Shown: piece by piece, positions 1 to 64,000 of the stretch | Layout: each line of letters starts with the position of its first letter | How positions within the stretch are numbered: the stretch's first letter is position 1 | NCBI GenBank assembly: GCA_025330725.1 | Contig: JAIWND010000013.1 | Location: 186,001 to 250,000, forward strand | Source: Chlamydoabsidia padenii | Lineage: Eukaryota > Mucoromycota > Mucoromycetes > Mucorales > Cunninghamellaceae | Reading direction: 5' to 3' | DNA: 64,000 bases | Notes under the pieces: generated by a model | Seen by the model: the letters and a program-made list of their open reading frames with translations, nothing else | Databases searched by the model: none | Told to the model about the DNA's origin: nothing | Made by a program: the position numbers and the translations under genes

Positions 1-49
1 GGATATAAAAAAAAATCAAACATGTGTTATGTGAGTTGACAGTCTTTAC

Positions 50-602
50 CCTTGTTTCATATTGTAACCAATTAAGATAACGGCGCAGTTTCTTGACAAT
101 ATAGCTTTTACCACGAGCAGGCAGTCCAACTATAGCAGTAACAAAAAAAAAAGTGTGTGTGATGTTACCAGTTAAATTGTGCCAGTCCAATTTCTCACTT
201 ACCCATAATAATAGCCATCTTTGAGTCCAAGGGTCGTTCCTTCTTGTGACCTAAAAAGACAAAATAAAAAATAGATGAGAAGAATGTAAACACTATTTTG
301 AGTACGGTATACTTACTCGGAGGTTTTAAAGTTGTTACTACACCAGGTATTTCTTCAAGACCAACACTGTGTCGAAAAAGATGAGGTGTATCATCATCTT
401 CGGATAGTTTGACCCAATGACCAGGAATAGAGGATGGTGGATTCTGGTGTTGCTTTTCTTGTTCGTTCAAATGGCTGTCTTGTTCGTTTAGTTCGGTCGG
501 TTCGTCATGTTCAAGGGTATCACTTAAATAGTAGCTTTCTTCGTGGTGTTCAATGTCGTGGTCAGTTTTGACAACAGGTAATGTTTTCCTTCTTCGTTCC
601 AT
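50..602 (-). CDS. 6-phosphofructo-2-kinase (/fructose-2,6-bisphosphatase), 5' part
   Basis: First 138 codons of a bifunctional-enzyme-type 6-phosphofructo-2-kinase, which makes fructose-2,6-bisphosphate, the cytosolic activator of phosphofructokinase-1. Exons read 602-317, 250-203 and 129-50; the next donor (GTAAAG) is at 49-44 and the gene runs off the left edge. Joining the exons gives MVGLPARGKS, the P-loop of the kinase domain (residues about 111-120), followed by the expected YIVKKLRRYLNWL helix. The first ~95 residues are polar and acidic (many H/E/Q) and look like a regulatory extension. The MERRRK start is the first ATG in frame. Whether the C-terminal phosphatase half is present cannot be seen. 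It is transcribed divergently from a sugar transporter. Confidence 0.85.
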
Positions 603-787
603 GGCGTGTAAAGGGGTATATGTAAGTCAATAACTGTGTTCAGTACAATTATTAGGATGCAATGATGTTTCAAATAATGAGAAGAAGAGTAATGCCAAAG
701 CAAAAATAAAAAAAAATAAAAAAAAAGAATGAGTTGTGCGAAAGAGAAACAAGGGATGGAAATCCTGCGCTCCCAAAACAAAAAATG

Positions 788-798
788 CGGGATTTGAA
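788..798 (+). promoter_or_regulatory. CGG-NN-TTTGAA element
   Basis: Exact CGGGATTTGAA, 186 bases upstream of the 6-phosphofructo-2-kinase ATG. One of about 38 related 11-mers in this window; function unknown. Confidence 0.5.
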
Positions 799-1859
799 AT
801 TTGAAGGGGGTCGGTTCCTCCGACGCATGATCTCGCACCCAATCAATGTGAACAACAGTGCAACCTACCGGTGATTTAATTCGACTCTTCTAAACCTCCG
901 GTCTTCCAAGATTTCTCAGGAGCTAAGAAGTATATGTAACTGAATACTTTTCTCAATTGGCAATAGACTAATCATATCCCGAAAAAAAGTGTGTGAAGAT
1001 TGAGCATCCCAGAATGATAAAGTCAAGAATACTTGACGGGGGAGGAGTGCTAGCTTCCCCTTATCCCCACACTCAACTTCCTTTGTCTTGCTGGGTTCCT
1101 GATTTCTTTAATTACTTCTTTTCTCTATCTAATTGGCCATCATTCTATGGACTCTACTAGTACCTTTTTCTTTATGTCAAAGAAAACAGAAGATGACAAC
1201 CTGATTAGGTTTAGTATCCCATCCGTCTGTCCTTAAAGCTCAAAAAAGGCCATGAACTCCGATACGATAAAACTAATTTGAAACACCGCACTGTAGAAAA
1301 AGTATTATACTGAGATCAGTATTGAAAATACACTTGTTTAGTTTGATAATCCAAAAAGAAGTTATATATATATAACAGAACAGCCTCATGTTACCTATTT
1401 TATAGACAACGAACACACATTGTTATTTGCCTTTTTACTTGTTCACATAATGCTTGATGATTCTTTCCTTCTTTTATTCCTTGTTAGTCCTTTATTTGGT
1501 TCTGGTAGGAATTAGCTTCAAAAGGGAAAAGCCCGTCAACATTGATTGATCAATACATCACTGTTGCCTTGTTTTGTCAAGATAGGATCTCGTGAAAATC
1601 GGGGTTTAAATTGATCCAGGGCAACCTTACCCTTGACAACTATGTGTGTCTGGTAAAACATTGGAACAAGACTCAGCAAGGTCCCAACGAATCAATGGCC
1701 TTTTTACTTTTGATCATGACGTTATGAAGTTTAGTTTCCGATCCAGTTACTTGAAAAGGTCTTTTTAGTGCATTTACCTTAAAGCTGTAGACACAAACCT
1801 TAAAAAAAGAAGAAATTGGGGGGGAGAGCAAATGCCATCCCACAAACCTTGTTTTGTTT

Positions 1860-1870
1860 TTCAAAACCCG
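1860..1870 (-). promoter_or_regulatory. CGG-NN-TTTGAA element
   Basis: TTCAAAACCCG, 110 bases upstream of the sugar transporter ATG. A second copy, CGGGGTTTAAA on the plus strand, lies further upstream at 1600-1610. Confidence 0.5.
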
Positions 1871-1979
1871 CTCGCTGTACCTATATAATGTCCAAGTTCC
1901 TTATTTCCACACTCTTCTTTTCTTTACTTTTTTTCTTTCTCTTCTTTGATCCTTTTTTTCTTTGCTATATCTTCATATC

Positions 1980-3928
1980 ATGGTTTTGAAAGGAAATGCT
2001 CTCTTCAGAGCAGCAACTGGTCTTGCTGGTTGTGGGTTCTTACTCTTTGGTTATGATCAAGTATGTAGCTGACTTTATATGATTTAATGATCTGCAATAA
2101 ATGATGGTGATCATTAATCCACTTGTTTATTTTATACCTAGGGTGTTATGTCTGGTGTGATTGCCACTGAATCATTTAAAGTGACGATGGGTAATCCCAA
2201 CTCTGCTTTAATGGGTGCAATCGTGGCTCTTTATGAAATCGGGTGTATGGCAGGTGCTTTATCTACTGGTAAAATTGGTGATATGCTTGGTCGTCGTAGA
2301 ACTATTCGTTATGGTTGTCTTATTCTTATTATTGGTGCTATTCTTCAAACTGCTTCTGTCAATGTGGGTATGATGATTGCTGCTCGTATCATCACTGGTA
2401 TTGGTAATGGTATGAACACGGCTACCATTCCTGTTTATCAGGTAAGTGTGAAAATAATAATTAAAATCCCGCTTTCGGTCAAAACCAGAAAAAACTCAAT
2501 CTGTTTCTTTTTACTCTTTTTCTTTTTAATCGTTTAGGCTGAATTGTCTCCTCCCAAGTCTCGTGGCTCTCACGTTGCTTTTGAAGCTTCCTTGCTGACA
2601 GTAGGTGTGGCTATTGCGTATTGGCTTGGTAAGTATATTGAAAAGAAGCGGGGGAACAGGAATGAAGACTAATTGACCCAACTTTTTAACACTAGAATTC
2701 GGTCTTTACTTTGTTGACAGCGAAGTATCATGGCGTTTCCCTCTGGCCTTCCAAATGGTGTTTGCTATTATTTTAGGTCTTGCCTCATTTATTCTTCCTG
2801 AAACTCCTCGTTGGTTACAAGCTCATGGTTATGAAGATGAAGCCAAGGCCGTCATTGCTCGTCTCTGGACTGATGAAGATATTACTCATCCTCGATGTAT
2901 TGCCGAATGGGAAGAAATTCGTGATGGTATTGAATTGGAACGCAAAACTGGTGTCTCTTCTTACAAGGAACTCTTCCAAAAGGGTAAATTTAACAACCGT
3001 TACAGAGTATTGCTTGGTATGGGTGGTCAATTCATTCAACAATTTGGTGGTATCAATGTAAGTACAATAGACTTTTTACTTTTTATGTCATATAATACTC
3101 ATATCTTTCTCTTATTTTTAGGCTATCTCTTACTATATGACTGATGTGTTTATGAATGCTGGTATGACCCAAAGTATGGCTATGATGATGGCTGGTGTGG
3201 ATTCTATTGTTTACTTCCTTGGTGCTGTTACTCCTATTTACACTATTGAACGATGGGGTCGTCGTAAACTCATGTATTATGGTCTTATCGCCCAACTTGT
3301 GACCTTGGTACTTGTCGGTGTCTGTCAATGGGGTGTTGAAAATGGTCATCCCAATGCTTCTCCTGGTGTGATCGTGGGTGTCTTCCTCTACAACTTTGCT
3401 TTTGGTGCTGCCTGGTTAGGTCTTGCTTGGTTATATCCTTCCGAAATCTTCTCTACTGGTATGCGTGCCAAGGGTAACTCTATGAGTACTGGTGCCAACT
3501 GGCTCGGTAACTTTGTCGTTGCCGAAATCACTCCTGTCCTCTTCCAATATGCCAAATTCTGGACCTTTATCATGTTTGCCATCCTTAACGCTCTCTTCAT
3601 TATTCCTATCTACTTGTGGTATCCTGAAACGATGGGTAAATCCTTGGAAGAAATTGAAGTGCTCTTTGCTAGCGAAGAAATCCAAGAAGATGCTCGATCC
3701 ACTGCTACTGGTATTGGTGGTACTTCTCTTTATGATTCTAAACATGATGCTGAATCTCTTGCTCAACGACCTCGCTCCAACTATAGTCAACAACGTCCTG
3801 ATTCTCGCCGTATGCCTTCCAACTTCTCCGGTGTTGCTCCTCATCATGAAAAGATCGAACAAGATTCTGCTGCTGCTCAAATCAAACAAGAATACACCGA
3901 TGAAAAGAAGGGTCCCAACTTTAAGTAA
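1980..3928 (+). CDS. MFS sugar transporter
   Basis: Plasma-membrane sugar porter of the major facilitator superfamily, 546 aa. Exons 1980-2060, 2142-2441, 2538-2628, 2696-3057 and 3122-3928, all with GT-AG introns and continuous frame. Family signatures are in order: LFGYDQGVMSG in TM1, the loop 2-3 motif GDMLGRRR, PETPRWLQ after TM6, QQFGGIN in TM7, ERWGRRK in the second half, PSEIF plus RAKGNS between TM10 and TM11, and PETMGKSLEEIE at the end of TM12. A ~90-residue hydrophilic tail follows. The sugar carried is not certain; hexose or a related polyol/quinate-type substrate are all possible. An AATAAA-like signal lies near 4180. Confidence 0.92.
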
Positions 3929-5100
3929 AAAAAGGGGAACATATTCGGACCAAGGCGACGGGTGTTATTGGACTCTATTGACTAGAATACTGGAACCATC
4001 GTCATTCTCTTTACTGTAGTTACTCTTTTTATTTTTATTTTATTTTACTCTTTATCTTTAGTTTACGTAGACATTTTATTATCTTTATATCCCCCCTTCC
4101 CCTCCCACATCTATCTTTTTATTAACTAATGTGTATTTCTTATCATCTGTTTTGCTTTACGCACTGTACTTTTTACTTGACAATAAACAACTCGTCTTTT
4201 TTACTTTTTACTAATATCATATATATGTGATCGTGTTACCCCCCCCCCCAAAAAAAAGTGGATCGAAATGGTCCCGCGGGGTTTTGTGTGGGGGTGTTTC
4301 AGTTTTTACACCGAACAATGATATAAAAAGTCGGGTACTGTATTGTCATCTAGAACCGAAAAAAAAAAGAAACAACGTGCATGTATTGGATGAACAAATC
4401 ACAAGACCTACTGTACGAACTCCTTTTTCTCCGGTGCAATTATGATGAACAATGGCAGAAACATTCCTACTTGACCGTATACGGCATTTTAAATGTTCTA
4501 ATAAAAGAAATAAACTTTTTTTTTTTGTCTGACCCGGTGAAATGTTTTCGTTCTTTTCCTGCCTGTACTGTACAAGTAGTATTGTACTGACTTTTTATAT
4601 GAAAAAATGTCAGCCAATACATCCCGTTGCATGAGGTTTCGATAAGGTTTAGGATCCGTTTATTCCCCTTTCTCCCCCCAATGCAGGCGGTGTTTGAAAA
4701 CGGACGATTGGTTGATCTTTTTTTTTTTTTCTTTGTTCCTGGGTCCATATTATCTTCCCCGCGAAATATTCTTTTGTTTCGTTAAAAAAGTGTTTTCCCC
4801 ATATTTCCCCACCCCTTCTTTCTCCATTATGAGTGGTAGTTGCACCATTATAGTGATACCACATGTCTTACTGTTGTTGATTAGTCATTTATAAAATGAT
4901 TTATTTTTTCGATCTTTGCGAGTGTACGATCGGGGTTTCATTTTTTAAAAAAATTTCATGTGAGTGTCTCCACCACTTTGAATTCAATTAAGATGAATAA
5001 TTGACATGCCATATGACATGATCTGTTGACACGGAATTTTATGTTAATGAGATTTTTATTGATAAATTTTAAAGAATGGTAGCTATAACTAAAACTCTAT
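3929..5100. other. Intergenic, low-complexity
   Basis: 3' UTR and spacer after the sugar transporter. It contains a C10/A8 homopolymer pair near 4240-4257, several A- and T-runs and no open frame with gene-like composition or splice structure. No gene seen. Confidence 0.5.
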
Positions 5101-5105
5101 ATTTT

Positions 5106-5830
5106 GTATTAATATAGCCCTGGAAATCCAAATTCATCCAAAGGTACTTGATCACTAGGTGTTTGCATATTCTAAACCGACAACAGTCTTCTTTTGACCA
5201 CAAGGTACAAACTTGATTGATTCAAAATAGGCAAGAGTCGGGGACTTGACACTAGGAGAGTGATCAAAGATAAATAGTATTCCATCAGTCCAGACCAAGT
5301 ACGTTGATTATTCCAATCTTGAGTTGAGTAGGATCCATTAGGTTTGATTCCAAAGACAAGAGATCATCAAAAGAGAGGATGAGGGATATTCCTTCAGGAT
5401 CTTGATGATTTCCATGATATGGTAGACGGGCTTGCTTTACCAGTCCTTCTGATTTCAAACTAGGCAAGTATGACACAAAAGAAGTAAGTACCTGATTCCC
5501 TTGACCCCCCCCACACACACACCTTCAGCACTTTGTCGTGATTAACTGACCTTGACAGTTCACCATTGTCGATTTGTCTGTTATCCTTATTATTGATATC
5601 ATCGAGCACAAGATAATTATGTACTATAACTAGACCCTCTTCACCTACTGATTTAAGCTTTCCCAAGAATATCACAAGTCAGTTAATAATTGTCGTTACC
5701 TGATTCCACCGAGCTTGTTGAATATGTTATGTTGTTAATAGAGAGAGGGGAGAGCAATTTCGCCCATCGTAGATTTGTGTGGCAGTGTAAGTATCATAGC
5801 AAAGTTGTCTGTCCAAACCTACTGCTTACA
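5106..5830 (-). pseudogene. Coding-like remnant broken across frames
   Basis: The minus strand here has protein-like stretches that do not connect in one frame. The best C-terminal part runs from about 5305 to 5162 (YLVWTDGILFIFDH, then KFVPCGQKKTVVGLEYANT) and stops at a TAG, but a +1 shift at that point gives PSDQVPLDEFGFPGLY followed by TAA at 5106. Upstream, 5460-5320 reads KSEGLVKQARLPYHGNHQDP in another frame, and 5670-5525 reads LVLDDINNKDNRQIDNGELS before a possible GT-AG intron (about 5519-5460). At least two frame breaks cannot be explained by plausible introns. The protein family was not recognised. Two promoter-type elements lie upstream at 6277 and 6403, so it may once have been a functional gene. 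Confidence 0.4.
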
Positions 5831-6744
5831 CCATTATATCGTCCACTCATATGGAGGAGGTCTGTTGATAAAATAGGAAGGTAGTAGGAATAGTCAGAAA
5901 TTCAAAGAGTTAGTTATAATGGAGGGGGATATTGTGCTAAGGTTGTTATACGATAGATAATATAAAGACAATAAGAAGATCAAGTAGACTTTATGGATGG
6001 ATGTAATATTCTAGGTAAAAGTGAAAGTGAATGAGAAGAAGGAGGAAGGAGAAAAGTAGAGGAAAGAATTAAAACGGGCCTGTCGGAATTTGAATAATAC
6101 CAAATCCATATACAGGTGTTTATCCTCTATAACCGTCATTGTATATTCACACTGTTACCTATATTATATCCATTCTAGTATATTTATTCCTATCAAAAGC
6201 ATTACATATAATAGGTAGTATTTCAAATTGCCTTTCTCCATTCAGGGAATCGGCGTCGGCAAACGGATAAAGCAGGCGGGATTTGAATTGTGTACAATCA
6301 GGGGGTAGGTGAGACCGCTTGTATGGGCAGGGGGGGGGCAGTCTGTCGAGTCAAGCCAAATTCATACCCTCAGGGCTAGTGTTTATAAAGGTCGCGGTTG
6401 TTTTCAAATCCCGGTGTATGCACCCGTCGAACCTTTTTGACCTTTTTCAGTCGACTGGTTCCTATGACATGTTCCACCGAGTTTAAACTTTCCAGTTACA
6501 TAATAACATTACATGAACTGTTTTCACACAAGATCGCTAATGGTCTTTTGCATTGATCGGAATTTTAAAACGGATCAAATGTAAAACCGCGATATCCTGC
6601 CACATCACATTTTACAAATAAGGAACAAGATTGTTGGATCAAGTTTATTAATTTAAGAGATGATAATACAAAGTTAACAGAGGATTGTTTCAGACGATAG
6701 CTAGAGATATAAAATAAAAAGACTAATCTACAAAGTATTCAATT
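5831..6744. other. Intergenic with two CGG-NN-TTTGAA elements
   Basis: No gene seen. CGGGATTTGAA at 6277-6287 and TTCAAATCCCG at 6403-6413 face each other about 115 bases apart, a promoter-like arrangement. The nearest starting unit is the broken minus-strand remnant at 5106-5830; the SH3 gene ends, rather than starts, on the other side. Confidence 0.45.
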
Positions 6745-9241
6745 CTAGGACAGTTGCCGCTTCAAAGTTTCCAATTCCAATTCCAGTTTTTCCCGCTGAG
6801 CCCGTTCTTCATTCAAACGAGATTCGAATTCCTGGCGCATAGCATCAGCCTCTTCTTTAAACCATTGTCGAAGCTTGATTTCCAAAGGATCCACCACCAA
6901 ATTCAACCCTGTTGTAGGAGGAAGAGAGTCTGCCTTATGGGGCGATGATTCATTACTGCCAGTGGAAGATTCTCGAGAGTGTTGTCGTGGTTCTTCTTTT
7001 TCTTCGGGAATGCTAGTTCTAGATGGTACGGAGGGCATGGTCCGCTTTGGTGCACGAGGTGGAGGGGTGGGAGAGTTGTTATCCATATAATAGTCATCTG
7101 CTAAAGCATGAAGTGATGGTGTGTCGTTTATTGTGTTGATTGAGGACGCTTGACTGTTAGGCCGAGAAGTTCGAGGAGGTGGGCTTGCTGTTGATCAAGA
7201 AACATAATACAACAAAAAGAATAATTAGTTTCAAATATCCATATCGTTCATTTACGATTTGCCGCAAAACAAACTCACGTGCTGCTTGGTGTTTTCCAAA
7301 TGACTACCAGAGAAGATAATAGAGTTTTGGTTAGATGATACCCTACTACATTCTTCTTCTTCTTCTTCTTTATTTTACCTTTGGTACTTTCGCCAAACTA
7401 CTAGGCCTTTCTTCCAAAGTCGGACTTGTAGGAGTTACTTGATTTGAATTTGCACTAACAGATCCAGGTGATGGTACAGGTCGTGATGGTCTTGCAGGAT
7501 GTTGATCATGAGAGCTGTCTTGACGAATAGGAGGAAGATCCGGTGAGAGTAGAGTAATAGAAGGTGTGCGTTTGTGAGGTGGAGATTGATTATTATTGTT
7601 GTTGTTTACGGACGAGTTGGTACGTCGAGAATGCAAAGGTGGTGAGGTAATGGGTCGTGGTGGAGGTGCGGCTGCTGGTTGTTCAGAGTTGGTAGTGGGT
7701 CGACGTGTCAACAGAGAAGAAGGACGAGTGCCAACAGGAACAGGCGGAGGTTTGGCCATTCCTGTAGGTGACACGAGTGGTGATTGTTGTTGAGTTGCTG
7801 ATTGTGAGTCGGTTTTAATGGTAGGAGGACGAGCACGAGTGGGTCGAGGAGGTACAGCTTCTTTAGATATAATTTGCACAAAATTGGATGGGAAGACACC
7901 TTCTTCATTCTTCTCGTTCAGTCCTTTCCACCAGCCTTGATCATCCATTTTGTCCGTGATTGTTATATACGCGCCAGGAAGCAATTGTAGTTCATCTAAA
8001 AAGTTTGTCACAGGTTTTATTAGTTTCTTTGTATTTGACTACCACATTCAGTTTCCTTTTTATTTACCTTCATTCTGAGGATCATAAGGACTTGTGACCA
8101 TAGCTTTTTCTATCCCCCCCCCCAAAAAAAGAAAGGATGAGTTCATATTCACTATATTCAAGACCCAAACGATCAATAGATAGCCAGAGTATCCCATTGT
8201 TCTTACCATTTTCTTTGGCTGCTTGAGTTTCAGTGGCTTCATTCGCCCTGTTAACTGGAGCTGGTTGTTGAGATGGTCCTTTTTGTTGTTGGTCTTGTTG
8301 TTGTTGAGATGATGAAGATGATGATGATGTCGGCTTTGGTTCTTCATGATTTGATGTATCCTTTTTTGCCCCCTTTTTCCTAAGACTAAATCCACCTGCC
8401 AGAATACTACCGATTCCACCTTGTTTCACTCCATATGCCGCCAATTTAAAGGATTGTCTTCGACTAGAGTCATTATCACCACCATCAGGCACTTGTTCGT
8501 GCGCATCAATAAGCTTCACGTGCTAAGTATGCCGGGGGGAGGGGCAAAAAAAAAAAAAGGTCAAGTGTTATCAAGTGGAATCATTATCTAAACAATAGTT
8601 ACTAAACTACTTACGTCGGCTGGGAAAACACCCGTTTTCCCATTTAGATCACCTTTCCACCAACCTTCAGCAACAGATTGATCAAGGATGATGACAACCC
8701 CGTTTTTCCAAAGAGAGAGTTCTTCAGGATCCTGAGCAGCATAATCTTGTAATACCGTTGCCAGTACAGGACCTATTATGTCGTCAATCAAGAAGCAAGG
8801 GTAAGGTTACACAGTAAAAAGTATAGCCGCACTTACCTTCTTGAGAGCCAGCAGTAGCAGTGCCAGCAGTAGTAGTAGGAGTATGGTTGACCTTTTCAAG
8901 AAACTAAATACATACAAAAGTATCATAAGAGAAGATTGTTAGTACAACGGATGTCCTCCCCCCCTTCGGTATAGTGTGTATTTTGGAATTGACTTACATT
9001 AGTAGGGACAGCGCCTTGTTGTCCAGTTTCTATGTTTTCAGCAGTACACCAATCGTCACTATCTTGTTGAAGAATATGCACCATATCACCAGTTTTTAAA
9101 GATAGTTCATCGTTCCGTTGAGCGTCATAGTCGTAAAGTACTTTGTAATGACCTAAAAAAAAAGGGTGAGAGATTAAAAAGATCCGTGTCCAGTCAGGTT
9201 AGTCATGTCAGGTAACCCCATTAAAATTACTTGCCTTCCAT
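6745..9241 (-). CDS. Triple-SH3 adaptor, CIN85/CD2AP-like
   Basis: Cytoplasmic scaffold of 607 aa in nine exons: 9241-9235, 9152-8998, 8903-8837, 8772-8615, 8522-8207, 8103-8068, 7995-7379, 7303-7279 and 7187-6745. Three SH3 domains are readable: residues about 4-58 (YKVLYDYDAQ...DDWCTAEN), about 80-133 (VLATVLQDYAAQ...GWWKGDLNGKTGVFPAD) and about 236-292 (GWWKGLNEKNEEGVFPSNF). A long Pro/Ser/Gln-rich linker follows, and a C-terminal coiled coil (about 560-607, heptad-like ESRLNEERAQREKLELELE). This order of three SH3 domains, proline-rich region and coiled coil matches CIN85/CD2AP endocytic and actin adaptors; a Sla1-like role is an alternative. The first coding exon is only seven bases and its intron starts GCAAGT (GC-AG). 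Confidence 0.85.
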
Positions 9242-9415
9242 TATTCACAAGTATAAGATACAAGAGTGTAGAGGTCTGTGGTGCGTCAAAGTTAGAAGAA
9301 GAAAAGGAAGAAAAGAAAAAAGCGTCTTCTATTTTATTTCCTGGCTGTAATTAAAATTTCCGGCAAAACTTGAAGGTGTACGCTGTCGCCGCACTCCAAA
9401 AATCGGATGAATTTT

Positions 9416-9426
9416 TTCAAATCCCG
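9416..9426 (-). promoter_or_regulatory. CGG-NN-TTTGAA element
   Basis: TTCAAATCCCG in the 279-base divergent promoter between the SH3 adaptor (ATG 175 bases away) and RBM39 (ATG 95 bases away). Confidence 0.55.
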
Positions 9427-9520
9427 CTTTAGGCAACGTCATAACATTTGTTTCCATCCACTTAATATTTTTTTTTTTTTTTTTGTTTCCGTTTTCTCTT
9501 TTAACTAATTAAACCGAAAA

Positions 9521-11858
9521 ATGGATTTGGATGTTGAAGCTATGTTAGAAGCTCCTTTTAGGGAAAAGGTAAGAAAGCAGAAAAGAATACAAAGTAACTA
9601 CCAATAAAAAAAAAGGGGGGGGGGAACTAACTATATGTTTTTTTTTTATATAGCAGTCTAATGATCCAGTAGATAGGGTTGAACATGGTCAACAAGACGA
9701 AAGGTTTGTTTGATGATTGAATAATTAACTATGATTCATGTATTTTTATACTAAAATCCTCGTTTTATGATCTTCATAGACGACAATACGATGGACATGA
9801 ACGCTCACCTTCTCGATCACACCGCTCTCACTCTAGACACAGAAGTCATTACCGAAGTCCTTCATATGAACGTCGTCGATCTCACTCACGTTCTCATAGG
9901 GATGACCGATATAGGGATGACCGCCGCCGCTATGGATCAAGAGATGGATATAGACACAGAAGTAGAAGTCCTCGTCGACGTAGTCACTCTCGTGATCGAT
10001 ATAGGTAATATCATAAAACGAATAGGAGGAGGGAGTAAGAACTAACACTTTATACTCTTCTTATATATATATAGCTCTAGCCGTAGAAATGGCCACCGTG
10101 AACGCTCTTATTCTCCTCCGGTACCATTAGAAGAAAGGGACAGACGTACGGTATTTGTCACTCAACTTGCTCAACGTTTGAAAAACAGGGAATTCCTTGA
10201 CTTCTTCTCTCAAGCCGGTCGGGTGCGTGATGCAAGAATCATATCTGACAGAAATACAAGACGATCCAAAGGGTAAAATTGATAATATAAATAAGTTACC
10301 ATACTCACTGTCTTGTCTTTAATATATTTGATTAGGGTTGGTTATATTGAATTCTATGATGAATCATCTGTGCAAACAGCCTTGGCTATGTCTGGACAAA
10401 AACTTTTAGGGATTCCTGTCAATGTGCAACTGACTGAAGCTGAAAAGAATCGATTGGCTTTACAAAATCAACAAAACATGTAAGTAAAATAACTGAAGGC
10501 GAATGACCATACATTAACTTGATTTTTTATATTCATTAGGCATACTGGAATCGATGTAAATGCTACTCAAATAGCTTCTCTTGCCGCCAAACCACCTGCT
10601 CATGACATTATGGATCAACGTCTTTATGTGGGCTCTATCAATTATACTCTCACGGAACATGATCTTCGACAAGTGTTTGAACCCTATGGACCTATTGATT
10701 TTGTTGATCTTCACAAAGGTAAAATATACTTGGAAAATCAAATTAATTGGGGGCAATGTCTAACTTTTCTTTGTTATATAGATCTTGCAACAGGGCGATC
10801 AAAAGGTTACGCATTTATCCAGTAAGTAAACCAACAAACATGAATGATCCAATAGAAAACTAATCCGATCATTTATTTATTTAGATTCCGTAATGTAAAG
10901 GATGCCAAGGAAGCATTGACAAAGATGAATGGATTTGAATTGGCAGGTCGAAATGTAAGTGATAAAATGAAAATGAAAGATAATACGTGGATACTCATCA
11001 TTCATCTTTTTTCTTTTGTATAGCTCAAGGTGGGTATGGTCACAGAAAAGTCTCAACAACCTAATGGCGGCAGCTATAGCAATCTTGGCAATGACTCTGG
11101 CCCATTGGACGATGGTAATAATAAACACAATCAAAAGAAAATAATCTTGCGTACTAAATACATGATCATTTTATCTTGGATAGATTCTGCTGGTATGACT
11201 TTGAACTCCATGTCTCGTGCTGAACTCATGCGGAAGCTTGCTGCAAGGGAAACAGACTTGATGTCAGCTGCGGAAAAAGTCACACAATCTCCTCCTGTCA
11301 ATGTAACAGCGTAAGTAAAGAAAAGATTGTATTTGTAATTGATTCTAAATTGCCATGTTTTGACTTTACAGACCTGTCATTATTCCCTCTCGTACGATAT
11401 TACTAAATAACATGTTTAACCCGGCAGAGTAAGTCATGATTTTATTCATCTCCCTTTTACTAACCGTGTTTATTGCATAATCATTTAGGGAAACAGAACC
11501 AGACTGGGTGCGGGATCTCTCTGTGGACATCAAGGAAGAATGCCAACAATATGGAAATGTTGAACATATTTTTGTTAACCCTGACTCACTGGTAAGAATG
11601 ACATGGTCACTAACTTGGGAATCTATGGAAACTAACATGATCTCTTTTTCAGGGTGAAGTATCTTTAAAGTTTGACACTGTAGGAGCCGGACAAAAGGCG
11701 ATACAATCATTGAATGGACGATGGTTTGGTGGTCGACAGGTAAATCAATATACATATAAACAATATAAAAGGCAGTTGACTCACCACCTTCCTTTCTTTG
11801 ATAGATCCAAGCTATATTTATGCCAGAACACGAATACAATCAACGCTTCCCAGCTTGA
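9521..11858 (+). CDS. RBM39/CAPER-like splicing factor
   Basis: Nuclear SR-type RNA-binding protein of 490 aa that in other eukaryotes links the U2AF/SF3B machinery with transcription. Fourteen exons: 9521-9568, 9654-9703, 9780-10004, 10075-10272, 10336-10479, 10540-10718, 10782-10821, 10885-10954, 11024-11114, 11184-11310, 11372-11428, 11489-11591, 11653-11739 and 11805-11858. An Arg/Ser-rich region (about 28-125) is followed by RRM1 (about 132-205, RTVFVTQLA and VGYIEFYDE), RRM2 (about 249-325, [10 protein letters not shown] and KGYAFIQF) and a C-terminal U2AF-homology-type RRM (about 400-490, ending in [24 protein letters not shown]). This domain order identifies RBM39 (Rsd1 in fission yeast). 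Frame is continuous through all 13 introns. Confidence 0.93.
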
Positions 11859-12729
11859 ACAGACAAGACAGGAAGGGTCATACAAAACAAATCAACCTGG
11901 AACTTACTTTCGCTCTTCTTCTTTTTGTCATTATTATATACACTCAAGCGCCGTAACACACCATCACCACCACTCTATTTACCTCTTTTTTTTTTTTTTT
12001 TTTACTTTAGTTAGTCTTTATATAGTTTTGTTTGATTGCCGTTTGCCTTGGTGATAGGATGATAATGGAGAAAGGGTAATCACGATTGATCATTTGGTCA
12101 AGGAATAAATGGAATTTACTTAACATCATGTCTTTTTCTTTTTTTTGCTTTATGTGTGTGAATATCGACTGCTTCGTTTGTGATATTATAGAATAGTTAA
12201 CATGTGTAAATATATAGCTATAGACATTTTTATATACAATCAATAAAAACCTCATTAACATCATGTTGTTCATTGAAGAAGTACCTCTCTGTCTTCTTGA
12301 CGGTGTCTGATAATTGCTATAGACCTAAAAGGGTGTTACCTTGTCCACAAATCAATATCGAGGTCATTTAGCACTATTGCACCATATCTATGCATCAGAT
12401 ATTTGAACTATTAGATAATAAAAGGGGCTGGTCTATGGACAATCACGAAATACATCCCCTTCCTATATCACTGCATGATCTGTGCTACCGCGAGTCATCA
12501 ATGGTAAAGAGAGATTTGTTTGTTTTATTAAAAAAAAAAAAAAAATAGATTATATACATTAAACAAGGAATGGAGGATGGGAGAGAAGAATGAATATACA
12601 AAAACTACAACTATACGAAATCTAGTTTAGGTGTAAGTATGATGTGTAAGTGTGTAGAATAGTCGTAAAAAAAAAAAAATAGAGTGGGGGGTAAGTAAAA
12701 CCATCCAATAGTATTGTTTGCTGGGTTGA
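11859..12729. other. Convergent 3' UTR spacer
   Basis: Tail-to-tail region between RBM39 and Elf1 with T15- and A-runs and AATAAA-like signals (about 12241). No gene seen. Confidence 0.5.
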
Positions 12730-13297
12730 TCAATCTTCATCATCGTCTTCATCATCGTCTTCATATTGGTTTCCATGATCTTGTTGACTGTTATCATTCC
12801 GAGCTTTTGCCGCCGCTGCCAATTTCTTTGCCTTGTTGACTTCTTCACATGCATCGACCCAAGCTGAATACACATCCACCGGTTCATCCAAATCTATAAG
12901 AAGAGTCAATGTGTTAATACTGTTGTGGGCCAGTTTTCTTTGTTTTTGAAGGTATTAGTACTTACAAGTAATGGAGCATTGCCAATTGATATCACATACT
13001 TTGCAAGTCAAATGTCCTACTTTGTTTGCTTGATCCCTTTTTTTAAATAAAGTAAACCAGTTAGAAGCCTTCTTTACCATGGTGTCCTTTACTTACATTT
13101 TGCATTCAATACTTTTTTCGTGGTTGCAGAACAAACAGTTGAATTGCGTGTCGAGTTTGTCCTTCATCTTCTTGGCGGCCTTTCTTTTGACTTTTCTTTT
13201 CCCCTATAAAATAAAACAAAAACAGAGTGTTAAAGGTTAATGTAATGCACGGTAATCTTGGGGTAGTTCTTTTTTTTTTTTTTTTTCACCATACCAT
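12730..13297 (-). CDS. ELF1: Transcription elongation factor Elf1 (ELOF1)
   Basis: Small zinc-ribbon factor that travels with RNA polymerase II; 114 aa in exons 13297-13295, 13203-13097, 13036-12966 and 12893-12730. It begins [20 protein letters not shown], the basic Elf1 N-terminus, followed by the zinc-binding pairs CLFCNH and CKVCDI and the conserved [18 protein letters not shown]. The last ~30 residues are acidic ([10 protein letters not shown]), a fungal extension. The first coding exon consists of the ATG alone, followed directly by GTATGG. Head to head with snurportin. Confidence 0.93.
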
Positions 13298-13390
13298 GCT
13301 AAAGACAATTCAAGTGTATACAAAAGAGAACAAACAGGTTTATTTTTCCAAGATTTTTTTTTTTTAACCTGGTCACGGTTTTCATGAAAT

Positions 13391-13401
13391 CGGCGTTTGA
13401 A
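13391..13401 (+). promoter_or_regulatory. CGG-NN-TTTGAA element
   Basis: CGGCGTTTGAA, 94 bases upstream of the Elf1 ATG. Confidence 0.55.
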
Positions 13402-13754
13402 GAAGCGGAGACTAGAATGAGATAAAGGGGAGGTCAAAAAGTGATGTTTCTTCTACCTTTGCATGAACGCATTATCTTCAACATGGATGACATTGAGAAA
13501 CAATTTAAATCAGTGAAAAAATTGAACAGGTGTATACAGTATTAGTGGGATTCATCATGTACACTGCTAAACAAGTTTGGCTGTGGGCGTGAACATGACG
13601 CTGATGCATGGATCAGCTCTTCAATACGTCTCGCATGTAGCATAATCATTTCACTATTACATCAAACCGATTCAAATAGATGTATTTCCAATCAATTAGC
13701 TATTATCACTGACCCGATACGTATCGGTATAATGCCAAAGTCAAGTTGCCTTTT

Positions 13755-13765
13755 TTCAAACGCCG
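13755..13765 (-). promoter_or_regulatory. CGG-NN-TTTGAA element
   Basis: TTCAAACGCCG, 75 bases upstream of the snurportin ATG; a mirror image of the copy on the Elf1 side. Confidence 0.55.
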
Positions 13766-13839
13766 CCAGGGAGGATATGTATGAGGGAACTTTTCCTTTC
13801 TCTTTCTCTTCCTCTTTTTTTTTTTTTTAATTCCAGGCG

Positions 13840-15184
13840 ATGCAATCAATTGATGGAGCTGCTCCTACCAAAGATGATCCGAATACTACTGTGGTGTCTA
13901 CCAATGTGACCAACTCCAGCCAAACCAACGATCATACTGACACGAACGCCAGCACTCTTCCTTTTAACGTCAACATTAATGAACTGACACTGCAATTTGA
14001 AACCAGCGCTATTACCACACTTTCTGATCATACCACTAATAATCCGTATGCTCATCGACAGTCCATACTGAATTCTTGCCGGCCACCTATTGCCGACGAA
14101 TGTCAGGCAACACGTATCAACAATGCTTTAGCGTGGCAAAGAACGGTAAAACAAGAATGCACGTTATATGACGTACTGATTAACTTGCGGTATTATTATT
14201 TAGAATAGGAACAAGTTGACAGCAAAAGCTCGACAAATTGCTTTAGGGGAACTTGACTCATCTTCTGATGACGAAGTGGAACAAGACCATCGTGGATCTA
14301 AACGCGGACGGGATGGTGATGAAGACATTGTAATGGAAGACCGTAAAATCAGGTGCCTCGACCAACCAGCGATAAAGAAACCCTTAAACAAAAAGCCGTA
14401 TACTAAATTTGCGCAAGTGATAACAAGTGGAAGGGGGGGGTTAATACTAACCAACCTCACTCTAATAGGAATCAAGTGATGTATGCTGAAACAATGGAAT
14501 CAATTCCCCCTGATTTGATGTCGGATTGGGTAATGATGATCTGCCCTATTGGCAAACGGTGTTTGGTAACTTCTGGAAATGGACAAACCGTGGCAAGAGC
14601 AAGAAGTGGTAAGGGAAAAACAATGCATGCGAAAAATAAGCACTAACCCAATTCATTTCTTAGGACGTATTATTAATCGATTCCAATCAAGTTTACCCAA
14701 TGGATCTATCAACCGGGGCAAAGGCGCATCTTCAAATTACTGTATTCTTGATTGCGTCTATGATGCTTCAACATGGACTTTTTATGTATTGGATCTCATG
14801 TGCTGGAATGGATATGCTATCTATGATTGTGATACGGATTTCAGGTAATAATAACAACAAAGGGAAATGATCCATTTGATTCACTCTTGTAATTCATGCA
14901 GACACTTTTGGTTACAAACAAAACTTCGTGATGGTACTCTCAACTTGTACAGCAATACCCGGGATGACTCTCTTCATCTCTTTAAACCATTGATACCTGT
15001 GTCATCGACCGAAGCAGCACAAGTTGCCAAGAATCCCAAAGCCTACATGTCATATCACCAACCTTCATTGTCTTATGATGTTGATGGGTTGCTCTTTTAT
15101 CATCGTAAAACTCAATATATCACTGGTCCCACCCCATTAGTATGCTGGCTACCTGCAGATAGATTAGATTTATTAACACAATAG
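13840..15184 (+). CDS. SNUPN: Snurportin-1
   Basis: Adaptor that binds the m3G cap of spliceosomal snRNPs and carries them to importin-beta; 372 aa. Exons 13840-14145, 14204-14412, 14469-14608, 14664-14844 and 14902-15184. The first ~100 residues are low-complexity Thr/Asn-rich. An IBB-like basic segment with an acidic follow-on (AKARQIALGELDSSSDDE, about 107-125) precedes the cap-binding domain: NQVMYAE, WVMMICPIGKRCLV, SNYCILDCVYD, FYVLDLMCWNGYAIYDCDTDFR and VDGLLFYHRKTQYITGPTPL. Intron 2 fits only with a GC donor (GCAAGT at 14413-14418), which restores the conserved KFANQVMYAE join. Budding yeast lacks this gene. Confidence 0.92.
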
Positions 15185-15298
15185 CTCGTTGCTTTTTACA
15201 CACAAATCAATAAAATCATCTTTTTACTTGTATGCCATTGTATGGTGCACGGCCCTGGGTTATTTTTAAAAGGCCGAAGGGGCACTTTGGTGCAGCGG

Positions 15299-15309
15299 CG
15301 GGAATTGAA
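15299..15309 (+). promoter_or_regulatory. CGG-NN-TTTGAA-like element
   Basis: CGGGAATTGAA (one mismatch), 130 bases upstream of the uL13 ATG. A further TTTTTAAAAGGCCG string lies at about 15263-15276. Confidence 0.4.
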
Positions 15310-15438
15310 AAAAAGTAAAATTTTTTGGGAAAGAGTCGGCGGGGTGGCTTGCGAAGACAACATACATAGAACTTTTTTCTTCTACTTGTTTTTTTACTTC
15401 TTTCTCTTTCCTCCCCCCTTTGTAACTCCATCATAACC

Positions 15439-16376
15439 ATGTCCACTTTTGAAAAGGTAATGTTGTACATGTACTTGTTTTATTATTCTCTCTTTGTTTT
15501 AGTTTATGAACGAAAAAAAAAGAAGCAATATCCTGATGAAACCAACCAACTTTTTTTTTTTACGAACGAAACATTCATACACAAAGCATTGGTTTCATTG
15601 GGTGCTTAATTTTTTTTTTGAACATTACCACCAAAAACAGCATGTCACCCTACTCAACCTATCAAAAGAAAATGTATCAAGACACTCACTCTCTCTTTTT
15701 ATTTTATATATAGACTGTTGTCATTGACGGTAAAGGTCATCTTCTCGGTCGTCTTGCTGCTATCATCGCCAAGCAAGCCCTTAACGGTCAAAAGGTCGTT
15801 GTTGTCCGTTGTGAAGCTCTCAACGTATCTGGTGAATTCTTCCGTAACAAGTGTAAGTAACAACAAGGGTGGGAAAAAAAAGGGGGGGCTGATCTAATGC
15901 CATTTTATTGATGATGATATATAGTGAAGTACCATGCTTACCTTAACAAGCGTTGTCTCGTCAACCCCAACCGTGGTGCCTTCCATTTCCGTGCTCCTTC
16001 TCGTATCTTATACAAGGCTATCCGTGGTATGGTTCCTCACAAGACTGCTCGTGGTGCTGCTGCCTTGGATCGTGTCAAGTTGTTCGAAGGTGTCCCTCCT
16101 CCTTATGACCGTGTCAAGCGTCTTGTTGTGCCCGATGCTCTTCGTGCCTTGAAGCTCAAACCCGGACGCAAGTACACTACCATTGGTCGTATCTCTCACG
16201 AAGTCGGATGGAAATACCAAGATGTCGTCGCCAAGCTCGAAGATAAGCGCAAGGCCAAGTCTGCTGCTTACTACCAACGCAAGCAAGCTTTGTTGGCTAT
16301 CCAAAAGAAGGCTATCGAATCCAAGGCCGATGCTGTCAAGGATATTAACGCTTCTCTTGCTGCCATTGGTTATTAG
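15439..16376 (+). CDS. 60S ribosomal protein uL13 (L13a/L16)
   Basis: Large-subunit ribosomal protein of 202 aa in exons 15439-15456, 15714-15852 and 15925-16376. It starts MSTFEK, continues [20 protein letters not shown] and includes [36 protein letters not shown] and [16 protein letters not shown], all diagnostic of eukaryotic uL13. Codon use is strongly biased (CGT, AAG, GTC, CTC) as expected for a highly expressed gene. Intron 1 is unusually long (257 bases) and contains a 10-base inverted repeat. An AATAAA lies near 16478. Confidence 0.95.
15536..15598 (+). repeat. Intronic inverted repeat (10 bp arms)
   Basis: ATGAAACCAA at 15536-15545 is the reverse complement of TTGGTTTCAT at 15589-15598, with a 43-base loop, inside intron 1 of uL13. 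It could fold as a hairpin that shortens the effective intron. A TGATGA overlaps the left arm (snoRNA C-box-like), but no matching D box was found. Confidence 0.4.
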
Positions 16377-16740
16377 ATAGAATAGTTACTTTTATCCATC
16401 CCCCCCCCCTCCACATCCTCTCATCCCCCCCCCCTTTTGTCCTTCTAGTAGTAGTTTACTAATCTGTTGTGCATCATGAATAAAAAGCATGTTTCCTCCC
16501 CCTCTTTTTTTTTTTTTTTTTTATGTGTGTGTTGGGTTGTAATAATGATAATAAAAGTTGACGGTATACAATTAATGCATTGATTTTAACCCCTTTATGT
16601 CAAACTTGTGTGACATAATGATTTGTTTTTTATTGTAAATGAATGAATGATTTAAAAAGTAAAAAGTATATAGTATAGTAAAGTATATATATATGTGTGT
16701 GTGACAAGGGTATAAAACTAAATAATAAAAGTATGTCTAA
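16377..16740. other. Convergent 3' UTR spacer
   Basis: Region between uL13 and the coiled-coil gene, with C-runs, a T18 run near 16510 and an AATAAA near 16478. No gene seen. Confidence 0.5.
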
Positions 16741-18818
16741 TCAAGATCGACGGATTTTCTGCTTGACCTTACTGAGTTGACTATCCACTTCATCGAGCAT
16801 TTCTTCCAATTGTTCTTTTCGGCGTCTTGAGGTAGGTCCACCACCAGACAGAGGTATTTTACTATAATCAGATTGTAACTATAACACAAGATCCAGTCAG
16901 TATACAACTCTTTTTGTTTTATCCACCTTTACCTTTTCTTTTTCCTTTGTGAGAATCATCAATTCGTCGTCGAGAAGAGTAGAAGGGCCGTTATGTTTTG
17001 GACCGGCGATCTGGGTGTCGTCATTACATTTAAGAGCATCAAGTCGTGGTGATGCGCTGGGTGTTTCGATGGTAGGTGGCGATCGTTTGGATGTTGATTT
17101 CATTCCGTGGGATACTTGATCCAGTCGTGATGACAATGCCTTGATGTCGTCCTTTGTACCAGCGAGTTCGTTCTACATAAAAGTAATATAAAGTCAATAA
17201 AAGAGGAGAGTGTTAGATGATCCTTTTACCTTTAACCTGGCGATTTCCTGGTCTTTACGCTTGAGTGCTGATTTCATTTCATTTCGCTCGGAAGAGAGTA
17301 CTTTCTTCAAGTTCTACAAAAGTAAAATGTTATCAATACATTCTGCTACTAGTCAAGATCACTTACCTCGAGTTCGGCCTTCCATTGATCCACCTCCATG
17401 CTACGTTCCCGAGCATTTTCAGTGCTTGCTTTTAGTTTGTCCAGTAATATGTTAAGGTCTTCTTCTTTAGATTGCGATTTCACCTATAGGACAAAACAAG
17501 TCAGTACATTGTAATATCATACATTGCATTACCTTTTCTTCTTCGTATTTTTGCACCAAGGATTCCTTTTCTTCCATCAATTCATCGACAGTGAGACTAA
17601 AATAATCCAAATCCCGAGTGATCGCTGCCCAAAAAAAAAAAGGTGGTGGTTAGTCTAGAAGATTCTGATGCTTAAAAAAAAAAAAGTGACCTACCTTCTT
17701 TTTGACCTTGTAACACCCTATTGATAGATTTCTCGGTTTGTAGTGATTCTTCAAGTTGTTGAATAAGTTTATCTTTTTCATCAAAAGATGCATTGGAGCT
17801 GTCGAAAGGAATGGGTAAAGGTGGTACGGTATGCTGATCACCTTCTCTTTTCACAGACGAAGAAGAAGTGATGGAGCAAGTGGTTGAAGTGGTTGAAGTG
17901 GTACTGTTGGTTCGAGACGGTTGGCGTAATCGACTGAGTGATGATGTCTTGGTGGCCTTTTTCAAACTGGTGGTACTTTTCCGTTGCGTCAATGGAGATT
18001 CGGTAGTTGAATGTATCATCGTGGAATCATCTGTACTACATGACTTGATATTGGATGGTTCTAGAGTTGTAAAACAAGGTTGATCGTCGGTTGAGTAGTT
18101 GGTGGTGGTATCTGTTTAAAAGATAAATTAATCCTATTGTAAGTAAAACGGTTTTTGCCTTATTATCAAAAGTATACCTACCATTATGTGAATTCCCTAG
18201 GTCGGGATCCAAAGGCGGGGTACTTGTATCCACGTGGTTTTCATGATGAACTTGTTTAACATCAAAGTCCAAATTGTTAGTGTTCTTCTTGAGTTGAGGA
18301 AGTGGGGTCGTGGGAGTCGTACCAGGAGCTTGTTTCGATTCTATCCCAGGGTGTGTCGTAGTAGGTAGTGCAGGTGGATCCGCCGTCAATTGGTAAAGTC
18401 GTTTCATCGAGTTGGTGCTTTGTTTTCGCTGAGAATGTACGCCACTGGAAGAAGAATAAATAATAGATTATGTATTAGAGTAACTGTACAACCAGGAATT
18501 AACTCCAAACCTTTCTCTTTTCTTCTGCTTGCTTGTTTTACCTGAGTCGTTTGGTTTTAATAGAGTAGTCATCATCATGGTTGGCCAAGGTAGAGTTGGT
18601 ATTTGTTGCATGTGACTGAATGGATGGTGGTCGATTCACTATTGTTCAGTACAAAGAATACAAACATGGGTGGTTAGTTAAACAAGTTGCCTGGACTTTT
18701 TTTTTTTTTTTTGTTATCATTTCCGTTTCCTTTGTTCTGTTACTTTACCTTGAGTAGTAGAAGTCTTTTTACCTAACCCGAGTTTCTTCCAAAACTTTGA
18801 GGAGGATTTGGTGGACAT
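16741..18818 (-). CDS. Coiled-coil protein, family not recognised
   Basis: A 505-aa protein in nine exons: 18818-18749, 18638-18542, 18444-18182, 18111-17695, 17624-17533, 17483-17367, 17313-17230, 17172-16933 and 16878-16741. The first ~250 residues are Ser/Thr-rich and basic, beginning MSTKSSSKFWKKLGLGKK. From about 255 to 390 there is a strong heptad-type coiled coil (KLIQQLEESLQTEKSINRVL, DELMEEKESLVQKYEEEK, LKKVLSSERNEMKSALKRK). The tail contains LLDDELMILTKEKEKLQSDY, then a Gly-rich gap and RRRKEQLEEMLDEVDSQLSK, suggesting a short helical hairpin. The composition suggests a cytoskeletal or spindle-associated role, but this is a guess. Confidence 0.75.
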
Positions 18819-19850
18819 TATTATGATAACAATACAATGGGAAGAGTCAATAAAAGAAGAAAGAAAGGAGAAGTCAGGGAAAATCAAAAGGATTAAAAAA
18901 AAAAAAAAAAAAAAAAAAGTCGGCGTTTGAAAAGGAATTGGCTACAAACCCTTTTTCAATGAAAACCCTGTTACTTTAGTAGAAGAAACAAAGCAATGAT
19001 GATTATCATACCCACTTTTTTGTTTATTGTCCATTCTGATGGTAGGAACACAACATGACTCGAAAACCACCATTCTCATTCTTTCTAGAGTCAAAAAAGA
19101 ACCATTCTTTTACACGACTGCATACTTTTATCACATGGGGATATGTCTTGCATAGTATTATTATCCCACTCATTTACACCTGTAGAACATTTTGACATTT
19201 CAAATTCATTATTGCGTATGAGCAACCTTCCAAATTCCATTGTAGGAAATCATCCGGATGGCGGCGGCGGTTGAAAAGTAATTCAGGGCACTTTTTTTTC
19301 AAATCCCGTTCCGAGAGGGTGGGCTTTGAATTAATTATCTTGATCGAAGAGACCCTAAACATGTGCTGCCTTGGATAGAAGAGAACCGATTATGTATGCA
19401 GACAACCTAACGATGCCAATGATAAATGAGAATCACCCCCTATTGTATGACAGAATGACAAAATACCATTAACGTCAAAAGCCCCAGATTTTATTGTTAA
19501 ATTAAAATGATAAAAAAAAAAAAAAAAAGATATGTATATATAGATAGAGTCATAAATCATGTATGTAGATAGAGTAAAACATTAGAAGATGATAAATTGA
19601 TATATATATATAATAGATGGTAGTAATATATAAGGAGATGCCAAAAAAAAAAAAAAACGAAGGAGGAGGGAGGGGATTGAGGAATGTGCATAAACAATGG
19701 GTGATGAAGATGTATACATGTGTGATGGGGTCAAGATCATAACTAATGAGGGTAAGGTGTAAAGATTTACATAAAAAACAGATCGCTACCCCTGAAAAAT
19801 AAAAAATTAAAAAAAGAGCATAAGGTGTTGAGAGAGAGAGAGAGAGAGAG
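18819..19850. other. Upstream region of the coiled-coil gene / velvet 3' side
   Basis: Contains an A20 run at 18897-18918, CGGCGTTTGAA at 18921-18931 and TTCAAATCCCG at 19298-19308, with poly-A and AT-rich tracts near 19513 and 19600. A GGCGG-TTGAAA half-site sits near 19266. No gene seen. Confidence 0.45.
18921..18931 (+). promoter_or_regulatory. CGG-NN-TTTGAA element
   Basis: CGGCGTTTGAA, 103 bases upstream of the coiled-coil protein ATG. Confidence 0.5.
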
Positions 19851-21369
19851 TTAAACCAAGTGTGATCCGTCGCCGTCGTCGTCATTATCGTCTTCATCAA
19901 TATCGTCTTGATCATCATCATGACCCATCATTGCAAATGCCGAGAATCCCTTTTTCGTCGACTTCTTCCTTTTAACTTGAGTATCCTTTCGTATGGGAAT
20001 CTTGACGCCTTGTTTGGCAAAACATTGAGATAAAGGGGTCGACCCTACATGTATTAAAAAAAAAAAAAAAAAAAAAGGTCAAATGAAGCATCACCCCTAT
20101 ACACAACGTCACTTACTAACAACACCGGGGAATTTCTTTGCCGTAAATACAGTGAACATATCAGTAAACACCCTAGTAAGGACCTGAGAGGATGAGGTTG
20201 TATTCACGGTATTTCCACAAGGCCTATGTATAATATAAAGTTTGACATGAGTAAGCGGCGAATCAAAATCCATTGTCTGGGGTTCTTTGTGATAGGATAC
20301 CCAAAAAAACCCGCTAATCCCCACCCACTTACGATCCCACATTAATCAAAGAGAATGCCAGTTTGAATTTGCCTTCAGTCCGGAAGCTAATGTCTTGAAA
20401 AACAAAAAAGATACCAAGATGACCATCCAGATCATACAGTTTAGCAGCGGATGCCACGGAAGAGCCGACGAGGTTGCGCATTTGTAAAGTCTTTGTGGTA
20501 TCTTCATTTGCTGAAGGTGATGGTGAGGATTGATAATCGAGGGTTGTTTTTGATTGTTTCTGGTGGGATTGTTGTGGTGAGGAGAAGGAATGATAGACAA
20601 GGTTGGCCTCAGTTGTACCATCTTCATGCCAACTATCGCACAAGACGATGAAGAAGGAAATGTCAATGGATCTATCATGTATAAATAAAATTAAGATTAT
20701 AAAGTCCTTTTATTTTCGAAGACCTGTACTTACTCTGGTTTGATGATTTGTCCATCTTTTGTTCTTGTTATTAATTGTAGAATGGGTGGAGGAGAGATAG
20801 GTCGACGGTCCTTATCACCGAATCCGCACATCCGAGCACGATAAGGCTGTTGGATCACCTTTAGTTCATAATGACGTTCTTGTGATGACTGCTCCCATGT
20901 AGTTGGTGCTACTGTTGATGATGATGAGGATATGGATGATGATGAAGGTCCTGCTGTTGTTGGCAATGAATGATGATGGTGTGATGTCGGTGGTTTGGTG
21001 GAATAACTGTAAGCCGAGGATGGTAAATGTGATTGAGCCATATGTTGTCGATGATTGGCCAATGATATTAGTTCACTAAATACATCTTCTTGTTGTCGCA
21101 CATATTCGGGTTCCGGTAAAGGTGTCAACGCAGATTCGTTCATTAATGTGTTGTCATAAGTGAATTCAGAGTATGGTTGGTTGTGCATCAATACATATCC
21201 CGGGTAATTGGTGTCCTGTCGTTGTTGTTGGTTCGTGGTATCTTGTGAGTTGGTAGGCATTGATGGGAAGCCAACTGGGGTGGAATTATCCTTGTTATGT
21301 TGTTTTGGCGCTGGATTGATTGGATTGCCATAGGTATCATATACTTTTCCTTCTTGATGTGACCCACTC

Positions 21370-21415
<46 letters not shown>

Positions 21416-21458
21416 GATTGCTGTTTGGAATAAACCCACCGTGGTAATAAGGTAACAT
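19851..21458 (-). CDS. Velvet-family regulator
   Basis: Fungal transcription regulator of 454 aa in exons 21458-20734, 20671-20333, 20223-20117 and 20044-19851. An N-terminal low-complexity half contains about 16 consecutive Gln (CAA repeat at 21369-21416) and Ser/His-rich stretches. The velvet domain runs from about 197: YELKVIQQPYRARMCGFGDK, RRPISPPPILQL, the VLCDSWHEDGT segment, the NLVGSSVASAAKLYDLDG loop, LGIFFVFQDISFRTEGKFKL and SQCFAKQGVKIPIRKD. Velvet proteins (VeA/VelB/VosA type) have an NF-kappaB-like fold and control development and metabolism. Which subclass this belongs to cannot be settled by eye. The last ~20 residues are acidic. Confidence 0.92.
21369..21416 (-). repeat. CAA trinucleotide repeat encoding polyGln
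   Basis: Fifteen CAA units plus one CAG on the minus strand encode about 16 Gln near residue 15 of the velvet protein. Perfect repeats like this usually vary in length between isolates. Confidence 0.9.
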
Positions 21459-23464
21459 AATTGTATATGACCAGAGTAAGATATATAAAAAAAGGATGGT
21501 TTCAGTTCTTTAAGGTGTTAAGAAAGTGGGTGATAAGTTTAGTATTAAAAAAAAGGGGATGGTGGAGGTGGAGGTAATGTATGATATGTGAATGGAAGCA
21601 AGTATATCTAATCTAATAATGATATGAATAAGTGTGTGCTACTACTAGACCCCCCAAAAAGTGATATATGTATATATATATAAAAGAAAAGGAACGGAAA
21701 GAAAGAGGAATAAAAAAAAAAAGGACAAAAACGGTTTTATAGATTCAACCATTTCGGAGTTTGAAGTAATTTCTGCAGCTCGAGGTCTCCCGATATACTC
21801 TATATATAAAAATATCATCCGTGAACATTGATCCCTAATCTACCCATCCCAATGTTTGTTACAATTTGTAAAGAATGGAATTAATGCTCTTCACGAATGT
21901 ATGCAAAAAAAAAAAGTGGGTCCCTGATCCTCAACTTGTTCTTTTACCCAATAAGAATGCAAGCAGTAGGACAAAAAATGTGCTAGCTGTGATTCACCTG
22001 TGGAGTTCAAAAGTGTGGTTTTGTTTCTTTTTATAAACCTGTATTTGAAGAAATATCTCGGCGACCCAAATAGATGAAACATACGCGAACAAGGTACCTT
22101 TCCCTTTTTTTTGTTGTTTATGTACTTATTATCCCATTGGTCGGATGTGAATCTTGTTACTGCTGATGCACAAAAAAAAAAAAAAAAAAAAAAAAAAAAG
22201 ATGAGTGAATTCCCTGTTTTTGTAACATGTCAAAGACCAAGTGATGTTTTGTTCTTGGAGTGTGTTGCTTTTTTTTTTTTGGCTCATTGTTACACATACA
22301 TAGAGTGCACGCATGCACTTGTTTACCCTGTTTAACCCAATGCTATGGTACAAAATCATCTGGGGGTGATGAATGAATAACCATGGTAAAAAAAAAAGTC
22401 GTCATCACTATACCATATGTTTCAAATCAGACCGATCTTCCAACCAACCATTCATCATTTGTTAATTATTGTTACAAGCCCTCTTTTTATTATTATTATA
22501 CAAGTCTACATTAAAAACAGGGGGGGGGAGGATTGACTATAAACTAAAAGGAGAATTTGTTCCTATTCCATCGGCGTAATGATTACAAATCAATGTACCC
22601 CCACATCAACAACAATACGACGAGATAACCGGTATATCATATATTTGATCGATCCAATACATGACAGGGGCAGGGAGTATCTATTATAGGTATTCAGATG
22701 TTTTTTCTAAACCTTACCTTCAATGTCAAGTACATCCCCTTGAATTGATGACGATCATCATGGCGTCATATACTGCTACTGTCATTTACCCCAATTCATC
22801 AATTCACATCATTGTTGCTGTCATACATAATACTGGTCGGTTTGGTCATCAGAAGGAGTAATGCCTTGTTAATAATCATTGGACTGGATATCGATAAAAG
22901 GGTGGTTTTCTTGTTGGAGATAGTAACAGAGTCAGTCCAGGTATAGATGTGTTTCTGTTGGTGTTGTCATTGTTGATGTTGCGTTAAAGATGAGAAGCCA
23001 GAGATGTTCCAAGTATGTATAAAGAGTAGTTGGCAATATGGTCAAGATGTAATACAAAAAGTCTTTTCCAAAAGAGACAAGACTTAATGCAAGAGAATGG
23101 CAAGAGATATAAATCTGTAAAGGCGGAAGAAAAGAAAAGAAAGAGAGTCGGCACCATTATTTGGTTTTGTTTGAGAAGAAAAAAAAAAAGCGGGATGTGA
23201 AAAATATCATCAACCAACCATATCAACGGCTTGTTGTATCAGATCGAATGTGGGTAATGAGTCCGATATAAAGTACATAGCCATCATATCCGAATCTGAT
23301 AAAGATGATACCATCACTTGAGATCCCTATCTGATAATGGATCAGGCAATTTGATTGGATGGCGATGTTTAAAAAATTGTGTATACACATATATTTTTTT
23401 TATCAGATTTGGTTTTTTTTTTTCCTTCTCTTTCTTTCTTCCACCAACTGTATATCCTCTCATC
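21459..23464. other. Long intergenic region, no gene seen
   Basis: This 2 kb stretch separates the velvet and phytochelatin-synthase-like starts. It holds CGGAGTTTGAA (21755-21765, 297 bases from the velvet ATG), CGGGATGTGAA (23191-23201, 264 bases from the PCS-like ATG), an A-run of about 29 at 22171-22199 and several T-runs. Open frames are short and low-complexity. A non-coding transcript cannot be ruled out. Confidence 0.45.
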
Positions 23465-24486
23465 ATGTTTCCTATTCACTCAAGTCTCAAACGTTTGGTA
23501 CCAAGTTTCCCTCGATATATGACAACTACTATATCTCATCGTCCTCCATCTTTGGCCCAAGGTCTTCCTCCATTCTTGTCTCCTCCTTCTTCCACCCAGG
23601 TGTATCCGACTTTGGACTCACTTTTGTACTCTATGGAAAACCAAACAACTCTACCAACATTGACACCATTTACTTCACATGAAGGTAAAGCATTGTTTCG
23701 GGGGGCTTTGAATCAAGGACAAACGGAAAGCTTCTTTAAGCTTCTTGGCAACTTTACTTCTCAACCATCTCCTCATTTGGCTGGCATTAGCTCTTGTAAG
23801 TAATCACTATGTTTTGATGGTGGATTTAGAAAAAGGTGATTAACCATACTTTATGATTATGACTATTATTATTATTTTAGTAACTATGGCTTTGAATGCT
23901 TTGGAGATTGATCCTAAAACAATTTGGAAAGGCAATTGGCGCTGGGTAAGTGTAACTCTTATAACCCTTCTCTATTTACTCTACTAACTTTTGATTTGAT
24001 TAGTATTCTGGTGATCAACTCAAACCGTGCTCACCCTCTGAACGAGTGACAGAATATGGTATTCCGTTTGATGAATTCACTTGTTTGGCCCAACTCCATT
24101 GTAGTGTATCCTCATTTCGAGTCAATTATGCTCGACCAAGTTATGATCAATTCCTGCATACTTTACAACAAGTCACTTCTGATGCTTCCTCACAACTCGT
24201 GGTCCATTACTCAAGATCTGTCCTGGGTCAAAAAGGGCGACAACATCAAGATGCTCATTATAGTCCAATCGGTGCTCATAATGCGACCAAGGAACAAACT
24301 TTGATCATGGATGTCGACCGGGTACAACATCCTAGTGTATGGGTACCAACAAGGGATCTTTATCGTGCCATGCTGAAATCTGATCCTGTCACTGGTCTTT
24401 CTCGGGGGTACTTTGTCTTAAAACAAGGTAAAACTTCTCAACGTCTCAAATGTCAAGGATGTACAAATCGTACCTGTCGAACTTGA
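23465..24486 (+). CDS. Phytochelatin-synthase-like protein lacking the catalytic Cys
   Basis: A 292-aa protein in exons 23465-23795, 23881-23945 and 24004-24486, aligning with the papain-like N-terminal domain of phytochelatin synthases. Shared landmarks are FFKLLGNFTSQ, MALNALEIDPKTIWKGNWRW, GIPFDEFTCLAQ, HYSPIGAHNATKEQTLIMDV, VWVPTRDLYRAM and LSRGYFVLKQG. The family's Cys-His-Asp triad appears as Ala106, His217 and Asp235. His-Asp spacing (18) is normal, but the Cys of the usual YCGL segment is Ala (HLAGISSL). If the reading is correct the protein cannot make phytochelatin by the known mechanism. The N-terminus (basic, Ser-rich, no acidic residue in the first 30) looks like a mitochondrial presequence. 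It ends in a small Cys cluster (CQGCTNRTC). Confidence 0.85.
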
Positions 24487-25032
24487 TTATTATTATTCCC
24501 CTACTCTTTATATATACATACACACATATTCCCCACCTCTTCCCTCTCTCTTTTTTTTTTTTTTTTTTTTTTGTACAATGCCTCTATATACTTTGTTTTA
24601 CTTGAACTCTCTTTATATCCTACTCCCCTTCATTAATTAATTAACTCACACTTGTTTATTACTATCATCACTCATAATAAAGCGACATTCCTTTTGATCA
24701 TCTTTTTTAACTTGAAAGTATTGGTAAAATGGACTCGGCGGGATATGAATATTAATGGGACGGGATTTGAATTGGATTTGGGTTGAGGGAATTGATCTTC
24801 TTGGGGATTTTTTTTGAAATCACAAGAGACCCTCCTCTTTCGACGTCGTATTATTTTTAAAAGGTAGGTAAACTGGATATCGACCTTCCATTCAACAAAT
24901 GGATATAATCAATACTATATCGACACGGAAAATTGGATGGATGGATGGATGGATTGGACTAAAACGACTTTTTTGGATGGATAAAAGGGGACTCGACACA
25001 TTAGATTAATGTAACTAACATTTACTTTGTTT

Positions 25033-25066
<34 letters not shown>

Positions 25067-25072
25067 TTTACC
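24487..25072. other. Upstream region of uL22
   Basis: Contains a T20 run (24551-24572), CGGGATATGAA (24739-24749) and CGGGATTTGAA (24761-24771), a GGAT tetranucleotide repeat (24934-24953) and an (AT)n tract (25038-25062) directly before the ATG. No gene seen. Confidence 0.5.
24761..24771 (+). promoter_or_regulatory. CGG-NN-TTTGAA element
   Basis: Exact CGGGATTTGAA, 302 bases upstream of the uL22 ATG, with a one-mismatch copy 22 bases before it (24739-24749). Confidence 0.45.
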
Positions 25073-25835
25073 ATGGTCAGATACGCCGCTGCTCCTGCTA
25101 ACCCTGCCAAGGGTAAGTCAAAGAAAAGGATCTTTGGGGTCACAAATGGACTAATATAATGTTTATATGATGTTTATAGCCGCCAAGTCTCGTGGTGCTT
25201 ACCTCCGTGTTCACGTATGTTTAAAATCTATAAAGATGACTCTATTGATCCATGATACTAACTTTCTCTCTCTCTCTTTGCTTCATTAGTTCAAGAACAC
25301 TCACGAAGTCGCCGCTGCTATCCAAGGCTTAAAGTTGACCAAGGCTTACACTTACTTGTCCAACGTTACCGAACACAAGCAAGCTATTCCTTTCCGTCGC
25401 TTCAACGGTGGTGTGGGTCGTACTGCTCAAGCCAAGGAATTCGGTACCACTCAAGCTCGCTGGCCCGTCAAGTCTGTCAAGTTCATCACTGACTTGTTGA
25501 AGAACGCTGAATCCAACGCTGAAGTAAGAATATATAGATATATGTATAACATAGGATGGAGGAGATCATATACTGACAGACTCTTCTTACTATAGGCCAA
25601 GGGTTTGGAATTGGATCAACTTTACATCTCCAGTGTGATCGTCAACCAAGCTCCCAAGCACCGTCGTCGTACTTACCGTGCTCATGGTCGTATCAACCCT
25701 TACATGACCACTCCTTCTCACATCGAAGTCATCTTGACCGAAAAGGATGCTGTTGTCCCCAAGGCTACTGACAAGAAGGTCCAACGTCTCAACTCTCGTC
25801 AATTGGCTCGCAACTCTCGTTTGGCTCGTGCTTAA
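25073..25835 (+). CDS. 60S ribosomal protein uL22 (L17)
   Basis: Large-subunit ribosomal protein of 182 aa in exons 25073-25112, 25180-25214, 25290-25523 and 25596-25835. It starts [13 protein letters not shown] and shows [39 protein letters not shown]-type [39 protein letters not shown] and [10 protein letters not shown], which are diagnostic for eukaryotic uL22. Codon use is strongly biased as in uL13. A poly(A) signal (AATAAA) lies at about 25858, 20 bases after the stop. Confidence 0.95.
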
Positions 25836-25984
25836 ACTCTTTTTTTTTTAAAGAAAAAATAAAAACTTGGTCATATTTTAGTTGTTATATAATCAGTGTT
25901 TGGTGTATTGGGTGGGGATGATTTTGACAGCTGCAGGGCGATGCTTTATCTGTCTGGCACCATGATAAAGTCCTTTGATTGGTA

Positions 25985-25995
25985 CGGGGTTTAAA
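25985..25995 (+). promoter_or_regulatory. CGG-NN-TTTAAA element
   Basis: CGGGGTTTAAA, 75 bases upstream of the SelW-like ATG. Confidence 0.5.
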
Positions 25996-26069
25996 ACGGG
26001 TCCATCATCTTTTAACCTCGACTTTTTTTTAAAAAAATATCTCTCTCTTCCCTGTAGATATTTGTCAGC

Positions 26070-26852
26070 ATGGAAAACAACAATGATGTCAAGGTGAACG
26101 AAACCATCACAACCAAGAAACCACGTGTGTCTATCGAGGTAAAGTATAAAGAAGAATAGACGGGGCTGATTGACTCGATTACTTTGTTTAGTATTGCCCC
26201 AAATGTCGATGGATGCTTCGAGCTTGTAAGTTGAGAACAAACAACGAAACATAACTTAAAGCAATACAGAACTAACTGCATATCCTTCTGATTCCCTACA
26301 TATGTGCGTGTGTGCTTCCGTTGTTTTCTGTACATGTTTAAATTTTAACGGCTTTGGATATATTTGGATGTAGCTTGGTTAAGTCAAGAATTATTAACGA
26401 CGTTTGAACAAGACCTTGGTGAAGTGGCTCTACTTCCTGGTGGTGTTGGTATCTTCATTATAAAAGTGAATGATAGTAAGTGTCAAGATCAAAAAAGAAA
26501 AAGGAAAAGAAAACAACAACCCCATGTGATTAATGACATGATTATTTATTAATGATCCATCAATTTAGCTGTCGTTTGGGACCGAAAACAAGATGGTGGA
26601 TTTCCAGAAGCCAAAGTATTGGTAAGATCAAAACTAGGTTATAATCCCTTCTCTCCCCCCCCCCAAAAAAAGAGGTTTATCATTTATATGGGATTATCTA
26701 ACATCGTGACTAACCTCCCTCTATATGAAATATTTTAGAAACAACGAGTTAGGGACGTCATTGCACCTACAAAGTCTCTTGGTCATTCGGATGTGAAGAA
26801 AGACAACACGATAAATGACGAATTAACTTGCAAAACATGTCCTCTCGATTGA
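26070..26852 (+). CDS. SelW-like (Rdx family) thioredoxin-fold protein
   Basis: Small redox-type protein of 123 aa in exons 26070-26138, 26192-26225, 26374-26475, 26569-26621 and 26739-26852. It shows YCPKCRWMLRASWLSQELL, where the CxxC replaces the CxxU of animal selenoprotein W, then GVGIFIIKVND and the family end motif VVWDRKQDGGFPEAKVLKQR. Rdx proteins have a thioredoxin-like fold; the cellular role is poorly defined. The C-terminal tail adds CKTCPLD, a second Cys pair. The stop is only 140 bases before the next ATG on the same strand. Confidence 0.88.
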
Positions 26853-26892
26853 TCCATCTCGCCTCCATATTTTGACAGGTATAAAATCCCCT

Positions 26893-26893
26893 C

Positions 26894-26943
<50 letters not shown>
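26893..26943 (+). repeat. (CT)n microsatellite
   Basis: About 50 bases of nearly perfect CT dinucleotides lie between the SelW-like stop and the next gene's start. Such pyrimidine tracts can serve as 5' UTR or promoter sequence in fungi. Confidence 0.9.
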
Positions 26944-26946
<3 letters not shown>

Positions 26947-26992
26947 TTTTATCTTTATTCTTGATACTTTTAATAAACAACTTGATTTACCC

Positions 26993-27483
26993 ATGCCGTT
27001 AATCGCGTCTACTCATCAAGAATCTACCATGCAATCAAACATAATGCCACCCAAGGACAAGAAATATGACATGAAATTGGACCCTGAAGCAATCAATGCC
27101 TGTGCTATGGCTACTGGCGTTTGGCCTGTTGGTAAGTATTCCACCCCCTAATCATATCGGATGTGTACAAGTACTAAACTTCTCTTTTTTTTTTTTTTTT
27201 TATTAAAATAAAGGATATGAAGGTCAATCTGAAGATGCTCCTCCAAAAGATAATGCACAAGAATCTCTGTTTGATTACCTTCGGGGCTTAAGTTGGCTCT
27301 TCTCGAAAACAACTAACAACACTACTTATCCTTCGGCTGGCTCTCCTGAATCTATGGCTTCTACTGATAATGGCCATTCAACAAGAACAAGTGAAGGTAA
27401 GTATAGAACCACCAAACACTCTCTTCTTTTATATATCCTCAACGTCGATCTGTTCATTAGATTCTGGCCACGACGATCGGTAA
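26993..27483 (+). CDS. Small orphan protein
   Basis: A predicted 114-aa protein in exons 26993-27131, 27214-27396 and 27461-27483. The sequence is hydrophilic, with YDMKLDPEAINACAMATGVW as its most ordered-looking part, SLFDYLRGLSWLFSK in the middle and a Ser/Thr/Gly-rich tail ending SEDSGHDDR. No family was recognised, and no signal peptide or TM segment is seen. Both internal introns have good GT-AG signals, which supports a real gene. There is no CGG-NN-TTTGAA element close upstream; the only space is the CT-repeat spacer after the SelW-like gene. An AATAAA sits 20 bases before the ATG and may be the SelW-like poly(A) signal. Confidence 0.6.
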
Positions 27484-28045
27484 AAGAAGACTACATTCTG
27501 ACGACACTGGATGACCTCTTACTACATTCACTCGATCTACTTTAAATCCCCTCCCCCCCCCCTTTTTTTTGGAAATAAATAAAATATTGTCTTTGAACAA
27601 AATGATGGGGAATTGGTATCACCAGGCTATACGGTGGGCGTTTATAGAATGAAATACATAAGATGATGAATACAATGGGATCAAAACAAACAGGCGTATG
27701 CAATGCAGCCAAGGGAATGTGTGGAGTGTCTCAGTAAAAAAGGAAAATATAAAGGCGTCTGGATTCAAATTTTTTACAGATTCATGCAAAAAATAACCCC
27801 GACTTGTCAAATGATCTTGGTCCCAAGATACCGAACGCTGAACTAATCATTCGCCCTTGTCAACCCCTGTCACCTCCTTTTTTTTTTTTTTTTTTTTTTT
27901 CTTTCGATGGACCATGTATTTTAATTATAAAGGCAAAGCTATGTAGTAGGAAAAAAGTATGTTTTTATTTATTTATAAAGATTCAAGGCACAGCCACAAT
28001 CATAACTATTACCAACTACGTATCCTATTTTAAAACCACCCATTA
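27484..28045. other. Convergent 3' spacer
   Basis: Tail-to-tail spacer with C and T runs (T22 at 27879-27900), AATAAATAAA near 27575 and no gene-like frame. Confidence 0.5.
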
Positions 28046-29342
28046 TCAAATAGTGCAGTATTTCATCAGTACGATTTGTGCCAAAGAAGTAGCCCCACTG
28101 GTCATATATATCAAATGGAGGTTATATGCCGCTTCTCTTTTCAAATCAGTATCGTCGTCGTCATCATCATCATCATCATCCATGTCAGTGGGTGGCCAGG
28201 TATAAATAGCATCGATAGGTTTGGGTGATTGTTTGTCTTGTTTTGCTGCCGAAGGTAAGATTAACACTTTTTCATAATGGTGTACAGCCAATTGTGTCAA
28301 ATTTAAAAGATGATAAGCCCGCGCCATGTTGTATTCCGTTTCTTGATTATGGTTTCGAAGTTTACAGTAATGAGACATCATTTGCATTCCCTGGTTTGTA
28401 TAATCATCAGTATCATTATAACCCTTCCTCTTTATTTCATCTTACCTTGATGATTTGTAAATGTCGATTATCGGTTTTTCGTTGAGTGGATCGATGAAGA
28501 TTGGCGATGGCTAAAGATAGAGTGTTGAGAGGATCGTTTGGATAGAGAGCATAAACTCTCATAAAGAATACTAGATAAACAATGGGGTTAATACATGGTG
28601 ATGATGATGAGAAGACTTACCTATAGCACCGATATAATTGTTACCAATCATCAAACTATGACCAAATGTATGTAGCAGCAATGGGTTGATATGAGCCAAT
28701 GGTTGCATCCAGTCTTTGAGTAATTCATCCGTTCCTTTATCGTCAGTCGCATTATAGTATCGTTCATAGTCATCCAATCCAGTTGTTTTAGGATCCAGGT
28801 GCATGGTTCGAATCACATCTTGAAGTTTCTTTAGTTTTTCCGCTTCGTCTTCTTCAGGTAATGGTGTCCCGCTTTGTTGTCGTAGGTAGAGTCCATGAAG
28901 TCCATCCATTAATTTGATATGACGAAGAAAGATTTTGATCGCATTACTACGTCCATAGGTAATCTTGTCTTGTAATCCACTGTAAGTATAAAGAAGTGAG
29001 TGAGTGAGTGACACAACAAGTGAGTTTTCATCTTACCTTGGGAAGATAGCAGAATATAATCGGTATGCATCATTTTGGAATTGATAGACGTTACATATCC
29101 AATGGGAAACATCAATAACAGTGTGTTTACTATTGGATATCAACCCACACCCTAAAATGAGGTACAAAGAGATTAATTCATCCTATTCATTTTCATCAAG
29201 GAATATACTTACCTAGTAGCGCCAACTTTAGTGCAGTTTTTCGATTAAGGTGATTATACACCGCTCTGGACTTGATGACAGTCTGTAGAATCGTGAATGC
29301 TTCTTCGGCACGACGAACCGTTGTGAGGATATATGCTAACTA

Positions 29343-29386
<44 letters not shown>

Positions 29387-29723
29387 AGTTAATGTCATCA
29401 TCAAGCGTATTACTTACATTTATAAACATGCCAACCCATTCATCCAGCCAGATATTCCGAAAATGATCAGAGTTGATTAGGTCCTTGTTTTCAGCTTCTT
29501 CGTCTTCGTCATCCTCCTTGTCTTCGTTTTCATCACTATCAGGGCCGATGGGGTCTTCTTTTGATTCTGCTTTCTTGTTGTTTCGAAGTCGTAAACGGAC
29601 CGCCATTGTTCGGGCTTGTTGAATTCTAGAAGCCATGGATTTATCCTTCCCACGACGAGAGGCATAAAACCCAACGTTGGCTCGAGTGGTTTTCTATAGA
29701 CAAAGGGTGAGTTCAACTTTTTA

Positions 29724-29758
<35 letters not shown>

Positions 29759-32034
29759 CATTACCTTCTTGGGGAAGAATCCTCTTGCTGTTCTAAAGTC
29801 ATCCCATAATTGTAGAGCTACCCGGATGTATTCTCGCATAAGATTCCGATCAGTTTGCACCACCGATGAAGGCATGAGACCATGTAGTTCTGTGATTTTT
29901 TCGAATAACCTGAGAGCATCCATTTGTCGTTCTTCTTCGTCCCGGCGTCTTCGTTCCCGCTTCATTTCCCGTTCCGACTTCATATGTTGTCTTGCCATGC
30001 TTTCGTCAAACAAGGATCCCTTTTTGCGCACACGTTCCGCTGTTTGGAGAGCGAGACCTTCGGTATTGAGGCTGCCATCATCTTCGGTTGTTGCTTTCGC
30101 CTCCAATCGTTTCTTTTGGCGAGCTTCCCGTGTTTTGCGCACCACATAATCGACCAGTTCCAAAGCTTCGTCTTCTTTACCTTGTTCTTCATATACCATG
30201 GCCAACGATGTCATCACCTCGAGATTGTCCGGTCGTTCGTCCAATACATTGATATAAAATACCATTGCCGTTTCCAAGTCCCCCGTTTCACGATAGCAGT
30301 CCGCCGTTTGTACTAATAGATCCATTTCCACTTCTTCCTTGGCGTCAATGATCTTTTGGAAGATGGGCAAGGCGAGATCAAAGAATCGACGGTCCATATA
30401 AGCACAGGCCGCATCTTGATAGAGATCAGAGTAGCTTGTCGGAGAATGGGCGTAGAGGTATTCAAAGTGTTGAGCAGCAATATCAGCTTGACCAAGATAG
30501 ATTCGACAGACACCCATTCGTACTCGCAGTTCAAGTGGTATATTTTGTCGTTCCAAAGCAGCTTCTTCATCCAAACCTTCATCATCATCTGCAATGTCGT
30601 TATTGTCGTTATCATCACTGTCAGGTTCATAAGAGTCATCCGAATTGTTGTTATCTTCATAGTCATAAGTATCATCCATGTCACCATTGCCGTGTTGTTG
30701 TTGTTGTTTGTTGACTCTACTTGGTCGAGATCGTGTTTTTCGTTTTGATGCAAATGGCAAGTATTCATTGTCGTCATTAGGTCTGTTTAACCATTGTACT
30801 TCATGTTGTCGACGTTGTACATGTCGGATCCCTGTCTTGATACAATCCAATGCCCTGCGATAATCATTCACCATCAGATACAATTCACTAAGCATATTGA
30901 TTTCTGAGTATCCTAGTTTGTCGCTGAATGGGTTGTCGTCTTCGTCATTGTCACCATCTGCATCATTAGGATCGGCATGATCAATGTGATGTTCCATAGC
31001 TTCTTCATAAAGAGTGATTGCTTGTTTTGTTTCACCCTTGGCCCGATAGAGTTGTGCCATTTCGTTGATAACCTTAAAGTGATAGGGTAATATCTTGAGA
31101 ATCTGTTTGAATCCATTCATAGCTGCATCCAATTGACCCAAATCCTTTTGTAAAAATGATCGATCCCAGAGCGCATCCACATCCAAAGGGTCCAGTCCTA
31201 CAGCCTTGTCAAAACAGTAAACAGCTTGTCGCAAAGCCTGGTTTTCACTAGACAAAAAAAAAAATCAAGAAAAGAATGTCAGTCGCTACTATCATTATAT
31301 ATGTATTAGCTTCCCCCCCCCCACTAACTTACATTGATTTCAGACCAAGCTCTTTCCATAGAGAAGCATCACTGCCACTCATATGAGCCGCTATCATCCT
31401 GACTTCCAATGATTTTGTCGTATTTCCCATTTCTTCATGAATCAAGCCCAGCGTGTTCCAAGGTTGTGAGTAATCAGGGTATAGAGTGATTGTTTCTTGT
31501 AGGATTTCCATAGCCTGTCCATAATCGTGGTTGATATAAAATCCATTGGCGCGCCCTAATCGTTCACTGACTTCCTTTGGTAGTTTTGCTTCCCCTTTGC
31601 CCACCCTTTTTCGTGCTTGATGTCGTTTTTTACCCAGTGTAGCATTAGCGATAAGATTGTCTTCGAATTCTGCAAAGTCGTCCGCGAGTTCGTCGCCGGC
31701 GCCTGTTTTCAACTGTTTCCGTGTTTCCTTTGTTGAATCTAGCATCGTTCTAAAAAAAAACAAAAAAACGAAGAAGAAGAATAACATGTTAATATTTTAT
31801 TTATCTTATCTTTCTTGCCTTTTTTACTTGCGTTAATTCATCATCGTCCATAAGATCTTCGTCGTCTGAATAGTCAATGTTCTTGTCTTCTTCTTCCAGG
31901 CCAAATTCAGTCAAGTCAATATCCATGTCGTCCAAACCATCGTCGTCACCTGTCATCATTGATTCAAAAAAGTCCAGTTGTTTCTTTTTTACAGAAGAGG
32001 AAGATTCTATTTGCGGATCTGCTCTGTCAGCCAT
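28046..32034 (-). CDS. TFIIIC TPR subunit (Tfc4/Sfc4/GTF3C3)
   Basis: Subunit of the RNA polymerase III factor TFIIIC that binds the tRNA-gene A-box region and recruits TFIIIB; 1149 aa. Exons 32034-31832, 31749-31333, 31247-29765, 29693-29418, 29339-29213, 29151-29037, 28979-28621, 28570-28446 and 28390-28046. An acidic N-terminus (DDGLDDMDID, DYSDDEDLMDDDE) is followed by a basic KKRHQARKR stretch, then tandem TPRs from about residue 100: NGFYINHDYGQAMEILQETI, YPDYSQPWNTLGLIHEEMGN, DPLDVDALWDRSFLQKDLGQ. An acidic linker with Asn/Asp runs splits two TPR arrays, as in Tfc4. Intron 1 only keeps frame with the GC donor GCAAGT (31831-31826). Intron 4 carries a 40-base homopolymer. Confidence 0.9.
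29344..29383 (+). repeat. 40-base poly(A) (poly-T on the gene strand)
   Basis: Uninterrupted run of 40 A on the plus strand, within intron 4 of the TFIIIC gene, where it forms an extreme polypyrimidine tract just before the acceptor. Confidence 0.95.
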
Positions 32035-32473
32035 TGTTGTTGTTTTGTTATCTGACGGATTCAGAAAAAGAAGAGAGAGAAGGGCGGAGGAAAAGAAGAG
32101 AAAAAATGAAAAAGTACCTTGGTTTTTAAATCCCGATTTGTTGAAATCCCGATCCACATTAAAGAAGCATGAAACATGATAGTATCGACAAGTTCTTTTA
32201 CGATAGGTAATGCCAAGAAGATAATGGTTTACTTTTCTTTCGTTTCAGACGCTAGAACCAACTTCTCCGTTTCTTTTCATGTGGCACGTGGGCTTCTTCC
32301 TGTATCATATAGACTCATTGTTGGCTTTTTCTTCTATTAGAAACATCTTTCATCGAATGGATCGTCGGGTTCGGTAACACCAAATCAAATATCCTTTCAA
32401 ATCTCATATATAAAGAGAAAAAAAAAACTCATCCTGTTTTCTTTACGCTTAAACAAAAAAAAAAACAGGCATT
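32035..32473. other. Divergent promoter, TFIIIC / Ca2+ exchanger
   Basis: Contains two elements in tandem (TTTAAATCCCG at 32125-32135 and TTGAAATCCCG at 32141-32151), 91 and 107 bases from the TFIIIC ATG. A degenerate TTCAAATCTC near 32395 is on the exchanger side. No gene seen. Confidence 0.5.
32125..32151 (-). promoter_or_regulatory. Tandem CGG-NN-TTTGAA-type elements
   Basis: Two copies (TTTAAATCCCGA and TTGAAATCCCGA) in the same orientation, 16 bases start to start, upstream of the TFIIIC subunit. Confidence 0.55.
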
Positions 32474-34304
32474 ATGATTACCGAAACTCAACCACTTTTA
32501 GGAGGAGCTGAAAGAAGACAAAAATTGGACTTTTGGACTTCATTCAAAATATCTGCCCTGTCCTCCAAATTCAATATCCTATTGATCTTTGTCCCTATTG
32601 CTATTTTTGCTTCCTTCACTGATGCTTCCGCCCCTGTAGTATTTTCGCTAAACTTTATAGCCATTATTCCTCTTGCCAAGTTGCTTGGCTTTGGTAAGTC
32701 ATCCCAACTACTTTGCCTTTTTTTTCTTTCTTACTTGAACTCATTGTCTTTTATAGCTACGGAGGAAATTGCCCTTCGATGTGGTAGCACGGTGGGATCT
32801 GTAAGTGGAAAAATCTTCTGCATTAATCGGGGTTTAAACCTTTCTTTTTTATTCTAGTTGTTAAATGCAACGTTTGGTAATGCTGTTGAACTTATTCTCG
32901 GTGTGGTTGCTTTAAACAAAGGACTTATTCGGGTTGTTCAAGGTAAGTTGATGATTGAGCTTGAACCATAATGACTTAATTTTTTTGGGGGGCGCCATAG
33001 CATCTGTGCTTGGATCTATCTTATCAAATCTTCTTTTGGTAAGTCATATGAAAGGAAGAAATGGACTTTTATTTAATAAAATATCTATAGGTTCTCGGTT
33101 TTTGCTTTTTGCTCGGTGGTGCGGGTCGTAGTGAACAAACTTTTAACATCACAGGTAAAAACAAGAAAGGGAAACTCGATTGGTCTTAACCATATTTTAA
33201 ATCCCGATAGCTGCCCAGACATCCACCTCTCTTCTTGCTTTGACCACCCTATCCTTATTGATTCCTGCTGCCTTTAGTGCCACTGCTCAAACCAAATCAG
33301 ATGCTGAGTTGGGTATTTTGAATCTAAGTCATGGAACAGCACTGATTCTTCTATTGGTGTATGTCTTGTTTTTGATCTTCCAGGTACGTCAAACGATAAA
33401 GGGGAAGTGTAATTTACTTGATGTTTCATACTAACATATTTATGTATCCCTGTAGCTCAAAACACATTCTCATTTGGTAAGTTTATTATGATATTAATGA
33501 AGAAAGGGACTTAGTATATAATACATAGTACGAAGACGAAGAAGATGAAGAAGAACAACCTACGACCTCTCTTTCTTTCTCTGTGTTCACGTAAGTAATG
33601 ATGTCAAGGTAATTTATGATTCTTATTTTACTTGATTTTATAGTCTTGTTGTTGTTGCCGGTATTGTCTCCCTTCATGCAGAATTCCTCGTTGGGGCGTA
33701 AGTGCATTGATGACCCCTGAATGTCGGGATTTGAAATTTCAACTTTCTTTTTCTTTTTTAGAATCGAAGGTGTGGTAGAAAGCTGGGGAATCGACGAAAC
33801 ATTTGTTGGTATCATCCTTTTACCTATTGTTGGAAAGTAAGTTCAAACAGTATAACATGATGGACCATGTACTAACGGCTCAATATGATAGTGCGGCCGA
33901 ACATGTCAGTTCTGTTACTTTTGCCATGAAAAACAAAATGAATCTCTCGGTCGGCATCGCCGTCTCATCCTCATTACAGATCGGATTACTCGTCACACCT
34001 GTATTGGTGATTGCAGGGTGGGCTATTGGACAACCCATGACTCTCTTCTTTGAGGATTTCGAAACTGTAATCTTATTCTCGAGTGTATTGATCGTCAATT
34101 ATCTGATCCAAGATGGTCGATCAAATTGGTTAGAAGGTGTTCTACTTTTGGTAAGTTTATTACTGCTATGTATAGAAAAGCATGACTTACAACGTGTTTT
34201 TTGTTTATACATAGTCATCCTATGCCATCGTCGCATTGTCCTTTTATTGCCATCCCACAGCATCTGGAGATGATAGCGGCGTTCCAAATATTGTTGCATT
34301 GTGA
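32474..34304 (+). CDS. Vacuolar Ca2+/H+ exchanger (CAX/VCX1 type)
   Basis: Multi-pass antiporter of 394 aa that loads the vacuole with Ca2+. Twelve exons: 32474-32693, 32757-32800, 32858-32942, 33001-33038, 33091-33154, 33211-33383, 33456-33476, 33529-33590, 33644-33697, 33762-33836, 33892-34150 and 34215-34304. Both alpha repeats of the CaCA family are visible: [19 protein letters not shown] (first) and [20 protein letters not shown] (second), with the acidic loop [11 protein letters not shown] between halves. A short N-terminal cytosolic tail (about 40 residues) precedes the first TM segment ([16 protein letters not shown]). One exon is only 21 bases. Three of its introns carry copies of the CGG-NN-TTTGAA element. 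Confidence 0.93.
33725..33735 (+). promoter_or_regulatory. Intronic CGG-NN-TTTGAA element
   Basis: Exact CGGGATTTGAA inside intron 9 of the Ca2+/H+ exchanger. Further intronic copies are CGGGGTTTAAA at 32828-32838 (intron 2) and TTTAAATCCCG at 33196-33206 (intron 5, ending four bases before the acceptor). Confidence 0.45.
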
Positions 34305-34909
34305 ATTGATTTTTCGTTGTTTATAAATAAATGATCAACTTGTTGCCCCTCCTCCTATTTTTGTATGGGGCTTTTTCACGTTACCCTGAATTTTGATAAG
34401 GTTAATACCGAAACCTTGATAATTAAGCTGTAATCTTTTTTTCGCATGTGACCGAGCATATATACATATGCTTTGACATGGACACTTTGACTGCATCGAC
34501 TTACTCCTGCATTTTAGTTACACAAGCACCCTGTATTGAAACGCCGCTAAAGCTGGTTTGCTCCAACCCACTTGATCATTTCTCTATTATAAACCTGTAT
34601 TCTATTTTTCATTTGATTTAAAAACTTGTAGAGTTAAGCGATGTGTCATAGTTTTTGAAACACAAAAGTAAATTGAATGTGTCTGGGACATGTGTGCTGA
34701 GAGAATGGATATTTGTGTTACAAAGAAGCGTGGTAGGGTGGCCTCATGTAATTTCAAATGCCGCATGTAATTTTTTGTTCTCGTTTCCCTTTTTTTTTTT
34801 TTTTTCTTTCTCGCACTCTCTCACTCTCTCTCTCTCTCTCTCTCTTTTTCTTTTTATTTCTATACTTTACTTTTATACAAACATATCTATTCCCTCTTCT
34901 TTGATTAGC
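34305..34909. other. Intergenic / leader of the next gene
   Basis: Contains AATAAAT about 20 bases after the exchanger stop and a long CT/T-rich tract (34792-34860) before the next ATG. No element of the 11-mer type was found close to the start. No gene seen. Confidence 0.5.
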
Positions 34910-36310
34910 ATGACGAAACCCCTTTATACTTTATCTTCCATCAAGCGGGAACCTTCTCCAGTCCCTGGGACTGATTACATGGATATCAATCCAGACGAAG
35001 TAGAAGCTGGCTCGATCCTCTTGTCGTTATCACAGCATACAAAACAAAATAAAGACACCAAAAGTACAACCACAACAAACACAATGTCTATTCGAAATCT
35101 ACTAGGTAAAAATAAAAGCATCTCTCTCCCTTCGTCTTTACTCACAGACCCTCTCTCTTTTTTATACAGGTGATAATGACGACGAACAACAAAACCCTGT
35201 GTCTGGCCCTACAATCAGAGATCAGGTATGAAAAAAAAAAAAAAGAAGCATGCTCTTGGTAACAATCGTATAACTAAAATTGTATTTATTATGTTATTGT
35301 AGTATCAAATGAATGGTAATAATAACAGGGGGATACGAATGTATGTACAAGCCAAACACTGATCCTGATTCTTTATTACAAATCGTAGCTCACCCTTATG
35401 TAACAACAAGATTATCTAAAGGTAAAAGGGGGAGGGGGAACAAAAAGGGGAATGGAATTAACTGATACTCTCAACCTTAAAGAAATGCATCGGTACCCTG
35501 AAACAACCAAAAAAAGTAAGCAAGGGAACATTTGACTCGACTGACACTAACTAACATGATGTATTTCTTTATTATAGAGCCGGCAGTAAGTGATATGTAT
35601 ATGGATGAAAGACCACACTACCACACGCATGTACCTTCTACTTTGACCACACCTTCTGCACAACAAAGACACTCAGAAAGGTAACATAACAATTGAATGC
35701 AGCCAAATAACATAATGTCTCATCCTTCTCATTTGATATTATATAGTAGTTTTGATTGGAAACAACGACATTATCCACAACAAGACCTGGCAAACTATAC
35801 ATCGACCAACCAAACTTACCCACAACAATCCTATCAGTCCATGGTAAGATATCATCTAATGTATTCTCTTTATTTTATATTTATCTATTATTACCATGAC
35901 AGAAGAAGGATCCTAAAATTCGACGTAATGCACTTCATGCTTACATCAGTTATATGACATATTCCGATCTGGCACGAATAAAATCCAATGCAAGTCATAC
36001 CCCTCTTCTTCTTTTTTTATTATCATCATCTTAACAACCTATTCTTTTGTAGAGGGCCTATCCCACACATTCTCACAGCACGCAACCACCTAAACAGCAA
36101 CCACAGCAGCAACAACAACAACAACAACATAATAGGCATCCACATCATTCATCTTCCACCCCACTATCGGATCGTCCTTCCACCATGCCACACCAATGGC
36201 CACTCACTGCCTACTTGACACATCCCGGTAACCCATCATCCGGCGATTATCATCAACATTATCAATATTATCATTCCGACTCCAAAAATATCCATGATAA
36301 GCACCGTTGA
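34910..36310 (+). CDS. Orphan Gln-rich protein with a frame conflict
   Basis: Exons that read well are 34910-35105, 35170-35225, 35303-35421, 35483-35515, 35578-35680, 35747-35843, 35903-35989 and 36053-36310. The protein starts MTKPLYTLSSIKREPSPVP (a SUMO-type IKRE site), has EVEAGSILLSLSQ, then CMYKPNTDPDSLLQ, KIRRNALHAYISYMTYSDLA and a His/Gln/Ser-rich tail. No family was recognised; a nuclear regulator is a guess. Exon 35170-35225 and the frame of CMYKPNTD do not connect. The frame closes (288 aa) if that exon is skipped and an acceptor at 35328 is used, or (315 aa) if the G5 run at 35328-35332 were G4. The last intron uses a GC donor (GCAAGT at 35990). Confidence 0.6.
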
Positions 36311-36625
36311 TCCACCATCTATTTGGTCCTTGTTGTATTAATGTAGACGATTTAAAATATCCCAAACCAACCAGCATATTTCATTCAAATTAGCTAGTAT
36401 AAATAATCATCTTCATATATAAATAAATATATAAATAAATAAACTTTATTGAATGTTAAGTAAAAAGGGTGTATGTAATGTGTTAACAAGTGTGCAAAAA
36501 AAAAAAAAAAAAAAGAAGGTGTATGTAATGTGTATGTGTATGTGTATAAAAGCTATGAATGCATATATAAAAGTAAAAGCTGGGGGGTGAGGAGTATCAT
36601 GTAAACGAGTGCGTTGGTGTTTGTT
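36311..36625. other. Convergent 3' spacer
   Basis: Tail-to-tail spacer with TAAATAAATA poly(A)-type signals (36417-36440), an A18 run near 36496 and TGTATG repeats. No gene seen. Confidence 0.5.
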
Positions 36626-39600
36626 TTACGCACGAGGATATTGGCAATAGCGGTCCTTGATACTAACAACCTATTTGAATAAAAACATAAATTCAGTATA
36701 TCATCACCACTTGTACTTTTTTTTTTTTTTGGTAATTACCTCTATGACCCCTTCAATGGATGTGTTGATCAAGTATTGATGGTCATAAACACCATGGACA
36801 ACATGACTTTCAAGGATCCGACCCTTGTAATGACGTTTCTTTGCATAATCCCAAATCAATTGACTTCGTTGCCATTCAAAATCAAAAGGCGGAGTACCCA
36901 CCAAATCCACCACAGCCTGTACTATATCGCCATCCTGGACACTTTCAATAATATCTTGACCACCACTAACAAGAGAAGAGGGGACCGGGTGGATTTCGCT
37001 AGTCAATTGTTTAGGGAAGGATTGGCACTTGTTGCGCTGGTTGCCGACAGAAATAATTGTTAGATTGCCTGGTTTATCTGCAATCATCGTCAACTTGGTG
37101 GTAGGAGATTTCACCTTTTCTTGTTGTCCATTGAATTCATAAGCTGGTAAGAAGAAAAAAAAAAAAGAAGGGTTAGTCTATAATAAACATGAGAGGAGGG
37201 GGAGACAACTTACCGATAGTGAAAGGTCCATCACCTGATAAACTATATTCCAGTTGATCACCGACACATACTTCACTGCAAGCATCCAGAGGAGTAATCG
37301 TAGCAATTCCCAAAGCATCAATCACCATTTCCGTATTAGGTTGGCCACCCACATCGGCAATGCATCCATTGGCATCTTGTATACGGACCAATTCCAAATG
37401 ATACTTTCCAGAGATTTCCAATTCACCAGGCAAGTTCAGGGAGAATCGAGAAGATTCAATATTGTCCAACACGATGAATTTTTGACTATCCTGTTGTCTG
37501 ATACGAACAGATACGGTAAAAGGTGCTTGTCCAGTCGTTTCCACCCAGATAGGATCTTCGGTAGGTGTCAAAGGTTCACCAACACACATCATACGAGGCG
37601 ATGCTAGAGTCGAGGGTTTACCGGCAAACCGTACCGAAGGAGATGCATGTACAGTTTGTTCCAGTTGAAGTACAGGTGATGGTGTAAATGGTTGTTGGTA
37701 GCGTTGATCAGATAGCTTGTTGAATGTGTATGTGTATCTGCCTGGTGAGTCTGTTCGAAGAGCAATGCGTGTTTTGCTGAGACCCGTCGTCATTTCGTGA
37801 GGATCCAACTTGACACCATAGTCCCGTCGACCAAAGACACTAGAAGAGACCTCCATACTTCGTCGGTGTGTTTCATACGCACATGTAAATGGACCAAGGC
37901 CAGTAAACTTTATATCAAGCGCATCATCCACGTTCTGGCACACTGCAGGTCGTTCGTATATGTTGTCCGAGAGCATCATAGCTTGATCGTCAGATATTGT
38001 CACCGTAGGTCGTTCCATCCATTGGACAGTATAGTCAGGTCGTAAAGCATCACCTTTACAAATAGAATCAACCACCTTGATTACTTCATAACGGCCCACC
38101 TTGTTGACTGTGAGTTGAGGGTTTGGATCCACAAATCGCTTGGTTTGGATGTCTTCTTTCTTGTCATGGACATGTCGGTATGTCACTTGCCAAGGTCCTT
38201 CACCGGTCAGGCGTAAAGGTAGTTGTGTTTCTTCACCTTCGGCAATATATACGGTCTTGTCTTTGTTATCATCAGTGTAGAAGAAGGCCATGGGTCGATC
38301 GCGTCGGACATCAATAACGACATCGCGCGAATCCAGGTCCTTTGAGCATCCATTGGCATCCACAATCTGGAAAAAAATAAAAATAAAAGCATCGTCAGAA
38401 TTCAATTCGGTAATTTGTTCTAATCTGAATTTCATACCTTGGCCAAAGAAGCAATATGTCGACCTGCTACGTCAAATGGAGGCAAACTGATTTCATGTCG
38501 ATTTCCGGATACTACATTGGAGAACACTTGTTTGTCATATATCCACACCAAAGTAAATGGAGCAGTACCAATCAGTTTCACAGGTAGTGTCATTTCGTCA
38601 CCAAGGCATGTTCGCTTGGGGCTGACTTTTTCTTCAAAATGAGCGTCAGGCTGAGGATGGACAACTTGCTTGATGGATGCAATCTTTGGATCTTTGTTGT
38701 AATGGTTGTCGGTTAATGTATTGAATTCATACACATATTCACTATATTAAAACAAAACAATAAAGACAAAGATGAATGTTAAATGATTTACCCCTACTAA
38801 AGATCCATTTTTTTTTTCTTACCCGCTAGATGATGGCAAATAATTAAAGATATGACGAGACCGATCGGTTGATATTTGTCGTTCCACAGCTTGATTATGA
38901 CGACCGGTTTGCTTGATCACCGAGTATTTCAAGGTGTAAGGAGGACTACCTTGGAATTCGGCCACAAAGCGCATACCAATTTCACTACCACTGGAGCATT
39001 CGGATGGAATTGGAGTTGATTGTAATTGGACAGAAGGCAAAGGAGGTTGTACCACTTGACATGTTGAAGGATAAAGCACTTCGCCTGCGCAGAATTGATC
39101 ACCAACAGATACCAGTCTATAATCACCAGGAGCCTTCACCGTAAGTAGAGAAGATCCATTGTCCTTGATCGTCACCTTTTTTCGATCGACCACATCACCA
39201 CTTTCACTAGTATATTCATAAGTAACAGAGTAAGGACCCGATCCCTTCAATTGTACAGGAGCACCAACCGAGTCTTCACCAATAAGTAACTTTACAGGAT
39301 TCTTGGCATCACATACAAATTGGATAGAAGGAGGACCATGGACCTTGAAGACTTGTTTGGATGTTTCCGAGAGATCGACCACGTTACCAGCACCATCGAC
39401 CACACGATCAAGTTGGAATTCGTAATCTTGTACCAGATCAAATGTCAGGTTGAGTTGGATAGAGTGAATTTTTCGAGAAGCCCAGTCATAGTTGGCATGT
39501 TGAGAAGGTATGAAGAAGGCATTATCGGCATCTTGTAAGCCGGAAGCAAATCGAGTCAATGGCGAATCAAACGATGGATCGGTTGGTTGTATATGATCCA

Positions 39601-40761
39601 GTTTCAACGCCTTTTTCACTCCACCCGTACGACGAGTATATTCGACCTTGAGAGGAGGCACACCAGTAACATACAATTGCATCGAATCCTTGTCGTTTCG
39701 GCAATAATCAGTGACACCAGAGGATTGAAGACGAGCTGATGGACAAGTGAAGACAAAAGCCTGTCGTGAATAGAGACGTACATGGGAGCCATCCTTGCTA
39801 GTGATACTGTTTAATGTGTATACGCCTGGTTTGTTGACTTTGAGATAGTAGTATTCGAGCCCATGTTTGCCTTGACCGATTTCTGTTGCACGTTGAATAT
39901 TGTTTTCAGAATAATTCAGTATGTTGGTAGATTGTGAGTCAAAGTCGTAGCGCGATACAGATACTTTGGTTGGAGTGGTGTTGTTCAATACAATAGGAAG
40001 ATAAATGTCGCTTTTGCCGATTTCGTTCGATTTTAAGCAATAGTATTCATCGTTAGGATTCAATTTTGCAGTTCTACAAGGAAAACAAGATGTATGATGA
40101 GTTTTCATTTGATGGTTCATAGTAAACTTACCCATATGGTAAAATATGTAGAGTATGTTTCCCCAAAATATGCGATGGATCAAAGATAACATCTTTGACG
40201 TCAACGAATTTGGCTCGTGATACACTGATTTGTTTGCCCAATTTTTCACCTACAAATAAAGACATATCATGAGTGAGTGGGGAAGGAAGGAAGGGGTTGA
40301 CTTGACGACTTACCCAAGAAGAGTTTGATAATACCACCGCCAAATAAAAACTAAAGTAGTAAAGGAATATTACAAAAGTGTTAGTATCACCTATATCTTG
40401 ATTTATTTTATACCATTACCTGTGGACCAACAAAGATCAGAACGTCCATAGTCATGAGTAGTGTAAATAGAAAGATGGATTTGAAGGAAGAGAATTGAAG
40501 CCAAGGGATTCGAAGAATATACAAGACGAAAATAAAAAGACCGTCCGCCATCCACCACTTGAAGCAGATACCATCGTATTGTTCAGGATAAGCTGCTGTA
40601 AGTGCCTGAAAACCATGGAATATCTTGATCATTTGTAATAATCCAAAGATTGCAGTGACCATCAATCGTTGAAGTGGGAAATCCATGACGGAAGGGGGGA
40701 TTAATGCACGTTGTTGTGCGAGTGATGCCGGCCCTACAGTTTGCCGCTGTGTTTGAGGCAT
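36626..40761 (-). CDS. POM152: Nucleoporin POM152
   Basis: Transmembrane ring protein of the nuclear pore, 1217 aa (yeast 1337). Exons 40761-40420, 40350-40314, 40249-40132, 40073-38823, 38741-38438, 38366-37214, 37143-36740 and 36670-36626. The N-terminus (about 1-125) has three hydrophobic segments (LMVTAIFGLLQMIKIFHGF, FIFVLYILRIPWL, IFLFTLLMTMDVLIFVG). The rest is a series of Ig-like luminal repeats, each with a motif of the type G-x-x-P-[FY]-x-[LV]-x-[YW] (SGPYSVTYEY, GSPPYTLKYS, GTAPFTLVWIY, GEGPWQVTYR, GTPPFDFEWQR) and Cys-containing linkers such as DANGC. This pattern is specific to POM152. The MPQTQR start is the first ATG after a T-rich leader. Confidence 0.92.
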
Positions 40762-40911
40762 CGAGTAAGGTTGCGTTGTAGGGTTAAAAAAGAAGTGCTG
40801 TTCAACAGCAAAATAGGTAAAAAAAAAAAAAGAGAAAGAAAAAAAAAAAGTGGAAGAGACGCAAAACAATGTTTCCCCAAAATTGCGCGTTATTTGATAC
40901 TGGTAAAACTT

Positions 40912-40922
40912 TTCAAATCCCG
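40912..40922 (-). promoter_or_regulatory. CGG-NN-TTTGAA element
   Basis: TTCAAATCCCG, 151 bases upstream of the POM152 ATG, in the 319-base spacer to eL14, which otherwise holds nothing gene-like. Confidence 0.5.
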
Positions 40923-41080
40923 ATATCCCAGACCAAACTGTCAAACCAAACCCACCATATCATACCATAACCAACCCAAGGTCCTGTTCTTTTAATATAA
41001 GAGTCTGTTTATTGTAACAACAATGACAAGTTGATTAAAATACAACACATAAACTAAGTAAAATAGGATATTATACTACT

Positions 41081-41898
41081 TTAAGCAGCTTGCTTCTTGG
41101 CTTGAGCAATGGCAGATCCGAGAGCGAAGCGACGCTATAATTAAAATTAAAATAAAAAGAGGGTAAGTGAGTTGATCCAGGGCAAAAGACATGATGTAGA
41201 CTTACTTGGCTCTTCAACTTTTGGACCTTGAAGCGATCAAAGTCAGACAAAGAGGCACGAGTCTTGCGGGTAGCAATCTTTTGAGCCCAGGCGGTCTTTT
41301 CCCAGTTGGCAATAACATCAGACTTGGCCAAGTACTTTTTGACGACCTTTTCACCAGCACCACGAGGAAGATCCTTGACGACCAAAGGAGTCAAAGTCAA
41401 GTGGTTGTAGGAGAAAGCTTGACGAGCAACACCGGTGGTAGGACCATCGATGAGAGCCTACATTTTTTTAAAACAAAGATGGTTGTCAGTTGTTGTTTCT
41501 TCAATAATACCATGTCATTTATTGGTACTTACGCGGTTGTGGTCAACGATTTCGATAACGACAGCCAATTTACCGGCGTCAGGACCGGAGTTGAGGAGAA
41601 CAATACGACCAACTTGGACTTCACGTTTAAAAGCGCCTTGCTAAATTAATATACATTAATATAAAAAAAGATGTACGATTAGTTCAAGTTACATGTTCCT
41701 GCTTCGTTACCCCATGTTGTCCATTCGCACAGTAAAAAGATTCGTTCACTGTCCCATCATGGAAATGACTAACCCACACCAACCCATCCATCCATCCATT
41801 CAAATCCATCCATTCATTCGATGTTATCCGTTCATCCAATGTTGTTGAGTAGATGTCACATGTGTCCCGTTTTCTTCATTTGAAATTCTTACCACCAT
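41081..41898 (-). CDS. 60S ribosomal protein eL14
   Basis: Large-subunit ribosomal protein of 139 aa in exons 41898-41893, 41640-41533, 41457-41206 and 41134-41081. Reading [20 protein letters not shown], then [40 protein letters not shown] and [18 protein letters not shown] identifies eL14. The first coding exon is six bases (Met-Val) and is followed by a 252-base intron containing CATC/GGAT tetranucleotide repeats. Strong codon bias. Its promoter element is at 41989. Confidence 0.95.
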
Positions 41899-42253
41899 GG
41901 TTGATATAGATAAGAGTCAAAGAAAGAGAAGGAAATCCAATCCAATGTGGTTCTTCCAGATGAAGTCAATTTCAAACCCAGGAAATAATTTAAACGCCGT
42001 CCTGTGGAATTGCGGGATAGAGCCCCTGAAACAAGAAACATACAACCATGCATTACAGTTTATTTGATATATAATCAAATTAAAAGATTTTCTTTATTAA
42101 TGACATTTAAAAGGGAAGCACAAAGTAATATAAAAAAAAAAAAGAAGTGTGGGTGTGTGTCAAATTAAGATGCAATAAAAAAAGGGAGGCAGACTTGAAT
42201 ATGTAGATGAGTGTATAATAAATGATGGTAGTAAATGACAAGGAGGAAGATTT
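41899..42253. other. Upstream region of eL14 / 3' side of chitin synthase
   Basis: Contains TTTAAACGCCG at 41989-41999, 91 bases from the eL14 ATG, and A-rich 3' UTR sequence of the chitin synthase. No gene seen. Confidence 0.5.
41989..41999 (-). promoter_or_regulatory. CGG-NN-TTTAAA element
   Basis: TTTAAACGCCG, 91 bases upstream of the eL14 ATG. Confidence 0.5.
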
Positions 42254-45200
42254 TCAGCCAGTAAAAATCTTGAGAAACAAATAGAAGCATGAGCCAACAA
42301 AACGAATGGCGGCCAAACCAGCAACACTCCATAAAAGGGCACCCTATTAAACAAGTAAGAAAAAGAAGAAGAAAGTCAGTTACCATTTCCCCCAATCAGT
42401 GTTCTTTCTTACCATGTAATAATCAGCACGTGAGTTTTTCAGATTTGCCCCCCAAAGATCAGACGTGTTTGTAATAGTCACCACCAGTACCATATTAGAG
42501 AAAATCCAGCCAAGCACCAAACGTGTCCGGAAAGCCTTGTAGTAATCTTCTTGTTTCGTCTTGGCATCCCGATGTTGTTCTTCGGCCACCACGACTTTTT
42601 TCAAATCCAGCAAGGCCTCTTCGTATTGTTCGTTCAAATCCTTTTGTTCGGTAGGTGCTTCGACTTCCACCGTATGCGATCCGTCCTTATCCTTTTGCGT
42701 CTTGACCACACCAAGATCGGTTGCCACACCATTATCCCCCTTTGTACCCCACGAGACATCATGGGTATTGCAAAAGGCGTAAATGTTCAGGACATTGACA
42801 AAACTGGCTGACATGAGGACGTATTGGATGAGACTAGTAAACATGTGCCAGGGATCCAAAAACAAGACACTGGAGACAAAGTACATGACATAGGTGGAGC
42901 ATACCGATACGAGAATGTTGCGGAAGGTCGATTGTTTGAGGAGGGTGAGGAAGGTGCCTTCAGCATCGTGCCATTGTGTTATTACCGTGGTGATACTGAC
43001 ATATGTAATCCATCCAGTACAAAAGAGTAACTATGTATGACAATATATATATAAAATAAAATAAAGGTGAATATGAGTCATGCATACCATTGTTATTGTA
43101 TGTTGTCACTTACATAGGCCATGATGATACTAAGACACACCATGATGATAGTATAGGCTGTTTTGAATCCTTGAGGTCTGTTCCCTAAAGCAAGCACCTT
43201 GTTTTCAAAATAAAATAAAAAAGACTAATTAGATAACAGTAGACAAGAATAGAGAGAGAGAGAGAGAAAGAGTACTTACAAATTGGACCACCAATAAAAA
43301 GATATAGATATAATTGAGGATAATATGAATGATTTGGGCGACGGTGTCAGAGAAGGGCTTTTTAGTTAATCCTGGATCATAAATGGCGGTACTCATGATG
43401 TAGAAGACAAGGTAATAATTTCCCTACAATATAAAAAGGTTAATTAGTATCAATTAAATAAAGTGTCCTGTTCCAACTTACCAAGGCAAACCAAGAGAAA
43501 AACAAGTTGACCAGTTGATACAAATCTTCAACCATAAATAAGAGTTTGCGCAAGATAAAGTGATCACTTGACCACACCTTTTTCCAATGAACCATTGAGT
43601 ATATTCCAGCAAAGAAGGAGCCATTGAGCCAGCGTCGTCGTTGGGAAATGAATTCGGGGACCTGAAGAAAGAGAAGGAAGGAGGAGTTGGTTTTTTTTTT
43701 TTTTTTTTTTTTTTTGGTTTGTTTCATCATGGTTTTTGAAATGCCGACATTGTAAACGCCGCCTGCATAAATTATGGAAACTTACATTATCAGGTACATC
43801 GGTTTCACCATAGGCTCCAGATACATAATGAAGGACCCAAGAAGCATCTTTTTTGGCCACTAGTTCATAACACAAGATACGGTCTTCGGCAAGGTACATG
43901 TTGGCTTCAAAGATACCGGCATCGCCGCCACCACCGTGTAACACTTCACCCAAAAAGTACTTTTCCAATGGACCCTATCACCAAAGAAAGAAAAAAGAAA
44001 GAAAAAAGAAAAAAAAAAAAAAAGTTAGTTATGCATACATATAATATACACACTATGACTTACATGACCATTGATATCGTTTTGGAGTGCTTCATATCGA
44101 TAAGCGGAGAAAGCACCTGGTAAAACGGAGATATAACCAAAGACAGATTCTAAAGGCTTGTCCAAGATATTTGACATCTATAATAACCCAAGATTAGTAT
44201 ATCAAAAAAAAACACTTCTATCACTTTTTACCTTGTATTCAAAATTTTGTGCAGCCACCAATGGATTTAAAAGATAAGCACCAGCGGGACCCGTCATAGC
44301 TCTAATTTCACCACATGCACCTGCAATGTTCTTGTGTCTGTCAAATGATTTCCATAAATGGTAGATAGAAGTATGGCCAGGTTTCGTTCCGACATCCAAA
44401 AGCACACACACGTTGGGTCTTATGCAGGGTCCAAATGCTTGGAAGAACCATCGATGTGAGTTGATTTTCTTTTGATTCTTTTCCTTGAGACAAAACAAGA
44501 CTTGGCATGGCACCATACCTCGGTCAGCACCCCTAATGTTCATGTCTGGATCTATCGAGATTTGTGTCGTGTGCTATCACAATAGAGAATGAGTGAGCAT
44601 TCACATTACCTCCTTTTTTTCTTCTTCTACCTACTTCATAAATGTGAGCGGTGACAGGTTTATCACCCACGATGTTTTTGGCAAGACCTATCCAATAAAA
44701 ATAAGCATCTTGTCCCATCCCTCCTTTTTTTTTTTTCCTTCCTTGTCTCTTACCATCTTGATATACCCCTAATGCAGCCAAAAGAGATAATGTGCGTGGA
44801 TGAATCTTGCTTCGACCATCAGAGACAATACAAACCACCACCTTTTCCCAGCCTCCTTTCCCCCATGTTTTCGATTTATCGCGAGAGCAAAGATGGGCAA
44901 TGTTTTTCATGACACCGTTCATAGTTCGTGCAAATAACACTTCGTCTTCCTAAAGGGAGAGAGAAAACAAAGGAAGGGGTTAGTCATCCACCTACCATTT
45001 ATCATCCTACTTACATTATACATGGTGAGGACAATAAATAGTTCTGTCGTCCGATTCATCAACTGTTGCCTGAGTTGGTAGTTTTCGGCCACGAATTTGG
45101 AAGGATCGCAAGTAGCCGCCGTATATCGCATATGGGTGAATTCATGGGCATCCCGACGCGGTACTCCTTGCAAGTATTTGGTAGGCACAGGATTATCAAG

Positions 45201-45629
45201 CACCAAGTTCCCGCCTGTCAGTTTGACTTTTCGAATCGTCTTGTATCGTCTTGCTTGTCTTCGTGGAGCTTCACCCACTTGAGGCGCACCCACCTGAGGC
45301 GCGCCAGTCATGTATCCGCCACCGACATTACCACCCCCAGGAGAAGTAACACCAAAACCACCATGAGGAGTACCAAAACCAGGAGTTCCCATACCACCAT
45401 TGCTTACCACAGTGGAGTCACTATTGAATTGTATATGGTTGGGTCGATGCATTCCGCCTGGACTTGTCAATAAGGGCTGATTCATTCTGTCGTTTCCCAT
45501 AGATTCATGATGATAACCGGAATCATAAGTTTGTAATGGATGATCATTAAATCTTGTTACTGGAGGAGGTTGATGTGGAGGAGAATTCCCATATTGATCG
45601 TGATGGTACTGATGATCACGGTATGACAT
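42254..45629 (-). CDS. Chitin synthase (class I/II type)
   Basis: Processive membrane GT2 enzyme that polymerises UDP-GlcNAc into chitin; 874 aa in eleven exons: 45629-45015, 44949-44754, 44687-44635, 44573-44232, 44177-44064, 43974-43786, 43661-43482, 43423-43280, 43197-43114, 43030-42413 and 42343-42254. A Gly/Pro/His-rich N-terminus is followed by [30 protein letters not shown] and the catalytic core: [51 protein letters not shown], the product-site QRRRW in [19 protein letters not shown] and VSWGTKGDN near the C-terminus. At least six TM segments follow QRRRW. No myosin or cytochrome-b5 domain is present, which excludes classes V/VII and IV-like forms. Confidence 0.94.
43736..43746 (-). 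promoter_or_regulatory. Intronic CGG-NN-TTTGAA-type element
   Basis: TTGAAATGCCG inside intron 6 of the chitin synthase, just upstream (in gene sense) of a T-rich acceptor region. Confidence 0.35.
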
Positions 45630-46306
45630 TGTTCCTGATCTATGTAAGAAGAAGATATAAACAAAAACAAAAAAAGTTAAATCATGTTTATCATTTTAAT
45701 ATTGATCATACCATACCTTCTTTTTGTTGATAAAGATAAAGATAAAAAGAATAAAAAGAGTGTTTTAACAATGGACAAAAAAAAAAAAAGAGTGAAAGAA
45801 AAGCGGGATAAGCTTTTTGATTTAAATTTACTGATTTTATGTTACACCGCCCGCCATTCCAATAAAGATTTCTGATTGGTCAGATTTCAAGGGCCTACGA
45901 AAAGTCGATCTGTCCGCTGAGTACAGTTGTGAGTACAAAGGAAATGGGCTACAGAAGCCTATTGACTTTATTAGGTAAATTTGCTTGATTGCCAGAGTTA
46001 TAAATATCAAAAGTAATGGGAGGTATGTAAGAAGGGCCAAGCATTTAAATGATTTGTATCACTTTTTTCTTTTCTTTTCCTTCAATCCCCTTTTGATTTC
46101 CTATTATGACTAGATTGCCACCAAACACCTCTTGTATCCAACGCACGCCCATTAAAACACCATGTATGACCAATAGACATAAAAAGCAGTAAGTTTATTT
46201 ATTTATTTATTCATTTAAAAACATCATCATTCAACCAACCAACACCCCTCCTACAATAATATATATATATATATATATATTGGTAACTACTACATTAATA
46301 CCAGGA
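45630..46306. other. Intergenic, possible small transcript
   Basis: Upstream region of the chitin synthase. A pyrimidine-rich stretch (about 46060-46105) precedes an ATG at about 46106 that opens a 28-codon frame (MTRLPPNTSCIQRTPIKTPC...) ending at a GTAAGT-type donor. It resembles a gene start, but no convincing continuation is seen. An (AT)n tract lies at 46257-46280. Confidence 0.3.
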
Positions 46307-47065
46307 TTACAACTTGTAAGGACCATAAGAGGATTTATTGAGTTTCCCAGCAGCAGCATCATCGACAAACCAATGGACTTTGCCAGCATCAGGTCGCACA
46401 CGTTGACAAGGCAATTCCAATTCAGGCTGTTCAATGATCTTTTGCACCATTTCCTGTTTCCCTTCACCAGCAGTAACAAACACCACTGACTTTGCATGAT
46501 TCACCACGGGCAAGGTTAAAGTGATACGTTCGGGGGGAGGCTTGGGTGAGTCGTTGATAGGTGCCACCCACAAGGTAGTTTCGTCGAGCAAAGGATGACC
46601 AGGGAATAAAGAGCAGCAATGACCATCGGGACCCATACCAAGAAGTACAAGATCAAATCGGGGCAAGCCTTCTCCACCAAAGTAAGCCTTGAGTTGTTGT
46701 TCATAGTCGTTGGCAGCTTGCTTGGTTTGTTTGTTGGTGGCATAAGTAGGATGGATGGCGTGAATGTGGTCGGCAGGGATGGGTACGAAATCCAACAGCG
46801 TCTTTTTGACTTCCTTGTAGTTCGAGTCATCATGGTCGTGAGCTACACATCGTTCATCTGCCCAAAAGATGTGCCATTTGCTGAAATCCACCTTGTTGTT
46901 GTGCACGAGGTCTTTTGATAATAACTTTGGTAAGGATCCACCAGAGATGGCAACTGAAAAGGCACCATGGGATTCAATAGCTTCGCGGGATGCATTTTCC
47001 ACAAACGTGTTTAATCCACTAGAGAGATCGTTGGTTGAAGGGAATGAATATACTGTTGGAGACAT
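46307..47065 (-). CDS. 6-phosphogluconolactonase
   Basis: Cytosolic enzyme of the oxidative pentose phosphate pathway that hydrolyses 6-phosphogluconolactone; 252 aa in a single exon, the only intronless gene here. It shows AISGGSLPKLLSKDL (phosphate-binding), WHIFWADERCVAHDHDDSNY, HPTYATNKQTKQAANDYE, FDLVLLGMGPDGHCCSLFPG and VFVTAGEGKQEM, the conserved blocks of the SOL3/SOL4/DevB family. The start chosen (MSPTVYSFPST) matches the usual family length; an upstream in-frame ATG would add about 50 Ser/Phe-rich residues overlapping the promoter element. Confidence 0.94.
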   Translation of the reverse strand: MSPTVYSFPSTNDLSSGLNTFVENASREAIESHGAFSVAISGGSLPKLLSKDLVHNNKVDFSKWHIFWADERCVAHDHDDSNYKEVKKTLLDFVPIPADHIHAIHPTYATNKQTKQAANDYEQQLKAYFGGEGLPRFDLVLLGMGPDGHCCSLFPGHPLLDETTLWVAPINDSPKPPPERITLTLPVVNHAKSVVFVTAGEGKQEMVQKIIEQPELELPCQRVRPDAGKVHWFVDDAAAGKLNKSSYGPYKL

Positions 47066-47135
47066 GATTAAAATGACGGAAGAGAAGCGAAAAAGCGAAA
47101 AGCAAAAAAACTGAACTAAATTTTTCGTGAGATTT

Positions 47136-47146
47136 CGGGATTTAAA
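47136..47146 (+). promoter_or_regulatory. CGG-NN-TTTAAA element
   Basis: CGGGATTTAAA, 71 bases upstream of the 6-phosphogluconolactonase ATG. Confidence 0.55.
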
Positions 47147-47698
47147 ACTATGTTGGGGGTGGGGTGGGGGGTTAGACCAACCCTTCTCCTTCTGGCATAA
47201 ACTGGGTAAGTCCAGCATGGAGAGCAGTGATGTTACTCACGAACATTATTAAATGATCTGTTTGATGGCTGTGGCAGTATTAATGATTTTGTTGCCATGT
47301 CGAATCAAATCCCCCGTTGAATGTGATTCTGTAAAGAGCACAATGGCGGGATTTGAATCATAGTCCTTCTTATGACATCCACTTAACAGGGCTAACGGAA
47401 GCACCAACAAGAGATTGTAAGGTTTAAGGATTGATGTAACAAAACCATCTCATGGAAAGAGTGACCTGTCAAAGAGAGGCATTTTACTTTATGGGTGAGA
47501 ATCTGAGTTTCGGTCAACATTCATGCTTTTTTTTAAGGCATGCTCCGGACAAGTGGATCAAATTGTATAAAAAAGTGTTAGATCAGCACATATGGATAAG
47601 CTGGGTGGATTAGGCTTGGTTTGATTAACGCCCACCATGAAATCCATATGAGCATCATACCTTTTTACATTATCAGAGCTTGAACAAATTTAGAACGG

Positions 47699-47709
47699 CG
47701 GGATTTCAA
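47699..47709 (+). promoter_or_regulatory. CGG-NN-TTTCAA element
   Basis: CGGGATTTCAA preceded by GG, 112 bases upstream of the lipase ATG. An exact CGGGATTTGAA copy is at 47347-47357. Confidence 0.5.
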
Positions 47710-47820
47710 TTTCATTTTTTTTTCTTTCTACTTCAATAGACTCCCCCCTTTTTTATCACTCTCTTTCTCTTTCTTTCAATTGTTACATACTTACAACCTA
47801 TTTCTATTTATTCATACCTC

Positions 47821-49663
47821 ATGACGCGACAACATATTTTAAACCATCATGGCATACAGCATTTTGAAGAAATCAAGTCTCTAGGAAGGGCGGCTCTACA
47901 ATCTCTCCATGTCTCTGACCAAGATGATAGTGACGACGGCGGCGACTATTCAAGGAAACCCTTCAGGACAAGATTGCAACACTGGAAAAAAGAAAAAAAG
48001 GACAAACTGCGACCTGCACGTACTTTATCGGAACCCTATATGCAATATGCTCTTACCATGGCGAAGAATCTAGCTTTGACACTCTATTTTAATTGGACGA
48101 TGGTCTTTTATGCTCCTCTTAGTGCTTTGGCTACTGTGGTTGTGTATCCTACTTTTATGGTTGCTCTCTTACTGATTGAACTCTTTTTGAAACTCTTTAT
48201 GGATGTCCTTGGTGGTCAGAAACTGATTTTATTCTGGTCGCAAAGATACGGAAATGGTAATATAAAGGACCAACAAGGGGTAATAAAAAAAAACAATATG
48301 ATCAAGTGACAAAAGAAACTGACTCTTACAAATAATTCATTATAGGACTTTCTATCATTAATTGGGGTAAGTTTTTTTTTTTTTTTTTTTTTAATTATGG
48401 CAATATCGAAACTAACCCACTTGATTATATATGTATAGGTCAACCATCGTTTTTACTGTCAAAGGATACTGCCCATCAAGTCAAGACTACGTTGCCCCTC
48501 CTCAGCAGTGGTATAGCTAAATTGGATCAAAATGAACTCATATTCGATATCTCAATTGCACAAACAATGACGGTCCTCTCTGCTTTGGTGTATGAACGGG
48601 ATGGTGAATTGGTCAAGGAAGCCTATGATGTATTTGTGGACAATGCTGATGATATCTCAGAGTCAACTGAAGAAAAAATGCGGGAACTCTTGTCGAAATC
48701 GGAACAACGGATCCGAGAAATTGCTGAACCTTATGGTTTACGTTTCGAAGGTAATGGAAAAAAGAAACAAGTTTGATCTTCTTTATTTAATTGTTTTATA
48801 TAGGTATCTCTGAATTGAAATCACTAGGTGGTCCCTTCTGTGGTGTATTCTGGTCAGAGACTTATCCATGCTTGATCGTTTGCTTTAAAGGTACCACACC
48901 AACAAACTATGAAGGTAAGAAATGAAAAAGAAACAAACATAGGCAAATCCATTCACTCACACAATATAGAATTTTTGGTTGATTGCTCTATCCAACGAGC
49001 CGATGCAAGACCTTATTTATTTGGTGCCGCTCATCAAGGCTTTTATGACTCTGTATTCCCTACCACTGACTTTGGTGAAAACGACAAACGGGATCCTTAC
49101 CAAGCCATTCTGAATGCATTACACGAAAAAGCCAAGAAACTCTATCCTGGACAAAAAGTACAAGTATGGGTCACTGGTCATTCACTAGGTGCAGCCATGA
49201 GTTGTTTGTTGTTTGCTCGTTGGTTGAAGTGTCCTGAAGATCTCAAGGACCAATTGGAACTCCGGGATGCCTATGTGATTGGAACGCCTGCGGTGGGTGA
49301 CGACAGTTTCGCCTCCATGTTTGCCAGTCATTGCAACACACCTGTGCATCGACGATCTACTTTATGGCGTGTGGTGAATAAACAAGACTTGATCTGCCGG
49401 TTACCTGTGGGATACGACAATCGGATCTTTGGCAGGTTTGTCTCCAAATGGGATTTCTTCAACTATGCTCATGTCGGTCATGAAATCTTGATTCCCAAGA
49501 ATTCTGCTCGTCCTTTGCGTACCAAATCATCAAGTTATCAATCACCTGGTCATATTCGGATTGTAGCAACTGGTGATAAACCTATCATTAACATCAAGGA
49601 TTCAACATCCGCCAAGGTCACTCAACAACAACCTTCTCCATCCTCCTCAACAACATCGACTGA

Positions 49664-49695
<32 letters not shown>

Positions 49696-50003
49696 GTGGG
49701 GACGATGTGACTGATTCACCACCTGCTTGTGATCATTTAAGCACTTGCGATCTTCCGCATTGGATGCAACTGCTTCATTCTTACCATGATCGTTACTATA
49801 AATGGTTACCTTCTGCCCTTCAATCTCCAGAACACCATGATACACCAAACGACGACGCCAATGACGATGATAAACAACAACAAAACCGTTTGTCTTTGAA
49901 CCCTATTCACATACTGGAACATTTATACCCTTATCTTATTCGGGACCACCTCCCACATGGATATTATCAAGGATTGGAAATGGCTAGGAAATTTTATGTT
50001 TAG
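47821..50003 (+). CDS. Class 3 lipase-domain protein
   Basis: Alpha/beta-hydrolase of the fungal lipase_3 family, 637 aa, in exons 47821-48256, 48346-48366, 48439-48750, 48804-48914 and 48970-50003. Residues about 85-135 contain two hydrophobic segments (LALTLYFNWTMVFYAPLSAL, VALLLIELFLKLFMDVL), so the protein is probably membrane-anchored rather than secreted. The catalytic region shows CLIVCFKGTTPTN (oxyanion side), VWVTGHSLGAAMSCLLFARW with the nucleophile Ser365, and YVIGTPAVGDDSFA; YAHVGHEI could hold the catalytic His. A low-complexity Ser run (TCA repeats near 49665-49690) and an Asp/Asn stretch follow the domain. Exon 2 is only 21 bases. The substrate is unknown. Confidence 0.87.
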
Positions 50004-50313
50004 TTTACGCATATTCCCCTTTATAACATGGATTCCCCTTAGTTTCATTAGTGTAGTTTTGTTTTTGATTATCATTCCACGTATTCCTCTTTTAAAAAAT
50101 AAACATTGTTTATGCCTATTAACTTTTATTGTAACATCAACATGATTCATTCAATAAACCTGTCTTTTTTATTTATAACATATAACGTGTGCGTGGGTTT
50201 GCTAAACTAAAAAAAAAAAAAAGCAAATGGGGGATGATGATGATGATATATGTATATAAGGTCAAAGGGGAAAGGGGGGTAAAGTAAAAATAAATAAAAA
50301 AGACCAGGGATAC
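50004..50313. other. Convergent 3' spacer
   Basis: Tail-to-tail spacer with AAAATAAACA (50096) and A-runs; no gene seen. Confidence 0.5.
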
Positions 50314-51620
50314 TTAGGCCAAGAAGGGCTTCTTTTCATCATCAGCTTCATAAGAAGGAGGAGCATTCTTTTGATCATCTTTCCAGATAGCTTCTTGATC
50401 AGCGGCGACTTCTTCTTGACCATACAAAGGCAAAGCTTCATAAGCCTTGTTAGCAGAGATGATAAGGTGACGGACAAAGAGAGCCACACCAAAGAAGAAA
50501 GCACAGAAAGCACCAGTGATAGCACCACGAATTCCCGTAGATTGAGTATTCCACCATTGGACAACAGGATCAATCAAATCGCTACATCCCATTCCCTTGT
50601 TGTTGCTTTTATCATTGTCGGCATTGTAAACCCAAGGCACATTATCCGGAGATGGTATTTCTTGATCTTGTTGTTCTTGTTCTTGTTGTTCAGGTAGCAA
50701 GAAACCAGTGGTAGGGTCAATATTCCATCGATCCAAACGGCCATTGTCAAAGATATCCAAGAGTTGTTGTCCAGCATTGGTTTGCACGACCTTTTCATGG
50801 TTGATTTCAGTGATCTTTTCTTGAACAGCAATACGGCGGAAGGTCAGACCATCTTCAGTTTTCATTTCATCCAACAATGTAGCAGTGACTTCCACAGTGG
50901 CCAAACCAATATCAAAACTATCTTGAAGTAAGGCTAATTCTTCGGCAGATTCCACTGTTAGTTTGGTAGGATCAGAGGCCATTTGTGCTTCTACTTGAAT
51001 GTTAGACACACCAATTTCCACAGGTACACCATTACAACGAAGCTATAATAATCAAAAGGAAGGAATAATCAAATTAGTATCATATATGATGAACCTCCTC
51101 CTCCTCCTCTTTTAAATTAATAAAAGTATATATCTTTTTAGTTAGGGATAGAGGTGAGCCCGATCCAATCCCCCTATTGATAAGTAATTTCATATGATTT
51201 TACCTGGTTTTCAACTACATCAAAAGTGACTCGGACAGCCATCACACGTTCAGCCAAGATAGAGCCATCGTCATCCACCAAATCATCCACACGGGTTACT
51301 GTAACAAAGAGATGTTCATCCCCTTTGTTGTTCACACTTTCTTCAGCCAAGTCCACTGATGTTACAGAGACGTCTTGAAGAGGAGCAGCAAGGACGCTTA
51401 GCACTATTATGTTAACAAGAATAAAAATAGAAAGTGTGAGTAACACGAGTTTATAACTTATCGCAGACTAAAATAACATGTTAGAGGATAATGTGAAACA
51501 CAAAATCCCACTATACATCTTTTTTTTTTTTTTTTAGCGATAAACAACCCATTAATCCATGGATTACGTCTTACCTATAGCAAATAGTAATGTTGTAAAG
51601 AGAAGTAGTTTCGTATTCAT
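50314..51620 (-). CDS. Signal-peptide, single-TM protein with a PPSY tail
   Basis: A 324-aa protein in exons 51620-51575, 51403-51204 and 51042-50314. The N-terminus (MNTKLLLFTTLLFAIVLSVLAAP) is a clear signal peptide whose hydrophobic core is split by intron 1. A ~230-residue luminal or extracellular part follows with many Val/Asp/Glu residues and a Gln/Glu run. One TM segment lies at about 262-283 (AITGAFCAFFFGVALFVRHL), followed by a cytosolic tail with YGQEEV and a C-terminal PPSYEADDEKKPFLA. The PPxY motif is a typical WW-domain ligand, for example for Rsp5/Nedd4 ubiquitin ligases. The family was not recognised; a trafficking adaptor or cell-surface receptor are both possible. Confidence 0.78.
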
Positions 51621-52022
51621 AACTGGTTGTAAATGTAGTTAGGTGTTATAGATAGGAACGTGATAAATGGGAGAGGGATATATACAAAAAAAAAAAAAAA
51701 AGAAGAAGAAGAAAGTAAGGAGAAAGAAAAGGGAAAAAAAGAAGGCCAAGCCAAAATTATTATTTTTAACCACGACTGACGTTGACAAATGAAATTTGAT
51801 TGGGTAAAAAAAATCGGCATTTGAAAAACAGGCGGGATTTGAATTGCATGAAAAAGAAATACACAAACGATTCAAAATGGACCTTTGTTTTTGTTAGATA
51901 GTCAGACCATAAAAAGAAGTGATCTTTATACACTACATTTTTATTATTATAATGGGAAGGGGATAAAAAGTGTATGTAATATGGTATGTATGTTTGGGTG
52001 TAAAAGGATATGTCTATGCAGC
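51621..52022. other. Upstream region of the TM protein
   Basis: Contains CGGCATTTGAA (51815-51825) and CGGGATTTGAA (51833-51843), 18 bases start to start, about 195-215 bases before the ATG at 51620, plus an A16 run near 51687. No gene seen. Confidence 0.5.
51815..51843 (+). promoter_or_regulatory. Tandem CGG-NN-TTTGAA elements
   Basis: Two same-orientation copies, spaced almost like the tandem pair upstream of the TFIIIC gene, upstream of the signal-peptide/PPSY protein. Confidence 0.55.
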
Positions 52023-53716
52023 CTATAAGTGGATCAAGTCATAGCCAAAGTCCAGAATCATGATTTTTTTATCTTGTCCAGCACTAAGAGAGAGAAAAAG
52101 AGCCAAGTTAGAGAACTATATAAACTTTACCTATCCTTTATTACCTGAGGACTTTTGTATTAGTAATCAACACATTGAATATCCAACTTGTATGACCACT
52201 GTGAAAACTGAGAAGACATACGCCAGTGGAAGCATTCCATACTTTTAGAGTACGATCATAACTTCCACTAACAACCATTCCCTAGAAGAAAAGAAAAAGA
52301 AGAAGAAAAAGTTAGTATGATAGGTCAGCGGGGTCTTTCCTTTTTAGGAGGATCCATTTCAAAGCCCACTTACCCCTGAGCCACAACCATGCTCTTTTTC
52401 TTTCTTTACCTGATAAGTATCCACCGTGCGTACAAGATCAGTATGCCCAGTCATGGTCTGTAAGCATTCTGTTGATTCAAAATCCCATACCTTGATAGTC
52501 CCATCCTGCCCCCCACTGATGATGGACCGAAGAAAAGGATCAAAGCGGACACAGGCCAGCCCACGATCATGGCCCACAAATGTACGCAGACAATCACCAG
52601 TAACCACATCCCACAGCTTCAAAGTAGTATCACCCGAAGCAGACAAGACCAAGGTCGAATGTTTGACGTGATCCAGGGCATTGACAGGTCCCTGATGACC
52701 TACGAGTCTAAACCGTGCTCGTCCCGTCTTGAGCTCCCACACCCGCAAGGTAGTATCCCGAGAAGAACTGACGATCCATGCATCGGCCACCACACACACA
52801 TCCAGTACACCACCTGTATGACCCTGTAGGACTTTATCACACACCATGTCGGGCAAAGACCAGCACGCCAATGTGGAATCAGACGATCCAGAGACAAAAA
52901 AGGAACCCGCCGTGGCCAGGCACAAGACGCTTCCGAGATGATGTTGTCGTGTCACTAGACATTTACGTTGATCCACATCCCAGAGCTTGATGGTTTGGTC
53001 TCGACTGCCACTGAGTACTTGATGTGGATTGATCCAGGCGAGACAATACACACTATCTTGATGACCTACCAGGTAATGGCTTTGAGCTTGGCCGGCATGG
53101 ATCCGTCGGTCGAGAGAATAGAGGTCCCGGAAGAGAGCATAATAGGCGATTGTCTTGGCTTGATGATGAGGGTAATGAGATTGGTACAAGGCGTGCCAGA
53201 GATAGTGGTTGGATGGGTCACACAAGCAATGATAAAACTGGGAGGTCGATGATAGTTGGAGGACACTAGGTAGATCCAAATAAGAAACTAGTTGGATCAG
53301 TAGTTCAGATGGCAACTGTCTGAGTGGATCTATATGAAAACAACAACAACAACAACAAAAAAAGAAGAATGAGAAAAAAAAGAATAGTCTATTGTTTCCG
53401 CCACGTGGTTGAACTTGCCATGATGAGGATTCACTTTGCAAGGAGGAGAGCCACGATAGAGTCTTGATAAAAAAGACATTTTTCTTGCTTTCTTGTTCTT
53501 GATGCGCTTCTTATCAGAGTGAGCAGGAGCAATGCATTTTGTAACAGGAATACCATCTTTTCCAACCAGTATGGCGATACAAGCAGGTTTACTGTATGAT
53601 GGATTTGACGGCTTGCGATCATTTTTGCCATGTTGAGTAGTTGATGATGTGTTTTTCAGGGAGGAGGCCAAGTATTGTAACAGGTTAAAAGAAGTCCCAA
53701 CAGTTTTTAATGTCAT
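52023..53716 (-). CDS. F-box/WD40 protein
   Basis: Putative SCF ubiquitin-ligase substrate receptor, 471 aa, in exons 53716-53419, 53329-52410, 52281-52145 and 52083-52023. An N-terminal ~99-residue basic, low-complexity part is followed by an F-box (about 101-145: LRQLPSELLIQLVSYLDLPS, LQLSSTSQFYHCLC) and a seven-bladed WD40 propeller from about 165, with typical blades such as VLSGSRDQTIKLWDVD, VSSSRDTTLRVWELK, LSASGDTTLKLWDVV, ISGGQDGTIKVWDFE and VSGSYDRTLKVWNAS. Intron 1 keeps the frame only with the GC donor GCAAGT (53418-53413), giving NPHHDPLRQLPSE. The target cannot be predicted from sequence; Pop1/Cdc4/Met30 types share this order. Confidence 0.88.
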
Positions 53717-54591
53717 GGTTTTAAACGTATACACTAGTTTAAAAGAAGAGAGAAAAAAAAAAAAAAAAGAGGAAGGAAGAGAAAGAGGGGAGCAAAAAAG
53801 GAAACTCTCAACTTTATAAAATAAAAAAAGTGCGGTCTTGTGCTGCATACTTGTTTGTGCAACAATGAAGACATGGTCTTTTCAGACAATCTATCATTCC
53901 ATCATGCTTATTTTATCTCCATTATGTTGAATAGTTTATCACTGTGAAAGAACTTGCCTTTGAAAAGCGGGCATGAAGTTTATCATTGCTCTTTTATGAA
54001 CCCTACTTTTTTCAATACCAGCGCATGAATGAACATTTCATATCCCGACTAGCCTCCTCTTATTTTCCCGCACTTGATAAAAATATATAGCCCTGGGTTT
54101 TTCAAATGCCGAAGAGCAGTCAAAAAAAAATTTCTTCGTTCTTTTTCATATAAAGACACCGTCCCTTTCTCTCTTTTTCCTTCTTCTTTATTAACTTCAA
54201 GTACGATGAAATAGGTAGGTAAATATCCATATTGAAACTTTTGTGTCATTGTATTGTGTAAATGATGAATTGCAGCTGGCACCAGTCCGATTAAGACGTG
54301 ATGGATAGCTTAAACTCCCGGATGACATATACGCAACAACCGTCATCCCTGATAATACACACAATACAATGATGCTGACCTAAAACATATCATCAATTAC
54401 AAAAGATGTATTAACTTTTTGTTTGATTAGAATCTTTGGCCCAATAGGTGTTTTTTAGAATAGCATTTTTAGAATAGCGGCATTTTAAAATAAAAGTACT
54501 TTGTCAAATTTTTATATCGTCTTTTTATTTTGTCTTTCCTTTACTTTCTCTGTTTTTTTTTTTTTGTTATATCTATTTTAACTTATTGTCA
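53717..54591. other. Divergent spacer with an orphan promoter-like block
   Basis: An 875-base head-to-head spacer between F-box/WD40 and DUF1308. Elements occur at 54037-54047 (TTCATATCCCG), 54101-54111 (TTCAAATGCCG) and 54478-54489 (CGGCATTTTAAA, 103 bases from the DUF1308 ATG). The 54101 copy is followed by CATATAAAG (54149) and a CT-rich leader to an ATG at 54204, but that frame stops after two codons (ATG AAA TAG), so no protein gene is called. Confidence 0.4.
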
Positions 54592-56112
54592 ATGAACAAC
54601 GAACATGGTGACGAAACAGAACAACAAGACCTAGTCTGTGGTGTCAACACACTTTACGAACGATGTCAATATATTTTGAATGATTGTGCTGCTCGTCAAG
54701 GAACACGGCCTTTGGATGGTTTATATCGCCTTACTCAACCTCTGACCTCTGAATCACTGTTTTTGGAAAAGGTAAGAACAAGGAAAAAGTAGTATTCATC
54801 CAGTCGTATCGATTCTCTCTTTCTCTTTTATACTTGATAGCTTCTCAAGAATCCGTCCACGATCAAACGAAAATACATTCAAAGCACCAATCTCAGTTAC
54901 TTGGAAGCAGTGCATGATGCAATGACACTGGTGGGACCTATTAATGATGTGATGCGGTTAGTGGCGGTACCACCCAAGGATGGACAATGGATGGCGCTGA
55001 CAACAATGCTACGACGACAAAGTATCAAGGTGGACCTGGTGACTGATCAAGAGAAGGTATGGGTCAAAGTGATTGCACGTAACATCAAGGCATTCCGTCA
55101 TGAAATAGCCGGGTTGGAATGGGACAATTATGACGACGGTAGCGATGATGATAACGAGTTTGGCTACAGTGACAGTGATGATGATGATGTAGTGGGTGCG
55201 TGGTCCTTTGATGAACTACCAATCTTTAAAAAGGCACAAACTTATCTAGATTGTGCTCGTACGCATCTGGTGCATTACAAAACCCCGGTGGTGGTATTTG
55301 CCTTTATGCGAATTCAATACGATCAAGACCCTTTTGTACAACGCATCATGGATCGATTGGAGGAGATGGGGATCTGTGTGTATTTATTAAATCATCGACA
55401 ACAAGGCATGACCATACAGACAAGATATCTTCCTTTTATCCAACAGGTCTTTGGTGACAATCATTCGACTACGCCTCAACTCAATTTGGATGTCAGCACG
55501 GTATTGGCTATGGTCTCTCAATTATCTCATCATGGATGCTCAGTGGATGAAATCGACGGAGAGGCGCTCAAAACCCAGGCACAACAACAAGTAACCACCC
55601 CGATTCTCCCTATTCTTGATCAAATCCTAAGCAACAAACAACTCTACATTGTTCAGAGTGCTTTTGATCGATTACAAAGTATTATGGATGTGGTGGCTGG
55701 ACCAATGGAAATCAAACGATATCATTACTTATTCCCTCATCTTGTTGAACATAGTCAAACAACAACAACAACAGATAGTGATAACTTGTGGACAAGTCTG
55801 ACAACTCCACCGATAATCACCATTGTACCCGATCAACCTTCTCCACGGTTTCAGCAACTCTTGGAACTTCCTCCTCCCGCGGCTCGTGGGTCTAAACTCA
55901 ACAATGGCAAGAAAATCCGATCCAGGTTCTCACCTTTCCATGCTGGGATTTTTGGTACCGCTGATACTCTCAAAATGACAACAGTTACTGCTATTCAATG
56001 GATGCCCGCTGCGTTGGTGGAAGCTGGTCTACTTGGATCTGCCATTGTCACTCATCCTCCTCGGTCTTTGGCTGAACAAAAGATGCATATCAAGGAAAAG
56101 GTTGACAATTAA
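54592..56112 (+). CDS. DUF1308 protein (C7orf25-like)
   Basis: A 483-aa protein in exons 54592-54771 and 54841-56112. It resembles the UPF0415/DUF1308 family: an N-terminal helical part (LYERCQYILNDCAARQGTRP), then PINDVMRLVAVPPKDG, the conserved WVKVIARN, and a C-terminal region with FAFMRIQYDQDPFVQ, LNLDVSTVLAMVSQLSHHG and QLYIVQSAFDRLQSIMDVVAGP, followed by a TRF-F-x-ihD-like RSRFSPFHAGIFGTAD. A poly-acidic insert (DDGSDDDNEFGYSDSDDDD) interrupts the middle. Family members are suspected to carry a PIN-like fold; the function is not established. One intron only. Confidence 0.8.
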
Positions 56113-56508
56113 AATTAGAACTTGGAATGTTTAGAATTAGATTAGATTTGTTATAGTGTAATTGTAATAAAACATGTTGTTTGATGTTGACTCGAGCACT
56201 GGGTGTCACAAGAGTGGGCAATGCTTCACATGACACACACTCATCCTTTGCTTTTTTTTTTCTTCTTCTTCTTTGCTTTCCATATTGAAAGAAATCTCGG
56301 AGAGGCTCAATACCATGGTCCCATGATACACAGCTCCATACTTGATGACATTATGGCTTTTGATCTGGAATCGTAATGTTTTTTTTTTTAGCTTGCAGTT
56401 TTACAGGATCACTTTTAAATCCCGATGCACGCTTTTAATAATTCCTTTCCCCCCCCCCACCAACCTTCTTTCTTTCTTTCTTTTGTTTGTTTAATATCAA
56501 AATACATT
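56113..56508. other. Intergenic with promoter element
   Basis: DUF1308 3' UTR (AATAAAAC at about 56166) and the promoter of the following same-strand gene, with TTTAAATCCCG at 56414-56424 and a CTTT-rich leader. No gene seen. Confidence 0.5.
56414..56424 (-). promoter_or_regulatory. CGG-NN-TTTAAA element
   Basis: TTTAAATCCCG, 85 bases upstream of the mitochondrial orphan's ATG. Confidence 0.5.
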
Positions 56509-57826
56509 ATGCTTCGCTCTACAACCAGCAAAACATCACTTTACGCCAAACATTTATGGGCCTTAAAACACCATCGACCTGTAGCTGTCCGACCATTTAC
56601 CAGCACTCTTTACAACAAAAACAATAACAGCAACAATAACAACAACGGTCCTGACATGAACAAGATTTATGCACTGCCCTTCACACTCTCACCAGACAGA
56701 GCACCTCAGGTGGTAGAACTCGCCAATTATATTACTGAACATAAAATCCTTGGTCTCTTCAAGCTGATCAAATCGGTAAGTAGGCAACAAGTAATGGGTA
56801 TTAATAGAAATTAACACTTATGTATAATAGATGGTCATGAAAACCTTACCTCAAGTATCCGATGCTTCACGTATCCAAATTCGAAAGGCGTATCTTCCAA
56901 TCTGGTACTACGACATGGCCATTCGAGCAAATGTGACTCGAGAAAGCGATGGACAAGAACGTGAACTACTAGGTGTGGGCTTGAATGGATTCTGGACAGG
57001 CCATACTTGGGACCCCATGTGTTATCTTAGTTTTGGCTTCCCTCTTCAAGTCGACTCTGCTTCTCTTCAACCCTTCTCTGCTGATACGATCAATAACGAT
57101 GACGATATACAAGTTATTCCATTTACGACCGATCCATTCCAAGATCTTGAAGACCACGTGGCGACGGGGGCACTCGAAGGATTATCAGTGGGACACGGCA
57201 AACAGGCAGTCAAACTCGGCCAAGCAGACATGGTATTTAGTGCCGCCTACCCTCTCTATTTCCCAGTGTACATTGCCAAAGTTGACGACGACTCTGATAC
57301 GGTGATTGTCGTCGGTGGACAGAGCGACAATCCCCCCGTCTTCAAATACAAACCCGAACAGCGACAACGACCTTGGATGAATAGTGGTGAATGGATTCGA
57401 CTGGATGTGACCGATCCTTCTTGGCGGGTGGGTTTACCTGTCTCTCCTCTTCAAGAATTATGTAAATTGTTTGTCGACAAGGCGGTAAATGACTTGGTGA
57501 CGAATCGCGAACCCCGTCGACCGATTCAATGGGATGATGTGCGAATCCAGTCTTACAAGGACCATCAAAAGGAAAACAAGGGGTACATTGAACAACTCTA
57601 CAAGGTATGGGCTCAACAGGGCATGCTGACACAATTGGATCATATGGATGGAGATAAAAAGACATTGGGTATGGGTAAGAATGGACTGGAATTGAAATCA
57701 GCGGAACAATTCAAGCAAGAAATCTTGGATTCGGTGGGTAATGATTTGAAGAAACTCGAAGCACTGGAACCTCAATGGCTCAAGGACTATAATTACAACA
57801 AGATAAACAATGGTGGACAACAATAG
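56509..57826 (+). CDS. Predicted mitochondrial protein, family not recognised
   Basis: A 420-aa protein in exons 56509-56775 and 56831-57826. The N-terminus is Arg/Lys/Ser-rich with no acidic residue for ~45 positions (MLRSTTSKTSLYAKHLWALK, VAVRPFTSTLYNK), a strong mitochondrial presequence, then an Asn run. The mature part looks globular: IYALPFTLSPDRAPQVVELA, RKAYLPIWYYDMAIRANV, GVGLNGFWTGHTWDPMCYLS, the FSAAYPLYFPVYIAKVDDD hydrophobic segment, and a Lys/Asp-rich C-terminal helix region. It resembles conserved fungal mitochondrial proteins of unknown function that share an IWYYDM-type motif, but no function is assigned. Convergent with malonyl transacylase. Confidence 0.78.
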
Positions 57827-58019
57827 ACAATAGATAATAGATATAGAATGATGTATTATATTTTGATTTGAAATAAATAAATAAAATCGTGTTCAATTAC
57901 TATACAATTGGATATTTTTTTTATTTTAAGATGATGGATGGGGTAAAATAAACTATAGATATAGATAAATATGTATATACAAATGGTGGTAGTCTAAACT
58001 ATGGTATAAATAAAGATGA

Positions 58020-59603
58020 TCAATACAGTTCCTGGGCATGTTGGATGATATCGTCTGCGCCGGTAATCGATCTAGTGGGAGGAAGAAATTGGATTAGTCA
58101 TTTATCGATTCTATATGTTTCCACAACACTTACTTAATATTATCCATAGGGTATTCCTTTTTTAGTAAGTTAGCCAATACTTTGCCAGGACCAAAACATA
58201 TAAATTCATCGACATCTTGTGTTTTGCAATAAGTGATACTTCGAGACCATTGGATAGGCGATGTGATTTGTTGTACTAGGTGTTCCCGGATTTCTTCTAC
58301 TGATATGTACTAGATATAAAAAAAAGGGGGGGGGATTAGCTACTTGATTTTTTTTTTTTTTTACCAAGCCATCACTTACTGGTTTTGCTGTTACATTGGA
58401 TATGACATCCACACAAGGTTTTTGGAATGTTACACTTTTCAATGCATCCTTCATCACCTGAGCTGCTTCGGTCATAAATTCACAATGGAATGGTGCCCTA
58501 TTGATTAGATATTTAAGTAATTATAATTAATGCACAAGTTATTTTTTAAGTAGATCTTAAAAGTAGGGTTCTGTCATATAATGAGAGTGTGTTACTTACG
58601 ATACAGGGAGGTCCACTGCCCTTGCTGCCAATTGTCGTTGTTGTAATATACGAGAAGTAGTATCCACCCCTTTAGTTGTACCACTGATCACCACTTGGAA
58701 GGACTAGATAGAGAAGGGTTATCATTAGTGAGTCAAGTAAAAAAGAATGAAAAAAGTAATCAAAACCTGACTTACACTATTGATATTCGCCAGTTCAACG
58801 ACTTCACCTTTAGGCAATCTATCTTTAATTTCACCAATAGCATCTTCCAACTCTTGTAATCGACCATCACGCACCACCAAGGCGACCATAGCTGTTGGTT
58901 CTGGAAGATATCTGACCGCCCGTGTCATGGCCTCCCCTCGTAATCGCACCAGGCGCACTGCATCCGTCAGGGACAATGACTTTGTAGCCACCAACGCAGT
59001 ATATTCACCCAAGGAATGACCCAAAGCATAGCCACATGCCACCTCCAATCCAAATTCGAGTTCCAGCACCCGAAGCATAGCCACCGAAGTCGTCAGGATC
59101 GCCGGTTGGGCATTTTCCGTCCATCTGAGTTTTTCTTGTCGACCTTCAAAGATGAGTGATTTTAATCCATAGCCTAGAGCTTCGTCTACCTCGTCAAATA
59201 CCAGCTTGGCTGAACGTGGGTACAAGTGATACAGATCTTTGCCCATCCCTACATACTGTGAGCCTTGTCCTATTGTTTTGTTTTTTTGTCATACAAAGAG
59301 GGGGGGAAAAAAACATTAATAAGGAATAATAAGGAATGAGTGATAACAAGGTGATACGGACAAGAGGTTTTTTTTAGCACCAACTATATTTTGTCTCTTT
59401 TACCTGGGAATAGTATCGCACGATGATCTCGTTCAATGCCAGCAGTACTCTAGATAAAAATAAAAAAATATAAAAAAATATAAAAAAAGGAGGGAGAGAG
59501 ATTAGCTGGGCTAGTCATTGACATTCATTCGTCATGTCTTCATTACCATCCATGTTCGTCGTCCAATAGGTGCAAACTTAGACAAGTTTCTTGCAGCTGT
59601 CAT
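58020..59603 (-). CDS. MCT1: Mitochondrial malonyl-CoA:ACP transacylase
   Basis: Transfers malonyl groups from CoA to acyl carrier protein in type II (mitochondrial) fatty-acid synthesis; 348 aa in exons 59603-59547, 59449-59404, 59269-58776, 58703-58600, 58497-58380, 58309-58134 and 58071-58020. It shows FPGQGSQYVGMGKDLY, the TENAQPAILTTSVA substrate loop, the nucleophile elbow YALGHSLGEYTAL (Ser120), VRLRGEAMTRAV (Arg binding malonate), VANINS-type ELANINS, APFHCEFM (catalytic His) and FGPGKVLANLLKK. The N-terminus (MTAARNLSKFAPIGRRTWM) is basic and fits a short mitochondrial presequence; a stand-alone FabD-type enzyme also points to the mitochondrial pathway rather than cytosolic FAS. Confidence 0.93.
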
Positions 59604-60091
59604 TATTCAAAGTGAATCAATAAAAAGAAAAAGAAAAGAAGAAAGGAAAAAAGAGAGGGCCTTTTTAATGTCAAAAAAACAGTATTGAAATTCCGACTCC
59701 ACCTAATGAATTCCGAAAAGGAAATGGTACCAAAAATGACAGATTTTCATTCCTGATCATTAATAAAGTAAAAGCATCCGAGTTTATTCAACCTGACTTT
59801 TTTTTTTTTTTTTTTTCTCACAGTATGGTTTGTGGCAGGCTATTCCCACCGCATGCGATCACCTAGAACAATGGCGGGGTGTGAATGCTTTTGAACATGC
59901 ATAAATGAGCCGATCTCTTACTATGTGAGCAGCGCAAAAGGAGATAACCAGTTTCCTTTTATGGCGGACAAAAGAAAACAGTGGTCCTAGACTCCTCTCA
60001 GTTTTACAATCAGGAGTGACAAGGCATAAAAATAAGCAAAGTCCTCTATTTTCTGCCTTTCTCTCTCTCCCTTGTCATAATAACTAACAAT
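59604..60091. other. Divergent promoter, MCT1 / seven-TM protein
   Basis: Contains TTGAAATTCCG (59685-59695, 82 bases from the MCT1 ATG) and CGGGGTGTGAA (59875-59885, 207 bases from the seven-TM ATG), a T17 run near 59800 and a CT-rich leader at 60055-60075. No gene seen. Confidence 0.5.
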
Positions 60092-61297
60092 ATGAATCAA
60101 ACCGACGAATACGATCGATTTATACATTGTATCGGGAACGTCCAAGAAACCTATCGGTTTATGGAATCACAATATACTTTGGTGTACATGAGTATTTGTT
60201 TGACGTGCACGGTATGGCAAGTTCTCACTGCGGTCGGACTTGTTTGGAAATCAAGAAAATGGCTCCATATGGCGGTTCTTGCGAATGTCTGTATGGCGTT
60301 TTTTGTCATCCTATGTAGTTTGTTGAGCCCTTTGACTTCGATCAGTTGTGATTTTGTAAGTCCGTACATCGATTTTTTTTTTTTCAAGACTCAAGTTTTT
60401 TTTTTTTTTTTTTTTCCGGGGTAGAGATTCTGGGTTTCTATCATCTGTGTAGATCTTGGCGGCTGTTGCATTCAATCCATCTTGCTCTACAAAGCTTATA
60501 TCTGCAATAATCGATCTAAAGGTTTGCTCGTGTTTGGCTCTATCATCAATGCTGGTTACATTGCTCTGATATTCCTTTATGCCACTGTGGGCAGGGTGGA
60601 GTCTCATCGGGATTTCATTGGCAATTGTGTGGTAAGTCGGGTTTTAAAATTCAGGGGCTGTAATTCATGCAAACTTTCTTTTTTCTTTTTCCTGTATGAT
60701 AGCTCGAGAATTGTAAGTAATCAGGCTTAACTAGAGTGAGAACAAAATACTGACATGTCATAATAGTAGAATGGCCTGCCCTTGCGAAACTAGGACTGGA
60801 CATCACTAGCAATCTATTCCTCTCCTTTGCCTTTATATCGGTCATCCGTCGACATTATCGCATGTTTGGAAATGATATGCATAAAATTCTTTTTTCAAAC
60901 AGCATGGTTTTCTCGTAAGAGTTCCTTGATTGTTATTGTTTTGTTATCTCATTTTTCATCTCATTTAGTATCGGGGTGATTGCATCTAATATCATCACTG
61001 CTATTCTCATTTCCTGTCGTGCTATGGGCGGGCTATCAGCCGATCTGTATTCTTTTGATTGTAAGTAGTCTCAGTTTGGAAACTCCGACATCTAATCCAA
61101 GGCATTGAACAATAGGGGTAATCACTGGGTATCTACTTATCAAGCAGTTCTCGATGGATAACAAGACACAAGACGAAGAGGATGAGATTTCCCAGGTACA
61201 GACAACCACCAGCAGTATTCTTTCTGCCCATTTATCCGATTTACCTTCCCATCAACCTAATCATATTAATCATTATAATCATTGGTCAAAAGAGTAA
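60092..61297 (+). CDS. Seven-transmembrane protein, family not recognised
   Basis: A 300-aa integral membrane protein in exons 60092-60355, 60425-60631, 60703-60712 (10 bases), 60767-60914, 60969-61060 and 61116-61297. Seven hydrophobic segments can be counted: LVYMSICLTCTVWQVLTAVG, HMAVLANVCMAFFVILCSLL, FWVSIICVDLGGCCIQSILL, GLLVFGSIINAGYIALIFLY, ITSNLFLSFAFISVI, IGVIASNIITAILISC and a short WVITGYLLI. The N-terminus is short and the C-terminus (about 50 residues) is acidic/Ser/Thr-rich and presumably cytosolic. The layout is GPCR-like, but no class-specific motif such as DRY or NPxxY was seen. Other fungal seven-TM sensor families are equally possible. Confidence 0.75.
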
Positions 61298-61514
61298 ATA
61301 TAATCCTCACCAATCCTGTTACACACATACACACACACATTAATGATCTATAACGAAGCGTCTTTTATTATAAAGAAGATATATATAAATATATATAAAT
61401 ATATAATGATAAAAAGATGACATGGACAAGAGTAATACACAAAAGGATCTACATAATTAAAATAAATATCAACAGGGAGAGGAAGGGGAGAGGGGAATAC
61501 GACTATATCTACAT
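61298..61514. other. Convergent 3' spacer
   Basis: Short tail-to-tail spacer with CA and ATATAAAT repeats. No gene seen. Confidence 0.5.
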
Positions 61515-63556
61515 CTATTCTTCAGTAATCATATCCAGAGATGATCTTGATGCCGTGTTTCCATTATCCAAAGGATTTGTATTATGTTGTTTCTGCTTTT
61601 GTTTTTGTTTTTGTTGACTACGGATATCAGTGCTGTGTGTAGATGTTGTTGTTGTCTGTGTTGGTTCCAGTAATTTCAAAATTCGCTGTATGTCTTCTTG
61701 ATTTTGTCGAGCAATGGTCATCAAAGATTGTAGTTGCGCAAATAGAGCTTCATCCCCGGTATCCAACAAGTTGAAAGGTTGATCATTGCCATTGATGGTG
61801 TTCATGCTATTTGATCTGGGTCGGAGGGAAGATAGTCCTAGTGGGTCATCAAATGCTACCGAGGGTCGTCGTAGTGAGGTGGTTGAAGTAGGTTGAGCAG
61901 GTGTTTCTGTTGGTGATCCATCTACTGTTTGAGATGAAGATTGTAATTGTTCCAAGTATTGTCGTCGTCGCATCGATTCCCAGACAATCGTAAAGTTTCG
62001 TCCCACAATGATCGAAGGTAGAGCAATCAACTACATTAGTATAAAGGTGATTAGTTCAATGTTTTTCTTTACATCTTGCCAAAGTGTCTTACTAAAACTC
62101 CAAACATCATGGCCGGGAATGTCACCAGTTTACCAATAAAAGTGGTTGGTACCATATCACCTAGTATCAGCCCCCCCCCCACCCACCCAGTAAGATTTCA
62201 TAAGTAAATCCGTTACTTTTTTTTTTTTTTTCTTCCTTCTTTAGACTTACCATAGCCAGTAGTTGTAATCGTAACCAGGACAAACCAAAAGGCAGCAGGA
62301 ATACTATCAAACGCACTATAGAGAAAGAGTCAGTCATCTGAAGCCCTTTTTCCGATATACATACCTTGGATTTCCACCGGGGTCAACAAATGTTTCCAGT
62401 GTTTCGTCCCAAGTACCGCGTTCCGCAAAATAAAGTAATGTGGAGAATAAAACTACACAAGTCACCAAAAAGAAGAAGAGAGCTGAGAGTGCATCCCCTG
62501 ATCGACGTAAAGCCACCACCATTACTTCGATCGTCATGATAATCGCATTGGAGTACTTGTAGGTCTTGAAAAGACGTAGCAGTCGGAAGAGGCGCAAGAT
62601 CGTAAATCGGAATTCGTAAGTCTATAAAGAAAAATAAAAAAAAGAGTTAGGGAAGTCATTGGTAGTGTAAAAGAGAGAGGGTTCTTACCGTATCCCGTTG
62701 AGCAATCACTTCAATATAGAATGGTATGATAGATATAAAATCAATGATTGAGATAGGAGCTACAAAAAAAAAAAAAAAAGAGGGGGAGGATTAGTAAAAA
62801 CCAACACCAATATTCCATCAAGTCAGTACTCACCAATAACAAACTTCTTTAACATTTGTAAAGAGTCAGAATGAGCAAACAACCGGAGGATATATTCGAG
62901 TGTAAAGAGTGCCACCATAGTCGATTCCAAATGAAACCTAAAGCAAAAATAATCTAGTTAGTTCCTAGTTCAACAACCTCCCTCCCCCTTATATATATAT
63001 ATATATATATACATAGTTCCCCTCCAGTTTACCAAACTTTATTACTTTCCGCTGATCGGAAGGCAGGAATCGTTTCAATCGTGGTCATCACCGCACTGGA
63101 GACAATTAAAAACGATACTACGACGTTTGTCCAGAATGCCGCGTGACTACTTGAGGGTTCTTCCAGTAGCAAGTATAAGGATCGTTTAAATCGGTTTTTA
63201 ATGTCATTTTCAGGATACTGTGGTTGTACCGCTTCGTCATCTTCAGTTAAATGCCCCGTTCCGTCACCACCCCTTGTCAACGCCGCCACCGATTGCCAGG
63301 CATCAGCTATTTGTCCACCTAAACGTTGATATCCCCCTTGTTGTTGTTGTTGTTGTTGCCGATACCTTTTCCTTCGTTTTTGTCGTTGTCGTTGTTTTTT
63401 CAGAGTGGCAGTGTCCGAGTCTGAAGAAGACGATAAGGATGGTTGAAGAGTAGAGCTGGTCGGTTCTAATTCCAAGACTTCGTGTTGACCTTGTAAGGGT
63501 TCTTCTTCATCATATGGACCATTGTTATGATGAGGAGTGGAGCGGAAGAGACCCAT
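61515..63556 (-). CDS. Voltage-gated (Kv-type) potassium channel
   Basis: A 534-aa six-TM K+ channel in exons 63556-63033, 62937-62834, 62759-62689, 62621-62365, 62315-62251, 62160-62093 and 62030-61515. S1 (about 147-170, FWTNVVVSFLIVSSAVMTTI), S2 (STMVALFTLEYILRLFA), S3 (PISIIDFISIIPFYIEVIA), an S4 with basic residues every third position (RFTILRLFRLLRLFKTYK), S5 (LSALFFFLVTCVVLFSTLLYF), the pore helix and selectivity filter TTTGYGD (about 336-342), and S6 (PAMMFGVLLIALPSIIVG) are all present. The N-terminus is hydrophilic with a polyGln stretch and has no obvious T1 tetramerisation domain. The long C-tail contains a helical LFAQLQSLMTIARQNQEDIQ segment and a KQ repeat. Confidence 0.92.
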
Positions 63557-64000
63557 CAATCAATAAAGATGAGAAAGAATAAAAGAGAGAGAGAGAGGGG
63601 TTTATGTTTTCGCACCGTAAAATATTTTTTCTTTTCTACCTCTAACTTCGGTGTTTGAAATACTCCACCCTTACCCCATTACTGCTTGCTGGTAAGAGTG
63701 ATACTGCACTGACACCCTACTGGTTTGGTGGTACACAAAAGACATCAAAAATCCATACAACAATAGTTTACAATCATGTGATAGTTTATTAGTTGAATTA
63801 ATATAAATGGTAGCTGGAGTAGTTTTGTCAAAAAGTACAGCCAACCACACAACATGGTGGAATCCATCGATCAAAAAAAAAAAAAAAAAAAAAAAAGCAT
63901 AGGTGCAAACGTTATTTAAGATATGTATATATAAGAGGGAAGAGAGTAAGGGGCATATATTGTGGCATAACAGTAGATCATATTTACATAAACGGCAGAA
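63557..64000. other. Upstream region of the K+ channel, right edge
   Basis: Contains CGGTGTTTGAA at 63649-63659 (93 bases from the channel ATG), a GA-rich 5' leader, an A22 run near 63875 and AT-rich sequence to the edge. No gene is seen before the window ends. Confidence 0.5.
63649..63659 (+). promoter_or_regulatory. CGG-NN-TTTGAA element
   Basis: CGGTGTTTGAA, 93 bases upstream of the K+ channel ATG. Confidence 0.45.

What the first reader, a model, noticed from the sequence alone, without database searches (positions are those of the whole stretch)
788..63659. A recurrent 11-base element, CGG-NN-TTTGAA, sits upstream of most genes in the window
I located about 32 intergenic copies of CGG-NN-TTYRAA or a one-mismatch form (for example 788, 1860, 6277, 6403, 9416, 13391, 13755, 18921, 19298, 24761, 25985, 32125, 32141, 40912, 41989, 47136, 47347, 47699, 51815, 51833, 54101, 56414, 59685, 63649). 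They occur in both orientations. About 23 of 28 start codons have one 70-300 bases upstream, with many between 71 and 112. With equal base frequencies a strict form would be expected only about twice in 64 kb. Ribosomal, mitochondrial, nuclear-pore, enzyme and channel genes all carry it, so it is more like a general promoter element than a regulon site. TTTGAA/TTTAAA next to a CGG-rich half resembles the animal CDE/CHR cell-cycle element read by LIN54-type CXC proteins, but the two-base spacing differs and this link is speculative.
Basis: partly seen in the sequence, partly recalled or inferred. Interest (0 to 1): 0.78.

Follow-up and report, generated by a model that had tools for sequence, protein, structure and literature searches.

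The report
Promoter element spaced by whole nucleosomes
In a mould of the order Mucorales, one short DNA element lies within 600 bases upstream of 114 of 128 predicted genes in a 314,000-base sample, and pairs of its copies are eleven times rarer about 95 bases apart than about 190 bases apart, as if nucleosomes lay between them, so it is likely the docking site of one still unknown protein predicted to keep most promoters open.

Summary
CGGNNTTYRAA occurs 30 times in the window against 2.5 in shuffles; CGGNNTTTGAA occurs 8,216 times in the 34.2-Mb genome against 157 for the reversed pattern. The spacer is strictly two bases; the full motif is about RKCGGGATTTGAAAW. With a gene finder written here, 114 of 128 predicted genes have a site within 600 bp upstream, peaking 60-120 bp before the ATG, in both orientations.

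New here: copies are spaced on a nucleosome scale. Same-orientation pairs genome-wide, per 31-bp bin: 93 at 11-41 bp, 11 at 81-111, 126 at 176-206, 35 at 276-306, 63 at 311-341, 87 at 356-386.

The CDE/CHR-LIN54 idea is not supported: wrong spacing, wrong gene set, and no LIN54 or LIN9 match although E2F/DP is found.

Best reading: a general-regulatory-factor-type site that likely holds promoters free of nucleosomes. The binding protein, occupancy and presence in relatives are untested.

The parts
788..798 (+). element, exact; 185 bp upstream of predicted ATG 602 (-)
1600..1610 (+). element, exact; 369 bp upstream of predicted ATG 1980 (+)
1860..1870 (-). element, exact; 109 bp upstream of predicted ATG 1980 (+), sugar transporter gene
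4688..4698 (+). element, exact; in a long convergent region (4020-6744)
6084..6094 (+). element, exact; same long convergent region
6277..6287 (+). element, exact; same long convergent region
6403..6413 (-). element, exact; same long convergent region
9416..9426 (-). element, exact; 94 bp before predicted ATG 9521 (+), RBM39-like gene; falls inside the doubtful first exon of the opposite model 6745-9442
13391..13401 (+). element, exact; 93 bp upstream of predicted ATG 13297 (-)
13755..13765 (-). element, exact; 74 bp upstream of predicted ATG 13840 (+)
15299..15309 (+). element, one mismatch (CGGGAATTGAA, 20.1 bits); 129 bp upstream of predicted ATG 15439 (+)
18921..18931 (+). element, exact; 102 bp upstream of predicted ATG 18818 (-)
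19298..19308 (-). element, exact; 479 bp upstream of predicted ATG 18818 (-)
21755..21765 (+). element, exact; 296 bp upstream of predicted ATG 21458 (-), velvet-factor gene
23191..23201 (+). element, one mismatch (CGGGATGTGAA, 18.4 bits); 263 bp upstream of predicted ATG 23465 (+), phytochelatin synthase part of a merged model
24739..24749 (+). element, one mismatch (CGGGATATGAA); between the phytochelatin-synthase and ribosomal L22 parts of the merged model
24761..24771 (+). element, exact; same place, 22 bp from the previous copy
25985..25995 (+). element, exact; between the ribosomal L22 and Rdx parts of the merged model
32125..32135 (-). element, exact; 90 bp upstream of predicted ATG 32034 (-), TPR-protein gene
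32141..32151 (-). element, TTTCAA form; 106 bp upstream of predicted ATG 32034 (-), 16 bp from the previous copy
32828..32838 (+). element, exact; in intron 2 of the exchanger gene 32474-34304
33196..33206 (-). element, exact; in intron 5 of the same gene, 368 bp on
33725..33735 (+). element, exact; in intron 9 of the same gene, 529 bp on
34536..34546 (-). element, TTTCAA form; 158 bp upstream of predicted ATG 34705 (+)
34753..34763 (-). element, exact; just inside the gene model that starts at 34705
40912..40922 (-). element, exact; 150 bp upstream of predicted ATG 40761 (-), POM152 nucleoporin gene
41989..41999 (-). element, exact; 179 bp upstream of predicted ATG 41809 (-)
47136..47146 (+). 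element, exact; 70 bp upstream of predicted ATG 47065 (-), 6-phosphogluconolactonase gene
47347..47357 (+). element, exact; 281 bp upstream of predicted ATG 47065 (-), 211 bp from the previous copy
47699..47709 (+). element, TTTCAA form; 111 bp upstream of predicted ATG 47821 (+), lipase gene
51815..51825 (+). element, exact; 194 bp upstream of predicted ATG 51620 (-)
51833..51843 (+). element, exact; 212 bp upstream of predicted ATG 51620 (-), 18 bp from the previous copy
54101..54111 (-). element, exact; 384 bp upstream of predicted ATG 53716 (-) and 480 bp upstream of ATG 54592 (+)
54478..54488 (+). element, TTTTAA form (17.1 bits); 103 bp upstream of predicted ATG 54592 (+), DUF1308 gene
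56414..56424 (-). element, exact; 84 bp upstream of predicted ATG 56509 (+)
59685..59695 (-). element, TTTCAA form; 81 bp upstream of predicted ATG 59603 (-)
60638..60648 (+). element, exact; intergenic, 1034 bp upstream of predicted ATG 59603 (-)
63649..63659 (+). element, exact; 92 bp upstream of predicted ATG 63556 (-)

Best explanation
The element, about RKCGGGATTTGAAAW, lies within 600 bp upstream of 114 of 128 predicted genes, most often 60-120 bp before the predicted start codon, and is likely the binding site of one abundant general regulatory factor that would keep the promoter free of nucleosomes and phase the arrays beside it. Shown by the calls: the strict CGG-2-TTTGAA layout; the genome-wide excess; the position peak; use in both orientations; nearby runs of A or T; a pyrimidine tract on the gene side only; and the spacing of copies, which are close together (11-41 bp) or about 180-270 or 330-390 bp apart, with few at 36-150 bp and fewer near 300 bp. 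Inferred: a single protein binds (the commonest tight pair is 14 bp apart, about the motif's length); the pyrimidine tract marks the start site; the bound protein is a barrier against which nucleosomes line up; copies that would fall under a nucleosome set by a stronger neighbour are lost, which would leave the spacing pattern in the sequence. Unknown: the protein and its family.
For: Genome count 8,216 against 157 reversed. Gap exactly 2: 77 copies, at most 5 at any other gap from 0 to 11. Top non-repetitive gapped word pair in 93.5 kb of intergenic DNA: TTCA-N3-CCCG 71 against 1.9 expected. 297 matrix sites against 29.6 in order-3 Markov-resampled sequence; 114 of 128 genes within 600 bp, 97 of 128 within 300 bp. 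Sites in 31 of 33 divergent and 52 of 58 tandem regions but 8 of 28 convergent regions under 1 kb. Matrix trained on C1 only: 12 of 24 window genes have a site at 50-125 bp (control 3.4) and 7 of 19 genes in C2 (control 2.5). Orientation 43 to 35; CTTTC 50 on the gene side, 5 pointing away on the back side of 59 one-sided promoters. Poly-A/T near sites 765 against 500. Pairs 36-150 bp apart: 10 against 38.5 expected; fraction 10 of 50 against a lowest 0.38 among 54 control 6-mers. Genome-wide pairs per 31-bp bin 93, 11, 126, 35, 63, 87.
Against: No nucleosome, start-site or binding data exist here. In hold-out C2 the broad test was weak (10 of 19 genes within 300 bp, control 7.6, 156 of 1000 controls reach it). 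Copies also occur in convergent regions (39 sites; even short ones hold about 0.9 per kb, ten times the resampled background of 29.6 per 314 kb) and in introns (26 sites). 14 of 128 genes lack a site within 600 bp. In the sample the dips in spacing are clear but the peaks are modest (210-240 bp 14 against 8.2, 20 of 500 simulations reach it), and in regions over 1 kb the peaks are not significant; the periodogram is weak. The pyrimidine tract is as clear when genes are aligned on the ATG, so its distance from the element is not independent evidence. Whole-genome spacing was measured for same-orientation pairs only, in six bins chosen after seeing the sample.
Confidence: 0.66

Rival explanations
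1. A general activator site without a chromatin role: the element recruits transcription machinery at most promoters, and the spacing of copies reflects promoter geometry or duplications rather than nucleosomes.
For: Most pairs lie in promoter regions; about 240-bp tandem repeat units carry the element; peaks in the sample are modest.
Against: The lack of pairs at 36-150 bp also holds in non-divergent regions (5 against 21.9 expected) and in regions over 1 kb (4 against 22.3). It is not seen for 54 control words in the same regions. 91 clusters remain among 100 listed pairs at 176-206 bp after a crude collapse of similar ones.
Confidence: 0.17
2. A site for a pathway or condition-specific transcription factor with a large regulon, rather than a general promoter element.
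For: 14 of 128 predicted genes lack a site within 600 bp; no expression data were available.
Against: Genes carrying it include a ribosomal protein, nucleoporin, RNA-binding protein, transporters, lipase, velvet factor and sugar-phosphate enzyme, and nearly nine in ten predicted genes have it.
Confidence: 0.07
3. A fungal CDE/CHR element read by a LIN54-type CXC protein.
For: TTTGAA and TTTAAA next to a CGG half; E2F/DP-type domains are encoded in the genome.
Against: Gap of 2 and not 4; fixed direction and not the symmetric TTYRAA. No CXC match by family, protein or DNA signature, and no LIN9 match; the one DNA-signature hit carries an in-frame stop. Present at most predicted genes.
Confidence: 0.04
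4. Remnants of a dispersed repeat or mobile element that carries the motif.
For: 22 of 297 sites have similar flanks elsewhere in the sample, including tandem units of about 240 bp.
Against: 275 of 297 sites have no such flank similarity; single-base preference ends within about three bases of the core; the motif tolerates graded changes at some positions and none at others.
Confidence: 0.02
5. TFIIIC B-box (tRNA-type) sites, because TTCAAATCCCG resembles a tRNA T-arm.
For: The commonest form read on the other strand resembles the B-box consensus (recalled).
Against: The base before TTC is G in only 5% of sites, the C at position 61 is met in 68%, and TTTAAA forms are common; no tRNA was found in the window or in L021.
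Confidence: 0.01

Closest known systems
Yeast general regulatory factor sites (Reb1, Abf1, Rap1, Cbf1)
   Same: Short sites in promoters of unrelated genes, near poly-A/T; such factors contribute to nucleosome-depleted regions and can act as barriers (passages of PMC2897762 and PMC11069190). Different fungal lineages use different such factors (PMC2897762 passages).
   Different: The sequence is not the Reb1 core CGGGTAA, the Abf1 site or the Cbf1 site CACGTG (the first two recalled). One element fronts 114 of 128 predicted genes, and copy spacing shows a nucleosome-scale pattern. Binding and nucleosome depletion are untested here.
Animal CDE/CHR element (LIN54, DREAM/MuvB)
   Same: TTTGAA or TTTAAA next to a G+C-rich half.
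   Different: Gap 2 instead of 4, fixed direction, present at most genes, and no LIN54 or LIN9 match found.
CGG-triplet sites of fungal Zn2Cys6 proteins
   Same: Invariant CGG, often preceded by T or G; such specificity is recalled, not tested.
   Different: Known sites are usually paired CGG triplets (recalled); here there is one CGG and an A/T-rich half at a fixed distance.
[quoted passage not shown]
   Same: A promoter-linked feature with nucleosome-scale periodicity (passages of PMC12695648 and PMC13297926).
   Different: That is a base modification at ApT (VATB) or AAAACA contexts (passages of PMC11258239); here it is a 14-15 bp sequence motif. Any link is untested.

Membership tests
CDE/CHR (LIN54/MuvB) | CHR of the form TTYRAA, symmetric in direction | tested here: not met
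   TTTGAA 77, TTTAAA 35 against TTCGAA 4, TTCAAA 2 with CGG on the left; published form from passages of PMC4974476
CDE/CHR (LIN54/MuvB) | CDE four bases upstream of the CHR | tested here: not met
   gap 2: 77 copies; gap 4: 3 copies; published spacing from passages
CDE/CHR (LIN54/MuvB) | a LIN54-type CXC protein and LIN9 in the genome | tested here: inconclusive
   no match with PF03638, a CXC consensus, a CXC DNA signature or PF06584; E2F/DP found 6 times by the same tool; the tool warns that an empty answer alone does not prove absence
CDE/CHR (LIN54/MuvB) | confined to cell-cycle genes | tested here: not met
   114 of 128 predicted genes
General regulatory factor site | sites in proximal promoters of many unrelated genes | tested here: met
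   114 of 128 genes within 600 bp; peak 60-120 bp; varied Pfam families
General regulatory factor site | acts in either orientation | tested here: met
   43 to 35 among 78 proximal pairs; position only, no assay
General regulatory factor site | site is nucleosome-depleted with phased nucleosomes beside it | tested here: inconclusive
   copy spacing fits; no nucleosome map available
General regulatory factor site | bound by an abundant sequence-specific protein | not testable with these tools
   no binding data
TATA/Inr-type core promoter element | fixed orientation towards the gene | tested here: not met
   43 to 35 among 78 proximal pairs
TFIIIC B-box | G before TTC, C56 and C61 (recalled rules) | tested here: not met
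   G 5%, C61 68%, TTTAAA forms common
Dispersed repeat | shared flanking sequence among copies | tested here: not met
   22 of 297 sites have similar flanks

The most novel reading that the evidence does not exclude
A single, still unidentified DNA-binding protein sets the nucleosome lattice of nearly the whole gene set of this fungus, and selection has pruned its sites so that the genome sequence itself records the nucleosome repeat: copies lie side by side within one gap or whole nucleosomes apart. This would be a one-factor promoter system in place of the multi-factor repertoire known from yeasts.
Probability: 0.4. Interest if true: 0.87.

Novelty: new variant of a known kind. Interest (0 to 1): 0.76.

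Why it matters
My searches found little on promoter grammar in Mucorales. One element in front of about nine in ten predicted genes would give a direct handle on how these fungi open promoters, a ready bait for identifying the factor, and a design rule for expression constructs in this group. The copy-spacing pattern also offers a sequence-only way to see nucleosome phasing, testable in any related genome before a chromatin experiment is done.

Tried and rejected
LIN54/CHR: three ways of looking for a CXC gene and one for LIN9 gave nothing usable. The single DNA-signature hit (L034) carries an in-frame stop, so I set it aside; the reversed control pattern also hit twice. Human LIN54 shows the signature in both its CXC repeats (alignment), so the signature is a fair probe.

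tRNA B-box: considered because TTCAAATCCCG looks like a T-arm; rejected on three positions.

Rfam: nothing in the window at the gathering threshold nor in four loci with the 240-bp unit up to E 0.1.

Repeat origin: 63 of 297 sites had similar flanks with low-complexity filtering off and 22 of 297 with it on. I used the latter and dropped those 22 before the spacing tests, leaving 275 sites, 210 of them intergenic.

Literature: four exact strings of the element were searched (26 papers, listing only, none opened; several concern tRNA, and no title is a fungal promoter study). Broader searches are (listings). I found no report of the motif, but most subscription papers are not held, and the Rhizopus microsporus chromatin study described in PMC13297926 did not turn up. 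Of PMC11258239, PMC4974476, PMC5716687, PMC12695648, PMC2897762, PMC11069190 and PMC13297926 I saw only passages returned by 'find'.

Could not do: identify the protein; look at relatives (none held for this genome); fetch a further hold-out stretch.

Coding and intron hits partly reflect my own gene finder: model 23465-27483 merges three genes. Starts near 9442 look wrong by eye.

Full report
WHAT THE WINDOW IS. The 64-kb window is positions 186001-250000 of contig C5 of a 34.2-Mb assembly in 95 contigs. Among proteins with a named organism, its 6-phosphogluconolactonase is nearest to Halteromyces radiatus (80% identity over 82% of the query) and Absidia cylindrospora (77% over 80%); one JGI protein without an organism name is at 85%. 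This puts it in the Mucorales, near Absidia. G+C of the window is 39%.

THE OBSERVATION. All 24 coordinates given carry the element, 21 of 24 exactly. CGGNNTTYRAA occurs 30 times against 2.5 in shuffles. Over the whole genome CGGNNTTTGAA occurs 8,216 times; the same pattern read backwards occurs 157 times. The gap between CGG and TTTGAA is exactly two: in the window plus 200 kb there are 77 copies with gap 2 and at most 5 with any other gap from 0 to 11. From 112 copies, and then from 297 matrix matches at about 10% false discovery, the full site reads R-(G/T)-CGG-G-A-TTT-(G/A)-AA-(A/T)-W. Beyond about three bases on either side there is little shared sequence. 22 of 297 sites have similar flanks elsewhere in the sample; the other 275 do not. 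Among gapped word pairs in 93.5 kb of intergenic DNA it is the strongest that is not a simple repeat (TTCA-N3-CCCG, 71 against 1.9 expected).

WHERE IT LIES. No annotation was available, so I wrote and self-trained a splice-aware gene finder: 128 genes in 314 kb (window, C1:200001-400000, C2:300001-350000). It is imperfect: one window model merges a phytochelatin-synthase, a ribosomal L22/L17e and an Rdx gene. Even so, 114 of 128 genes have a site within 600 bp upstream and 97 of 128 within 300 bp, with a peak at 60-120 bp and one site closer than 40. Sites per kb are 2.78 in divergent, 2.58 in tandem and 1.82 in convergent regions, 0.58 in introns and 0.18 in coding sequence; resampled sequence gives 29.6 sites in 314 kb, about 0.09 per kb. 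Sites occur in 31 of 33 divergent, 52 of 58 tandem and 14 of 34 convergent regions; of convergent regions shorter than 1 kb 8 of 28 have one (about 0.9 sites per kb, still ten times the resampled background), and all 6 longer ones do, perhaps because the long ones hide missed genes. With a matrix from 82 exact C1 sites alone, the 50-125 bp excess held in the window (12 of 24 genes, control 3.4, reached by 0 of 1000 controls) and in C2 (7 of 19, control 2.5, 9 of 1000). The 600-bp test was also positive (21 of 24, control 14.8; 15 of 19, control 11.0, 38 of 1000). The 300-bp test was not significant in C2 (10 of 19, control 7.6, 156 of 1000). C2 was outside the training of the gene model; the window was not.

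PROMOTER ARCHITECTURE. In 78 element-gene pairs aligned on the element, the gene side has a strongly pyrimidine-rich stretch 50-80 bp away (T+C 0.73-0.79, G 0.05-0.08) that the back side lacks; in 59 promoters with no other start codon within 500 bp behind, CTTTC occurs 50 times on the gene side and 5 times pointing away on the back side. The tract is about as clear when genes are aligned on the ATG (T+C 0.73-0.76 at 50 to 21 bp upstream), so its distance from the element is partly set by the choice of close pairs. Element orientation is mixed (43 to 35). So the element occurs in either orientation and direction is set by something else, presumably the tract, which I take as the start region (inferred). 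Runs of A or T are enriched within 60 bp of the element (AAAAAA/TTTTTT 765 against 500 expected).

NUCLEOSOME-SCALE SPACING. After dropping the 22 repeat-family sites, pairs of intergenic sites 36-150 bp apart number 10 against 38.5 expected from random placement in the same regions. The deficit also holds outside divergent regions (5 against 21.9) and in regions over 1 kb (4 against 22.3). Pairs at 12-36 bp are in excess (20 against 9.2); so, less strongly, are 210-240 bp (14 against 8.2) and 350-400 bp (17 against 10.8); 270-300 bp is low (2 against 7.4). In regions over 1 kb the excesses alone are not significant. Of pairs at 36-264 bp, 10 of 50 are shorter than 150 bp; among 54 control 6-mers in the same regions the lowest such fraction is 0.38 and the median 0.57. 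I then tested the whole genome with gapped patterns (TTCAAANNCCG followed by TTYAAANNCCG, same orientation, 31 gap values each). Start-to-start distances gave 93 pairs at 11-41 bp, 11 at 81-111, 126 at 176-206, 35 at 276-306, 63 at 311-341 and 87 at 356-386. Within bins the counts fall towards 306 and are higher from 326 on. Of the 100 pairs listed at 176-206 bp, 91 clusters remain after a crude collapse of similar ones; 26 of the 126 were not listed. The sample periodogram peaks at 155-170 bp, with modest power; about 165 bp is the yeast nucleosome repeat (recalled). Tight pairs favour exactly 14 bp (19 of 93) and 22-23 bp (13 of 93), the former close to the length of the motif.

MECHANISM. 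The simplest reading is a protein that binds the element and holds a nucleosome-free gap, like the yeast general regulatory factors (passages of PMC2897762 and PMC11069190). A second copy can share the gap or sit in the next gap, one or two nucleosomes on; a copy beneath a positioned nucleosome would be useless and be lost. Copies inside genes are more frequent in introns than in coding sequence, where coding constraint is absent; in the exchanger gene three exact copies lie 368 and 529 bp apart. Direct proof (occupancy, nucleosome maps, mutants) is lacking.

WHAT IT IS NOT. CDE/CHR-LIN54: spacing, direction, gene set and the protein searches speak against it; the protein searches alone are not conclusive. 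TFIIIC B-box: three positions fail. TATA/Inr: orientation is not fixed. Repeat remnants: no similar flanks in 275 of 297.

NOVELTY. My paper searches found no report of this motif or of a dominant promoter element in Mucorales; these were listings, and the library lacks most subscription papers. I rate it a new variant of a known kind: it would work like a general regulatory factor site, but with a new sequence, an unusual dominance and a spacing pattern visible in the bare sequence. Membership stays open because binding and nucleosome depletion could not be tested.

Noticed in passing
L021:2380-2740, L026 (C1:370600-371500), L017, L013, L029: A repeat family of about 240-bp units, partly in tandem, each unit with the element and then a T-rich tract and a conserved stretch of roughly 150 bases; no Rfam match up to E 0.1 and no consensus fold in a crude alignment of 11 units. 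It could be a multi-copy non-coding RNA gene driven by the element.
   Followed up: partly
flanks of the element in window, C1 and C2; pair listings: A second word, TTCATGC(A), is enriched within 60 bp of the element (TTCATG 37 against 12.4, TCATGC 36 against 12.4), without a fixed distance.
   Followed up: partly
window 32474-34304: Three exact copies of the element lie in introns 2, 5 and 9 of a Na/Ca-exchanger gene, 368 and 529 bp apart.
   Followed up: partly
G000 C7:409295, C56:775491, C19:83438, C67:231154, C1:2062540, C8:577276: Six E2F/DP-type domain matches in this fungal genome, alongside no match for LIN9 or LIN54.
   Followed up: no
promoter-proximal sites in window, C1 and C2: A weak link of orientation with distance: 20 to 10 for the reverse orientation at 40-90 bp and 13 to 8 for the forward one at 110-150 bp (p = 0.05); the 27 pairs at 90-110 bp were left out of that test.
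   Followed up: partly
pairs of the element genome-wide: Tight same-orientation pairs favour start distances of exactly 14 bp (19 of 93) and 22-23 bp (13 of 93).
   Followed up: no
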